DNA of 39,048 bases from a virus: IMG/VR virus record IMGVR_UViG_3300042988_000985, positions 1 to 39,048 of that record. One strand, written 5' to 3'. The position numbers were made by a program, and so were the translations under genes. Positions 1-39,048 of this stretch are shown piece after piece. The first letter of the stretch is position 1. Each line of letters starts with the position of its first letter. The notes below the pieces were generated by a model that was given only the letters and a program-made list of their open reading frames with translations, had not been told where the DNA came from and did no database searches.

Positions 1-134
1 CGGACTGTGCCGCCCAGATGAGCGACTGCTTGCCCTGCACATCGCCGGTAAAGCGCAGTGTCACGTCGTTGAGCAGGAGCAGCGCGTTGGCATCGCTAAC
101 GGCGGGTTGCGCCGTTGACGTGTCCTGCGCCAGC
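1..134. repeat. Terminal direct repeat, left copy
   Basis: These 134 bases match 38915-39048, with one difference (T at 8, C at 38922). The difference changes an alanine codon between GCA and GCG, so it is synonymous. The repeat shows the sequence closes on itself. It may be an assembly overlap of a circular or permuted molecule, or a short real terminal redundancy; the sequence alone does not decide. The non-redundant length is 38,914 bp. Confidence 0.95.
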
Positions 135-178
135 ACCCGCGCGAACGCCAGTATCTGCGTCCCCGTCATTTGCGCCAT
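1..178 (-). CDS. Head-tail adaptor-like protein, N-terminal part (crosses the genome join)
   Basis: This is the start of the gene whose remainder lies at 38346-38914. The ATG at 178 follows the previous gene's TGA (182-180) after a single base, so translation is probably coupled. The N-terminus reads MAQMTGTQILAFARVLAQD and runs into the duplicated segment. Joined across the ends it gives about 248 residues. Size and position, before a roughly 1000-residue nozzle-like protein, fit the adaptor (T7 gp11-like) that connects portal to nozzle. The function is inferred from order and size; I see no diagnostic motif. Confidence 0.6.
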   Translation of the reverse strand, partial: MAQMTGTQILAFARVLAQDTSTAQPAVSDANALLLLNDVTLRFTGDVQGKQSLIWAAQS

Positions 179-179
179 G

Positions 180-617
180 TCAGAGCACCTTCACGAGTTC
201 GCCATTGCGGGCTACCCAGCGTTCGCTCGGGCGGCCGTAGTGGCGCTTGGGCTTCAAGCCCTTCTGCTTCGCAATCTGCTCGGCGAGGTGGACGGGGGCA
301 TCCATGAACCGCCCATCGCCGTCCACTAGCCGCTCCTTCGGGCGGGAGGCGTCCAGTTTCGCCCCCCGCTCGATCTCGATCCTGCGTGAACCGTTCTGCA
401 TGTGGACCGCACGCCGGATGTTCTCGATACCGCGCACCGTCCCCTGCCACGAGCCGTCGGCGTTGTACGTGATCGCCGCGCCCGCTTCCTTAACGAAGTC
501 CTCAGCCCTTGGAGCCGCCTCCGCCTGCCGCTTTACGTCCGCCATCCTTTCCCGCAGAACGCTGATCGATGGGAGGGATGGTGTGTCCAAGGCCGTAGGC
601 TTCGGCTCGTGCGTCAT
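180..617 (-). CDS. Hypothetical protein in the capsid operon
   Basis: A 145-residue, charged, mostly hydrophilic protein (MTHEPKPTALDTPSLPSISV start). The ATG at 617 has an AAGGAG ten bases upstream and overlaps the preceding gene by 116 bases. An internal ATG at 545 would shorten the overlap to 44 bases but has its purine tract directly against the start codon, so 617 is preferred. The C-terminal half is basic (KQKGLKPKRHYGRPSERW). No family is recognised. Its place between the capsid and adaptor genes suggests a minor head or connector component, by context only. Confidence 0.7.
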   Translation of the reverse strand: MTHEPKPTALDTPSLPSISVLRERMADVKRQAEAAPRAEDFVKEAGAAITYNADGSWQGTVRGIENIRRAVHMQNGSRRIEIERGAKLDASRPKERLVDGDGRFMDAPVHLAEQIAKQKGLKPKRHYGRPSERWVARNGELVKVL

Positions 618-1158
618 TGTCTCGCTGCTCCTTCTCCGCTTCGATGGATTCGGCGCGCAGGATGTCGGTCAGCAATGCCATGTTGTCGCCCGGCCTCGGG
701 TACGGCTGCACCTTCTCCTTGACACGCATGACGCGGCGCTTGGCGTTCATGTCGCCCTGCACCGTCGGCTCGCCCGTCAGTTTGTTCACCAGCACGCCGC
801 TGACGCGCTCAAACTCCTGCCCTTCCTCGGCAATCACCTTCAGCGCACCGCCGTTGCGGACGTAGTTCTCGTAGCGGTCTGCAATCCACATGCAATTCGC
901 CGCCGCCTTGAGAAATCCGCCGCCCTGGTGCTTGCCCTTGATGATCTCGACGCCGTAGTTCCTCGGGCCGCTCTGCCCCTTCGCCGACACCTTGCACTTG
1001 TGGTACCACGCGCACCCGACATTCCCGCTCGTCGGGTTCGGCCGCGAACAGGTCGCATAGACCGCTGGATCGAGGTTTTCAGCCTCTGCTTCTGCTACCG
1101 ATCCAACCGGAATCGGACTGCGTTCGATTGGCTCGATGTTGACGTGTTCTTCTGACAC
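502..1158 (-). CDS. Hypothetical protein downstream of the major capsid gene
   Basis: A 218-residue protein with a central part containing several cysteines (CSRPNPTSGNVGCAWYHKC). The tail is low-complexity and Gly/Lys-rich (KDGGRKAAGGGGSKG), and part of it overlaps the start of the next gene. The cysteine-containing block could bind metal, but spacing and count do not match a finger family I recognise. It is cotranscribed with the capsid genes beyond a hairpin after the major capsid gene, so it is probably made in smaller amounts. Confidence 0.7.
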   Translation of the reverse strand: MSEEHVNIEPIERSPIPVGSVAEAEAENLDPAVYATCSRPNPTSGNVGCAWYHKCKVSAKGQSGPRNYGVEIIKGKHQGGGFLKAAANCMWIADRYENYVRNGGALKVIAEEGQEFERVSGVLVNKLTGEPTVQGDMNAKRRVMRVKEKVQPYPRPGDNMALLTDILRAESIEAEKEQRDNDARAEAYGLGHTIPPIDQRSAGKDGGRKAAGGGGSKG

Positions 1159-1176
1159 TGTTTGCTCCCCGGTTGT

Positions 1177-1210
1177 GGAGGGGGGGCGGCGTGAGCACCA
1201 CCCCTCCTCC
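1177..1210 (-). terminator. Hairpin after the major capsid gene (possible attenuator)
   Basis: GGAGGGGGGG (1177-1186) pairs with CCCCTCCTCC (1201-1210) with one mismatch around a 14-base loop. It sits in the 63-bp gap between the capsid stop and the next start. No U-run follows on the minus strand, so it is not a standard intrinsic terminator. Partial termination or mRNA stabilisation that favours capsid expression is an inference. Confidence 0.35.
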
Positions 1211-1221
1211 GGTTTCTGCGC

Positions 1222-2073
1222 CTACGTGGTGACGAGCTTCACGCCGGACGAGTCGAACCACTCGACCACAGCGTATTCGGCACGCACGATGAAGCGCGTC
1301 AGAATGCCGTCCTGCTGCTCCGGCAGGAACGACGGCTTGATGTTGTACCCGATGGCAAACGCATCGGGCAGGAGCAGCGCGTTGTTGTAGTTGCCCGCGT
1401 TGACCGCCAGATTGCCACTCTCGGCGAAACTGATGCCGTAGGCGTTGACCATCTGGCCACTCGGGGCAGAACCAGCCGAGCCGCGAATCTGGTACTCACG
1501 GATCGTGCTGATGCCCAGCACCGAGTCGATCTGCGTCGGGTTGATGAACAGCCGGACGGGCGTCTTGCCCAGCTTGAACTTGCCCTTGGCATTCGTCGCC
1601 AGCTGCTTCAGGGCCGACCGCAGCATCGCATCGTCGATGTCCGCACCGCTCTCGCTGGACGACAGCGAGGCGTTCAGCGCGAACAGATCGGCGTCGACCT
1701 GCGAGTTGACGCCCGCGAGCGCCTGCGCGCGGATGCCAGCGCGGTAAGCGCCGTCCTCGACCACTCGCGTCATCGCCGGTTCGTCCACTTCAAGGGCGAT
1801 GTAGGCATACGACATGGTGGACGTGACGGCCGCCTCAGCACTGACCGAGTTCGTCAGGTTGGCCGGGAGGCCAGAGGTGCCGGTGTACTTCTGGGCCGAG
1901 TACGCCTGGAGCTTCCGCAGGACGAACTCCTTGCCGATCTTCTGCCCACCAAGCGGCTGCGCGACGTAGCCTGCGATCACCGACTCCTCGGTGGGGTCTT
2001 TCCCGAAGGCCGTGTCGTAGATCGTCTTGAACAGACTGGCATTGGTGGTGGTGCTGGTTACGGTGAGGGCCAC
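1222..2073 (-). CDS. Major capsid protein
   Basis: A 283-residue protein that forms the icosahedral shell. It is preceded by a scaffold-like gene and the portal, the usual head-gene order. The composition is typical of HK97-fold capsid proteins of about this size: an Ala/Thr/Ser-rich N-terminal arm, a long alpha/beta core (KFKLGKTPVRLFINPTQIDS), then a beta-rich C-terminus ending EYAVVEWFDSSGVKLVTT. It starts at ATG 2073, 28 bases after the scaffold stop. The assignment rests on context and general character, since short motifs do not define the fold. Confidence 0.82.
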   Translation of the reverse strand: MALTVTSTTTNASLFKTIYDTAFGKDPTEESVIAGYVAQPLGGQKIGKEFVLRKLQAYSAQKYTGTSGLPANLTNSVSAEAAVTSTMSYAYIALEVDEPAMTRVVEDGAYRAGIRAQALAGVNSQVDADLFALNASLSSSESGADIDDAMLRSALKQLATNAKGKFKLGKTPVRLFINPTQIDSVLGISTIREYQIRGSAGSAPSGQMVNAYGISFAESGNLAVNAGNYNNALLLPDAFAIGYNIKPSFLPEQQDGILTRFIVRAEYAVVEWFDSSGVKLVTT

Positions 2074-2101
2074 TTTCTTGTTCTCCCGGCCAAATCAGCA
2101 G

Positions 2102-2797
2102 CTATCGCTTGATCTTGGCCTTGTCGCTTTGCTCCAGCGGTAGCTTCGCGTACTCCTCAAGCGTCACTTCCAGCACGCCGTCGCCACCCATCGCTGCGGG
2201 CGTCGTCGTCGCTGGATTGCCCTGAGGGCTGCTGCCCACCGTTCGCGCATTGAGAACCTTCTCTAGCTCCATGCGCTTCTGGCGCTCCGCTTCCAACTGC
2301 TTCGCAAGGTCGGGAACTTCCGATCCGCGAGCCATCTGGTCCGCCGCCTCGACTCCGATTCGGTAGCCGCTGTTGCGGACGATGCTGGCCACCATGTCCT
2401 GCCGTGCAGGAGGGATGTTCAGCCGCATCATGGTTCGCAGGACATCCATTTCCGCCTGCTGCGTCGCCTGGATCGTGAGCGAAGCGAGGGCGGCCTTGGC
2501 GTTCACGTCGTAAGGCGCTTGCTGCTGCAACTCGGCTACCATCTCGGCCAGCGGGTTCGCCTGCTGCTGCCGGGCGTACTGCTGGTCCTGAATGGCCGAA
2601 AGCCGCGCTTCAAGCTCCTTCACCCTGTCGAGCGCCTTGTTGCCTTCCTCTGCCTTCGCCTTCCACGCCATGGCAAGCGCGGGATCGATTGGCTTGCCCG
2701 CAGATTCGCTGCCGTCCGCTGCCCCAGCGCCCGTCCCAGCACTTTCGCTGACTGGCGGTGTGGCCTGCGGCGTCCCAGCTTCGATGGGGTCTGCCAC
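2102..2797 (-). CDS. Capsid scaffolding protein
   Basis: A 231-residue, highly charged, Gln/Ala-rich helical protein. It has a disordered Pro/Ser/Gly N-terminus, a coiled-coil segment around residues 45-85 (KAEEGNKALDRVKELEARLS) and a second one near 165-185 (KQLEAERQKRMELEKVLNAR). The C-terminus is basic (EQSDKAKIKR), as is common in scaffolds that dock on capsid subunits through a basic C-terminal helix. Its place between portal and major capsid genes is the canonical scaffold position. No protease is recognised, so it is probably released rather than cleaved. Confidence 0.8.
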   Translation of the reverse strand: MADPIEAGTPQATPPVSESAGTGAGAADGSESAGKPIDPALAMAWKAKAEEGNKALDRVKELEARLSAIQDQQYARQQQANPLAEMVAELQQQAPYDVNAKAALASLTIQATQQAEMDVLRTMMRLNIPPARQDMVASIVRNSGYRIGVEAADQMARGSEVPDLAKQLEAERQKRMELEKVLNARTVGSSPQGNPATTTPAAMGGDGVLEVTLEEYAKLPLEQSDKAKIKR

Positions 2798-2806
2798 AAA
2801 TGCCTC

Positions 2807-4690
2807 CTAACTCGGTTGCGTGACCGGCTGCGGAGCCGTCTGCCCCGGAGCCGCTTGCTGCATAGCTGCCATTTGTTGCTGCATCTGCATCTGCGCCACG
2901 GCCCGCTGGATGTTCCGCACCCCCTCCGGCGGAATCCCCGCCAGCGGTGCCATCGCGCTCATCAACTGCGGCATCCCGGCCATCTGGCCCACGAACTGCG
3001 CCACCGCCTGAATGCGGTCGGAATCCAGTGCGCGCCAGTCCGGAGACGCCGTGATGATCACGTTCGCGTCCACGAGGTCAGAACCGGACACATAGGCGCT
3101 TGCCAACTCGCCAGAGTCCGTCACCCACTGGACCAACTCCTTGTCACTCCGGTACGCCCGCTCGTAGTCGAGGATCACCCCAAAGGCAATGGACTCCTCG
3201 GCCTGCATGATGTCGCGGTGCATCTGCACCGGCAGGTCGCCCGTCCGCTGCATCGCCTCGATGGTCCCAACCGGGATGTCGCGACTGCGCTCGGCGGGCA
3301 TCGCAATGTCGCCCGTACCGATGTACGACCACTGGCGGTCGAGCATCTGGCGGAACTGCGGCAGCGCCGAGTTCATGCCCGGAGCCTGGGTCCACGAGAT
3401 GCCTTCCATCGACAGGCGGTCCATCGCATACGCCATCTGGATCGGATCGTCGCTCAACTCAAACGCCGTCCGGCCGTCGCTCTTGAACAGCTTGCCGAAC
3501 GGCACGACACCGATCAGTTGCGCCATCCGCATCTGCTCCCACGCCGCGCGGAACGACATGTTGTCGATCTGCTGCATGGTGACGTTCAGTTGCGTGTCAC
3601 ACAGGCCCGTGCGCCGCAGCGGGTGCAGGTAGCCCGGCATGTCCATGAAGGGGAAGGAACGCAAGCGAACGTCCGTGTTCACCGCGTCCGGCAGCCACGA
3701 GCCAGTCCACAGGGGCTTTTTCCCCTGGTAGAAAGGCGCGATGATGCAGAGATACCCGTCCGGGTACATCTCCAGCTGCCGCTCGTCTTCAGCCGTCGTC
3801 ACCAGCCTTGCGCCGGGAAACGGCGGATTCGGAGCCTCCAGAAGCGGGATACGCTGCCCCGCGTCGTCAGTCCAGAACCACTGCTCCTGCGGAAGCTCGC
3901 GCGGCACGCTCGCCGCCCGCGTCTCCGAGAACGGGTCGCGCCGCGAGTAGCACTTGAGGATCGTTACGATCCCGTCGTCATCGGTCCCATCGCCCACGTC
4001 GGCGCTCGGGTTGTTCGGGCCTTCGGAGTCGAGTTCGACCCAATGCGAGTCCTGCGCCACGCCGCTCGGGTGGTCAGGCTTCCAGTTGTCCGCGCGCAGA
4101 TCGGCAGGGACGCTCCACCCGCTCGCGCGCTTGCGCCGCACGGCCGACAAGCGCATCGGCACAATCTCGATCACGTCCGGCGTGCGCGGGTCGTGCATGT
4201 CGAGGAAGCCTGGCGTGTGCATCAGGAAGCGCGGGTCGGTGTTCCGCAGCACCACGCCACCCGCCATACGGTCGTACTCGATGGCGACGGTCCCGCGCCC
4301 GCCCCCAAGCGCCGACAGCACCATGCGGTGCCGCACGAGCTTGTAGCGCGTCATCGGGTTTTCCAGCTTCGTCTCAATGACCCGGCGGGCGATGATGGCG
4401 GCGTCTGCGTCCGCGACCGGCTGCACTGGCCGCGCCTCGATGTTGATGGGCGGCGTCGAGAGCAGCGCCGCCTTGTGCCGGATCAGGTTGTAAAGCTGCT
4501 GCCCCTTGGGCTGGATACGGCGTGAGTCGGCCTGGAAGCCGTGGTTGCGCCGGTAGTGCTCCATGTCGAGGGAGAACGCGATGAGCCGCCCGTACAGGTC
4601 GTTCTCGTTCCTGTAGTAGTCGCTCCGGTGCTCCCACTGGCGCACCCAGTAGTCATGGACCTTCTCGGGCGCTACTCGCCGCTCAGCCAC
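2807..4690 (-). CDS. Portal protein
   Basis: A 627-residue protein forming the dodecameric channel at the unique capsid vertex through which DNA enters and leaves. Size, position before the scaffold and capsid genes and composition fit podovirus-type portals. The N-terminus is helical and aromatic (EHRSDYYRNENDLYGRLIAF), a long acidic and beta-rich middle follows, and a helical C-terminal part ends in a Gln/Met-rich tail (residues about 595-627). It starts at ATG 4690. A strongly folded intergenic RNA (4722-4787) lies just upstream and may affect its translation. Confidence 0.88.
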   Translation of the reverse strand: MAERRVAPEKVHDYWVRQWEHRSDYYRNENDLYGRLIAFSLDMEHYRRNHGFQADSRRIQPKGQQLYNLIRHKAALLSTPPINIEARPVQPVADADAAIIARRVIETKLENPMTRYKLVRHRMVLSALGGGRGTVAIEYDRMAGGVVLRNTDPRFLMHTPGFLDMHDPRTPDVIEIVPMRLSAVRRKRASGWSVPADLRADNWKPDHPSGVAQDSHWVELDSEGPNNPSADVGDGTDDDGIVTILKCYSRRDPFSETRAASVPRELPQEQWFWTDDAGQRIPLLEAPNPPFPGARLVTTAEDERQLEMYPDGYLCIIAPFYQGKKPLWTGSWLPDAVNTDVRLRSFPFMDMPGYLHPLRRTGLCDTQLNVTMQQIDNMSFRAAWEQMRMAQLIGVVPFGKLFKSDGRTAFELSDDPIQMAYAMDRLSMEGISWTQAPGMNSALPQFRQMLDRQWSYIGTGDIAMPAERSRDIPVGTIEAMQRTGDLPVQMHRDIMQAEESIAFGVILDYERAYRSDKELVQWVTDSGELASAYVSGSDLVDANVIITASPDWRALDSDRIQAVAQFVGQMAGMPQLMSAMAPLAGIPPEGVRNIQRAVAQMQMQQQMAAMQQAAPGQTAPQPVTQPS

Positions 4691-4721
4691 TCGTCACGCC
4701 CTCCAGGTTTGGGGCCATAAA

Positions 4722-4787
4722 GTGGCGGGTGCGGGGCGGTGTCACGCGCACACGCCCCGCGATGCCCGAAGGCCTCGTTCCCGCCAC
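4722..4787 (-). ncRNA. Three-way-junction RNA structure upstream of the portal gene
   Basis: On the transcribed minus strand the outer stem is GTGGCGGG/CCCGCCAC, 8 bp and perfect (4787-4780 with 4729-4722). It encloses two hairpins. One is GCC-UUCG-GGC, a stable cUUCGg tetraloop near 4764-4773. The other is GCGGGGCG/CGCCCCGC (4760-4753 with 4738-4731), extended by UGU/ACA. It lies in the 116-bp gap between the exported protein gene and the portal gene. It could be a processing site, attenuator or regulator, and no known family is recognised. Confidence 0.5.
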
Positions 4788-4806
4788 ACTCGGGAAGCAC
4801 GACTAG

Positions 4807-5511
4807 CTACTCAGCCGCTGCCGAGAGATACGTGACCGACGCCCCGAGGTTGTGGTTCGTGGTCGCTCGCGTACCGGAGATGATCCACCGGACGAACGGG
4901 AACTCGTGGACGTGGTTGATATCCACAGCCGCTCGCACGGCCGCAGCGTTCGGCTTGGTCATAAACGGCATCGACCACATCTTGTCCGAGATGCCAGTGT
5001 TCGTGCTCTGCGTGAACGTGACGACCGCCGCGTTCACGGTCGTCTGCACGGTGAAGGCGTTGAGCACCGGGGCCTGCCCCGCGATCACGGCAGCGTCGAA
5101 CCAGATTTTGCCGTTGGGGGAAACCTGCGTCTTGATGTAGATGCTCTCGGCCGTCGCGCTCGTCTTGCCCAGCGTCACGGTGCTGAGGTTGCCGCAGTCG
5201 TAGATGTGCAGGCGCAGCGCCGTCAGCGAGTCGAGCGAACTCGACGCCGGGGGAAGCGTCAGGTCGGCGAGTGGGATGCCAACGGTCGTGTCGAACTTCG
5301 CGATGCCGCTCGCACAGAGCGAATCGACGAAGCCGCCCATCACGTCAACGCCCTCACCACCGGCAATGCCAGCGCCATAGGCCGCAGCGTGCGTGCGCCA
5401 CTTGAGAACGACCGTCTTCTGCCCGGCCGCAGCACGAGCCGCGTCAGCATCCGTGACGATCCCGACCGCGAACGCACAGGCCAGCGCCGCCAGAACGAGG
5501 AACTTCTTCAT
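4807..5511 (-). CDS. Secreted beta-rich protein with signal peptide, possible virion surface protein
   Basis: The start is ATG 5511, with AAGGAGG seven bases upstream; longer in-frame extensions lack such a site. The N-terminus MKKFLVLAALACAFAVGIVT followed by DADA-A is a classic Sec signal peptide. The remaining roughly 210 residues are Thr/Ser/Val-rich beta-strand sequence, and the ending (FPFVRWIISGTRA) resembles the closing strands of beta-sandwich virion proteins. It sits between large terminase and portal under its own promoter-like sequence. A virion component with an export signal is unusual; a secreted factor expressed with the head genes is the alternative. No family is recognised. 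Confidence 0.75.
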   Translation of the reverse strand: MKKFLVLAALACAFAVGIVTDADAARAAAGQKTVVLKWRTHAAAYGAGIAGGEGVDVMGGFVDSLCASGIAKFDTTVGIPLADLTLPPASSSLDSLTALRLHIYDCGNLSTVTLGKTSATAESIYIKTQVSPNGKIWFDAAVIAGQAPVLNAFTVQTTVNAAVVTFTQSTNTGISDKMWSMPFMTKPNAAAVRAAVDINHVHEFPFVRWIISGTRATTNHNLGASVTYLSAAAE

Positions 5512-5610
5512 CCTGCTACCTCCTTCTTCGCTACCTCGCGGCTCTGCCGGTAGTTCCGGCGTCCGCCCGCGCTGTTTCTGTCCGGCCGCGCCTGCCGATT
5601 CCAACCAAGC

Positions 5611-5640
5611 CTTTTACGCCAACATGACATACTGTGTCAA
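5611..5640 (-). promoter_or_regulatory. Sigma70-like promoter, leftward, upstream of the secreted protein
   Basis: The minus strand reads TTGACA (5640-5635), an 18-bp spacer, then TAAAAG (5616-5611). It lies in the 144-bp gap after the large terminase, about 100 bases before the ATG at 5511. It shares TTGACACAG, an ATG triplet just after it, and GTAAAA with the promoter at 8762-8792. This suggests one promoter class read by host sigma factor. Confidence 0.6.
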
Positions 5641-5655
5641 GGATGACACACTTGT

Positions 5656-7224
5656 TCAGAAGTCCACCCAGTCGTAGTCCCGCTCCTCGCGCCGGTGGAA
5701 CGCCCCCCCCGGCCCCTCCAACTCGTCGCTCACGCTGCGCCCAACCCGATAGAACGGCAGCGTTTCCAGCAGGTGGCACGCCAGCCCCAGCAGGATCACG
5801 TCCTCGTCGTGCCGCCCGTGCCCAGCCTCCACCTTGCCAGTCCTCTGCATGATGAAGCCGCGCATACTGCTAAGCGCCTCGCCGGAAAGCATCACCAACC
5901 CGTCCTGAATGACCGCCTTCTGCAACGCCCCGACAATCGCCCCACGGCTCGTCGCGTTCGTCTGCCACCCCAGCCGCTCGTACAGCGTCAGCCTCTTAGC
6001 GTCTTGGTGGTGCTCAAGATAGACGTTCCCGTATCCACCCAGCCCCATGTAGAACGGCTCCCCGTACCCGCTGTTGCGCTCCCACACCACCAGCGCGCGG
6101 TTGTACCGCTCCGCCAACGCCTTCGCCAGACGCCCCAGCTGGTAGGCAGGCGCGTACCCGCTCCAGCGCGCCACCAGCCTCGGAGTCCCGCGCGACACGA
6201 CGATCACGCCGCCAGGGTCGTGCTCGCCCTTCTCGTCCTTGATGCCCATGCTCGGGTCCGCCAAGACGAAATACTCCTCCGCCTCGTCCCGCTCAAACCA
6301 GACATCCACCAGAAACGGCGTGAACCCCTCGCCAAGCGCGATGCTGTCAGACCGTAGCGGGGGCCGGATGCGCTCCTCCCAGCGCGCCAGTCCGGCCGAG
6401 TCGAACGGACACTGCCCCACCATGTCCACGTACTCGCCGTACAGCCGCGCCTTGAGCAGCGGGTCGCTGTGCCACGCCTGTTCCAACTCTTTCAGGTGCG
6501 CGGCCCCAAGCGCCTTGTTGTCGAACACCGACAGCCGCAACTCGATGCGCCCGTTGCGCCCCGGCTTGCCGCACCCCGCGAACTCTCTTTCAAGCCATGC
6601 CCACTCGCTCCGGTCCTCAGGCGTCATCGTGATGAACCGCAGGAACGGCCGGTTCGCCTTGCCGCGCGCCCTAAGCTCGTGCCAGTAGTCCTCTTTCGGC
6701 GGCTCGTCGGCCCACGCCCAATCCAAGCGCATACCGACCGGCTTCTCGCCGTCCTGCGGCAAGATCAGGATGCGGCTCCAGCCCTTCCAGTCGTCGCTCG
6801 TGCTCCGCTCCGGCTTCACCCGGATAGCGATGACCGTCCCCTGGCTGCCCATCTCCAGCTTGTGCGGCCAGTCACCCAGCGCCTCCCGCAACGCCTTGAT
6901 GCTCGACTCCGCCATCTGCTTGTAGCTCTTGCCCAGCACCGCCCCTGTACACGGCGAGTCCAGCACCGGAAGCCGCACGCCACCCAGCTCAGACGCCCCC
7001 CGGGCCAGTGCAACGGCGACATACGCCGCCACCGTCGTCTTGCCCGCCTGGTTCCCGGCCCGCAGGTACACTTCCATCCCCGCCGCAACGTGCTTCGCCA
7101 AGTCGCGCTGCGCCTTGCTGCTGTACCGGAACCACTTCAGCGGGTCGCGCCGGACATCCTCAAGCCCGCCCTCAGCGACGAGGCTAACGTCAAAACCTTC
7201 ATCGAGAGGAAAGTCCTCGGTCAC
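5656..7224 (-). CDS. terL: Terminase large subunit (packaging ATPase and nuclease)
   Basis: A 522-residue motor that pumps and cuts phage DNA at the portal. The ATPase domain has Walker A GNQAGKTT near residue 58 and a Walker B-like strand with acidic pair, RLDWAWADEPP near 165. The C-terminal nuclease domain has the expected acidic residues in FVLADPSMG (about residue 320) and in the HDEDVILLGLACH strand near the C-terminus. It starts at GTG 7224, overlapping the preceding stop as GTGA. Family subtype, and hence packaging mode, cannot be decided from motifs. Confidence 0.95.
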   Translation of the reverse strand: MTEDFPLDEGFDVSLVAEGGLEDVRRDPLKWFRYSSKAQRDLAKHVAAGMEVYLRAGNQAGKTTVAAYVAVALARGASELGGVRLPVLDSPCTGAVLGKSYKQMAESSIKALREALGDWPHKLEMGSQGTVIAIRVKPERSTSDDWKGWSRILILPQDGEKPVGMRLDWAWADEPPKEDYWHELRARGKANRPFLRFITMTPEDRSEWAWLEREFAGCGKPGRNGRIELRLSVFDNKALGAAHLKELEQAWHSDPLLKARLYGEYVDMVGQCPFDSAGLARWEERIRPPLRSDSIALGEGFTPFLVDVWFERDEAEEYFVLADPSMGIKDEKGEHDPGGVIVVSRGTPRLVARWSGYAPAYQLGRLAKALAERYNRALVVWERNSGYGEPFYMGLGGYGNVYLEHHQDAKRLTLYERLGWQTNATSRGAIVGALQKAVIQDGLVMLSGEALSSMRGFIMQRTGKVEAGHGRHDEDVILLGLACHLLETLPFYRVGRSVSDELEGPGGAFHRREERDYDWVDF

Positions 7225-7400
7225 TGGCGGCTCAGTCCCTCGCTAAACACATGCGTCAGCATGCGTTCCAGCATCTCCACCTGAATCACCACGAGGGAGC
7301 CGCGCGGTACCAGCGGTATCCGCACAACCCCCTCCGTATCAATCTCAGCCGTCACCCCGCCGCATTCGTCGTTCACCGCCTCGAAGTCGTCAGGATTCAT
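7221..7400 (-). CDS. Small hypothetical protein between the terminase genes
   Basis: A 59-residue protein starting MNPDDFEAVNDECGGVTAEI. Its ATG at 7400 overlaps the end of the putative small terminase by 11 bases, and its TGA overlaps the GTG of the large terminase. It is acidic at the N-terminus, with a beta-strand-like middle (VVRIPLVPRGSLVVIQVEML) and a short C-terminal helix. The tight overlaps at both ends make it a credible gene despite its size. Function unknown. Confidence 0.7.
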   Translation of the reverse strand: MNPDDFEAVNDECGGVTAEIDTEGVVRIPLVPRGSLVVIQVEMLERMLTHVFSEGLSRQ

Positions 7401-8076
7401 CTTCCACGACCGCGTAACTGTCGCTCGTCACCGGCAACTCCACCCCGAACCTCCGCACCGTCGCCGCCTTGTTCTCCGGATGCCGGTCGAAGTACTTGCT
7501 CAAGTAGTCCGCGCACGCCGCCGCCCGCTGATGCGCGTCCATCGTCTGCGCGTCCTTCACGCGCATCACCCGCGTCTCCACCTCCTCCAGCGACGCCAAG
7601 CCCACCCGCGCCAAGAACTCCATCACCATGCTGTTCTTCACCCCGGCGATGTCGTAGATTTCGTGCAGCATCCGGATGCACGTCCGGTCCTTCCGCCGCG
7701 CCCCCTCCGTCACCGCATCGACGTACGACTTGACGTTCTCCGGACTGTTGAACGCCGCCAACATCGCGTTCTTGTTGTCCGCCACCAGCAACTGCACCTG
7801 CCGCGCGAACGCGTCCCGCGCCCCGTACGGCACCGTGTGCTCCCCGCTACTGCCGTCCGGCATGATCCGCCCAGCCGCCAGCGTCCGCAGCCCGTCAGCC
7901 CCCGACAGCTTCGGCACCCCAACCGAGTTCAGCGCCGGAACGCCGTATTTCGATTCTGGCGGGCCTTCACCGCCACCCCCTTGCCCAGAGTCATCCCCGC
8001 CCCCGTTCGTCGATCCTGGGGCATCCTCGTGCGTTCTAGGGCCATCCCCAGCGTCGGGTGCGGTAGCGGCAGACAC
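7390..8076 (-). CDS. Putative terminase small subunit
   Basis: About 228 residues from the GTG at 8076; an ATG at 8112 would add a stretch overlapping the previous gene. The first 50 or so residues are disordered, Gly/Asp/Pro-rich and include dispersed repeat copy A (8011-8030). A helical core follows (ARDAFARQVQLLVADNKNAM, then a helix pair near residues 135-190). The call rests on position just before the large terminase and a helical DNA-recognition-like core; no helix-turn-helix is certain. A repeat inside such a gene would suit a packaging site, but that is speculation. Confidence 0.55.
   Translation of the reverse strand: MSAATAPDAGDGPRTHEDAPGSTNGGGDDSGQGGGGEGPPESKYGVPALNSVGVPKLSGADGLRTLAAGRIMPDGSSGEHTVPYGARDAFARQVQLLVADNKNAMLAAFNSPENVKSYVDAVTEGARRKDRTCIRMLHEIYDIAGVKNSMVMEFLARVGLASLEEVETRVMRVKDAQTMDAHQRAAACADYLSKYFDRHPENKAATVRRFGVELPVTSDSYAVVEDES
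8011..8030 (-). repeat. Dispersed 20-bp element, copy A
   Basis: The minus strand reads ACGAGGATGCCCCAGGATCG, 18 of 20 bases matching the consensus CCAAGGATGCCCCAGGATCG. It lies in the 5' coding part of the putative small terminase gene. Ten-bp-phased similarity to copy E continues on the plus strand with GTTCTAGGG (8033-8041). Confidence 0.8.
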
Positions 8077-8078
8077 GG

Positions 8079-8396
8079 CTAGCGGCCCTCGCGTGGGTTG
8101 GTGGGGTCCCACAGATCGGTATCAAGCCCACCCGGCCTGCCCGTCCCGTGCCCCCCCGGTGCCGCCTGCGGCTCGGCCGCCTGGCGCGCCGCCATCTGGG
8201 GCCGCGTGGCCAGAACCTCGCCGCTCCGCATGGCAGCGTAGGTGCAAGCGCATCGCACGCACTGCCTTACACGGCCGGTGCGCTCGACCGCATCGCCCGC
8301 AACGCGCTCGACGGGCGGGCCCGCTACGCTGTGCTCGCAGCCGCAAGCCGGGCACGCAGCCGGTGCGGCGATTGCTACCCTGCGCCAGAAAGTCAA
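8079..8396 (-). CDS. Zinc-ribbon protein, first gene of the leftward arm
   Basis: The frame encodes CPACGCEHSVAGPP, then about 19 residues later RQCVRCACTY. This C-x2-C...C-x2-C spacing is that of a zinc ribbon followed by an aromatic residue, as in small phage DNA- or nucleoprotein-binding proteins. A TTG at 8396 with AAAGGG six bases upstream gives 105 residues; no ATG or GTG is suitably placed, so the start is uncertain. Third codon positions are G/C-rich through most of the frame. The stop lies two bases before the GTG of the next gene. A regulator of late transcription is possible by analogy with Ogr-type proteins only. Confidence 0.55.
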   Translation of the reverse strand: MTFWRRVAIAAPAACPACGCEHSVAGPPVERVAGDAVERTGRVRQCVRCACTYAAMRSGEVLATRPQMAARQAAEPQAAPGGHGTGRPGGLDTDLWDPTNPREGR

Positions 8397-8671
8397 AGGC
8401 AAACCCTTTCTAATAAAGGAGATGCGGGCTTCGCAGACCGTCGCCAATACCGCTTTGGACCGTGCTAGGGGCCAGTATGGGGCGAAGTAGGCCCTACAGT
8501 CAGGTCCGCATACGCGCCGCAGGGTGCGCGAGCTGGCCCGGCCGAGCCTTAGGTTAGGCGTAGTGGTGGACCTGCCGCGCTCGCGCGTCCTGGTGGCGCT
8601 GGCGTCAAGGTGCGCTGGTGCGGCGAGCGCCGTCAAGGGCGGCGTGGCGGGCCAGTGGAGTTCACGGCCGG

Positions 8672-8698
8672 GCGGCGGGGGCGGGCCGCGCTCTTTTT
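8672..8698 (+). terminator. Weak intrinsic-terminator-like hairpin
   Basis: GCGGC (8672-8676) pairs with GCCGC (8685-8689) around a G-rich loop and is followed by CTCTTTTT. The stem is only 5 bp. It would stop rightward transcripts entering the divergent region; no rightward gene upstream requires it. Confidence 0.25.
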
Positions 8699-8761
8699 GC
8701 GTCGTGGGCTGGTGGGCTGGGGGCTGGTTCGCTGGACGCCGGAGCCGTATGCCGTTGAGGC

Positions 8762-8792
8762 ATTTTACACACAAGGCGGCATTCTGTGTCAA
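8762..8792 (-). promoter_or_regulatory. Sigma70-like promoter for the leftward (structural) arm
   Basis: The minus strand reads TTGACA (8792-8787), a 19-bp spacer, then TAAAAT (8767-8762). The flanks match the promoter at 5611-5640 (TTGACACAG...ATG...GTAAAA). It is about 370 bases ahead of the zinc-ribbon gene and faces the terminase and head genes. Confidence 0.55.
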
Positions 8793-8951
8793 GTCTGATG
8801 CGCCGCAATGGGTTATGCGGGCGAGCATTGATTTGGCGTGGGATTACGCACGCAAAAGCGGCGGGTCATGTTTGTTTTTCGTGGACAGGCTGGCCCGCTT
8901 TTTGGCCTGCGGGGCGACTTGTCAAATCGCCAAGCACGCTACCTTTTCCCA

Positions 8952-8980
8952 TTGACGGCGAGAGTGCTTGCGCCGATACT
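8952..8980 (+). promoter_or_regulatory. Sigma70-like promoter for the rightward arm
   Basis: TTGACG (8952-8957), a 17-bp spacer, then GATACT (8975-8980). This is a good host-type match, 90 bases before the first rightward ATG at 9069. It is the best candidate for the early promoter of the long chain of small genes. Confidence 0.55.
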
Positions 8981-9068
8981 GTCTCACGTAGGGCAGCACG
9001 GTGCCGCGCCGAGCCGCGAAAGACGCGGCGGTTGACGCGGCGGGAAGCGGAAACGGGGGGAAGCGAAC

Positions 9069-9389
9069 ATGACGCTACGGGAGTTTGCGGAAGGATGCGA
9101 GATGCCATCGCGCATCGATCTGTTGGCCATGCTGGACGAGGCCGCTGCGCGTTGGAACGAGTTGTCCGATGGCGGCGTGGAGATGTGCGCCGCATTCGAC
9201 GTGGCCCTGCTGTGCTACGCGCTCAGCATGTCGCGCAAGGTGCCGCAGGCGTGGAAGGCTGCGGCGAGCGTGCGGCTGGACACCATGCGGTTCCGGCCGT
9301 CGCCGATGTTCCGGACGCAGCGCGACGTTCTCCGCGACATGGCCATGGGGCGCGCGTGGTACTTCGCCGCCCGCGAGCGTGCGTCATGA
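9069..9389 (+). CDS. Hypothetical protein, first gene of the rightward arm
   Basis: A 106-residue, mainly helical, Ala/Arg/Met-rich protein (MTLREFAEGCEMPSRIDLLA). The ATG at 9069 follows a purine-rich GGGGGAAG site. As the first gene behind the rightward promoter it is likely expressed earliest. No family recognised. Its TGA overlaps the next ATG. Confidence 0.75.
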   Translation: MTLREFAEGCEMPSRIDLLAMLDEAAARWNELSDGGVEMCAAFDVALLCYALSMSRKVPQAWKAAASVRLDTMRFRPSPMFRTQRDVLRDMAMGRAWYFAARERAS

Positions 9390-9496
9390 CGCGCCGTTCG
9401 GTTTCGGCCCTTGCAGCAGCGGCGGGCATGGTGCTCGCGTTCTGGGGGTTTGTGGTGGCGCTTGGGCTGCTGTGCGATGGGGGGCTTGTGCGATGA
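9386..9496 (+). CDS. Small single-span membrane protein
   Basis: A 36-residue protein starting with ATGA overlap. After MTRRSVSALAAA comes a hydrophobic stretch (GMVLAFWGFVVALGLLC) long enough for one membrane span, with an Arg-rich N-terminus that should stay cytoplasmic. The stop again overlaps the next start. Function unknown. Confidence 0.6.
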   Translation: MTRRSVSALAAAAGMVLAFWGFVVALGLLCDGGLVR

Positions 9497-9831
9497 GCGC
9501 GAACGTAGCGTTTCGGTCCGAGCGCCATACCGACGCATCGGGTCGCACGGTAGAGACTGGCATTTGCGTTCACGGGCTTTCGGAGTACGCCGCTTGCGGG
9601 TCCGTGATTGACCCGATTGCGGGCCGCGCCGTGCTCTATTCCTCTGAGCGCGGCGATCTGTCGTCGTGGGATGGCGAGATTCGGTATCCAGCCCGTTTCG
9701 GCTCGTGGCATCGGTGCGGGTTTGGATGGGGCACCAAGCGGCGCGCCGTGACCGCTACGCTTCTCGGCCAGAAGTGGCACGGTTGGGAGTGGAACACGCA
9801 TCAAATCGTGCGCCTCAAGGTGGCCAAGTGA
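9493..9831 (+). CDS. Hypothetical protein
   Basis: A 112-residue protein linked by ATGA overlap upstream and GTGA overlap downstream. It is rich in Trp, Gly and His (for example FGSWHRCGFGWGTKRR) with alternating beta-like segments and ends KWHGWEWNTHQIVRLKVAK. Compact beta proteins of this type are common in phage early regions. No function assigned. Confidence 0.7.
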   Translation: MSANVAFRSERHTDASGRTVETGICVHGLSEYAACGSVIDPIAGRAVLYSSERGDLSSWDGEIRYPARFGSWHRCGFGWGTKRRAVTATLLGQKWHGWEWNTHQIVRLKVAK

Positions 9832-10043
9832 CCGCCTACGCTCGCCTATCGCGCCTTGTGCGTGAGGCGGAGGACGCGCAGCGTTGGGGCGCGTTCGCGG
9901 TGAGGGCCGCGCGGGGTTTCCTCGTGCGGCAGGGAGCTGGGGACATTCGGCGGGCGGCGCACTGGCGCAGGGCGGCGCGCCTGGCGTTTCGGCGGGCCGA
10001 ACAGAAACGGGAGCGGGCGATCAACTCAAACGGGAGGGTTTGA
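9828..10043 (+). CDS. Small basic helical protein
   Basis: 71 residues from a GTG that overlaps the previous stop. Arg and Ala dominate (ARLAFRRAEQKRERAINSN), predicting one or two amphipathic, strongly positive helices that could bind nucleic acid. No family recognised. Coupling and G/C-rich third codon positions support it as a gene. Confidence 0.6.
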   Translation: MTAYARLSRLVREAEDAQRWGAFAVRAARGFLVRQGAGDIRRAAHWRRAARLAFRRAEQKRERAINSNGRV

Positions 10044-10045
10044 CG

Positions 10046-10567
10046 ATGGCACGGGAATACATCGACGCGGCCGTGGCGGCGAAAATGCTGCGCGAGGCAC
10101 TGAAACGGAACTTTCCGGGGGTCAAGTTCTCGGTGCGGACCTCCAAGTATTCGGGCGGGGCATCGGTGCGCGTGTCCTACGCCACTGGCCCGACCGTGGA
10201 ACGCGTTCAGTCGGTCGCGCAGCGGTTCAGCGGTGCGGACTTCGACGGCATGACGGACTCCAAGTCCTACCATTCGGCCGTGCTCGTCGCGCCGGATGGG
10301 GCGATGCGCGAAGTCCACTTCGGGAGCGATTACGTTTTCGTGGACCGCGACGAGCCGCAGGGCCTTTACGACGCCGTGGTTGCCAAACTGGCCGCGTCGT
10401 GGGAGCCGGTCCAGTGGGCCAAGATGCCGGACTATGAGCGGGAACGCATGGCACGGCGCGGCATCTGCCTGATTGACCTGCCGCTGGGCGAACCGCTGGA
10501 CGTTTCGGCGGAAAGGGCTGTCGCGGCGTTCTTCGGGCGTGAGGTGCAGCCGGAGAAGGCCCGCTAG
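10046..10567 (+). CDS. LPD29-like domain protein
   Basis: 173 residues. The N-terminal half reads KMLREALKRNFPGVKFSVRT, then YSGGASVRVSYATGPTVERV, then FSGADFDGMTDSKSYHS. This order matches Large Polyvalent protein-associated Domain 29, found on phage and plasmid polyproteins and as stand-alone phage proteins; its biochemical role is not established. The ATG at 10046 lies behind GGGAGGG. Dispersed repeat copy B begins just after the stop. Confidence 0.7.
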   Translation: MAREYIDAAVAAKMLREALKRNFPGVKFSVRTSKYSGGASVRVSYATGPTVERVQSVAQRFSGADFDGMTDSKSYHSAVLVAPDGAMREVHFGSDYVFVDRDEPQGLYDAVVAKLAASWEPVQWAKMPDYERERMARRGICLIDLPLGEPLDVSAERAVAAFFGREVQPEKAR

Positions 10568-10571
10568 GCTT

Positions 10572-10591
10572 CCAAGGATTCCCCATGACGG
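10572..10591 (+). repeat. Dispersed 20-bp element, copy B
   Basis: CCAAGGATTCCCCATGACGG matches the consensus at 16 of 20 positions. It starts four bases after the stop of the LPD29-like gene. The reverse strand continues like copy E (AAGCCTAGCGGG versus AGGTTCTAGGGG). Confidence 0.6.
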
Positions 10592-10682
10592 CCGAACGGC
10601 CGGTGGCGAGGGTGTAGGCGCAGGGGAACGCCCGCGAGGGCTAGAAAGGGCATGACATGACAAGGGAACGTGAGGCGCGGCT

Positions 10683-10826
10683 ATGAGCGCGCGCTGGCAA
10701 GGACCGGGCGACGACTGGCAAGGGCTGCCCTTGTGGCTGGGCCTGCTGATCATCAGCGCGGCGACGGTAGTAACCTGGCGTGCCGTGGCGATGCTGTACG
10801 CCGTGACGGCGGGGGCCAGCCAATGA
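10683..10826 (+). CDS. Small single-span membrane protein
   Basis: 47 residues starting MSARWQGPGDDWQGLPLWLG, with a hydrophobic span LWLGLLIISAATVVTWRAVA. A nine-codon ORF (10657-10686) precedes it and overlaps its ATG as ATGA, which may be a translational leader. The stop overlaps the next ATG. Function unknown. Confidence 0.6.
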   Translation: MSARWQGPGDDWQGLPLWLGLLIISAATVVTWRAVAMLYAVTAGASQ

Positions 10827-11092
10827 CGCGGGCCGTTTGGACCGTGCTCGCGTGTAAGGACTGCGCGCTGCCATTGCCGCGCCAGCTTGGGCGGCAGGGG
10901 CGGCAGGTTGAGAGGTGCCGGGAATGCCACGCGCGGCACAACCGCACCTACCAGCGGGACTACAAGCGGGCGATGAGGGCCAAGGCGCGGGAGGCGGCAC
11001 GGCCGGAGTATCCGCCGGAGGACTGCCAGGGGTGCGGGCGACCGATGAAGCACGGGGCGGGCGGGAAATGCGCGGAGTGTTTGGCGCGCTAG
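10823..11092 (+). CDS. Zinc-finger protein
   Basis: 89 residues with two cysteine pairs in the N-terminal half (CKDC, about 24 residues later CREC) and two in the C-terminal half (CQGC, CAEC), suggesting two zinc sites. Between them is a very basic helix (YKRAMRAKAREAARPE). Such small treble-clef-like proteins often bind nucleic acid or HNH-type partners, but no catalytic histidines are seen. Role unknown. Confidence 0.65.
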   Translation: MTRAVWTVLACKDCALPLPRQLGRQGRQVERCRECHARHNRTYQRDYKRAMRAKAREAARPEYPPEDCQGCGRPMKHGAGGKCAECLAR

Positions 11093-11245
11093 GAGCGGTA
11101 AGAAATCACTTGACGCGCGCTCGTGACGGGGCGCAGGTTTTAGGAAAGCGCGGGAGCGGCGGCGGGCAGCTTGGGGGCAACCTGCCGACCTGCTACTGAC
11201 GACAGGGCCGACGCCCCGCGCGACATACATGCAAGGGAGGCCGAA
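11093..11245 (+). other. Intergenic spacer without a recognised gene
   Basis: 153 bp. It contains TTGACG at 11111-11116 but no -10 element at a suitable distance. A GGGAGG Shine-Dalgarno at its right end serves the gene at 11246. Nothing else recognised. Confidence 0.5.
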
Positions 11246-11503
11246 ATGCTTGGGAGGCTGTACGTCAAGCGCCTGGTGACGCCACGGGGCAACGTCGCAC
11301 ACGAGCTGGTTGCGATGGTCGCGCCGGAAGCAGTCGCGGCCGAACGCGAGCGCCGCAACGCGGCGATTGTGGGCGCGGCACGCGCGCGGCGCTGGGAGCG
11401 TGAGCGCGCCGAGATAGCCGAGTCGCGGCGCAAGAGCGAGGCGCTGTTCCTCGCGGCCGAGCAGTGGATCGCCGACCGGAGAGAGCGGGGGTTGCTGCCA
11501 TGA
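11246..11503 (+). CDS. Small helical hypothetical protein
   Basis: 85 residues starting at ATG 11246 behind GGGAGG-CCGAA. The first third is beta-like (MLGRLYVKRLVTPRGNVAHE), and the remainder is one long charged helix (WERERAEIAESRRKSEALFL) that may form a coiled coil. Unknown function. Confidence 0.7.
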   Translation: MLGRLYVKRLVTPRGNVAHELVAMVAPEAVAAERERRNAAIVGAARARRWERERAEIAESRRKSEALFLAAEQWIADRRERGLLP

Positions 11504-11709
11504 GGTGCGGCGATACGTGCGTTCTGTGCGGCGATGCCATCTTGGACGTAAACGAAATCGTCCGGCCATCGGCCTATCCATGGAACCTCTTGTGTGTTGA
11601 CGGCATATCGCACCGTGACTGCGCTAACGATGCGGTGGCGAATGCGATCATGGGGCAGCAGGCGGCGGAGGATGCATACGCCGAGGCGATGGGGTGGCCC
11701 GATGTCTGA
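11500..11709 (+). CDS. Small cysteine-rich protein, possible zinc binder
   Basis: 69 residues starting with ATGA overlap. MRCGDTCVLCGDAIL contains a CxxC knuckle, and HRDC about 30 residues later could complete a zinc site. The C-terminal helix is acidic and Ala-rich. Function unknown. Confidence 0.6.
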   Translation: MRCGDTCVLCGDAILDVNEIVRPSAYPWNLLCVDGISHRDCANDAVANAIMGQQAAEDAYAEAMGWPDV

Positions 11710-11926
11710 GTTCTTCGATGAGGCGCGCTGGGCCTTGTTCCTGGCGGCACGCAGGCGGCGCGGTACGGCGCTGGACAATGGCGCGGACGAGGCGCAGGCG
11801 GATGTCGTGTTCAAGGAGTGGTTCGTGCAGGCGACGGAGCGGGAGACGGTGTATGTGGCGCAGCGGGAGGTTGCGGCGCTGCTAGGAGCGATGAAGATTG
11901 AGAACGGGAGGGTGAAATGGCTCTAG
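11702..11926 (+). CDS. Small hypothetical protein
   Basis: 74 residues, MSEFFDEARWALFLAARRRR start, overlapping the previous gene by 8 bases. Mostly helical with a mixed charge pattern. It ends AMKIENGRVKWL and overlaps the next gene. No family recognised. Confidence 0.6.
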   Translation: MSEFFDEARWALFLAARRRRGTALDNGADEAQADVVFKEWFVQATERETVYVAQREVAALLGAMKIENGRVKWL

Positions 11927-12393
11927 GAGAAAGCAAGTACGACCCGCCCGCAGCGGAAGTCGAGCGCGAGGCGAGGAAGTTGGCGGCACTCTCGGCGTGG
12001 AGCACGCTGCGCTTGGAGTGGGAAATCATGGACGACGAGTCGCGCGCGGGCTATCGCAACGTCGCCCGCGCGGTGCTGCGCGAGCGCCACGAGCGGGAGA
12101 CGCCGCTGGTGGAGGCGTTGCAGGCAATCTTCGATGGAGTGTCATTCAGTCCTGCCGTCACGGCGTACAACGCCCTGCTCGATATCAACGCCCGCGACGC
12201 CGCGCCGGAGCCGACGCCCCGCTACCGCTCGCGCGACATGGGCGGCTGGTGGGTCGTGGAGGACACGACGAAGCCGATGTCGAATGGCGTGCTGCCGGTC
12301 GTGTGCATGGTGATGCAGCCAGCATCAGAGCAGCAGGCGAACGCGGTGCGTGATGCGCTGAACGCCCGCCAGCGGGCAGCGGAGGGCAAGTGA
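11917..12393 (+). CDS. Hypothetical protein
   Basis: 158 residues. A helical N-terminal two-thirds (REARKLAALSAWSTLRLEWE) is followed by a beta segment (MGGWWVVEDTTKPMSNGVLP) and a C-terminal helix. The N-terminal part could be two domains joined by a Pro-rich linker near residue 93. No recognised function. It overlaps the preceding gene by 10 bases and the next by GTGA. Confidence 0.7.
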   Translation: MALGESKYDPPAAEVEREARKLAALSAWSTLRLEWEIMDDESRAGYRNVARAVLRERHERETPLVEALQAIFDGVSFSPAVTAYNALLDINARDAAPEPTPRYRSRDMGGWWVVEDTTKPMSNGVLPVVCMVMQPASEQQANAVRDALNARQRAAEGK

Positions 12394-12539
12394 ATACCGC
12401 CCTGTACTGGTTGCTGGTCATGTACCACGTCATTCTGATCGGACGAGTTACGGAGGGGTGGGGATGGCGCATCCTCGCCTATGTCTTGTTCCCCCTGCTA
12501 CTCCTTGCGTTCCGCGATACCAAGCGGGCGCAGCCATGA
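12390..12539 (+). CDS. Small two-span membrane protein
   Basis: 49 residues with two hydrophobic segments (ALYWLLVMYHVILIG and ILAYVLFPLLLLAF) separated by a short polar loop and ending in KRAQP. Start GTG and stop TGA both overlap neighbours by four bases. A membrane protein in the early region could act in superinfection exclusion or host modification, but this is inference. Confidence 0.6.
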   Translation: MNTALYWLLVMYHVILIGRVTEGWGWRILAYVLFPLLLLAFRDTKRAQP

Positions 12540-13039
12540 CCGCGCCGGGACCGGGCCGCGCGCCGCTGACGATGGAGGCCGTTGCGCGCGTTCTCAGCGT
12601 GATGCGAGGGGGCAATCCGGCGCTGGGGCATGGCCTCGGCGGCAGTTGGTCCGTTACTGCCGCTGCGCTTGAGCGCACGTTCGACAGCCTCCGCGCGGCG
12701 CTGTCGGCGGCAGAGGCTGAGCGCGACGAGGCGAACAAGGTTGCGGACGGGCTGGGCGATGAACTGAACCGTGCCGAAGCCCGCCTCGCCCGCCTGCGGC
12801 CACTCGTGCGGTGGGCGTTCGGCGTGTGGGACTGGCTGTGGACCGACAAGGGCATGGACAGCGAGGACGGCTGGGACTTGGCCGAGAAGGCGCGCGAGTG
12901 CGGACTGGCCGCGCGGGTGAAGTACGACCCGGACGTGCACGGCGAGACAGAGGCCGATCCCGGCGACGAAATCCTGTACCCGAGCGACATGAACCCCGCC
13001 GACCGCGCGTGGGCACTCGAAGGGGAGGACGCGAGATGA
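12536..13039 (+). CDS. Hypothetical coiled-coil phage protein
   Basis: 167 residues. Helical region around residues 55-95 (SLRAALSAAEAERDEANKVA) is a probable coiled coil. The C-terminal part resembles the acidic end of many small phage proteins, with YDPDVHGETEADPGDEILYP followed by SDMNPA. Function unknown; ATGA overlap upstream and downstream. Confidence 0.65.
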   Translation: MTAPGPGRAPLTMEAVARVLSVMRGGNPALGHGLGGSWSVTAAALERTFDSLRAALSAAEAERDEANKVADGLGDELNRAEARLARLRPLVRWAFGVWDWLWTDKGMDSEDGWDLAEKARECGLAARVKYDPDVHGETEADPGDEILYPSDMNPADRAWALEGEDAR

Positions 13040-13488
13040 ACTGGGGGATCGACCCAATGGGGCTGCGCGAGGAAGGCGCTGCGCGGCAGCAGCAGGCGAA
13101 GCGCACGCGGCGGAAGTTGAAGGACACGCAGGCTGCCCTCGCGCTCGCGCAGGCGCAGGCGGCGCGGCTCCGGGAGGCGCTGGAGGGCATGCTCAGTCTG
13201 TTCAAGCGCGTGCGCGACAAGGGCAGTGTGTCTCAGGCGGCGGTGATGGTTGCGGAGGTAGACGCTGCCGCCGCCCTCGCGTCCCCGCTCGACACGTCTG
13301 CGCTCGACGCCGTGCGGGCGGAAGAACGGGAGGCGTGCGCGAAGGTGTGCGAGGCAACGGTCATGCGCGAACCGGGCCACCGTGGACAGTGGGAGGGCTA
13401 CGGTCCACTGAAGGATGATCTGACTGGGCCGGAGTGTGCTGCCCGCATCCGCGCCCGCGCCGTCGCGGCCGAGAAGGAGGGGAAGTGA
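13036..13488 (+). CDS. Hypothetical coiled-coil protein
   Basis: 150 residues starting MNWGIDPMGLREEGAARQQQ. Residues about 17-55 form a strongly predicted Gln/Lys/Ala coiled coil. The C-terminal half contains CAKVCEATVMREPGHRGQWE and another helix, so one possible metal site (C-x3-C). It resembles frequently seen phage tandem paralogues of the preceding gene in architecture only. Confidence 0.65.
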   Translation: MNWGIDPMGLREEGAARQQQAKRTRRKLKDTQAALALAQAQAARLREALEGMLSLFKRVRDKGSVSQAAVMVAEVDAAAALASPLDTSALDAVRAEEREACAKVCEATVMREPGHRGQWEGYGPLKDDLTGPECAARIRARAVAAEKEGK

Positions 13489-13766
13489 GCCGCGAAAAGA
13501 ACCCCGGCGCTGTGGCGCTGGCAAGGCTCGGCGGACAGGCAGCAGCGGCCCGGCTTGCCAAGCGAGCGGCCACGATGACGGCTGAGGAACGCACCGACCT
13601 TGCTCGCTACGCCGCAAGTTGTCGGTGGATCAAGCGCCGGCCAATCGCGTCGCTCGCACACCTTCTGAGGATTCTCGCGAGCATGTCCACCGACCCGACC
13701 GGGAACGCGGCAACCAAAGCGCGCGAACTTGCGGACGTGTTCGATTCGTGGGAGGCGAAGCCATGA
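13485..13766 (+). CDS. Small basic helical protein
   Basis: 93 residues from GTG 13485. The N-terminal segment, KNPGAVALARLGGQAAAARL followed by MTAEERTDLARYAASCRW, is the Ala/Gly-rich two-helix pattern found in many small bacterial and phage proteins of unknown role. The C-terminus holds a hydrophobic helix and an acidic end. Possible nucleic-acid binding is speculation. Confidence 0.65.
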   Translation: MSREKNPGAVALARLGGQAAAARLAKRAATMTAEERTDLARYAASCRWIKRRPIASLAHLLRILASMSTDPTGNAATKARELADVFDSWEAKP

Positions 13767-13990
13767 CCGCCCGCACGCCGAAGCGCGCGAAGCCGGATGC
13801 GCTGGCGAAGCTGCTGGGCTGTCCGTTCTGCGGCGGACGCGCTAACGCGCATTCGATGGACGGTACCACGGCCTATGTGCGCTGCGGTGAGTGCGGCACT
13901 GTGTCGGGCGTGTGGCCTACCGAGCGCATGGCGATCCATGCGTGGAACACCCGCTACCTGTCGCGCCCGTCGCGGGGGCGCAAGCCATGA
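13763..13990 (+). CDS. Lar-like restriction-alleviation zinc protein
   Basis: 75 residues. LLGCPFCGGRANAHSMDG, then YVRCGECGT, then an Ala-Trp-Asn ending (AIHAWNTRY) is the pattern of Lar-family proteins: C-x2-CG near the start, C-x2-CG after about 20 residues and a conserved AxxAWN segment. Rac prophage Lar modifies EcoKI-type restriction, but most family members are uncharacterised and the function here is inferred. GC-rich, ATGA-coupled. Confidence 0.75.
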   Translation: MTARTPKRAKPDALAKLLGCPFCGGRANAHSMDGTTAYVRCGECGTVSGVWPTERMAIHAWNTRYLSRPSRGRKP

Positions 13991-14193
13991 GCCGCCGCAG
14001 GTGGCGCTACTACGCAACGCGGTCGAAGCGCGACGGCTGGTATATCCGCGCCGAGAGCAAGAGGCCGAGCCTGCTAGACATTCCGTTCTTGCTACCGCGA
14101 GAGAACACGGCCGGAGAGCGCAAGGCGTGGCCGATGGCCACTGAGCATGTGGCCCGCGCGATTGCCGACCTGCTGAACGAGCGTGCGTCGTGA
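13987..14193 (+). CDS. Small hypothetical protein
   Basis: 68 residues, basic and aromatic at the N-terminus (MSRRRWRYYATRSKRDGWYI) and helical at the C-terminus. Coupled on both sides by ATGA or GTGA overlap. No family recognised. Confidence 0.65.
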   Translation: MSRRRWRYYATRSKRDGWYIRAESKRPSLLDIPFLLPRENTAGERKAWPMATEHVARAIADLLNERAS

Positions 14194-14615
14194 GCCGCGC
14201 CCTGCTGCTGCTCGCGCTGGCGTGCGCCTCGTGGTGGGGAACGGCGGGGGCGCAGGGCGTCACCGTCACCTTCCGTATGCCGCTCTACCACGACGCACGC
14301 CCGCTCTCCGGCGTTCCCGACACGACGAAGCCGCTGTCCACGGGCCACCACCGCTGGGAGATCGGCTACAGCACGCAGAGCAAGGCGTGCCGGGACTCGG
14401 GGCTGGCGTGGTGCCGCGACATCCGCAACATGGGAGCGTGGCTGCCAGGCGCGCAGATCGTCGTGTTCAGGTCGGGCTACGCGCTGCCGGGTGAGTACGT
14501 CGTGGCGGAGAGCCTGTACGTTTCGTCGTTCTCGTGGCCCTTCGCAATATGGGGCAGGGCGTGGACGGCTGTACCGGGGCGGTGGACGCTGATCGGGGAG
14601 AGGTCTAGTAACTAA
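14190..14615 (+). CDS. Exported protein of unknown function
   Basis: 141 residues from GTG 14190. The N-terminus MSRALLLLALACASWWGTAG followed by AQ is a Sec signal peptide with a likely cleavage near AGA-Q. The mature part (about 119 residues) is beta-rich, with three Cys in or near ACRDSGLAWCRD and many Trp/Tyr residues. It is the only clearly secreted product in the early arm. Modification of the periplasm or cell surface is plausible but unproven. Confidence 0.7.
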   Translation: MSRALLLLALACASWWGTAGAQGVTVTFRMPLYHDARPLSGVPDTTKPLSTGHHRWEIGYSTQSKACRDSGLAWCRDIRNMGAWLPGAQIVVFRSGYALPGEYVVAESLYVSSFSWPFAIWGRAWTAVPGRWTLIGERSSN

Positions 14616-14643
14616 CCGCCCGCGAGGGCAAGGAGGAATCAGC

Positions 14644-15183
14644 GTGGTTCCCGAGTTCAAAGAGTTCCCGAAGATCGCGCGCCTCAACAGGCCGTGTATC
14701 ATCACCGAGAAGATCGACGGCACCAACGGCTGCATCATCGTGACGCCTGACGGCGTGTGGGCGCAGTCGCGCAACCGCGTGCTCGCGCAGGATACCGACC
14801 CGTTCGGCTTCGCGCTCTGGGTCGAGCAGAACAAGGACGCGCTACGCGGCGTGCTGGGCGACGGCTACCACTTCGGCGAGTGGTTTGGGCGCGGCATTCA
14901 GCGCACCTACGGGATGGACGTGCGGCGCTTCGCGCTGTTCAACGTGGACCGCTGGGGCGACGTTCCGCTGTGCGATGGCCTGACCACCGTTCCGGTGCTC
15001 TATCGCGGCCAGTTCACCACGAACGCCGTGCTCAACGCCTTGGCGCTGCTGCGCGCTGATGGTTCCAAGATCGCCGATGGATTCATGCGCCCAGAGGGGG
15101 TTGTGATCTACCACGAGGCCGCGCAGATCGGCTTCAAGGTGACGCTGGAGCGCGACGAGGAGCGCAAGGGCAACCGCCACTAA
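14644..15183 (+). CDS. RNA ligase (Rnl2-like nucleotidyltransferase)
   Basis: 179 residues from GTG 14644. The nucleotidyltransferase motifs are in order: motif I EKIDGTNG near residue 22 (Lys is the adenylation site), QSRNR, motif III-like YHFGEWFGRG near 75, motif IV PEGVVIY near 155 and motif V GFKVT. This matches small Rnl2-type phage RNA ligases that seal breaks in host tRNA or other RNA. The lack of an OB domain fits RNA rather than DNA ligase. A HAD phosphatase 1.4 kb downstream may act with it. GAGGAAT serves as RBS. Confidence 0.82.
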   Translation: MVPEFKEFPKIARLNRPCIITEKIDGTNGCIIVTPDGVWAQSRNRVLAQDTDPFGFALWVEQNKDALRGVLGDGYHFGEWFGRGIQRTYGMDVRRFALFNVDRWGDVPLCDGLTTVPVLYRGQFTTNAVLNALALLRADGSKIADGFMRPEGVVIYHEAAQIGFKVTLERDEERKGNRH

Positions 15184-15224
15184 CCGCCCGCACACGCGCG
15201 GCGCGAAAGGATGGTAAGGGGATG
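15181..15224 (+). repeat. 44-bp boundary repeat, copy 1
   Basis: It matches 15661-15704 with a single mismatch at its eighth base. It starts at the TAA of the RNA ligase gene, holds an AAAGGATGG-type RBS and ends at the ATG of the gene at 15222. It is a duplicated gene junction. Confidence 0.9.
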
Positions 15225-15602
15225 GACATTCAGGCGATGGTGGATGGGATGTACGCGCGCTGGCAGCGCGAGCGCGCAGCGTCGCAGATGACGCTCGGCA
15301 AGATGATCGAAGCGCTGGCGGCAATGGACCCAGAGAAGAAGATGTCGGGGCTGCACGCGCCGCACAGCTATCGCGGCTACTACCGTGACCTCGCGTTCGA
15401 GGCCAGCCACACCGATGACACAGCCGGGACGCTGCTGGCCCTGTGCCGCTCGTGCATGGGAGAGACGTTCGAGGGCTACAAGGGCGGCGACTTCGACATG
15501 GGCGCGCAGACTCCCGTGTGGGTGGCGAACTACGGCGACACCGGAGTGAAGATCGTCGGCTTCGACGACAACGGGCGTGTGCTGACGCAGGAGGACGAGT
15601 GA
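15222..15602 (+). CDS. Conserved phage protein of unknown function
   Basis: 126 residues. The sequence MTLGKMIEALAAMDPEKK, then SYRGYYRDLAFE, then FEGYKGGDFDMGAQTPVWVA is the signature order of a conserved small phage protein seen across unrelated tailed phages; no role is established. Its start is set by the repeated RBS block 15181-15224. It ends with TGA overlapping the GTG of a mini-ORF. Confidence 0.75.
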   Translation: MDIQAMVDGMYARWQRERAASQMTLGKMIEALAAMDPEKKMSGLHAPHSYRGYYRDLAFEASHTDDTAGTLLALCRSCMGETFEGYKGGDFDMGAQTPVWVANYGDTGVKIVGFDDNGRVLTQEDE

Positions 15603-15697
15603 CCTCCGCGCGCGAAGCCGCCGCCCTCGGGGCCGACGAACTGGCGGCCAAACTGTCTGATAACCGCTCGCACACGCGCGGCGCGAAAGGATGGTAA
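15599..15697 (+). CDS. Mini-ORF built from two repeats (possible remnant)
   Basis: 32 residues from GTG 15599. Its first 34 bases equal the 5' ends of the genes at 15983 and 16527 (peptide AREAAALGA). Its last 37 or so bases are copy 2 of the 44-bp junction repeat. It therefore looks like a recombination chimera of two boundary segments rather than a selected protein. It may still be translated because of GTGA coupling. Confidence 0.4.
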   Translation: MTSAREAAALGADELAAKLSDNRSHTRGAKGW

Positions 15698-15704
15698 GGG
15701 GATG
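15661..15704 (+). repeat. 44-bp boundary repeat, copy 2
   Basis: Same as 15181-15224 apart from one base. It provides the RBS and start of the gene at 15702 and the 3' end of the mini-ORF 15599-15697. Confidence 0.9.
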
Positions 15705-15986
15705 AGTAAGCACGAGATGGAGACGAGTGCCACCACGGTTCCGCAGGCGGACGCTTCAGGTCAGTTCGACATTCCTTCAGCCGTGCCGGAGTCCGGTCCT
15801 GCGGCAGAGGATTCCGGGCTCGTCCTTTCTGGTGAATGCGCTGGACCTCGTAGGCTGACGGATCGAGAGTGTGCCCTGCTGGCATATGGCGCACTCAAGG
15901 CAGTAGGCGGCATCTCGTGCCGCGAGATGCTTGCGATTCTCGCGGAGTCGCTGAATGTTGTGCCACGCGCGGAGCCGTCCAAGTGA
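15702..15986 (+). CDS. Hypothetical protein
   Basis: 94 residues from ATG 15702. The first half is Ser/Ala/Pro/Glu-rich and probably disordered. The second half (TDRECALLAYGALKAVGGIS) is helical and ends NVVPRAEPSK. Its 5' end derives from the same duplicated junction as the gene at 15222, but the proteins are unrelated. Function unknown. Confidence 0.65.
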   Translation: MSKHEMETSATTVPQADASGQFDIPSAVPESGPAAEDSGLVLSGECAGPRRLTDRECALLAYGALKAVGGISCREMLAILAESLNVVPRAEPSK

Positions 15987-16252
15987 CCCCCGCGCGCGAA
16001 GCCGCCGCCCTCGGGGCGCTGCTGCGGGAGATGCTCCCCGACGACGCCCGCGTTGACACCGTTGTGACTGCGATCACCGGGGAACAGGCCACGGCCCTCG
16101 CGGCGTTCGCCGACGCGGCCGATGCGCTGCGGGACGAATACAATTCGCTCGTCATCGCGTGCGTTGCGGGAACTGCGGACAGCACGGACCTGCGCCCACT
16201 GGAGGCGTATCGAGCCGCCCGCGCCGCGCTGGTGGCCGCGCTGACGGAATGA
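15983..16252 (+). CDS. Helical hypothetical protein, parent of the repeat mini-ORFs
   Basis: 89 residues, GTG start overlapping the previous TGA. It begins MTPAREAAALGALLREM and ends ARAALVAALTE; both ends recur fused together in the 23-residue ORF at 16527. The protein is Ala-rich and almost wholly helical, with ITGEQATALAAFADAADALR in the middle. No function recognised. Confidence 0.65.
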   Translation: MTPAREAAALGALLREMLPDDARVDTVVTAITGEQATALAAFADAADALRDEYNSLVIACVAGTADSTDLRPLEAYRAARAALVAALTE

Positions 16253-16258
16253 GGCAGG
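16226..16258 (+). repeat. 33-bp repeat, copy 1
   Basis: It matches 16560-16592 with one difference, T at 16250 versus G at 16584. This changes TGA (stop) here to GGA in the other copy, so that copy reads through. Confidence 0.9.
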
Positions 16259-16260
16259 GG

Positions 16261-16530
16261 ATGAGCAGCAGCGATCTGCCGGGTAATGTCGCTCACCTGA
16301 TGCGTCAGGTGGCTGATGGCGAGTTCGGCATCTTCAAGCGCGAGGCGCGAGAGATTGGCCCCGAGGCGTTCGCGGAAAAGTACGGGCATAGCGTGTGGCT
16401 GTGGGGCCGCCCCGACCCGATCTACAAGTGCGTTCGCCACGAGGGGACGGACTACCTATGGCGGCTGTCCGACGGCGGATTCGATGGCTGGGACGGCATC
16501 AACCTGCCGCCGCAGGAGCATCGGCCATGA
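16261..16530 (+). CDS. Hypothetical protein
   Basis: 89 residues, MSSSDLPGNVAHLMRQVADG start. A helical N-terminus is followed by a Trp/Gly/Asp-rich beta part (KYGHSVWLWGRPDPIYKCVR). No family recognised. It lies between the parent gene and the fused mini-ORF and is flanked by their repeats. Confidence 0.65.
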   Translation: MSSSDLPGNVAHLMRQVADGEFGIFKREAREIGPEAFAEKYGHSVWLWGRPDPIYKCVRHEGTDYLWRLSDGGFDGWDGINLPPQEHRP

Positions 16531-16598
16531 CCCCCGCGCGCGAAGCCGCCGCCCTCGGGGCGCTGGTGGCCGCGCTGACGGAAGGAGGCAGGACGTGA
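16527..16598 (+). CDS. Mini-ORF: fused ends of the 15983 gene (deletion remnant)
   Basis: 23 residues, MTPAREAAALGALVAALTEG then GRT. The first 34 bases copy the 5' end of the gene at 15983 and the next 33 (16560-16592) copy its 3' end. The whole middle is absent, as expected after an internal deletion in a tandem duplicate. ATGA and GTGA overlaps connect it to its neighbours, so it may persist as a coupling cassette for the HAD gene. Confidence 0.45.
   Translation: MTPAREAAALGALVAALTEGGRT
16560..16592 (+). repeat. 33-bp repeat, copy 2
   Basis: Second copy of the 3' end of the gene at 15983, placed directly after the third copy of its 5' end (16527-16560). The copy carries G at 16584 in place of T, removing the stop. 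Confidence 0.9.
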
Positions 16599-16921
16599 CG
16601 GCGTCTGGTTGGATCGGCGTGGACCTCGACGGGACACTGGCCGTCTATGATGGCTGGAAGGACGGGGCAATCGGCGAGCCTGTTCCCGGAATGTTGTTCC
16701 GCGTTCGCAAGTGGCTCGTGGACGGCGTGGCCGTGAAGTGCATGACAGCGCGTGCGTCTGTCCCCGAGGAAGCAGCCAAGGTTCGCGCGTGGCTCGACTC
16801 GCACGGATTGGAGGCGGTGGGGGTCACTGACCGGAAAGACTTCGCCATGATCGAACTGTGGGATGACCGCGCGGTTGCGGTGGAGCCGAACAAGGGTACG
16901 CCGCTGCGGTGGCCCCGATGA
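16595..16921 (+). CDS. HAD-family phosphatase
   Basis: 108 residues from GTG 16595. Motif I is GVDLDGTLAVYD near residue 8 (nucleophile Asp and acid/base Asp). Motif II is the Thr of KCMTARAS near 50. Motif IV is the acidic IELWDD near 92. This minimal HAD is similar in organisation to phage 5'-nucleotidases and to the 3'-phosphatase half of polynucleotide kinase. With the RNA ligase nearby, RNA-end healing is an attractive inference, but no kinase partner is present and the substrate is unknown. Confidence 0.75.
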   Translation: MTASGWIGVDLDGTLAVYDGWKDGAIGEPVPGMLFRVRKWLVDGVAVKCMTARASVPEEAAKVRAWLDSHGLEAVGVTDRKDFAMIELWDDRAVAVEPNKGTPLRWPR

Positions 16922-17178
16922 CCGCGCCCACCACGCGGCCGGACGCGGCCGCACCTTCGGTGAGTGAAGGACGGGCGCTGTTGGCTGCGGCGACGGAGGG
17001 GCCGTACCGGTTCGATGGCAACGGAGACGACGTGGACGAAGCCGCGTTGGCAGCGTACCTCCGCAACCACGCCGCCGCGCTGCTCGACGCGCTGGAGGAG
17101 AACGAACGCCTGCGCGCCCAGATCACCGACGCCAACGCCGCGATCATGCGGCTCCAACGCGAACTCGACGGGAGGTGA
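16918..17178 (+). CDS. Hypothetical coiled-coil protein
   Basis: 86 residues. A Pro/Ala-rich start is followed by a short beta segment (EGPYRFDGNGDDVDEAALAA) and a C-terminal coiled coil (LEENERLRAQITDANAAIMR). This arrangement is common in small phage proteins of unknown role. ATGA overlap with the HAD gene. Confidence 0.65.
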   Translation: MTAPTTRPDAAAPSVSEGRALLAAATEGPYRFDGNGDDVDEAALAAYLRNHAAALLDALEENERLRAQITDANAAIMRLQRELDGR

Positions 17179-17184
17179 TGTCTC

Positions 17185-17247
17185 GTGCTCGACCTGCTCT
17201 GCTACGGAGGCGGCCTGCTGGATTTACTTTGGTGGCTGGTGCGCTAG
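17185..17247 (+). CDS. Possible 20-residue hydrophobic peptide
   Basis: GTG at 17185 follows a strong GGAGGTGA Shine-Dalgarno (17171-17178). It encodes MLDLLCYGGGLLDLLWWLVR, a single hydrophobic helix, ending at TAG 17247. A promoter-like sequence follows immediately. The evidence for translation is the RBS only. Confidence 0.35.
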   Translation: MLDLLCYGGGLLDLLWWLVR

Positions 17248-17254
17248 AACTTGC

Positions 17255-17282
17255 TTGACAGGGTATGAGAGCGCGGTAGTCT
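17255..17282 (+). promoter_or_regulatory. Sigma70-like promoter before the SSB/nuclease genes
   Basis: TTGACA (17255-17260), a 16-bp spacer, then TAGTCT (17277-17282). It would give the SSB-like gene and those downstream their own transcription within the rightward arm. Confidence 0.5.
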
Positions 17283-17309
17283 TGGTGTAGTAGGGAGGGT
17301 TGCGGAGCG

Positions 17310-17435
17310 ATGAACGGCCCCGTGGCGGTGGAACCTCCCCCCGAAGGTCGCGAACCGACCGAAGGCGACGAACGTGGCGACCTCCCATCGCCCCCGTCGC
17401 GCCGCCACCTAACTTTCAAAGTGGAGGGAATGTGA
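17310..17435 (+). CDS. Possible 41-residue leader ORF before the SSB-like gene
   Basis: MNGPVAVEPPPEGREPTEGD start, ending TFKVEGM with its TGA inside the GTG start of the SSB-like gene. It is Pro/Glu/Gly-rich and lacks hydrophobic core residues. It may serve translational coupling rather than make a folded protein. It lies just behind the promoter at 17255-17282. Confidence 0.4.
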   Translation: MNGPVAVEPPPEGREPTEGDERGDLPSPPSRRHLTFKVEGM

Positions 17436-18067
17436 GCGAGCAGAACGGGTGGGCACCGCCGGAACCCGAGCGGTCCGGCAGCACGAGCCGCTACGTCCAG
17501 CCGAAGAACTGGATGGAAGTCACCGAGGGGTCTGGTAAGGCCAAGCGTGTGTTCCAGCGGTTCAAGTGCCGCGTGCTGGGCAAGGCCATCTCCGGCTTCA
17601 CCGCCTGGACGGCCGACAACAAGCCCGTGCGCTTCCGGGCCGAGAAGGACATCCCGGCTGACTTCAACTGGCGGCTCAAGGACGATGGCCCGCACAAGGG
17701 CAAGAAGGAGCTTCCCAAGGCGTTCTGGGCCTTCCCGTGCTGGGACTACGAGGCGCACGAGGTCAAGGTGTGGGAGGTGTCGCAGGCGGGTATCCGCGAG
17801 GCCATTGGGGCGCTGGCCCGCAACCCGGAGTGGGGCAGCCCCCTCGGGTACGACCTGACCATCGAGCGCAGCGGCAAGGGGCTGGACACGAAGTACGCTG
17901 TGTCCCCGAGCCCCAAGTCGGCGGTGGACGTTGAGGCCGCCGGGGCATTCAACGACTTGGTGGCAGCTGGATTCGACATGGAGCGGCTGTTCGATGGGGG
18001 TGACCCCTTTTCCGCTCCCGCTGCTGCGCCTGTTGCTACTGAGACACAGCCAGTCATTCCCTTCTGA
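17432..18067 (+). CDS. Single-stranded DNA-binding-like protein
   Basis: 211 residues from GTG 17432 (GGAGGGAAT just upstream). The core (SGFTAWTADNKPVRFR, then FWAFPCWDYEAHEVKVWEVS, then AIGALARNPEWGSPLGYDLT and GLDTKYAVSP) follows the order of a widespread phage protein usually annotated as an OB-fold SSB. A C-terminal Ala/Pro-rich linker and short tail ending QPVIPF resembles the protein-contact tail of SSBs, although acidic residues are few. It probably protects ssDNA for the adjacent nuclease. The assignment is by recalled family pattern. Confidence 0.6.
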   Translation: MSEQNGWAPPEPERSGSTSRYVQPKNWMEVTEGSGKAKRVFQRFKCRVLGKAISGFTAWTADNKPVRFRAEKDIPADFNWRLKDDGPHKGKKELPKAFWAFPCWDYEAHEVKVWEVSQAGIREAIGALARNPEWGSPLGYDLTIERSGKGLDTKYAVSPSPKSAVDVEAAGAFNDLVAAGFDMERLFDGGDPFSAPAAAPVATETQPVIPF

Positions 18068-18175
18068 CGCTGAAAGGGCAGCGAGGAGGCTAGCCGAACA
18101 GTGGGAACTCGCCGGGGAGCAGGGAGCGCCAGCGGTGGGGCAGGACGGCCCCGGGCGCAAGGCCGCGCCAGAGCG

Positions 18176-18195
18176 CCAAGGATGGCGCAGGAAGG
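18176..18195 (+). repeat. Dispersed 20-bp element, copy C
   Basis: CCAAGGATGGCGCAGGAAGG matches the consensus at 16 of 20 positions and contains the ATG at 18182. It is the left half of an inverted pair with 18243-18262, 47 bases apart. Confidence 0.55.
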
Positions 18196-19108
18196 GCAAA
18201 CGCGCCCCGACGAATGGTTTCGTACGGACGTGGGAGGATCGCCAGTCCTAGGGCATCCTGGGGGCTTGTGGAAGATCGACCTGAAGGAGCCTCACCAGGT
18301 CTACAAGAACGCGGCGGGGACTCGCCTGCCCGGCGTAACGTCGGTTTTGGGCGTTCTCGACAAGGCGGCGCTGCGTGGCTGGTACGCGGACATGGAGCGG
18401 CGGCACGTTTTGTCCTGCGTTGCCGCCGTTGCCGCTAACCCGCTGCTGTCGCTGTCGGAGCTTCTTGGCGAGAAGTGGGCCGCTGACGTGAAGAAAGGCC
18501 GGTCGGCCGATATTGGCACGGTGGCCCACGCCCGCTGTGAGGCGTTTCTGCACGGGATGGTGCTGGACGAAGAAGGGCTTGACCCTGACCTGTTGCGCCT
18601 GAGCCTGAATGGCTTTGCTCGTTTTCAGGACGTGTGGGTGCGCGAGGGCCTGTCAATCGTCCACAGTGAACTCCAGATGGTTTCCGAGCGCCGACAGGTG
18701 GGTGGCACGGCCGACATTATTGCTCGCAGGCCGGACGGTGGCTTGGAGTTGAAGGACCTCAAGACGAGTAAGGCGTCGCGTGGGTGGCCGTACCCCGAGG
18801 TGTTCGCTCAGGTTGCGGCATATGCGGAGATGTGCGAGGAGGTAGGGGTAGGGCACATCGACGTAGTTTCCGTGGAGCGCATTGGCAAGGAGGACGGCGA
18901 CCCCGGCCAGTCCTATGTCCTGACGGGCGAGGAGCGGGCGGTGGGACTCAAGCTGTTCGACGCGGCCTTGGCGGTGTATCGCGCAGGGCGTGCGCTGTAC
19001 GGGATCAGGAACAAAGGGGCGAGCGGCAATCCGGCTGGTTCGGGCTTCGGCGCGGCCAAGCTAGACCCGACGCCCCCAACTCGCATCGCGGAGGAAGCGC
19101 CGTGGTGA
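18182..19108 (+). CDS. RecB/Cas4-like PD-(D/E)XK nuclease
   Basis: 308 residues from ATG 18182. The nuclease core is VGGTADIIARRPDG (conserved Asp), LELKDLKTSKAS (acidic-x-Lys strand) and YPEVFAQVAAYAEMCEE (Q-x3-Y motif), the pattern of RecB-family exonucleases. The N-terminal part, LPGVTSVLGVLDKAALRGWY, is also typical. Next to an SSB-like gene, DNA processing in recombination or replication is likely. The start is uncertain. GTG 18101 adds Arg/Gly-rich sequence with poor codon use. TTG 18266 starts right after repeat C' and near where homologous sequence seems to begin. Another frame (18033-18251) has better third-position G/C in this gap. Confidence 0.75.
   Translation: MAQEGQTRPDEWFRTDVGGSPVLGHPGGLWKIDLKEPHQVYKNAAGTRLPGVTSVLGVLDKAALRGWYADMERRHVLSCVAAVAANPLLSLSELLGEKWAADVKKGRSADIGTVAHARCEAFLHGMVLDEEGLDPDLLRLSLNGFARFQDVWVREGLSIVHSELQMVSERRQVGGTADIIARRPDGGLELKDLKTSKASRGWPYPEVFAQVAAYAEMCEEVGVGHIDVVSVERIGKEDGDPGQSYVLTGEERAVGLKLFDAALAVYRAGRALYGIRNKGASGNPAGSGFGAAKLDPTPPTRIAEEAPW
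18243..18262 (-). repeat. Dispersed 20-bp element, copy C'
   Basis: The minus strand reads CCCAGGATGCCCTAGGACTG, 16 of 20 matching the consensus. It is inverted relative to copy C. The outer arms GCGCCAAGGATG (18173-18184) and CATCCTGGGGGC (18254-18265) pair at 10 of 12 positions. Confidence 0.65.
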
Positions 19109-19111
19109 GTC

Positions 19112-19348
19112 ATGGGTGAACGCAGCCGCCGGGCCTTCCGTGCCTACAAGCGGCAGGAGGCGCTGGACCCCGCCATCATCTACGACGTGGACGAGGCGAA
19201 CGAGCGGAACGGTTGGCCGCAGGAGTGGGCGTGCATGAACGTCATGTGCAGGCGTAAGTTCTGGCGCGAGTTCGGGGAGAGCGAGTTCTGCCCCTCGTGC
19301 CGCAAGTGCCTGCCTGGCGGCCGCAAGTGCGTCGGGGGCCGCCGCTAG
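19112..19348 (+). CDS. Small zinc-finger protein
   Basis: 78 residues starting MGERSRRAFRAYKRQEALDP. The C-terminal half has WACMNVMCRRKFW and FCPSCRKCLPGG, giving C-x4-C and C-x2-C-x2-C clusters that could bind one or two zincs. Basic termini suggest nucleic-acid contact. It partners by position with the next gene, which has a similar cysteine pattern (ACVNGACRRVF). Confidence 0.65.
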   Translation: MGERSRRAFRAYKRQEALDPAIIYDVDEANERNGWPQEWACMNVMCRRKFWREFGESEFCPSCRKCLPGGRKCVGGRR

Positions 19349-19791
19349 TGGCCACCAAGCGCAAGACGCGCCCGAAGAATGCCCGCATCATCTACCACGA
19401 GCGCGCGTGCGTGAACGGGGCTTGCCGCCGGGTTTTCATGGTCAGGGGGGGCGCGGCGAATGGCAGCGAGGTCGTGCGCGGCTTGTGCCCCACCTGCGCT
19501 GTCAACGCCCAGGCGAGGCGCGGCGACCTGCTCGACCCGGCCCTGTACGTCGCATGCCAGAAGGCGGCGCGGGCGGAGAAGAAGCTCGGCATGCACAACG
19601 CCTCCAAGGCGCGGGTGGCGGAGATGGCGAAGCGCGAGGAGCGGGCGCTGCGGCGGCTGGATGCCAAGCCTGTTCGCATGTCTCCCGAGATGCTGAACGA
19701 CTACCTGAGCGACGGGTACAAGCCGCGAGGCCGCAGCGGCAAGGTGGGCGTCACCTGGACAGACTCTAGCGGGCGCGAAGGGAGGGGCTAG
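19348..19791 (+). CDS. Zinc-ribbon protein, paralogue-like to its upstream neighbour
   Basis: 147 residues from GTG 19348, which shares a base with the previous TAG. RACVNGACRRVFMVRGG and GLCPTCAVNAQ form a C-x4-C...C-x2-C ribbon resembling ACMNVMCRRKFW of the preceding gene, so the two may be ancient duplicates. The C-terminal part is a basic helix (SKARVAEMAKREERALRRLD) and a disordered Gly/Ser tail. Role unknown; nucleic-acid binding is likely. Confidence 0.65.
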   Translation: MATKRKTRPKNARIIYHERACVNGACRRVFMVRGGAANGSEVVRGLCPTCAVNAQARRGDLLDPALYVACQKAARAEKKLGMHNASKARVAEMAKREERALRRLDAKPVRMSPEMLNDYLSDGYKPRGRSGKVGVTWTDSSGREGRG

Positions 19792-19792
19792 G

Positions 19793-19975
19793 ATGCGACT
19801 GAGCACCATGCGGGCGGTGACGGGCGTGGCGATGACGGTATTCGCCGTGGTGGCGACCCTGACGTTGTTCGCCATCGTGCTGTTCCTGAACATGCTGACG
19901 GCGTTGCACGACTCCGTGCTGCTGTCGTGGGACGTTGGCGAGCGGATGCTGCGGCGCGCGTGGGGGAAGGAATGA
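19793..19975 (+). CDS. Single-span membrane protein
   Basis: 60 residues. Residues 9-36 (TGVAMTVFAVVATLTLFAIV and on) form one long hydrophobic span; the C-terminal part (SWDVGERMLRRAWGKE) is amphipathic and basic. GGATG just before the start. ATGA overlap downstream. Unknown role. Confidence 0.6.
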   Translation: MRLSTMRAVTGVAMTVFAVVATLTLFAIVLFLNMLTALHDSVLLSWDVGERMLRRAWGKE

Positions 19976-20172
19976 GTGCGCGATACGAAACAAGCTGGTC
20001 GTGTCCGAAGTGCCTTGGCGTGGTAGCCCTCATTGGGCGAAGGTATCCAGAACATCCAAACGTGTGCCCGAGTTGTGGCGCAGATCGCCCCGGAGATGAA
20101 TGGCCGCTGGCCGTGTATCTCGTCAACAACAAGCGCGTCGAGTACGTGCGCGCATACGGGCCTCCGAGATGA
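19972..20172 (+). CDS. Small zinc-ribbon protein
   Basis: 66 residues. SWSCPKCLGVVALIG and NVCPSCGADRPGD make a C-x2-C...C-x2-C zinc ribbon with about 18 residues between. A short beta segment LAVYLVNNKRVEYVRAYG follows. Such ribbons usually contact nucleic acid or protein partners. No specific family recognised. Confidence 0.65.
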   Translation: MSARYETSWSCPKCLGVVALIGRRYPEHPNVCPSCGADRPGDEWPLAVYLVNNKRVEYVRAYGPPR

Positions 20173-20591
20173 CCCGCCCGAACAAGCACAACGCCAACCG
20201 CCACGAGGCCGTCGTGGGCGGCCAGCGGTGCAAGTTCGACAGCATGGCCGAGCACCGATACGCCGAGTGGCTGGAGAAGCGCCGCAAGGCCAAGTTCATC
20301 GGCAAGTGGGAGCACCACCCTAAGGCGATCAAGGTGTGGGATGAGGTGAGCGGGGACGAGTTGGTGCGCCTGAATGTCGACTTTCGCGTCGAGACTCCCA
20401 CGGGGGTGGAGTGGCACGAGGTCAAGGGGATGGCGACGGCTGTCTGGAGGTTGAAGCGCCGGATACTTGAAACCCTCACTCTCCACATCTACGTCGTGAT
20501 CGACGCCGGGCGCGGCGTGTGCGCCACCGGCAAGGGCGAACCGGCGATGTTTGACGAGCGGCCCCGCCGTAAGCGCAAGGCGAGGGAGTGA
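20169..20591 (+). CDS. DUF1064-like PD-(D/E)XK nuclease
   Basis: 140 residues. FDSMAEHRYAEWLEKRRKAK, then RLNVDFRVETPTGVEWHEVK and G match the compact nuclease fold typical of DUF1064: a conserved E in the helix after FDS, an Asp (VDF) and the E-x-K strand (WHEVK). These are small phage endonucleases suggested to act on branched or damaged DNA; direct biochemical data for this branch are lacking. Together with the RecB-like nuclease and SSB it forms a DNA-processing group. ATGA and GTG-ATG overlaps link it to neighbours. Confidence 0.75.
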   Translation: MTRPNKHNANRHEAVVGGQRCKFDSMAEHRYAEWLEKRRKAKFIGKWEHHPKAIKVWDEVSGDELVRLNVDFRVETPTGVEWHEVKGMATAVWRLKRRILETLTLHIYVVIDAGRGVCATGKGEPAMFDERPRRKRKARE

Positions 20592-20932
20592 TGCTGACCA
20601 CCCCCGCCGTCGAGAAGCGCCTGCGCCTCCTGTTCGCCAACTCCGTCGTGCGCTTCGGCAAGCTCAAGCGCCCGACACTCGCCTGCACGACGATGGAGGC
20701 TGGCAAGCACGTCATCACGCTGCCGGACGGCCACGACGATTTCTACACCCTGCGCGTCCTGTTCCACGAACTCATCCACCTGGCCCTGCCGGGCGAACTG
20801 GCGGCGTTCGGGACGTGGGAGGAGTCGATCATCGAGCGCGTGGCCGAGCCGGAACTGATGCACTGGATCACGGGCCGCCCGCGCGTTCAGGCGTGGTGGC
20901 TCAAGCAACTGTCCGCGCTGAGGGAGGGGTGA
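20591..20932 (+). CDS. HExxH putative metalloprotein
   Basis: 113 residues from ATG 20591; a GTG at 20588 would add one residue. VLFHELIHLALPGE near residue 56 holds a classical HExxH zinc motif, and ESIIERVAEPELM about 20 residues later can give the third ligand. This resembles small phage zinc-metallopeptidase-like proteins found beside DNA-processing genes. Proteolysis has not been shown for such proteins as far as I know, so the activity is inferred. Confidence 0.65.
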   Translation: MLTTPAVEKRLRLLFANSVVRFGKLKRPTLACTTMEAGKHVITLPDGHDDFYTLRVLFHELIHLALPGELAAFGTWEESIIERVAEPELMHWITGRPRVQAWWLKQLSALREG

Positions 20933-21687
20933 TGCCAGGTGAAGGCCCGCAAGCGACACGATTCGTCTACCTGCCGGACCCGCACGGGACGTTCTGCGAC
21001 TGGGAGGCGGCGGAGTGCGCGCTGGCCTTCACCCGAGCACACCGGCCGTCTCTCGTCGTGGTTGGCGGAGACGTTGTGGATTTCTACCAGCTATCCCGCT
21101 TTGACAAGAATCCTGCTCGGGCACTTGGGCTACAGGACGACATCGATGCGGGCAAGAAGTTTCTTGCTGGCGTGCGACGTTCTGCTAGGCACGCCCGCAT
21201 CGTCTACCTTGAGGGCAACCACGAGAACCGCCTTACGCGCTGGCTCTGGGGTCCGGGGGCGGCGATCATCAAGCTCCAGGGTATGAGCGTGCCGGGCCTG
21301 CTGCGGGTGGCGGACTACGGCATCCGCTACTACGAGTCCGGGGTGCTGCGGGTGAAGGCGCTGACGTTCAAGCACGGGCACTACGTCAGGAGCCGGGCGG
21401 GCTACACGGCGACGGCGGAGTTGCAGCGGGAGGGGACGAGCGGGTGCAGCGGGCACACGCACCGGATCGGGGAAGTGAGCCTGACGAACCGTGGCGGGTT
21501 CTACAAGTGGGCCGAAGCGGGGTGCCTGTGCTCGCTAGAGCCGGAGTACATGGCGGGACAGGTTCCTGACTGGCAGCAGGGCTTGGCGTATGGGACGTTC
21601 ACGGGCGGGCAGCGGTTCTCGCTGCACACGGCCCACATCATCGGCGGCAAGACACTGTACGGCGACCGCGTGATCGCGGCGCAGTAG
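20932..21687 (+). CDS. Calcineurin-like metallophosphoesterase
   Basis: 251 residues from ATG 20932. The phosphoesterase motifs appear in order: LPDPHGTF (D-x-H), VVVGGDVVDFYQ (GGD-x2-D), YLEGNHENRLTR (GNHE), FKHGHY and GCSGHTHRIG (GH-x-H). These bind a dinuclear metal centre. Phage relatives include DNA-repair nucleases and protein phosphatases; substrate unknown here, though neighbouring nucleases favour nucleic acid. A GTG three bases upstream is an alternative start. Confidence 0.8.
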   Translation: MPGEGPQATRFVYLPDPHGTFCDWEAAECALAFTRAHRPSLVVVGGDVVDFYQLSRFDKNPARALGLQDDIDAGKKFLAGVRRSARHARIVYLEGNHENRLTRWLWGPGAAIIKLQGMSVPGLLRVADYGIRYYESGVLRVKALTFKHGHYVRSRAGYTATAELQREGTSGCSGHTHRIGEVSLTNRGGFYKWAEAGCLCSLEPEYMAGQVPDWQQGLAYGTFTGGQRFSLHTAHIIGGKTLYGDRVIAAQ

Positions 21688-21698
21688 GGGGAGGCGAG

Positions 21699-22190
21699 GT
21701 GGCTGACAAGACAACACGCTCCGCTCATCCGTGGGGCCAGAACACGCGGACAGAGGTGCCGTGTGGGCAGGGGGGCGAGATCGGGCAGGTCGCCTACACG
21801 GACAGGCGTCCGGAGACGGTGATACCCGATGGCGAGCCGGGGGCGTTTGCTTACCAGCGGCAGGCTGAGCGCGTTGGCCTCGGTAGTGTTGCTGCCGAGG
21901 ACTACCAGTACGACGCACTGCACGTTGCCATCTCTCGCCAGTTCAACGATCTGTACGCCCTGTTCTGGGACCGCCAGCGCAAGTACGGTCCCGGCAACAT
22001 CGCGGCCTTCGGCGACTTCGGGGTGCTCGTGCGCTGCCACGACAAGCTGGCGCGGCTGCGGCGGCACTACGTCGAGGGGACGGGCGACATGCCGGACGAG
22101 AGCGTGGACGATGCGTGGCGCGACCTGGCCGTGTACGCCGTGATCGCACTCGTCTGCCGCAAGGGCCAGTGGCCGGGGTGGCAGAAGTGA
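21699..22190 (+). CDS. DUF1599-like nucleotide-modification-associated protein
   Basis: 163 residues from GTG 21699. The C-terminal 100 residues follow the DUF1599 (Nmad1-type) pattern: ISRQFNDLYALFWDRQRKYG, then FGDFGVLVRCHDKLARLRR and ESVDDAWRDLAVYAVIALVC. This helical fold is linked to nucleotide metabolism or modified-base pathways in phages. The N-terminal 55 residues are polar and variable. No dedicated base-modifying enzyme is visible nearby, so its substrate is unknown. Confidence 0.65.
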   Translation: MADKTTRSAHPWGQNTRTEVPCGQGGEIGQVAYTDRRPETVIPDGEPGAFAYQRQAERVGLGSVAAEDYQYDALHVAISRQFNDLYALFWDRQRKYGPGNIAAFGDFGVLVRCHDKLARLRRHYVEGTGDMPDESVDDAWRDLAVYAVIALVCRKGQWPGWQK

Positions 22191-22232
22191 AGCGCCTAGT
22201 CGAAGCTGAGTACGGCACGCTGGAGGCGTTCG

Positions 22233-22364
22233 ATGATGAAGCGCAGCCGCCGGAAGCAGGTCCGCAAGCTCTGGTGGTGGCTGGACGGCGACCTGACGCG
22301 CCCGATGTCGGCCTCCATGCATCGCCTGTTCCGCTGGGTGGTGGACACGCAGGGGCGGCTATGA
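22233..22364 (+). CDS. Small basic Trp-rich protein
   Basis: 43 residues starting MMKRSRRKQVRKLWWWLDGD. Nearly every third codon position is G or C, whereas the competing frame running from GTG 22187 through this stretch shows no such bias, so this frame is the real one here. The stop overlaps the next ATG. Strong positive charge and Trp content suggest nucleic-acid or membrane contact. The GTG 22187 frame may still encode a short upstream peptide. Confidence 0.55.
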   Translation: MMKRSRRKQVRKLWWWLDGDLTRPMSASMHRLFRWVVDTQGRL

Positions 22365-22537
22365 GCCAGAAGGAGCCTTTTGAGGCCATGCATTCGGTCG
22401 TGGCCGAACTCAAGCGCCTCTATTCCATCGAGGCCAGGCTCAGCCTGTTCTCCGGCTGTCCAGTTGGCTCCAGCCCGTCCGAGCACCAAGAAGCCCTGCT
22501 GAGAGTGATGCGGTCATGGAAGGAGGATAGGGCGTGA
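22361..22537 (+). CDS. Small helical hypothetical protein
   Basis: 58 residues starting MSQKEPFEAMHSVVAELKRL, two predicted helices, ending RSWKEDRA with its TGA inside the next GTG. No family recognised. Confidence 0.55.
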   Translation: MSQKEPFEAMHSVVAELKRLYSIEARLSLFSGCPVGSSPSEHQEALLRVMRSWKEDRA

Positions 22538-23082
22538 CCTCCGTAAATGCCCCAGGATCGCTTTCGGCACCCGCCCCCGACTCCGAGGCCGTGTGGCTGC
22601 CCGAAAGCCCGTCTGGGGGCATCCTTGAGCGCCTGAGGGGCTTCTCCGCCGCCGACGACGAGTGGTGGCACGAGGAACGCCGCAACGCCTGCCGCGCCTA
22701 CCTTGGCACCCTCCTCGGCTGGTACGCCGGGGCTGCCAATCCGTCAGTGTCGGTCGGGGCGTCGGACATGAACTGCGACCTGCACCGGCTCATGCTCGCC
22801 GACCTGCGGGCCAACTTCCCGTGGGCCGACGTGATCGACCTGTTCGGGTACCTCGCCTGTGGGGAGGCCGCCGCCCGCTTCGGGGCCGTCATGGTCCGGC
22901 AGGAGTGGACCGACTGCCTCGCACTGGGGAGTCGCTGGTGCGATCTGGACGCCGTGGCCGAGGCGGTACACTTCTGCCGCCGCCGGGACGAACGGGCCAA
23001 ACTCATCAAGCGAATGGCCGGGGTCGCGCACTCCCCGGAGGAAGTCACGCGCCTGTGCGCCATACTCGCGGAGGTCCGCTAG
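22534..23082 (+). CDS. Hypothetical protein, last gene of the rightward arm
   Basis: 182 residues from GTG 22534. The first 35 residues are low-complexity and are encoded by the inverted pair D/D', which forms a 76-base hairpin. The rest is helical with many Trp/Cys/His (DDEWWHEERRNACRAYLGTL; FGYLACGEAAARFGAVMV; HFCRRRDERAKLIKRMAGVA). No function is recognised. The gene ends at the palindrome-rich convergence zone. Confidence 0.65.
   Translation: MTSVNAPGSLSAPAPDSEAVWLPESPSGGILERLRGFSAADDEWWHEERRNACRAYLGTLLGWYAGAANPSVSVGASDMNCDLHRLMLADLRANFPWADVIDLFGYLACGEAAARFGAVMVRQEWTDCLALGSRWCDLDAVAEAVHFCRRRDERAKLIKRMAGVAHSPEEVTRLCAILAEVR
22541..22560 (+). repeat. Dispersed 20-bp element, copy D
   Basis: CCGTAAATGCCCCAGGATCG carries the exact 13-bp core ATGCCCCAGGATC seen in A, E and F. 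It lies in codons 3-9 of the gene at 22534. Confidence 0.8.
22609..22628 (-). repeat. Dispersed 20-bp element, copy D' (inverted partner of D)
   Basis: The plus strand reads CCGTCTGGGGGCATCCTTGA, 15 of 20 matching the reverse consensus. With D it forms two stems: ATGCCCCAG with CTGGGGGCAT (one bulge), and GCTTTCGG (22560-22567) with CCGAAAGC (22601-22608). Confidence 0.6.
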
Positions 23083-23185
23083 CACCCGCCCGCGCAAGGC
23101 GGCGCAGCACAAAAGGAGATTCGAATCTGCGTGAGTGACACAGAGCGCCCCGGCGACCGAGCAGGCCACCGGGGCGTCACTGTTA

Positions 23186-23223
23186 CGAAACATCTGCACT
23201 TGTGCACAAGTGACGATGTTTCG
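23186..23223. repeat. 38-base nested palindrome
   Basis: CACTTGTGCACAAGTG is a perfect 16-base palindrome. It is flanked by TG/AC and then by CGAAACATC/GATGTTTCG, a perfect 9-bp inverted repeat. It could be an operator for a dimeric or tetrameric regulator, a replication signal or a bidirectional terminator. The 16-base centre resembles operators of HTH regulators in form only. Confidence 0.75.
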
Positions 23224-23266
23224 CCACACGGGGCTAACTTGACCCCGTATGTCGCGCAGACAGCAA

Positions 23267-23303
23267 CTCGGGGTGGCTAGGTATATATACCCGCCACCCC
23301 GAG
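23267..23303. terminator. Strong hairpin, possible bidirectional terminator
   Basis: CTCGGGGTGGC (23267-23277) and GCCACCCCGAG (23293-23303) pair perfectly over 11 bp. The loop itself contains the palindrome GGTATATATACC. Placed between converging arms it is a natural site to stop both transcripts, though no U-run follows on either strand. Confidence 0.5.
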
Positions 23304-23413
23304 GATGTACCGGCCGCCGTGCACGGAAGCCGGGGTGCTACAAGACCCGAGCAGGGGCTTTCGCTGGTCCACTCGGGGGCAATCCCCGCCCGTGAGCGGG
23401 AACCATCCGCGTG

Positions 23414-23689
23414 CTACGCGAGGTCGGTGTCGTCCCGCGTGACCGGCCCCTTGCCGCCCGTCGCCAGCCGGGGCAGCTCCACCAGCAGTTCGTTCTTCAG
23501 TTGCAGCACGAACGTGCCGTCGATGGCGTTGTTGATCCGCCTCTCCAGCGCGTCAATCCACACCTGCGTCCCGGGCACCAGCCCCGGAATCTTCGCCATC
23601 TCTGCCAGGATGCGCGCCTTCAGCATCGCCATCGCATCCGACGTGTTCTGCTCGTTCGGCGGGGTCGCCGCCTTCGCCGCCCGCGCCAT
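23414..23689 (-). CDS. Hypothetical protein, last gene of the leftward arm
   Basis: 91 residues, MARAAKAATPPNEQNTSDAM start, predicted helical (MLKARILAEMAKIPGLVPGT; WIDALERRINNAIDGTFVLQ) with a charged tail ending VTRDDTDLA. It lies immediately after the small outer-membrane-type gene. Function unknown. Confidence 0.65.
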   Translation of the reverse strand: MARAAKAATPPNEQNTSDAMAMLKARILAEMAKIPGLVPGTQVWIDALERRINNAIDGTFVLQLKNELLVELPRLATGGKGPVTRDDTDLA

Positions 23690-23691
23690 CG

Positions 23692-24027
23692 CTACTCACC
23701 CCGCCCGAACCGGACCCGCAGGCCCACCCGCGTCTCCACCATCTTGTTGTCGAAGCCGTAGACGCTCGACCCGGCCAGCGAGAGCTTCGGCGTCAGGTTG
23801 TAGGCGGCATACAGCCCCGCCTCCCACTCCTTGCCGAACGCAGGCACCGGGGCCGAGTCCTCCATCGGCGCAGCGTGCCAGGCGTAGTTCACCCCACCCG
23901 CGAACGTCAGGCGGTCGAGCGCCAGCAAGGGCTGGTCGCCTTCCGCCGCCCGCGCCGCCGGGGCAAACGCCGCAAACGCCACGATGGCCGCCACCACACC
24001 GACAACGACGATCTTCAGATACCGCAT
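23692..24027 (-). CDS. Small predicted outer-membrane beta protein
   Basis: 111 residues from ATG 24027, with AAGGAGG five bases upstream; the longer reading frame lacks an RBS. The signal peptide MRYLKIVVVGVVAAIVAFAA ends near APAARA-AEG. The mature part alternates hydrophobic and polar residues with Gly and aromatic turns (FAGGVNYAWHAAP; AGLYAAYNLTPKLSLAGSSV; ETRVGLRVRFGRGE), as in short beta-barrel proteins. By analogy with Lom-type phage proteins it might alter the host surface; that is inference. Confidence 0.65.
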   Translation of the reverse strand: MRYLKIVVVGVVAAIVAFAAFAPAARAAEGDQPLLALDRLTFAGGVNYAWHAAPMEDSAPVPAFGKEWEAGLYAAYNLTPKLSLAGSSVYGFDNKMVETRVGLRVRFGRGE

Positions 24028-24089
24028 CCAGACCTCCTTGTTCAAGCCAGTTGAGTTGCGTGAACCGCTAGTAAAGCGAGCCGCCCGCT

Positions 24090-24398
24090 TCACGGCTTGC
24101 TGTCCGTCTTGGGGGCCAGCCCGAATCCGGCTGCACCACTTGCAACGCCGAGCGATGCGATACAGAACACAGTGCCCGCTCCCAGCCACTCGTGGATGTG
24201 TCCGGGTTCGGGTAGCTTGGTGAGCGCCCACGCTGCCCAGCACGACAAAACCATCAACCACTGCACCTTCCACGTTGCGACGGACTTGGGTGCTTTCCAC
24301 TGTTGCCCAGCAACACCAATGGCGGTCACAAAGACACCCGCCATCACCAGTTGTTTTCCTGTCAGGCCAAGGATGCCATTCAGCGCGCTCAGGTCCAT
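24090..24398 (-). CDS. Holin-like membrane protein
   Basis: 102 residues with three hydrophobic segments: LVMAGVFVTAIGVAG, WLMVLSCWAAWALTKL and FCIASLGVASGAAGFGLA. The C-terminus is short and charged (PKTDSKP). Three spans, a size near 100 residues and a position just downstream of the lysin and another small membrane protein fit a class I-type holin that permeabilises the inner membrane. Which of the two membrane proteins is the holin is not decided. Confidence 0.65.
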   Translation of the reverse strand: MDLSALNGILGLTGKQLVMAGVFVTAIGVAGQQWKAPKSVATWKVQWLMVLSCWAAWALTKLPEPGHIHEWLGAGTVFCIASLGVASGAAGFGLAPKTDSKP

Positions 24399-24402
24399 AC
24401 GC

Positions 24403-24636
24403 TCACACCCCCTTCTTGCGGAGATCGTCGAAGTCTTTGCGGAGGTCCGCTACCTGCCGCCTCATGTCGCCCCAGGCGGCCCCGATGCCGACCAGCACGA
24501 TCACCTGCGTCCACGAGAACGTCATGCCCGTGTGCGTTGCCTCAGCCCACGCCGGACGAGCCACCATCAGTGATACGGTCATGGCGAAGGATGCCACCGC
24601 CACCGGCCACAGACACTTGTTGCAGACCCTCATCAT
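24403..24636 (-). CDS. Holin/antiholin-like membrane protein
   Basis: 77 residues, start ATG 24636 (or 24633) overlapping the lysin stop. A hydrophobic segment with a signal-like end, WPVAVASFAMTVSLMVARPA then WA, precedes a second span (WTQVIVLVGIGAAW). The tail is charged and coiled (MRRQVADLRKDFDDLRKKGV). Two spans plus a charged tail suit a holin or antiholin; a spanin subunit is less likely as no lipobox is seen. Confidence 0.6.
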   Translation of the reverse strand: MMRVCNKCLWPVAVASFAMTVSLMVARPAWAEATHTGMTFSWTQVIVLVGIGAAWGDMRRQVADLRKDFDDLRKKGV

Positions 24637-25157
24637 GCTGCCCTCGCGAATACATGGTTGCCGATGGTAACAGTCTCTCGCGTCCTGCCCGATGCAATCT
24701 CCGCGTTGCCGTACCACGCCTTCGGATCGTCCGTGTCCCACAGGGCCACCGTGCAATAGTGCGTCGCCCCGAACGTCGGGTCAGACCACTCCGGCGGCTC
24801 CGCCAGCACGCCCGCCGCCACAGCCCGCAGGACCGCCCACAGGCCAGCTCCGGCGCTCTCGCCGTCCGTCTGAACGATCTCCAGCAGCCGGTGAAGGTTC
24901 GGGTCGCCCTTGTTCCAGCACGAGAACTGCCACGGGCGAAGGACCACGCCAGCCACGGTCCCGTCGCCGAATAGAGGGTGCTGGCGACCCTTGTTCGCCA
25001 TCCACTCCGCCGCGCGCTCCATGCGGTTCCGCACCACCCACGCCACCGCCCGCTTGCCGGGGGCTGTCTCCCCGCGTGCTTCGCCATAGAGCGTCAACGC
25101 CAGCAGCAACTCGGGCGGCTGCTCAAACAGCACCTTGTCCTTGAGGAAGCCAGCCAT
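24633..25157 (-). CDS. Endolysin, SleB-type cell-wall hydrolase
   Basis: 174 residues. LLALTLYGEARGETAPGKRA then VAWVVRNRME is the Hydrolase_2 (SleB/CwlJ) signature, with the catalytic Glu in YGEARGE. VVLRPWQFSCWNKGDPNLHR supplies the usual PxQFSCW motif. It cleaves peptidoglycan, normally as a lytic transglycosylase. There is no signal peptide, so release depends on the holin-like genes downstream. Its start follows the previous stop after three bases. Confidence 0.9.
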   Translation of the reverse strand: MAGFLKDKVLFEQPPELLLALTLYGEARGETAPGKRAVAWVVRNRMERAAEWMANKGRQHPLFGDGTVAGVVLRPWQFSCWNKGDPNLHRLLEIVQTDGESAGAGLWAVLRAVAAGVLAEPPEWSDPTFGATHYCTVALWDTDDPKAWYGNAEIASGRTRETVTIGNHVFARAA

Positions 25158-25160
25158 CGC

Positions 25161-27167
25161 CTATGGCACCTCGTAGTAGGGGTCGTCGTCAGCACACGGG
25201 GTACACGGGTGAACGATGTCCACGTAATCCTCGCCTATGTTGCCAGCGGCGTCGTGGGCGCGCACACGAATGCGCGTTCGCGTGTACAGCGTGTTTGCCA
25301 CTGTCCAGAACCATGAGCCGTCGGTCACGTCCGTGATGATGTCGTGTTTGACCGTATACCACGTCACGGCTGGGCCAATCGGCCTTCGGTCGATATCGAC
25401 GCGCACAACGCCAACGGCGTCAGATGCCGTCCACGCGATGTCGCACACCTCGCCAATGGCGAACGATTGCAAATCGGTTGGCGATGAAATGGTCACGACC
25501 GGGGCGATGCTGTCGCCAGCGACCAGCACGGGTGGACCCTGCGCCCCAACGAACCAGTCATTGCCACCCCACAAGTCGCGGCTGATGGCGATGGACGTGT
25601 CGTTGGGGTAGCCATTGAACGTCGCCCACGATGTGTCCGCGAACATTGGGTTGCCGTAACGCGACGCCTTCTCGCTGGTTGTCAGCAGGTTGAATCCGCT
25701 GGGCGTAGAGGGGCCGTAGGTGAACCCCCTGACCGCCAGCGTCGAGTCCTGCAAGTGGCACCAGAACAGGTTGCTGTCCTCGTCGGCCGTACCGAAAGCA
25801 TTGATGGCGTAGTGACCATACGCAGTCGGGTTGCCAATGTGCGACGAGGTGGGGGAATACTTCAGGCCAGCGAATATGTTCCTGTTGATCCGGCTCGCTT
25901 TCGTGGAGTCGATGTTGTACTCGCGCTTCATCGCCTCCGCGTCCTGGTTGAAGTTCACGAGCGTGTTGTGACGGAAGATGAGGCTGTCGGCGCGTGCCGT
26001 CGTCACGTTGCCGCCAAACCAAAACTCGTCCTGCGTGAGATAGGTGTTGAACTGGTGAATCTCGCCCTTTGAGGCCGTCTCGATTTCCACAAGGCCGCGA
26101 ACGCGCACGAAGTTGCCGGTCCAAGTGTTGTTGCGGTCGCCCGGATCGGATGCTCCGGCTGTCAGAAACGCCACCTTGAGCGGCTTGGCGGAATCCTCGT
26201 CCTCGATGAACTTGTTTCGCGTCCACCGATTCCCGATCTGGTAGTCGCGCACGTTGAGCAGGTAAAACACTGAGTACGTCCCGTCCGCCTTGCCGTAGAA
26301 CACGCAGTCGGTAACGTCGTTGTCCTGGCACAAGTACCATGTGTTCAGGTGGGCGTCTGACGAGCCGCTGGGCGGAACCAGCACTGACCCGAGGTAAAAC
26401 GTGTCGCGGGCGAACGTGCTGGACTTCACCAGCCTGACAGTCATGGCGTTGCCACTACGCCCGAGGCCAATGCTCGACCTGACCGTGTTGTCGGTGAACG
26501 TAAACCCGTGCAGCCAGCCGTTCATCGAGTCGGGCAGCGCCTGAACAACGGACAGGTCTCCGGTTTGCATCCCGTTGGTGATGTTCACGAGATCGGACAT
26601 GGTTTGGTTAGTGCCAGAGCGCGGCCACGGCAGCCCGTCGTTTATCACCGAGTGGCAGATCGTGCTGTAGTTGCGGCCGAAAACATCGAGCTTTCCATCT
26701 ATCTTGCAGTACGCCACGCTGTCGTAGGTGGCGTGACGGCCACGGAAAATCAGCCCCCCGTTGGTGGCCGTTGTCTTTTCTGCCCGCACACCGTAAACGC
26801 TGACGTAGCCAGTACACCCAGCCACCGTGTCCAGCTCGACATACGTCACTTTTCTGCTGCCCGGATGGTTTACGTCCCCGATGAACCAGATGCGCGCCGA
26901 GTTGCTAGACCCGCCATGCGTCGGCCTGATCGGCTGGTTGTATTGCGGGATGCCTCCGCCACCAGTCGTGTCCGTCTCGATCCCGAACGACGACTTGAGG
27001 TAGATCGTGTCCCCTGCCGTAGCGTAGGCGTTGGCCCACGCCAGCGTCTTGGCGTTCTTGGTGGAGTCGCTGCCATCGTTCGCTGCGTTGCCTACAGGCG
27101 ACACCCAGTAGGTGCCGCCCCAGGCGGGCGTGGCGAGGAGCAGCAGGGCGAGCGCGAGGCGCTTCAT
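25161..27167 (-). CDS. Secreted beta-helix protein, possible depolymerase or adhesin
   Basis: 668 residues from ATG 27167. The signal peptide is MKRLALALLLLATPAWGG. Residues about 20-550 have the short repeating beta-strand pattern of right-handed parallel beta-helix (pectate-lyase-like) proteins, with many Asn/Ser/Thr turns (FTDNTVRSSIGLGRSGNAMT). The C-terminal 110 residues look Ig-like (DSIAPVVTISSPTDLQSFAI; VCDIAWTASDAVGVVRVDID). Such folds occur in tail-spike depolymerases, but an export signal is unexpected. A secreted polysaccharide-degrading enzyme is the alternative. ATGA coupling to the gene upstream. Confidence 0.7.
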   Translation of the reverse strand: MKRLALALLLLATPAWGGTYWVSPVGNAANDGSDSTKNAKTLAWANAYATAGDTIYLKSSFGIETDTTGGGGIPQYNQPIRPTHGGSSNSARIWFIGDVNHPGSRKVTYVELDTVAGCTGYVSVYGVRAEKTTATNGGLIFRGRHATYDSVAYCKIDGKLDVFGRNYSTICHSVINDGLPWPRSGTNQTMSDLVNITNGMQTGDLSVVQALPDSMNGWLHGFTFTDNTVRSSIGLGRSGNAMTVRLVKSSTFARDTFYLGSVLVPPSGSSDAHLNTWYLCQDNDVTDCVFYGKADGTYSVFYLLNVRDYQIGNRWTRNKFIEDEDSAKPLKVAFLTAGASDPGDRNNTWTGNFVRVRGLVEIETASKGEIHQFNTYLTQDEFWFGGNVTTARADSLIFRHNTLVNFNQDAEAMKREYNIDSTKASRINRNIFAGLKYSPTSSHIGNPTAYGHYAINAFGTADEDSNLFWCHLQDSTLAVRGFTYGPSTPSGFNLLTTSEKASRYGNPMFADTSWATFNGYPNDTSIAISRDLWGGNDWFVGAQGPPVLVAGDSIAPVVTISSPTDLQSFAIGEVCDIAWTASDAVGVVRVDIDRRPIGPAVTWYTVKHDIITDVTDGSWFWTVANTLYTRTRIRVRAHDAAGNIGEDYVDIVHPCTPCADDDPYYEVP

Positions 27168-29320
27168 TTCTCGATGTTCTCCGGGTAACCCCAGCTGATG
27201 AGCGTGCGGCCAGCCACGGCGTTGACGACGCGCCGGAAGCCATCGCTGGCGCGGATGGCCCACCAGCCCGGACGTGTCGGGTTGCCCGTGCTTCCCCACG
27301 CGCCGGGCTGCTTCAGGTCGGCAACGTAGGTGGTGCCACCGAGCGTCGAAGCCGCGACCTTGAGGATGGAGGCGCGCGAGGCCATCGTCCATCCGTTGTG
27401 ATAGCGGTTGGCGTCGGGTCCGCCAGCGTCCTCTCCTGCTGACGGCACATTGCGGTTGGCCGACGAGCCAGTGGTCTGGAACTGGCTTTGCATGCCGGAC
27501 GATGTCTCGTAGCCGTGCCACTTGCCACGCACGAGTCCTGTCAACTGACGCTCTGCGATGAGGCAGAAGGGCTGATAGGCGTAGCCCGAGTCCTCGACAA
27601 AGAAGCCCGAGCCGACAAAGTCCGTGCCGCCGGGGACCGCCATGATGCGCGAGCCACCCGTGACGTACTCGCCCGTGTGGGCACGCAGCTTGAGGCCGCC
27701 GAAGTAGTCGCCCTGCACGTTCGTCGTCTGGAGCGAACGGCGTAGCGTGTCCTGCCCGGCGATCCGGACGCCCGTGGCACCCGCGAGCCGAGCCGCGATG
27801 AGCACCGAGTCGGCCAGCGTCGTGTTCGTCGGCACATAATCATCCAGCGGCGGCAGCAGGAATCGGCTGGAGCGCGTGCCAAAGATGCTGTCGCAGCGAG
27901 CGAAGGCGTAGCGCAACTGCGCGTACACGCTCGTGTCGGCCGCCTCGCCGTCAGCCGGGCCATACGCCTGCCGCGTGCGGGCGTGGCCAAGGATGTCGCG
28001 CAGCGTGTACTTGCTCGCTGTGTACGAGGCACCCCCGTTCGCTCCGTGGACGCCAGACCAGACCTGTGGGGTGAAGCGCGCCCCCGCCTTGTTCCACCAT
28101 GCCACCTCGTAGGGGTAGGCCGCGACGGAATCGATGTTGACGCCGACCAGGAACGGGATGCCGTAGGCGACCAGCGAATCTACCGTGGCCTTCACCGCCG
28201 CCGAGTCGGGCAGGTAAACACCCGCGCTGTTCCACTGCGAGCAGCGCGCGAACGCACCGTCCACCGTGACGGCCATCGTCTTGCGGTTGTTCAGCAAGTC
28301 GCCACCCAGCAGGGAGTCCAGCGCCGCGAGGCCGACGAACAGGGCGGAGTGCTCAAACGAATCGCCGTTACGATGGTTCGGGTCAGCGTCGGATGCCATC
28401 GTCAGCACGGAGTTGACAAACACCATCTGCGCTGCCGCCACCGTTGCACCATCTGCGTCGAGCACGTTCCAGCCGGTATTGAGCCGCTTCCACACCATCG
28501 CCGATTCCGGGCGTGTCCAGCGGAACGGGGCGGCGCCTGCCTCAAAAAACCCAGTCGTGTCCACGACCCCGTCAATGGCTCGCGCTTTCATCAGGTCGGC
28601 GGGCATCCTGCCCAACTCCTGCATCGTCGTGGGAAGCGGGTTGACGTACACGCCAAGCAGCGGAAGCACGCCGCCCACGGTGGCAAGGTCAAGCTCCGCA
28701 ACCGTAGTGCCGGTGAAGGAGTAGAACACGTTGTCGGCGTAAGGCGAGTATATACAGCCCTCGCACTCGTGTGAAACGCCAGAGCCTCCCATAATGGCGG
28801 TGGTGTTGTTGCTGGTACCGATGGAACAGGCGGTCGTTCTACGCCACGCCATCGCAGCAAGGTCAGGGTGCGCGCCTGCGGGGCCAGGTTCCAGCAGGAA
28901 CAACTGCGGGACGCTGGGCAGCGTCGGCGTGCCATTCACGACGCGCGTAATCCACATCGAGTCGGGTCGGTACGCGGGGTAGTCGAACGACGCCGAGCGA
29001 GACGACGACCGCTCGTGCAGCACCGCGCTCGCCGTGATGGTGTCGGGACCGACGACGACACGGCCCGTCCGCAGCCACTCGTTCTTGCCCGTAGGCAGCA
29101 TGTGGCCGTCGTAAACGACGTGGTCAACCTTCCATTCGTTCAGGATGGCCTTGACGTTCTCGTGGACCCACTCGCCTTGCAGGAGGTCGGCGACACCAGC
29201 CGTCGCGCCCGCAGCCTTCTGGCTCTTGAGCCGGACAACGAGCAGGTCGGTCGTCACCTGCCGCGCCTCCGCACTGGCGGCGGTCAGCAGCAGCAGGACA
29301 GCAAAAAGGAGCTTCTTCAC
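27164..29320 (-). CDS. Large secreted protein of unknown function
   Basis: 718 residues from GTG 29320, overlapping the previous stop as GTGA. The signal peptide reads MKKLLFAVLLLLTAASAEAR. The mature protein mixes alpha and beta segments. One part, MAVTVDGAFARCSQWNSAGV followed by a helix and GIPFLVGVNIDS, resembles the first strands of a polysaccharide-deacetylase (NodB-like) barrel, but the His residues that would complete the metal site are not clearly placed. Its neighbour is a beta-helix protein, so action on surface polysaccharide is plausible. No certain family. Confidence 0.6.
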   Translation of the reverse strand: MKKLLFAVLLLLTAASAEARQVTTDLLVVRLKSQKAAGATAGVADLLQGEWVHENVKAILNEWKVDHVVYDGHMLPTGKNEWLRTGRVVVGPDTITASAVLHERSSSRSASFDYPAYRPDSMWITRVVNGTPTLPSVPQLFLLEPGPAGAHPDLAAMAWRRTTACSIGTSNNTTAIMGGSGVSHECEGCIYSPYADNVFYSFTGTTVAELDLATVGGVLPLLGVYVNPLPTTMQELGRMPADLMKARAIDGVVDTTGFFEAGAAPFRWTRPESAMVWKRLNTGWNVLDADGATVAAAQMVFVNSVLTMASDADPNHRNGDSFEHSALFVGLAALDSLLGGDLLNNRKTMAVTVDGAFARCSQWNSAGVYLPDSAAVKATVDSLVAYGIPFLVGVNIDSVAAYPYEVAWWNKAGARFTPQVWSGVHGANGGASYTASKYTLRDILGHARTRQAYGPADGEAADTSVYAQLRYAFARCDSIFGTRSSRFLLPPLDDYVPTNTTLADSVLIAARLAGATGVRIAGQDTLRRSLQTTNVQGDYFGGLKLRAHTGEYVTGGSRIMAVPGGTDFVGSGFFVEDSGYAYQPFCLIAERQLTGLVRGKWHGYETSSGMQSQFQTTGSSANRNVPSAGEDAGGPDANRYHNGWTMASRASILKVAASTLGGTTYVADLKQPGAWGSTGNPTRPGWWAIRASDGFRRVVNAVAGRTLISWGYPENIEK

Positions 29321-29985
29321 TTGGCCGTCCCCATGACCCAGACGCGAATAGTCGGCGTCACCGCCGTGCCCTCGCGCCCGATGTTGCGAAGCCGGAACGA
29401 GCACCGCGCGGGCCACACGAAGCCGGACGGCACCGTGAGGAACACGACCTTGCCCTGCGGCAGCGAAACGCCAGCCGCGTCGCTCGTGGCAATGCGGATA
29501 GTCACCGGGAACTCACCAGCCCCACAGGCCGCAGACGACGCCACAGATGTCCGCAGCGCGGCCCCGGCGACCGCCGTAGAGTCGTCGTTGGCAAGTGCGG
29601 GCAAGCTGAACAGCGAAAGCGAGTCGGACATGCCAGCGAGGTTGTAGCGCGGGTTCACCGCCAGCCGCAGCCAGTCGTTGACACTATTGCTCGCAACCTG
29701 GAACAACAGCGCCACGCTCCTGTAGGTTGAGAGGTCCACGATGTCCGTCGTGTCGGCAGCCCCGCCAGCGATGGTCCCCGAGTAGATCAGTGTGGGAGCG
29801 AGAATGTGGTCCCGGTCACGATCAGTGTCGTCGGTGAGCGCGTGCCCGTCCGAGTTCGTCTGCTGGCCCGTCTTGGCGTTGAAGTAGTAGCCGTTGCGCT
29901 CGACCGTGTTCGTGCCCGCCGTCTGCGCGAGGGCCGCGCCCGCCGCGAGTACCCCGAGCAGGGCGATTGCGATTGCCTTCTTCAT
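29317..29985 (-). CDS. Secreted beta-sandwich protein, virion-like
   Basis: 222 residues from ATG 29985, AGGAGG four bases upstream. The signal peptide MKKAIAIALLGVLAAGAALA precedes QTAG. The body (DIVDLSTYRSVALLFQVASN; then RCSFRLRNIGREGTAVTPTI ending RVWVMGTAK) has the strand order seen in small phage structural beta-sandwich proteins. This resembles the protein at 4807-5511, although I see no direct alignment. It starts the three-gene secreted set and follows two fibre genes. Confidence 0.65.
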   Translation of the reverse strand: MKKAIAIALLGVLAAGAALAQTAGTNTVERNGYYFNAKTGQQTNSDGHALTDDTDRDRDHILAPTLIYSGTIAGGAADTTDIVDLSTYRSVALLFQVASNSVNDWLRLAVNPRYNLAGMSDSLSLFSLPALANDDSTAVAGAALRTSVASSAACGAGEFPVTIRIATSDAAGVSLPQGKVVFLTVPSGFVWPARCSFRLRNIGREGTAVTPTIRVWVMGTAK

Positions 29986-30012
29986 CTGTCCTCCTGCCCG
30001 TTCGGGCCTTGG

Positions 30013-30771
30013 TTAGACCTGCCTGTACCGCAAGAAACTGCCCGCCTTCATCGTCACGTTTGTCCCCGCCGTCTCCGAAGCGAGGTTCAACTGCCAGACG
30101 CCCGAAGGCGATGCGCCCACGATCATCTGCACCTGCATCTGCGCGGGCCACGATCCGGTCGTCGTCGGCAGCCCGCCAACGGGGCCGAGCACCGCCCCGG
30201 CCATGTTGCCGTTCTGCATGACGATGGTTCCGGCCGCGCTGGTCGTTTGCAGGAACGCCACGCCGTCCGTCAGCCCCGAGGGCCACGAGCATCCCGGACG
30301 CGGCCCCACCGTCGCCGTCGCCGTCCGCAGCAGCATGTAGACCTCGACCATGTACGTCTTGCCAGCCGCCGGGGCGAAGTTCATGCCCGTCACCGCCACG
30401 GCCGTCGCGCTGGAGGTAGCGAAGTCGCCCGCGAGCTTGACCACTGTCCACGGATCGGAGCTGCCCGCCGGAGCCGCCCACGAGTTGTCGTCGCGCAGGA
30501 ACTTGGTCCCGTCCGGAGTACCGGTGGGAACGGCCGCCTTGCCCGCCAGGGCCGTGACGAGTCCCGTCACATCCGCCTGCGCGTGCGTGTGGGGCGAGGC
30601 CGCCTTCCCAGAGAGCGCCGTATCCAGCCCGACGACTTCCGAGGTCGGGTGCGTGTGCGGGGCCGCCTGCGCCGCAGGAGCCTCCCACGCCCCGTCGCCG
30701 CGCAGGAACTTGGTGTCGTCGGCGGTGCCGGAGCCGAGGTTGGCCGTCGGGACGGTGCGGAAGTGGCTCAT
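30013..30771 (-). CDS. Tail fibre protein with GTxDxTKFLR repeats
   Basis: 252 residues from ATG 30771. Two tandem modules, GTADDTKFLRGDGAW and GTPDGTKFLRDDNSW, occur with PHTHPTSEVVGLDTALSGKA and PHTHAQADVTGLVTALAGKA. These are typical of trimeric phage tail-fibre shafts. The C-terminal 140 residues (beginning SDPWTVVKLAGDFATSSATA) form a beta-rich head that could bind receptor or peptide partners. ATGA overlap to the preceding fibre gene. Confidence 0.8.
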   Translation of the reverse strand: MSHFRTVPTANLGSGTADDTKFLRGDGAWEAPAAQAAPHTHPTSEVVGLDTALSGKAASPHTHAQADVTGLVTALAGKAAVPTGTPDGTKFLRDDNSWAAPAGSSDPWTVVKLAGDFATSSATAVAVTGMNFAPAAGKTYMVEVYMLLRTATATVGPRPGCSWPSGLTDGVAFLQTTSAAGTIVMQNGNMAGAVLGPVGGLPTTTGSWPAQMQVQMIVGASPSGVWQLNLASETAGTNVTMKAGSFLRYRQV

Positions 30772-31391
30772 ACGATGATCCAGTTCGCGCCAGTGGAGAC
30801 GAGCGTCAGGGAGTTGCCCGCCGCGATGGTGCCCGGCGCGGCCCCGTCGATGGTCTGCCCGCCAGTCGTCGCGAGCGTGATCGTGCCTGCACCCGAGTTC
30901 TTGATGATGTAAACCGTCCCGGCGGTCATTGAGCCACCACCGCTGGCCACGACTGCGGTAGGCAGGGTGAGGGTCGGAGAGTTGGCGGTCACGTTCACAA
31001 CACAATCGTCTGTCGTTAGTGGATAGTCAGCCGTCTTGGCGACGTAGTGCAGCATGAGGCCGCGCGCTACCCCGAGGACTCCGCCAGTGTCCACATAGCC
31101 GCAGATGAGGTTGGCGAGCGTGTCCTCACCACTATGGGTTGACTCGATGGAGGCGTCGAAGGTGGTGGGGGCGTTGAAGGTCGTGTTTCCGTTCAACGTG
31201 TTATCGCCCGTGAACGTGTTGTCCCCAGCCAGCGTCGGCACCCGCAGGTTGGCGGCTGCCTCGGCCACCGTCCGCGCCCCCGTCCCGCCCATCCCAACCC
31301 CCGCCGGGGCGTCCTGCTGCCGCTGCCCCGACGCCGAACTGCTTGACCTTTGCGGGACATGACGCTGCCTCATGCCAGTGGTGGCGGTCAC
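30768..31391 (-). CDS. Tail fibre or spike shaft protein
   Basis: 207 residues from GTG 31391, with GGAGGGGG seven bases upstream. An N-terminal Gln/Ser-rich part is followed by GMGGTGARTVAEAAANL and a run of six-residue repeats (FTGDNTLNGNTTFNAPTTFD), the pattern of beta-solenoid fibre shafts. The C-terminal part ends TLVSTGANWIIV, a common fibre ending. The 130-bp gap upstream carries the best copy of the dispersed element (E). Confidence 0.75.
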   Translation of the reverse strand: MTATTGMRQRHVPQRSSSSASGQRQQDAPAGVGMGGTGARTVAEAAANLRVPTLAGDNTFTGDNTLNGNTTFNAPTTFDASIESTHSGEDTLANLICGYVDTGGVLGVARGLMLHYVAKTADYPLTTDDCVVNVTANSPTLTLPTAVVASGGGSMTAGTVYIIKNSGAGTITLATTGGQTIDGAAPGTIAAGNSLTLVSTGANWIIV

Positions 31392-31422
31392 TCGGCCCCC
31401 TCCGGCATAGCCCCTAGAACCT

Positions 31423-31442
31423 CCAAGGATGCCCCAGGATCG
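31423..31442 (+). repeat. Dispersed 20-bp element, copy E (consensus)
   Basis: CCAAGGATGCCCCAGGATCG lies in the only non-coding gap of this part of the tail module, 31 bases before the GTG of the fibre gene. On the reverse strand it forms ten-base blocks TCCTGGGGCA, TCCTTGGAGG, TTCTAGGGGC. Confidence 0.85.
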
Positions 31443-31521
31443 CGTTTCTCCCCCTCGGACGGCCTCGGAGTCGTCCGGCCGCCAAAGATGGGCCAGAAGG
31501 GCCATGTGCGGACACGGCGGG

Positions 31522-32871
31522 TCAACGGTTCTTCTCCCGAAGCCCCTGCTCCACCTCGCGCTGCTTGAAAAGGTCCATCGGCGTCTGCCACGGCTCCCCA
31601 CGGCGCAGAAGCTCCATCAGGGCGCGCGGGACGTTCTGGAGCGCGGGCTGCGTCACCGGGTGCTCCATCGTCCGACCGATGCCAGTCATCTGCTGCGGCG
31701 ACAGCCACTCCAGAGGGTTGAACGCCACGCGCGGCGCTCCACCACCCGCCACGGCTCGCGGCGAGGCCGTCGCGTCCCGGCCAACCTCGGCCGCCTTCGC
31801 TGCCCGTTGCACGCCAGTCAGTTCGCGGTAGCGGTTGTTCAGCGCCGTGTAGCCGGGCACCTTCGCAAGCCGCTGGTTCAGTACCGCCTGCAACTCGGCG
31901 TTCACCAACTGCTCGGCATCGGCACGATTGTCGGCTGCCGCGTTTCCAACCGAAGGCTTGGCACGCTTCTGCAACAGGTCAACCGAGACTTCCTGCGCGC
32001 CCTGCTTCTTCTCCCAAGCCGACAGGTTGTCCCACACACCAGGATTCTCCGCCCGGATGCCCTTGATAACCCCATCAACTTCGTTGAGGATTTCGGCACG
32101 CTGCGGACGACGGCCCAACTTCTTCCACAACCGCCTGCGGACTTCCTCCGTCACCTGGGCAACGTCGTGCTGCGTTGCGTCCTTGTTGAGCGTCGCTTCG
32201 ATGCGGGGGCGAATCTTGTTCAACTCAAAGCTCGCCGCCTGACTCCCCGTGACCGGCCGAAAGTTGCCCAGCGCCTTCTCGCCAATCCCGCCCGGCTCTG
32301 GACCCTCCGAAATCGTCCTCGGGTTGCTGACGCCAATGCGCTCGCGCGACGCCACGCCGCCGATGTCACCGAAGCTCTCATTCAGCACGGGGTCGGTATT
32401 GAACACCTTGCGCTGCAACCCGCGCCCGGCCGCTGCGCTCAGCCCGCCCATCGCCTCGCCCGCACCCTGGGCCATCGCCTGTGTGGCCGCCTCATCCATC
32501 GGGTTGGTGCCAGCAATGGGCGACGCGGCTGCACCAGCGCCGCCAGCCGCCAACATACGGAGCAGTGGCGCATACCGCACCCCAGACATCCACGGACCGC
32601 CAAGCGCCCCAGTCGCAACCGTCGCCGCAATGCTCGGGGCCGCCAGACGCAACTGCTCGCCAGTCGTCAGGCCGCCGGGATTCAGCATCGCATCCTCGGA
32701 CGACACCTCAAGCGGCAGGTTCTTGATGTCCGATTCCATCTTCGCGGTGCGCGGCTGCCAGTCCTTCTTGTACTTCTTGTACTGCTCGTAGTCCTTGGCG
32801 TTGCTGATCGGGAAGCGATACTCAACCCCGCTGACCGGGTGCCGGAGGGTCTTGACGATGTTCCTAGCCAT
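31522..32871 (-). CDS. Probable internal virion (ejection) protein
   Basis: 449 residues. The N-terminus (MARNIVKTLRHPVSGVEYRF) is followed by a Lys/Tyr-rich helix (KDYEQYKKYKKDWQPR). Residues about 80-150 include Ala/Gly-rich apolar stretches (IAATVATGALGGPWMSGVRY; MLAAGGAGAAASPIAG) that could insert into membranes. The rest is helical. The position after the nozzle and before the fibres fits the genes for ejection proteins in podoviruses. Assigned by context. Confidence 0.5.
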   Translation of the reverse strand: MARNIVKTLRHPVSGVEYRFPISNAKDYEQYKKYKKDWQPRTAKMESDIKNLPLEVSSEDAMLNPGGLTTGEQLRLAAPSIAATVATGALGGPWMSGVRYAPLLRMLAAGGAGAAASPIAGTNPMDEAATQAMAQGAGEAMGGLSAAAGRGLQRKVFNTDPVLNESFGDIGGVASRERIGVSNPRTISEGPEPGGIGEKALGNFRPVTGSQAASFELNKIRPRIEATLNKDATQHDVAQVTEEVRRRLWKKLGRRPQRAEILNEVDGVIKGIRAENPGVWDNLSAWEKKQGAQEVSVDLLQKRAKPSVGNAAADNRADAEQLVNAELQAVLNQRLAKVPGYTALNNRYRELTGVQRAAKAAEVGRDATASPRAVAGGGAPRVAFNPLEWLSPQQMTGIGRTMEHPVTQPALQNVPRALMELLRRGEPWQTPMDLFKQREVEQGLREKNR

Positions 32872-32873
32872 CG

Positions 32874-34250
32874 CTATTGCCCCCCTGCCGAAGTCGCGCC
32901 AGTGGGCGGCACAAGGTAGCCGTCCTTGTCGCGCTCGCCGCTCTGATCGGGCACCGTCGGGTCAACCGGCGCGATCTGCGTGCCGCGCTTCTCAAGGTTC
33001 GGGATCGCCAACGAGGGGTCAACCCCGTACTGCGCCGCCAACTTGTCCAGCCACTCGCGCGCATTGCGGTAGGCGTCCCGCTTGCGGTTGTAGTACAGGC
33101 TCGCAAGCCGAACCATGTCGGCGCGCTGATCGGGGTGCAGGAACTTACCGCTCGCCGCGCGCTGGTACGCCGACCATACCCATGCCGGGATTCCAGCCGT
33201 CTTGACCGCCCGCTCGTACTCGCCCTCTCGCACAACCGACGTGGGGTCCAGCACTCGCATGAACGAGAACACCAGGGCCATGTCCGAAAGCCCAGTCTTC
33301 CCGCCTTCAGCCGCCGAGTCGCTGATGCGGAGGTACGAGTCGCGCACGTCGGGGAACTGCGAGATGTCCTTGTTCGTCCGGGCCGCCAGCGTCAGCCGCC
33401 CGATGTTGGAGTCTCCGCGCGAACGGTTGGCAATCCACGCCTTGTATCCAGCGGTGGTCCGATACTCCTTCGGAACCCCCAGCGACTCGTACTGCTCCGG
33501 ACTCAGTTCCTCAGCCCCGTCCGCGCCCATCTTGCGCCGGATCAGCGCCACCTGAACATCCGTCAGTCCGCGCTGGTACTCCTTGCTCTTGTTGAGGTAG
33601 TCCTCCGACGCCAACTTGTTCTTCTCGGCGCGCTTGTCAGCCGCGTACTTCGGGACTCCGCCTACTAGCGCCCCCGCCGCAGGCATGTACGCCCCAATCG
33701 TCTTGTTCTGGCCTGGGCTGGGGCGCGGTCCCGGCAACTTGCCCAGCACATCCCCAGCAATAGTCGCAAACGCCTCCCAGCCGGGATGGCTAGCCTGAGC
33801 CATTTGCGGCTGCGCTGGGGGCTTTCCCATGAGGTCTACGGGCGTTTTGTCGAGGTAGGGGTCGGAAGCCGATCCTGGGGCATTTGTGGCCCCCAGCCGG
33901 GTCTCCAAGAACTGCTTCAAGAGCGCCAGCGCCTCGGGCGAAGGCGTGCTCGTCACCGTCCCGCCAGCCGCGTAGTTCCCGCCGATGTTGAACGGCGCGA
34001 CCGCACCGGCCCCGGACGCCCCAGCCCTCAGCAGCGCCATCAAGTCCTGAATGCTCATCTGCCCGTTCACCGCGTTCTCGCCCGCCCCGCCAATCGCCCG
34101 GCCCGCGCCGTACCCGGCCACCGCTCCGGCAGGGCCGCCAGCCACCATGCCGACGCCCCCGCCGAGAATCCCGGCGGCCGTGTCCAGCCAGTCCGCCTTG
34201 CGCTCCGGCTGGCGGCTGGCGAAGTAGCGCACCCAATCCTGCGCGTTCAC
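32874..34250 (-). CDS. Probable internal virion (ejection) protein
   Basis: 458 residues from GTG 34250; a TTG at 34256 overlapping the previous TGA is an alternative. Residues about 20-60 are Gly/Ala-rich and apolar (ILGGGVGMVAGGPAGAVAGY), a membrane-active-looking stretch like those of ejection proteins. The middle is helical, and the C-terminus holds charged helices and a disordered Gly-rich tail. Dispersed repeat copy F lies inside, encoding TNAPGSAS. Confidence 0.5.
   Translation of the reverse strand: MNAQDWVRYFASRQPERKADWLDTAAGILGGGVGMVAGGPAGAVAGYGAGRAIGGAGENAVNGQMSIQDLMALLRAGASGAGAVAPFNIGGNYAAGGTVTSTPSPEALALLKQFLETRLGATNAPGSASDPYLDKTPVDLMGKPPAQPQMAQASHPGWEAFATIAGDVLGKLPGPRPSPGQNKTIGAYMPAAGALVGGVPKYAADKRAEKNKLASEDYLNKSKEYQRGLTDVQVALIRRKMGADGAEELSPEQYESLGVPKEYRTTAGYKAWIANRSRGDSNIGRLTLAARTNKDISQFPDVRDSYLRISDSAAEGGKTGLSDMALVFSFMRVLDPTSVVREGEYERAVKTAGIPAWVWSAYQRAASGKFLHPDQRADMVRLASLYYNRKRDAYRNAREWLDKLAAQYGVDPSLAIPNLEKRGTQIAPVDPTVPDQSGERDKDGYLVPPTGATSAGGQ
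33870..33889 (-). repeat. Dispersed 20-bp element, copy F
   Basis: The minus strand reads CCACAAATGCCCCAGGATCG, 17 of 20 matching the consensus and identical to copy D over ATGCCCCAGGATCG. It lies inside an ejection-protein-like gene in the sense orientation. Confidence 0.8.
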
Positions 34251-34252
34251 CG

Positions 34253-35317
34253 TCAACCCCCGATCCACTTCGCAAGTTGCGCCAGCCACAGCTGAATCTG
34301 CGCGTCCGAGTACTTGCTCAGCATCTCCTGCCCGAACTTCTGCTGGCCCTCCAACTGCCCGCGCTTCGCCCCGCTCAGGATGTTCGCCACATCCCCCTGC
34401 GTGTTCAGGTCCGTCTGCATCGCGTAACTCCCGCGCTGCCCGGCGTCCAAGCCACTCACGTCAGCGTTCAGCGCCGCCCGCCTCCGCAGAGCATCCGCGT
34501 TGCCCGTCGCTTCCGTCCGCAACGAGTCGAGCAGGGCCGCACTGCCCTCAGGCGAGAACGACCCGAACTGCCCGTACTGCTGGAGCATCTTCCACATGCG
34601 CTGCATCGCCTCGTCACCCGCATTCGGGCTGCCCGGCGCGAACGGAATGTCGCCCCACGGGTCTTGCGGCCCTATCGTCGTCGGGGCCGTCAGGCCACCC
34701 GGCGGCGCAATCTGCGTCGGCGGGGAGCCGAGGAACGGCGGACGACTCCGGGGCTGCTGAGCGCCGGGCAGCCGGTTGCCGGGCAACCGATTGGTATGAA
34801 ACCCGCCACGCTGCCCCGGCACCATGCCGCCGAACGCGAAGCCCTGCGGCTCAACCTCCGGCTGCTCGCCGATCCCCAACAGCACCGGCAGGAGCGCCAT
34901 GAGCAGCCCGCGCACGTCCTCGCCGCCACCGGGCACCACGCCGCCCTCGGCCATGCGCTGCATCCCCCGCTGGTTCGCTCCGTTCAAGAAGTCCTCCATC
35001 CCCGGCTCCGCCATCGCGCCAGTGTTCAACACACCCTCGCCCGGCGTCAGCATCGCGGGCACCGTGTCACTCGTCATCGGCGAAAAGCTCACCGGCACCG
35101 GACCGTTCGGCCCCATCACCACCTTGCGGCGCAACCGGCCGCCATACGCCTCTGAAACCGGCGCAGAAGCCCCGAAGAAGCCCGTTCCACCAAAACCGCC
35201 ACCGAAGCCGCCGCCGGGGCCTGGCGACTGGCCGCCGGGAGGTGCATAGCCCGTACCCCGACCACCAGCCTTGCGGGGGTTGATGGGGTCGCCGTACTCG
35301 TCTGTGTACTCGTCCAT
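34253..35317 (-). CDS. Structural protein, glycine-rich with tape-measure-like motif
   Basis: 354 residues. A Gly/Pro-rich N-terminus (GGQSPGPGGGFGGGFGGTGF) precedes SDTVPAMLTPGEGVLNTGAM. The TPGE-x-V-x-N signature is common near the termini of tape measures and other virion proteins. An NRLPG pair repeats near residues 173-182. The last third is helical (EGQQKFGQEMLSKYSDAQIQ). Size and position suggest an internal or tail-associated virion protein rather than a true long-tail tape measure. Confidence 0.55.
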   Translation of the reverse strand: MDEYTDEYGDPINPRKAGGRGTGYAPPGGQSPGPGGGFGGGFGGTGFFGASAPVSEAYGGRLRRKVVMGPNGPVPVSFSPMTSDTVPAMLTPGEGVLNTGAMAEPGMEDFLNGANQRGMQRMAEGGVVPGGGEDVRGLLMALLPVLLGIGEQPEVEPQGFAFGGMVPGQRGGFHTNRLPGNRLPGAQQPRSRPPFLGSPPTQIAPPGGLTAPTTIGPQDPWGDIPFAPGSPNAGDEAMQRMWKMLQQYGQFGSFSPEGSAALLDSLRTEATGNADALRRRAALNADVSGLDAGQRGSYAMQTDLNTQGDVANILSGAKRGQLEGQQKFGQEMLSKYSDAQIQLWLAQLAKWIGG

Positions 35318-35320
35318 CGC

Positions 35321-38300
35321 CTAGTCCCCCACCTTCTGCAAGATTTCTGCGCCCTGGTCGATCTTGAACACGATGCCGCCCGTGCTCGACTGGCTGTCGT
35401 AGTAGAACACCTGCAACAGCTTCGCTGGCGAGCGGGCCACCTGCTCCCACTGGAGCCGCTCGTAGTTCAACTCGTTCGACCCGCTCGATGTCAGGCTCGC
35501 CGTGTCCGCCGCCGACCCGGTGTCAGTCCGAATCACCGACAGTTCGGTGCTTGCGTAGCCCACCCGATGCAGGACCGTCGCCCCCATCGCCACGAACCGC
35601 ATCCCCGGATCAGCCAGCACGCGCCGCGACGAGAACGAGCCGATGATCGACACGCCGTTGTCCGTGTCCCCGGTGAACATCTGGTCGATCCGGCCATCCG
35701 TCACTCCCGAGTTGTCGTTGATCGCCCCGTACAAGAGCGTTCCGCCAGAAGCCTCGACCGCCCCCATCGCCCTCGGCCCGAAGGCGTCGATCTCGCTGTC
35801 CAACTGGCACATCGTACTCCAGCCATAGGGCGAGCGCGTCTCGGGGTTCGCCAGCGCCTCGATGCCAAGCTGGTCCATGCCGGTGGAGAAGTCGTACACG
35901 ATGAAGCCGTAGACGTTGGCCTCCCTGCGGTACGAGTAAACCAGCCGACTGCCCCACGCGACCCCACCCATCCAGCAGTTGTACGAGTCCTGCGCCGCCG
36001 CCGCCACACACAGCGGAAGCTCATAGGCGAGATCGCCAAGGCTGCGCGCTGGCTGGTAGATTTCGCTGGAGAGAAGGATTTCGCGCCGCGACTTGTCCGC
36101 CGCCTTGATGCCGATGGCCGTCGCGTACACCGCGCACCCAGCCACCGTCACGACACTCCACGGCGACACGCACCCGTGCCTGCCATTGATCGTCTTGATG
36201 CGGTAGTCGAAGTCCTCGCCAGTGTTGCTGCCGCGCTCGTTCACGAACAGTCCGATGCGGTTCCGATAGAGCAGGACCGCTGCCCCGTCCACATCCACGA
36301 TTCCCATGAGTTGCCCGGGGCCATCCACGCCGTCACGGCGGTTGCTGGCCCCCCACGAGTTTGCAGCAACCGAAACGCCCGTCGCCGCCGCGCCCGGACT
36401 GGAGATCGTGAAGTAGATGCGGTCCTTGCGTGGCCTGTTGTACCCCTCCATCGCTGAACGCTTGAAGTAGATCATGCCGGGGTAGGCTCCGCTGAAGGTG
36501 CGAATCCACCCCTTGCTACCCGCTACCGTCACGCACGCACCGTCGCCGCAGTCAGCGTAGAACACTACCGTCGAGCCAGCCGCGACGCTGCACGCCTGGT
36601 CCAGCGTCCAACCGTGCGACCCCGACGTGTAGTAGTTGGATGTCTTGACCAGCGTCCCGTCCGTCATCCCGGCCGCCGCCGAGTAGCACTTGTACCCGAT
36701 AGGCACTGACGAACCGTCCCCCGTCGTGCTCAGCGCAGCACTGCCAGCCCCCTCACAGTTGGCGACGCTGATGACGCTCAGGCACAGCCCGGAACTTCCC
36801 GCGTTCGGGTCAGCCCCCGGCGCTACCTGCGCCCGCCACTGCCCGTAGTTGCTGCCAACCGCCGTGGAGTTGATCTTGTCAACCACCTTCTGCACGGTGT
36901 CGTAGGTCGCGAAGTCAATCGTCAGCGTCCCCGAGATAGCGCCGCCAGTGGCGTTGATGAGTTCCACCGCCGCCGAAGTGATCCGGTAGCACCCGGAAAT
37001 CGCCCCCGGCGCTTCCAGCGTCTCGATAGTGGACGTGTTCTTGTCGTAGTCCACCGCAATGCCGATGCACGCCAGCTGGATCGCGCTGGGGTTCGGCAGC
37101 GTGTACCCGGCGATCACCCGCTGGTCGCCCGTCCCGAGGTAGCGGCTGCGGGGCGGGCACGTCAGGTCCCACCGCACAACATCCGTGTCCTCGAGCAGCC
37201 CGTCGTCATCCGCCAGCGTGTCGCTATACGTCGTCTGCGTGTTGTTCCGCACCACCCCGAGAATCCGCAGGTCGGAAATGTCCACGGTGATTGCGTCCGT
37301 GGCGGCAACACGGTTCTGCTTCTGGCTGCGGAGTAGCACCCGCGCAATCGTCCCCGGAGGACCGATGGGGATGTTGGAGTAGGTCAGCGTCTTGTACTTG
37401 TACTTCGACCCGCCAGCCTGTGTCGCCGCCCCCACAGTCACAAACCCAAACCCGCTCGTCAGGATGGTGTTGGGCATCCTCGGCACACAGGGCAGCGAGT
37501 ACGACCCGTCCTCAAACTGGAACATCACCGAGATGAAGAACGTGTCGCCTTCCAGCCACGGGTAGTCGGAGTCTGCCGTCGTGTAGGTGCGCGCCGCACT
37601 GGCCGTCCCGGTCGCAACCACCGGAGGCCACAGCGGGCCAAACGGACCCGTCGGCCGCACCCGAACAGAGTTGACGACATCGGACGACGAATCGTTGCAC
37701 CCGCCATCCCACATGATCGGCGTGCCATGCAGGTTCGGGTAGTAGCGCCAGCGGCCCGCGTCCACGGTCCCCCAGGAACCGCTGGCGACGAACCGCCTCG
37801 CAAACTCGTGCGCCCCCCGGTTATACCCGCCCTCACCACTCTCGTACCAGAACGGCACCACCTTGTAGTAGATGCCGCTCGTCGCGAACGCCCCACCGCC
37901 GCTCCCACCGTCCGTCGGATACGACGCCGAACCGAACTCCGACAGCAGCGAGTAGTTGGCGTCCGGCCTGCGAACGTATTCTGTCCCGAACATCCCGTTG
38001 TCAATCGTCGGCCAGTTGGGGCTGGACGCCACCCGCCCGTACAGCGCCGAGTATGTCGGGTAGCCATTCAACTGCCCGTCCAGAAGCGCCGTCGAGTAGA
38101 ACTGCCGCACCCGGTAGGGAATCCACGCCGGGTCGCCGCTCTCCAAGATGCCGTTCGTCGCGTGGTTGGTCGCGCCGCTCACGACATCGCCGCCAGCAAT
38201 CGCGAACCCGCTCCGCTTGAACGCGCCACCCGCAATCGGGTCAACGAGCATGTTCTGGCCGCCAGCCATCGCCTCGGGCGGAGCAAGGTGCTGCTCCACC

Positions 38301-38353
38301 GACGTGACACTCCGAGTGAATGGTCCGAACGGCAGGACAGTCTCGTTAGCCAT
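35321..38353 (-). CDS. Tail nozzle-like protein (T7 gp12-type by position)
   Basis: 1010 residues from ATG 38353, which overlaps the adaptor gene's TAA. The early part, HLAPPEAMAGGQNMLVDPIA followed by GGAFKRSGF, resembles the start of podovirus nozzle proteins (a G-Q-...-N segment then a short G-x-x-x-R/K-R). The remainder is a long beta-rich sequence with many Tyr, Ser and Gly. A nozzle follows an adaptor in T7-like tails, and no tail-tube gene is present. Alternatives are a spike or hub; subtype unproven. Confidence 0.65.
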   Translation of the reverse strand: MANETVLPFGPFTRSVTSVEQHLAPPEAMAGGQNMLVDPIAGGAFKRSGFAIAGGDVVSGATNHATNGILESGDPAWIPYRVRQFYSTALLDGQLNGYPTYSALYGRVASSPNWPTIDNGMFGTEYVRRPDANYSLLSEFGSASYPTDGGSGGGAFATSGIYYKVVPFWYESGEGGYNRGAHEFARRFVASGSWGTVDAGRWRYYPNLHGTPIMWDGGCNDSSSDVVNSVRVRPTGPFGPLWPPVVATGTASAARTYTTADSDYPWLEGDTFFISVMFQFEDGSYSLPCVPRMPNTILTSGFGFVTVGAATQAGGSKYKYKTLTYSNIPIGPPGTIARVLLRSQKQNRVAATDAITVDISDLRILGVVRNNTQTTYSDTLADDDGLLEDTDVVRWDLTCPPRSRYLGTGDQRVIAGYTLPNPSAIQLACIGIAVDYDKNTSTIETLEAPGAISGCYRITSAAVELINATGGAISGTLTIDFATYDTVQKVVDKINSTAVGSNYGQWRAQVAPGADPNAGSSGLCLSVISVANCEGAGSAALSTTGDGSSVPIGYKCYSAAAGMTDGTLVKTSNYYTSGSHGWTLDQACSVAAGSTVVFYADCGDGACVTVAGSKGWIRTFSGAYPGMIYFKRSAMEGYNRPRKDRIYFTISSPGAAATGVSVAANSWGASNRRDGVDGPGQLMGIVDVDGAAVLLYRNRIGLFVNERGSNTGEDFDYRIKTINGRHGCVSPWSVVTVAGCAVYATAIGIKAADKSRREILLSSEIYQPARSLGDLAYELPLCVAAAAQDSYNCWMGGVAWGSRLVYSYRREANVYGFIVYDFSTGMDQLGIEALANPETRSPYGWSTMCQLDSEIDAFGPRAMGAVEASGGTLLYGAINDNSGVTDGRIDQMFTGDTDNGVSIIGSFSSRRVLADPGMRFVAMGATVLHRVGYASTELSVIRTDTGSAADTASLTSSGSNELNYERLQWEQVARSPAKLLQVFYYDSQSSTGGIVFKIDQGAEILQKVGD

Positions 38354-39048
38354 CCAGCGCCCCCGTATCGCGCACGCCGCTCTGCATCCAGCCGTGGCTC
38401 TTGGCCGCCTCAAAGTAGGCGTCCAGCACGCGCGTCGGGATCGGCGCGAGAATCTGCTGCAAGAACGCCTCGTCGCGCGAATGCAGCCGCGCCATCTCCC
38501 ATGCCAGCAGCCGCGCCACGATGCGCGCCTCGCGGTGGCTCAGGTCGGGCGTCGCCGTCAGCGCCGAGAGGATCATGTTCTTCGGCACCCGGATCGTCAT
38601 GTACGCCTGCGCCGTCAGCGGCGGCCACGCATAGACGCGAATGGCGGGGCTGGCCGTGTCCATCGTTGCCTCAAACTGGCGCTCCCACGCATACGCCACC
38701 CAGCGCGCCCCCTGACCGCTGCCGGTCAGCGCACCGCCACTGCTGTTCTGATACACGTCCAACATCTGCTCGACGGTCCAGTGTTCCAGCGGCGGCGACT
38801 GCACGACGTTCCCCGACGTGGACGAGTCGTCCTGAAACGCCGCGAGGATGTGGTCCCACTGATCGTCAGTCGCCGTCGTCAGCTTCATGCCGGTGTTGGC
38901 GGGGAACGTCAGGCCGGACTGCGCCGCCCAGATGAGCGACTGCTTGCCCTGCACATCGCCGGTAAAGCGCAGTGTCACGTCGTTGAGCAGGAGCAGCGCG
39001 TTGGCATCGCTAACGGCGGGTTGCGCCGTTGACGTGTCCTGCGCCAGC
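38346..39048 (-). CDS. Head-tail adaptor-like protein, main part (crosses the genome join)
   Basis: Continues the reading frame that begins at 178; the region 38915-39048 duplicates 1-134. The whole protein has about 248 residues. The middle part contains a Trp-rich alpha/beta segment (ARWVAYAWERQFEATMDTAS) and the C-terminal part is helical (REARIVARLLAWEMARLHSR). The stop TAA (38346-38348) overlaps the next ATG. An adaptor between portal and nozzle is the best guess from order. Confidence 0.6.
   Translation of the reverse strand, partial: LAQDTSTAQPAVSDANALLLLNDVTLRFTGDVQGKQSLIWAAQSGLTFPANTGMKLTTATDDQWDHILAAFQDDSSTSGNVVQSPPLEHWTVEQMLDVYQNSSGGALTGSGQGARWVAYAWERQFEATMDTASPAIRVYAWPPLTAQAYMTIRVPKNMILSALTATPDLSHREARIVARLLAWEMARLHSRDEAFLQQILAPIPTRVLDAYFEAAKSHGWMQSGVRDTGALDG
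38915..39048. repeat. Terminal direct repeat, right copy
   Basis: Matches 1-134 with one mismatch (C at 38922 versus T at 8). See the left copy. Confidence 0.95.

Follow-up and report, generated by a model that had tools for sequence, protein, structure and literature searches.

A dispersed DNA motif of phased units and inverted arms in a phage genome and in unrelated uncultured phages

The 14-bp sequence ATGCCCCAGGATCG recurs exactly at four distant places in the window, the whole 39,048-bp stretch analysed here (a virus record with a 134-bp terminal repeat), and its flanks recur in dozens of unrelated uncultured phage contigs among the matches listed. The core belongs to a 31-bp motif built of CCNAGGAT units at 10-11 bp phase, and the full form appears from the sequence to be a symmetric element of about 100 bp with two facing 31-bp arms. 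Tentatively, we read each site as a copy of a DNA element that acts in cis and is bound by a protein; we infer the protein binding, its multimeric nature and the most likely use, which would be transcription control at gene junctions.

The repeat in the window genome

The window genome is GC-rich and densely coding, with genes called by a simple codon-usage script. Early DNA-metabolism genes (exonuclease, single-strand binding protein, Holliday-junction resolvase and RNA ligase) lie on the plus strand, and the structural protein encoded at 32874-34289 is distant kin of Mx8 proteins and of enterobacterial podovirus DNA-transfer proteins. The product of the putative small terminase gene (terS) had no family match of its own. 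Searches of INPHARED, IMG/VR and GTDB contigs with a set of its proteins, among them the terminase large subunit (TerL), portal, capsid and tail proteins, turned up no close relative of the window phage, and relatives of its metallophosphoesterase were distant only.

All four exact copies reported in the initial annotation were recovered (sites A, D, E and F; Table 1). Of the positions given there, 8011 and 33870 are those of the core itself, while 22541 and 31423 are starts of a 20-bp frame in which the core begins at 22547 and 31429. No other 14-mer occurs at four dispersed places in the 39-kb genome, and the repeat count is above chance, as the maximum number of dispersed copies in synonymous-codon shuffles was 2 (37 of 40 shuffles) or 3 (3 of 40). 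The degenerate sites likewise matched the 20-bp consensus as described, at 16 of 20 positions for B (10572, plus), C (18176, plus) and C' (18243, minus) and at 15 of 20 for D' (22609, minus). With the 20-bp profile, the number of equally good sites expected in a shuffle was about 0.3 in the case of B, C and C' and about 2.5 in the case of D'; singly, the degenerate sites are thus weak and near chance, yet they cluster with one another.

When a 31-bp profile built from the four exact sites was scanned against dinucleotide shuffles, five further sites scored above 14.2 against 0.2 expected. Most of the weak sites found with this profile were close to each other or to exact sites. Similarity reached 87% over 31 bp between A and E, 78% over 37 nt between D and F and 71% over 66 nt between D' and E. 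Because the flanks of the four exact cores were otherwise near background, the core is under more constraint than its surroundings.

Table 1 Motif sites, associated boxes and terminase genes in the window
Feature	Position	Strand	Remarks
TerL	5656-7224	-	PHROG terminase matches
Putative terS	7390-8076	-	assigned by position upstream of TerL only; carries site A
Site A	8011-8041	-	exact core 8011-8024 plus upstream unit CCCTAGAAC
Site B	10572-10591	+	degenerate, between genes; 10551-10591 and the D' flank agree at 78% over 41 nt
Site C	18170-18268	both	two-armed; arms 18170-18200 (+) and, inverted, 18238-18268 (-); spacing 68
Site D	22535-22634	both	two-armed; arm 22535-22565 (+) with exact core 22547-22560; inverted arm D' 22604-22634 (-); spacing 69
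Box CGACTCCGAGGCCGT	22578-22592	+	near-palindromic; symmetry axis of site D
Site E	31412-31447	+	CCCTAGAACCTCCAAGG plus exact core 31429-31442
Box ACGGCCTCGGAGTCG	31459-31473	+	+30 from the E core; same place in L006, L008, L048 and L085
Possible second half-site near E	31482-31501	+	weak; direct orientation; chance-level alone
Weak degenerate site	33790-33809	-	80 bp from F
Site F	33870-33883	-	exact core, inside ORF 32874-34289

Placement at or near gene boundaries, which had been proposed for most sites, held for some of them. B and E are intergenic, the latter in a gap (about 31392-31521) upstream of a minus-strand tail-type gene, and C, which has no exact core, lies at or just before the exonuclease start. 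A and D are inside genes: A is about 52 bp into the putative terS gene, where the translation reads HEDAPGSTN, and D is at the very start of a plus-strand gene (22534-23082), with its core 13 bp inside. F lies well inside its gene and reads NAPGS in a linker-like stretch. Site E is oriented opposite to its downstream gene; A, D and F run along with theirs.

The global minimum and maximum of GC skew are no more than 300 bp away from sites A and D (8011 and 22547), close to the switch in transcription direction; for the carrier group as a whole, a link to GC-skew extremes was absent. Elsewhere in the window, a short stand-alone gene (10040-10567) encodes a product with LPD29, a domain named for large polyvalent proteins. 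The region 13748-16921 holds a gene for a Lar-like restriction alleviation protein (13748-13990) and an RNA ligase gene (14644-15183) near a weak polynucleotide-kinase-type match (16595-16921), the last two possibly an RNA repair pair. Local segments are duplicated at 15181-16592, where a 60-bp repeat (15181/15661, 87%) ends at gene starts and a 41-bp element (15600, 15984 and 16528) also lies near gene starts; this looks like tandem duplication of small genes. At 23180-23230, in the gap after the last plus-strand gene at a convergent junction, there is a nested inverted repeat (CGAAACATC...CACTTGTGCACAAGTG...GATGTTTCG) that is terminator- or operator-like.

Recurrence and architecture in unrelated phages

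IMG/VR was scanned for the 14-mer, and all figures for carrier contigs concern the matches listed. Many contigs among these carried it, nearly all of them without protein similarity to the window. We applied two-component EM to the flanks of at least 103 non-redundant occurrences, with random positions in the same contigs as the null. A single 31-bp motif accounted for about half of the occurrences, with a log-likelihood ratio of 266 where the null reached at most 67, and with one contig per protein-linked cluster (at least 45 contigs) the ratio was 108 against a null of at most 61. The 14 core positions were fixed by the search and therefore carry no independent weight, so that the evidence for the motif is that of the flanks. 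Similarity between copies dropped to background beyond about 31 bp. Individual contigs came close to particular window sites: the unrelated contig L181 was near-identical to site A over 38 nt, and the GGCCTCGGAGTC box of site E was found at equal distance from the core in L006, L008, L048 and L085.

The window phage has four exact copies, whereas the other contigs usually had one among the matches listed; a 19-bp pattern with up to three mismatches gave one copy in 41 of 42 records and two in the remaining record, figures that are lower bounds because ascertainment by the exact core hides degenerate members.

The arm consensus is roughly ARACGCNCCAGGATGCCCCAGGATCGAYKWT, and the 10-bp phasing first noticed in the window held across phages. 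Relative to the core unit, CCNAGGAT units were found at -10 in 37 of 56 sites, at -20 in 5 and at -31 in 4, against a background of about 1% (among the matches listed); L051 carries the series GCCAGGATAC/CGCCAGGACGC/GCCAGGATGC/CCCAGGATCG. On the opposite strand, relaxed-profile matches piled up at offsets of 66-70 (66 in L141, 67 in L006, 68 in L030 and L181, 69 in site D and 70 in L135), and no inverted partner occurred at these offsets in 51 control contigs. Inverted arms at 66-70 bp were thus found in C, D and at least five unrelated contigs. A search for inverted arms 64-72 bp apart, in which the exact core was not required, recovered the same outside contigs, and within the window it ranked D best (36.9) and C second (27.6), with nothing else above the cut-off. 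Although C and C' are chance-like singly, this ranking marks C as a genuine two-armed element. A recognisable second arm is present in a minority of motifs only, which counts against the protein-bound reading.

The box at the axis of site D, CGACTCCGAGGCCGT, recurs inverted at E and in contigs of the L006 type; in general, no second conserved box was found beyond chance in the motif flanks among the matches listed. Within a set of related Mu-like contigs (L180, L046, L147, L021 and L093), four have TTGACA after the motif, at +52 to +55; in most of them it forms a palindrome, TTGACA...TGTCAA, possibly an operator of this group, and TGTTTATAAACA recurs in L046, L021 and L093.

Two facing arms could also pair as an RNA or single-stranded DNA hairpin, a reading that we consider improbable. 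Folding of C and D gave long stems (z = -2.75 and -2.41 for C), E and L006 have stems around GCCTCGGAGT with one compensating change, and downstream complementarity exceeded z = 2 in 8 of 52 contigs against none of 49 controls among the matches listed. However, arms of one element were no more complementary than arms of different elements (0.512 within against 0.519 across, permutation P = 0.66, eight elements), A and F folded no better than shuffles, and the window and seven other carriers gave no Rfam match up to E = 1. As the arms keep their consensus and not their mutual complementarity, binding of a protein to duplex DNA is favoured; the compensating change in E and L006 and the good folding of C point to a hairpin, but more weakly. 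Of the small hairpin mobile element suggested in the initial annotation, the base-paired hairpin is accordingly disfavoured by arm complementarity and a mobile palindromic repeat is possible.

The proposal of a dispersed element with a protein bound along one helix face is supported by the 10-11 bp phased units, the inverted-pair geometry in unrelated phages and the arms held to consensus; the interpretation in the initial annotation, taken as a whole, is partly supported. In such an element, each arm would be a direct array of two to four CCNAGGAT units, each about 10 bp long, which may place successive protein subunits on one helix face. In the full form, about 100 bp long, the starts of the two arms would be 66-70 bp apart with a near-palindromic centre between them, and a multimer could bridge, loop or wrap the whole. 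The putative binder may be phage- or host-encoded.

Placement, sharing and candidate roles

A regulatory operator, a mobile palindromic repeat and a packaging site are each possible: placement at junctions suggests transcription control, variable placement together with in-frame copies suggests mobility, and site A with the proximity of TerL suggests packaging. Outside the window, the motif was enriched between genes, which were of many kinds, and stood in both orientations (among the matches listed). The open frames around it were shorter than those at random positions of these contigs, with 31% against 14% under 120 aa among the matches listed.

Copies within long forward open frames were nearly always translated as [DN]APGS, in linker-like surroundings (L052, L112, L178, L179, L181, L019 and window sites A, D and F, which share this frame of their genes). 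This bias in frame and strand counts against a protein-bound regulatory element. One account would be a conserved [DN]APGS peptide of disordered linkers with the DNA identity as a by-product, as the in-frame peptides of A, D, F, L052, L112, L178 and L181 would allow, and we regard it as very improbable. Many outside copies among the matches listed lie where there is no plausible gene. T stands at -4 in about 10 of 52 (among the matches listed), so that a TAG stop immediately precedes the peptide when A-G follow; in L006, L071, L078, L087 and L109, intergenic copies have a stop just ahead of the peptide frame, and B, C and E lie outside this frame of a gene.

No gene family common to all carriers was found among the matches listed, TerL and a methyltransferase each being present in a minority only, nor was a common DNA-binding gene or a single gene family flanking the motif found among these matches. 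A regulator encoded by a phage would not usually have its site in unrelated phages that share no gene. In GTDB, a tighter pattern found 28 matches in 28 contigs, about chance by our estimate, and several of these were in homologous coding sequence; a repeat of bacterial host genomes was rejected on these grounds. Named phages gave only matches with E of 0.4 or worse, judged in context to be chance, and plasmids gave chance-level matches only. The 14-mer was absent from the literature searched, which is weak as evidence of novelty. It is possible, though doubtful, that one host factor or a widely shared mechanism recognises a conserved two-armed element of about 100 bp in a large number of unrelated phages, all uncultured, and that cultured phages and bacterial chromosomes lack this element.

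It is on balance a doubtful possibility that the motif is a small palindromic element, mobile but non-autonomous and resembling MITEs, ERIC or RPEs, that passes between phages and has the arms as its terminal repeats. Such an element would fit the two inverted arms with a variable centre and the syntenic Mu-like phages that differ in the junction occupied (terS/TerL in L180, TerL/portal in L046), where matching junctions without the motif have about 0-7 bp between genes; the genic copies that read one frame in linker-like stretches are comparable to in-frame RPE fusions (PMC10969869). Against mobility, the usual number among the matches listed was one copy per genome, similarity ends outside about 31 bp and does not span the whole copy, no target-site duplication was noticed on unsystematic inspection, and the GTDB matches gave no repetition in bacterial genomes. 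MITE membership is not established, because multiple near-identical full-length copies per genome were absent (41 of 42 records single-copy, among the matches listed) and what the window copies have in common is limited to the core or to about 31 bp.

It is unlikely, in our assessment, that the motif is a DNA packaging signal of the pac or cosB type whose phased units are the contact points of a small terminase ring. Site A is in the putative terS gene beside TerL, and the SPP1 pac has direct repeats at the start of terS, with about 100 bp as a proposed ring-wrapping length (PMC4737164). TerL was found in 28 of 42 records among the matches listed. Of 24 records other than the window that were 15 kb or longer and had a TerL match, 11 carried the motif no more than about 3.7 kb from TerL (among the matches listed, with kinship ignored). 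However, it was far from TerL in half the records among the matches listed, the window phage has four exact copies, and the terminases of carriers are unrelated or only distantly related, and DNA recognition by small terminases is usually phage-specific.

Comparison with known systems

As a rule, a regulatory or packaging site of phages is found in a single phage group. The stoperators of cluster A mycobacteriophages (L5, TipsytheTRex), to which the window sites had been likened, are similar in that an asymmetric sequence of 13-14 bp is scattered across the phage genome, with many copies in short intergenic gaps. They differ in being confined to related phages, at about 26 copies per genome in fixed orientation, and their orientation correlates strikingly with transcription (PMC9283540). 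The window element has mixed orientation, phased units, inverted pairs and unrelated carriers. Because its copies stand in both orientations relative to transcription, the stoperator identity fails; no repressor was recognised among the proteins scanned, many of which had no family match.

The SAS/ESAS of cluster K mycobacteriophages also combine a short asymmetric site with imperfect inverted repeats and a variable spacer, but they lie at start codons in one phage cluster and have 17-bp repeats (PMC3203893), whereas the element described here has arms of about 31 bp, 66-70 bp apart, in unrelated phages. SAS/ESAS stand immediately upstream of starts; A, D and F are inside genes and most other motif copies are away from start codons (among the matches listed), so that the element falls outside this class by its position.

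MITEs, ERIC and Rickettsia palindromic elements are likewise short, palindromic, mostly intergenic and sometimes in-frame in genes (PMC10969869); the motif differs from them in its usual single copy per phage genome, its lack of bacterial-chromosome repetition and its similarity limited to about 31 bp. The SPP1/SF6 pac is about 100 bp long and, in a position like that of site A, has sets of direct repeats where the small terminase gene begins (PMC4737164). Unlike pac, the window element has several copies, and most carriers have the motif elsewhere (among the matches listed). That phages with no common gene have a 31-bp site in common points either to one host factor on which many phages draw or to a very small piece of mobile DNA that moves from phage to phage. 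The motif might also serve as a marker that groups uncultured phages by their hosts or by a mechanism they share.
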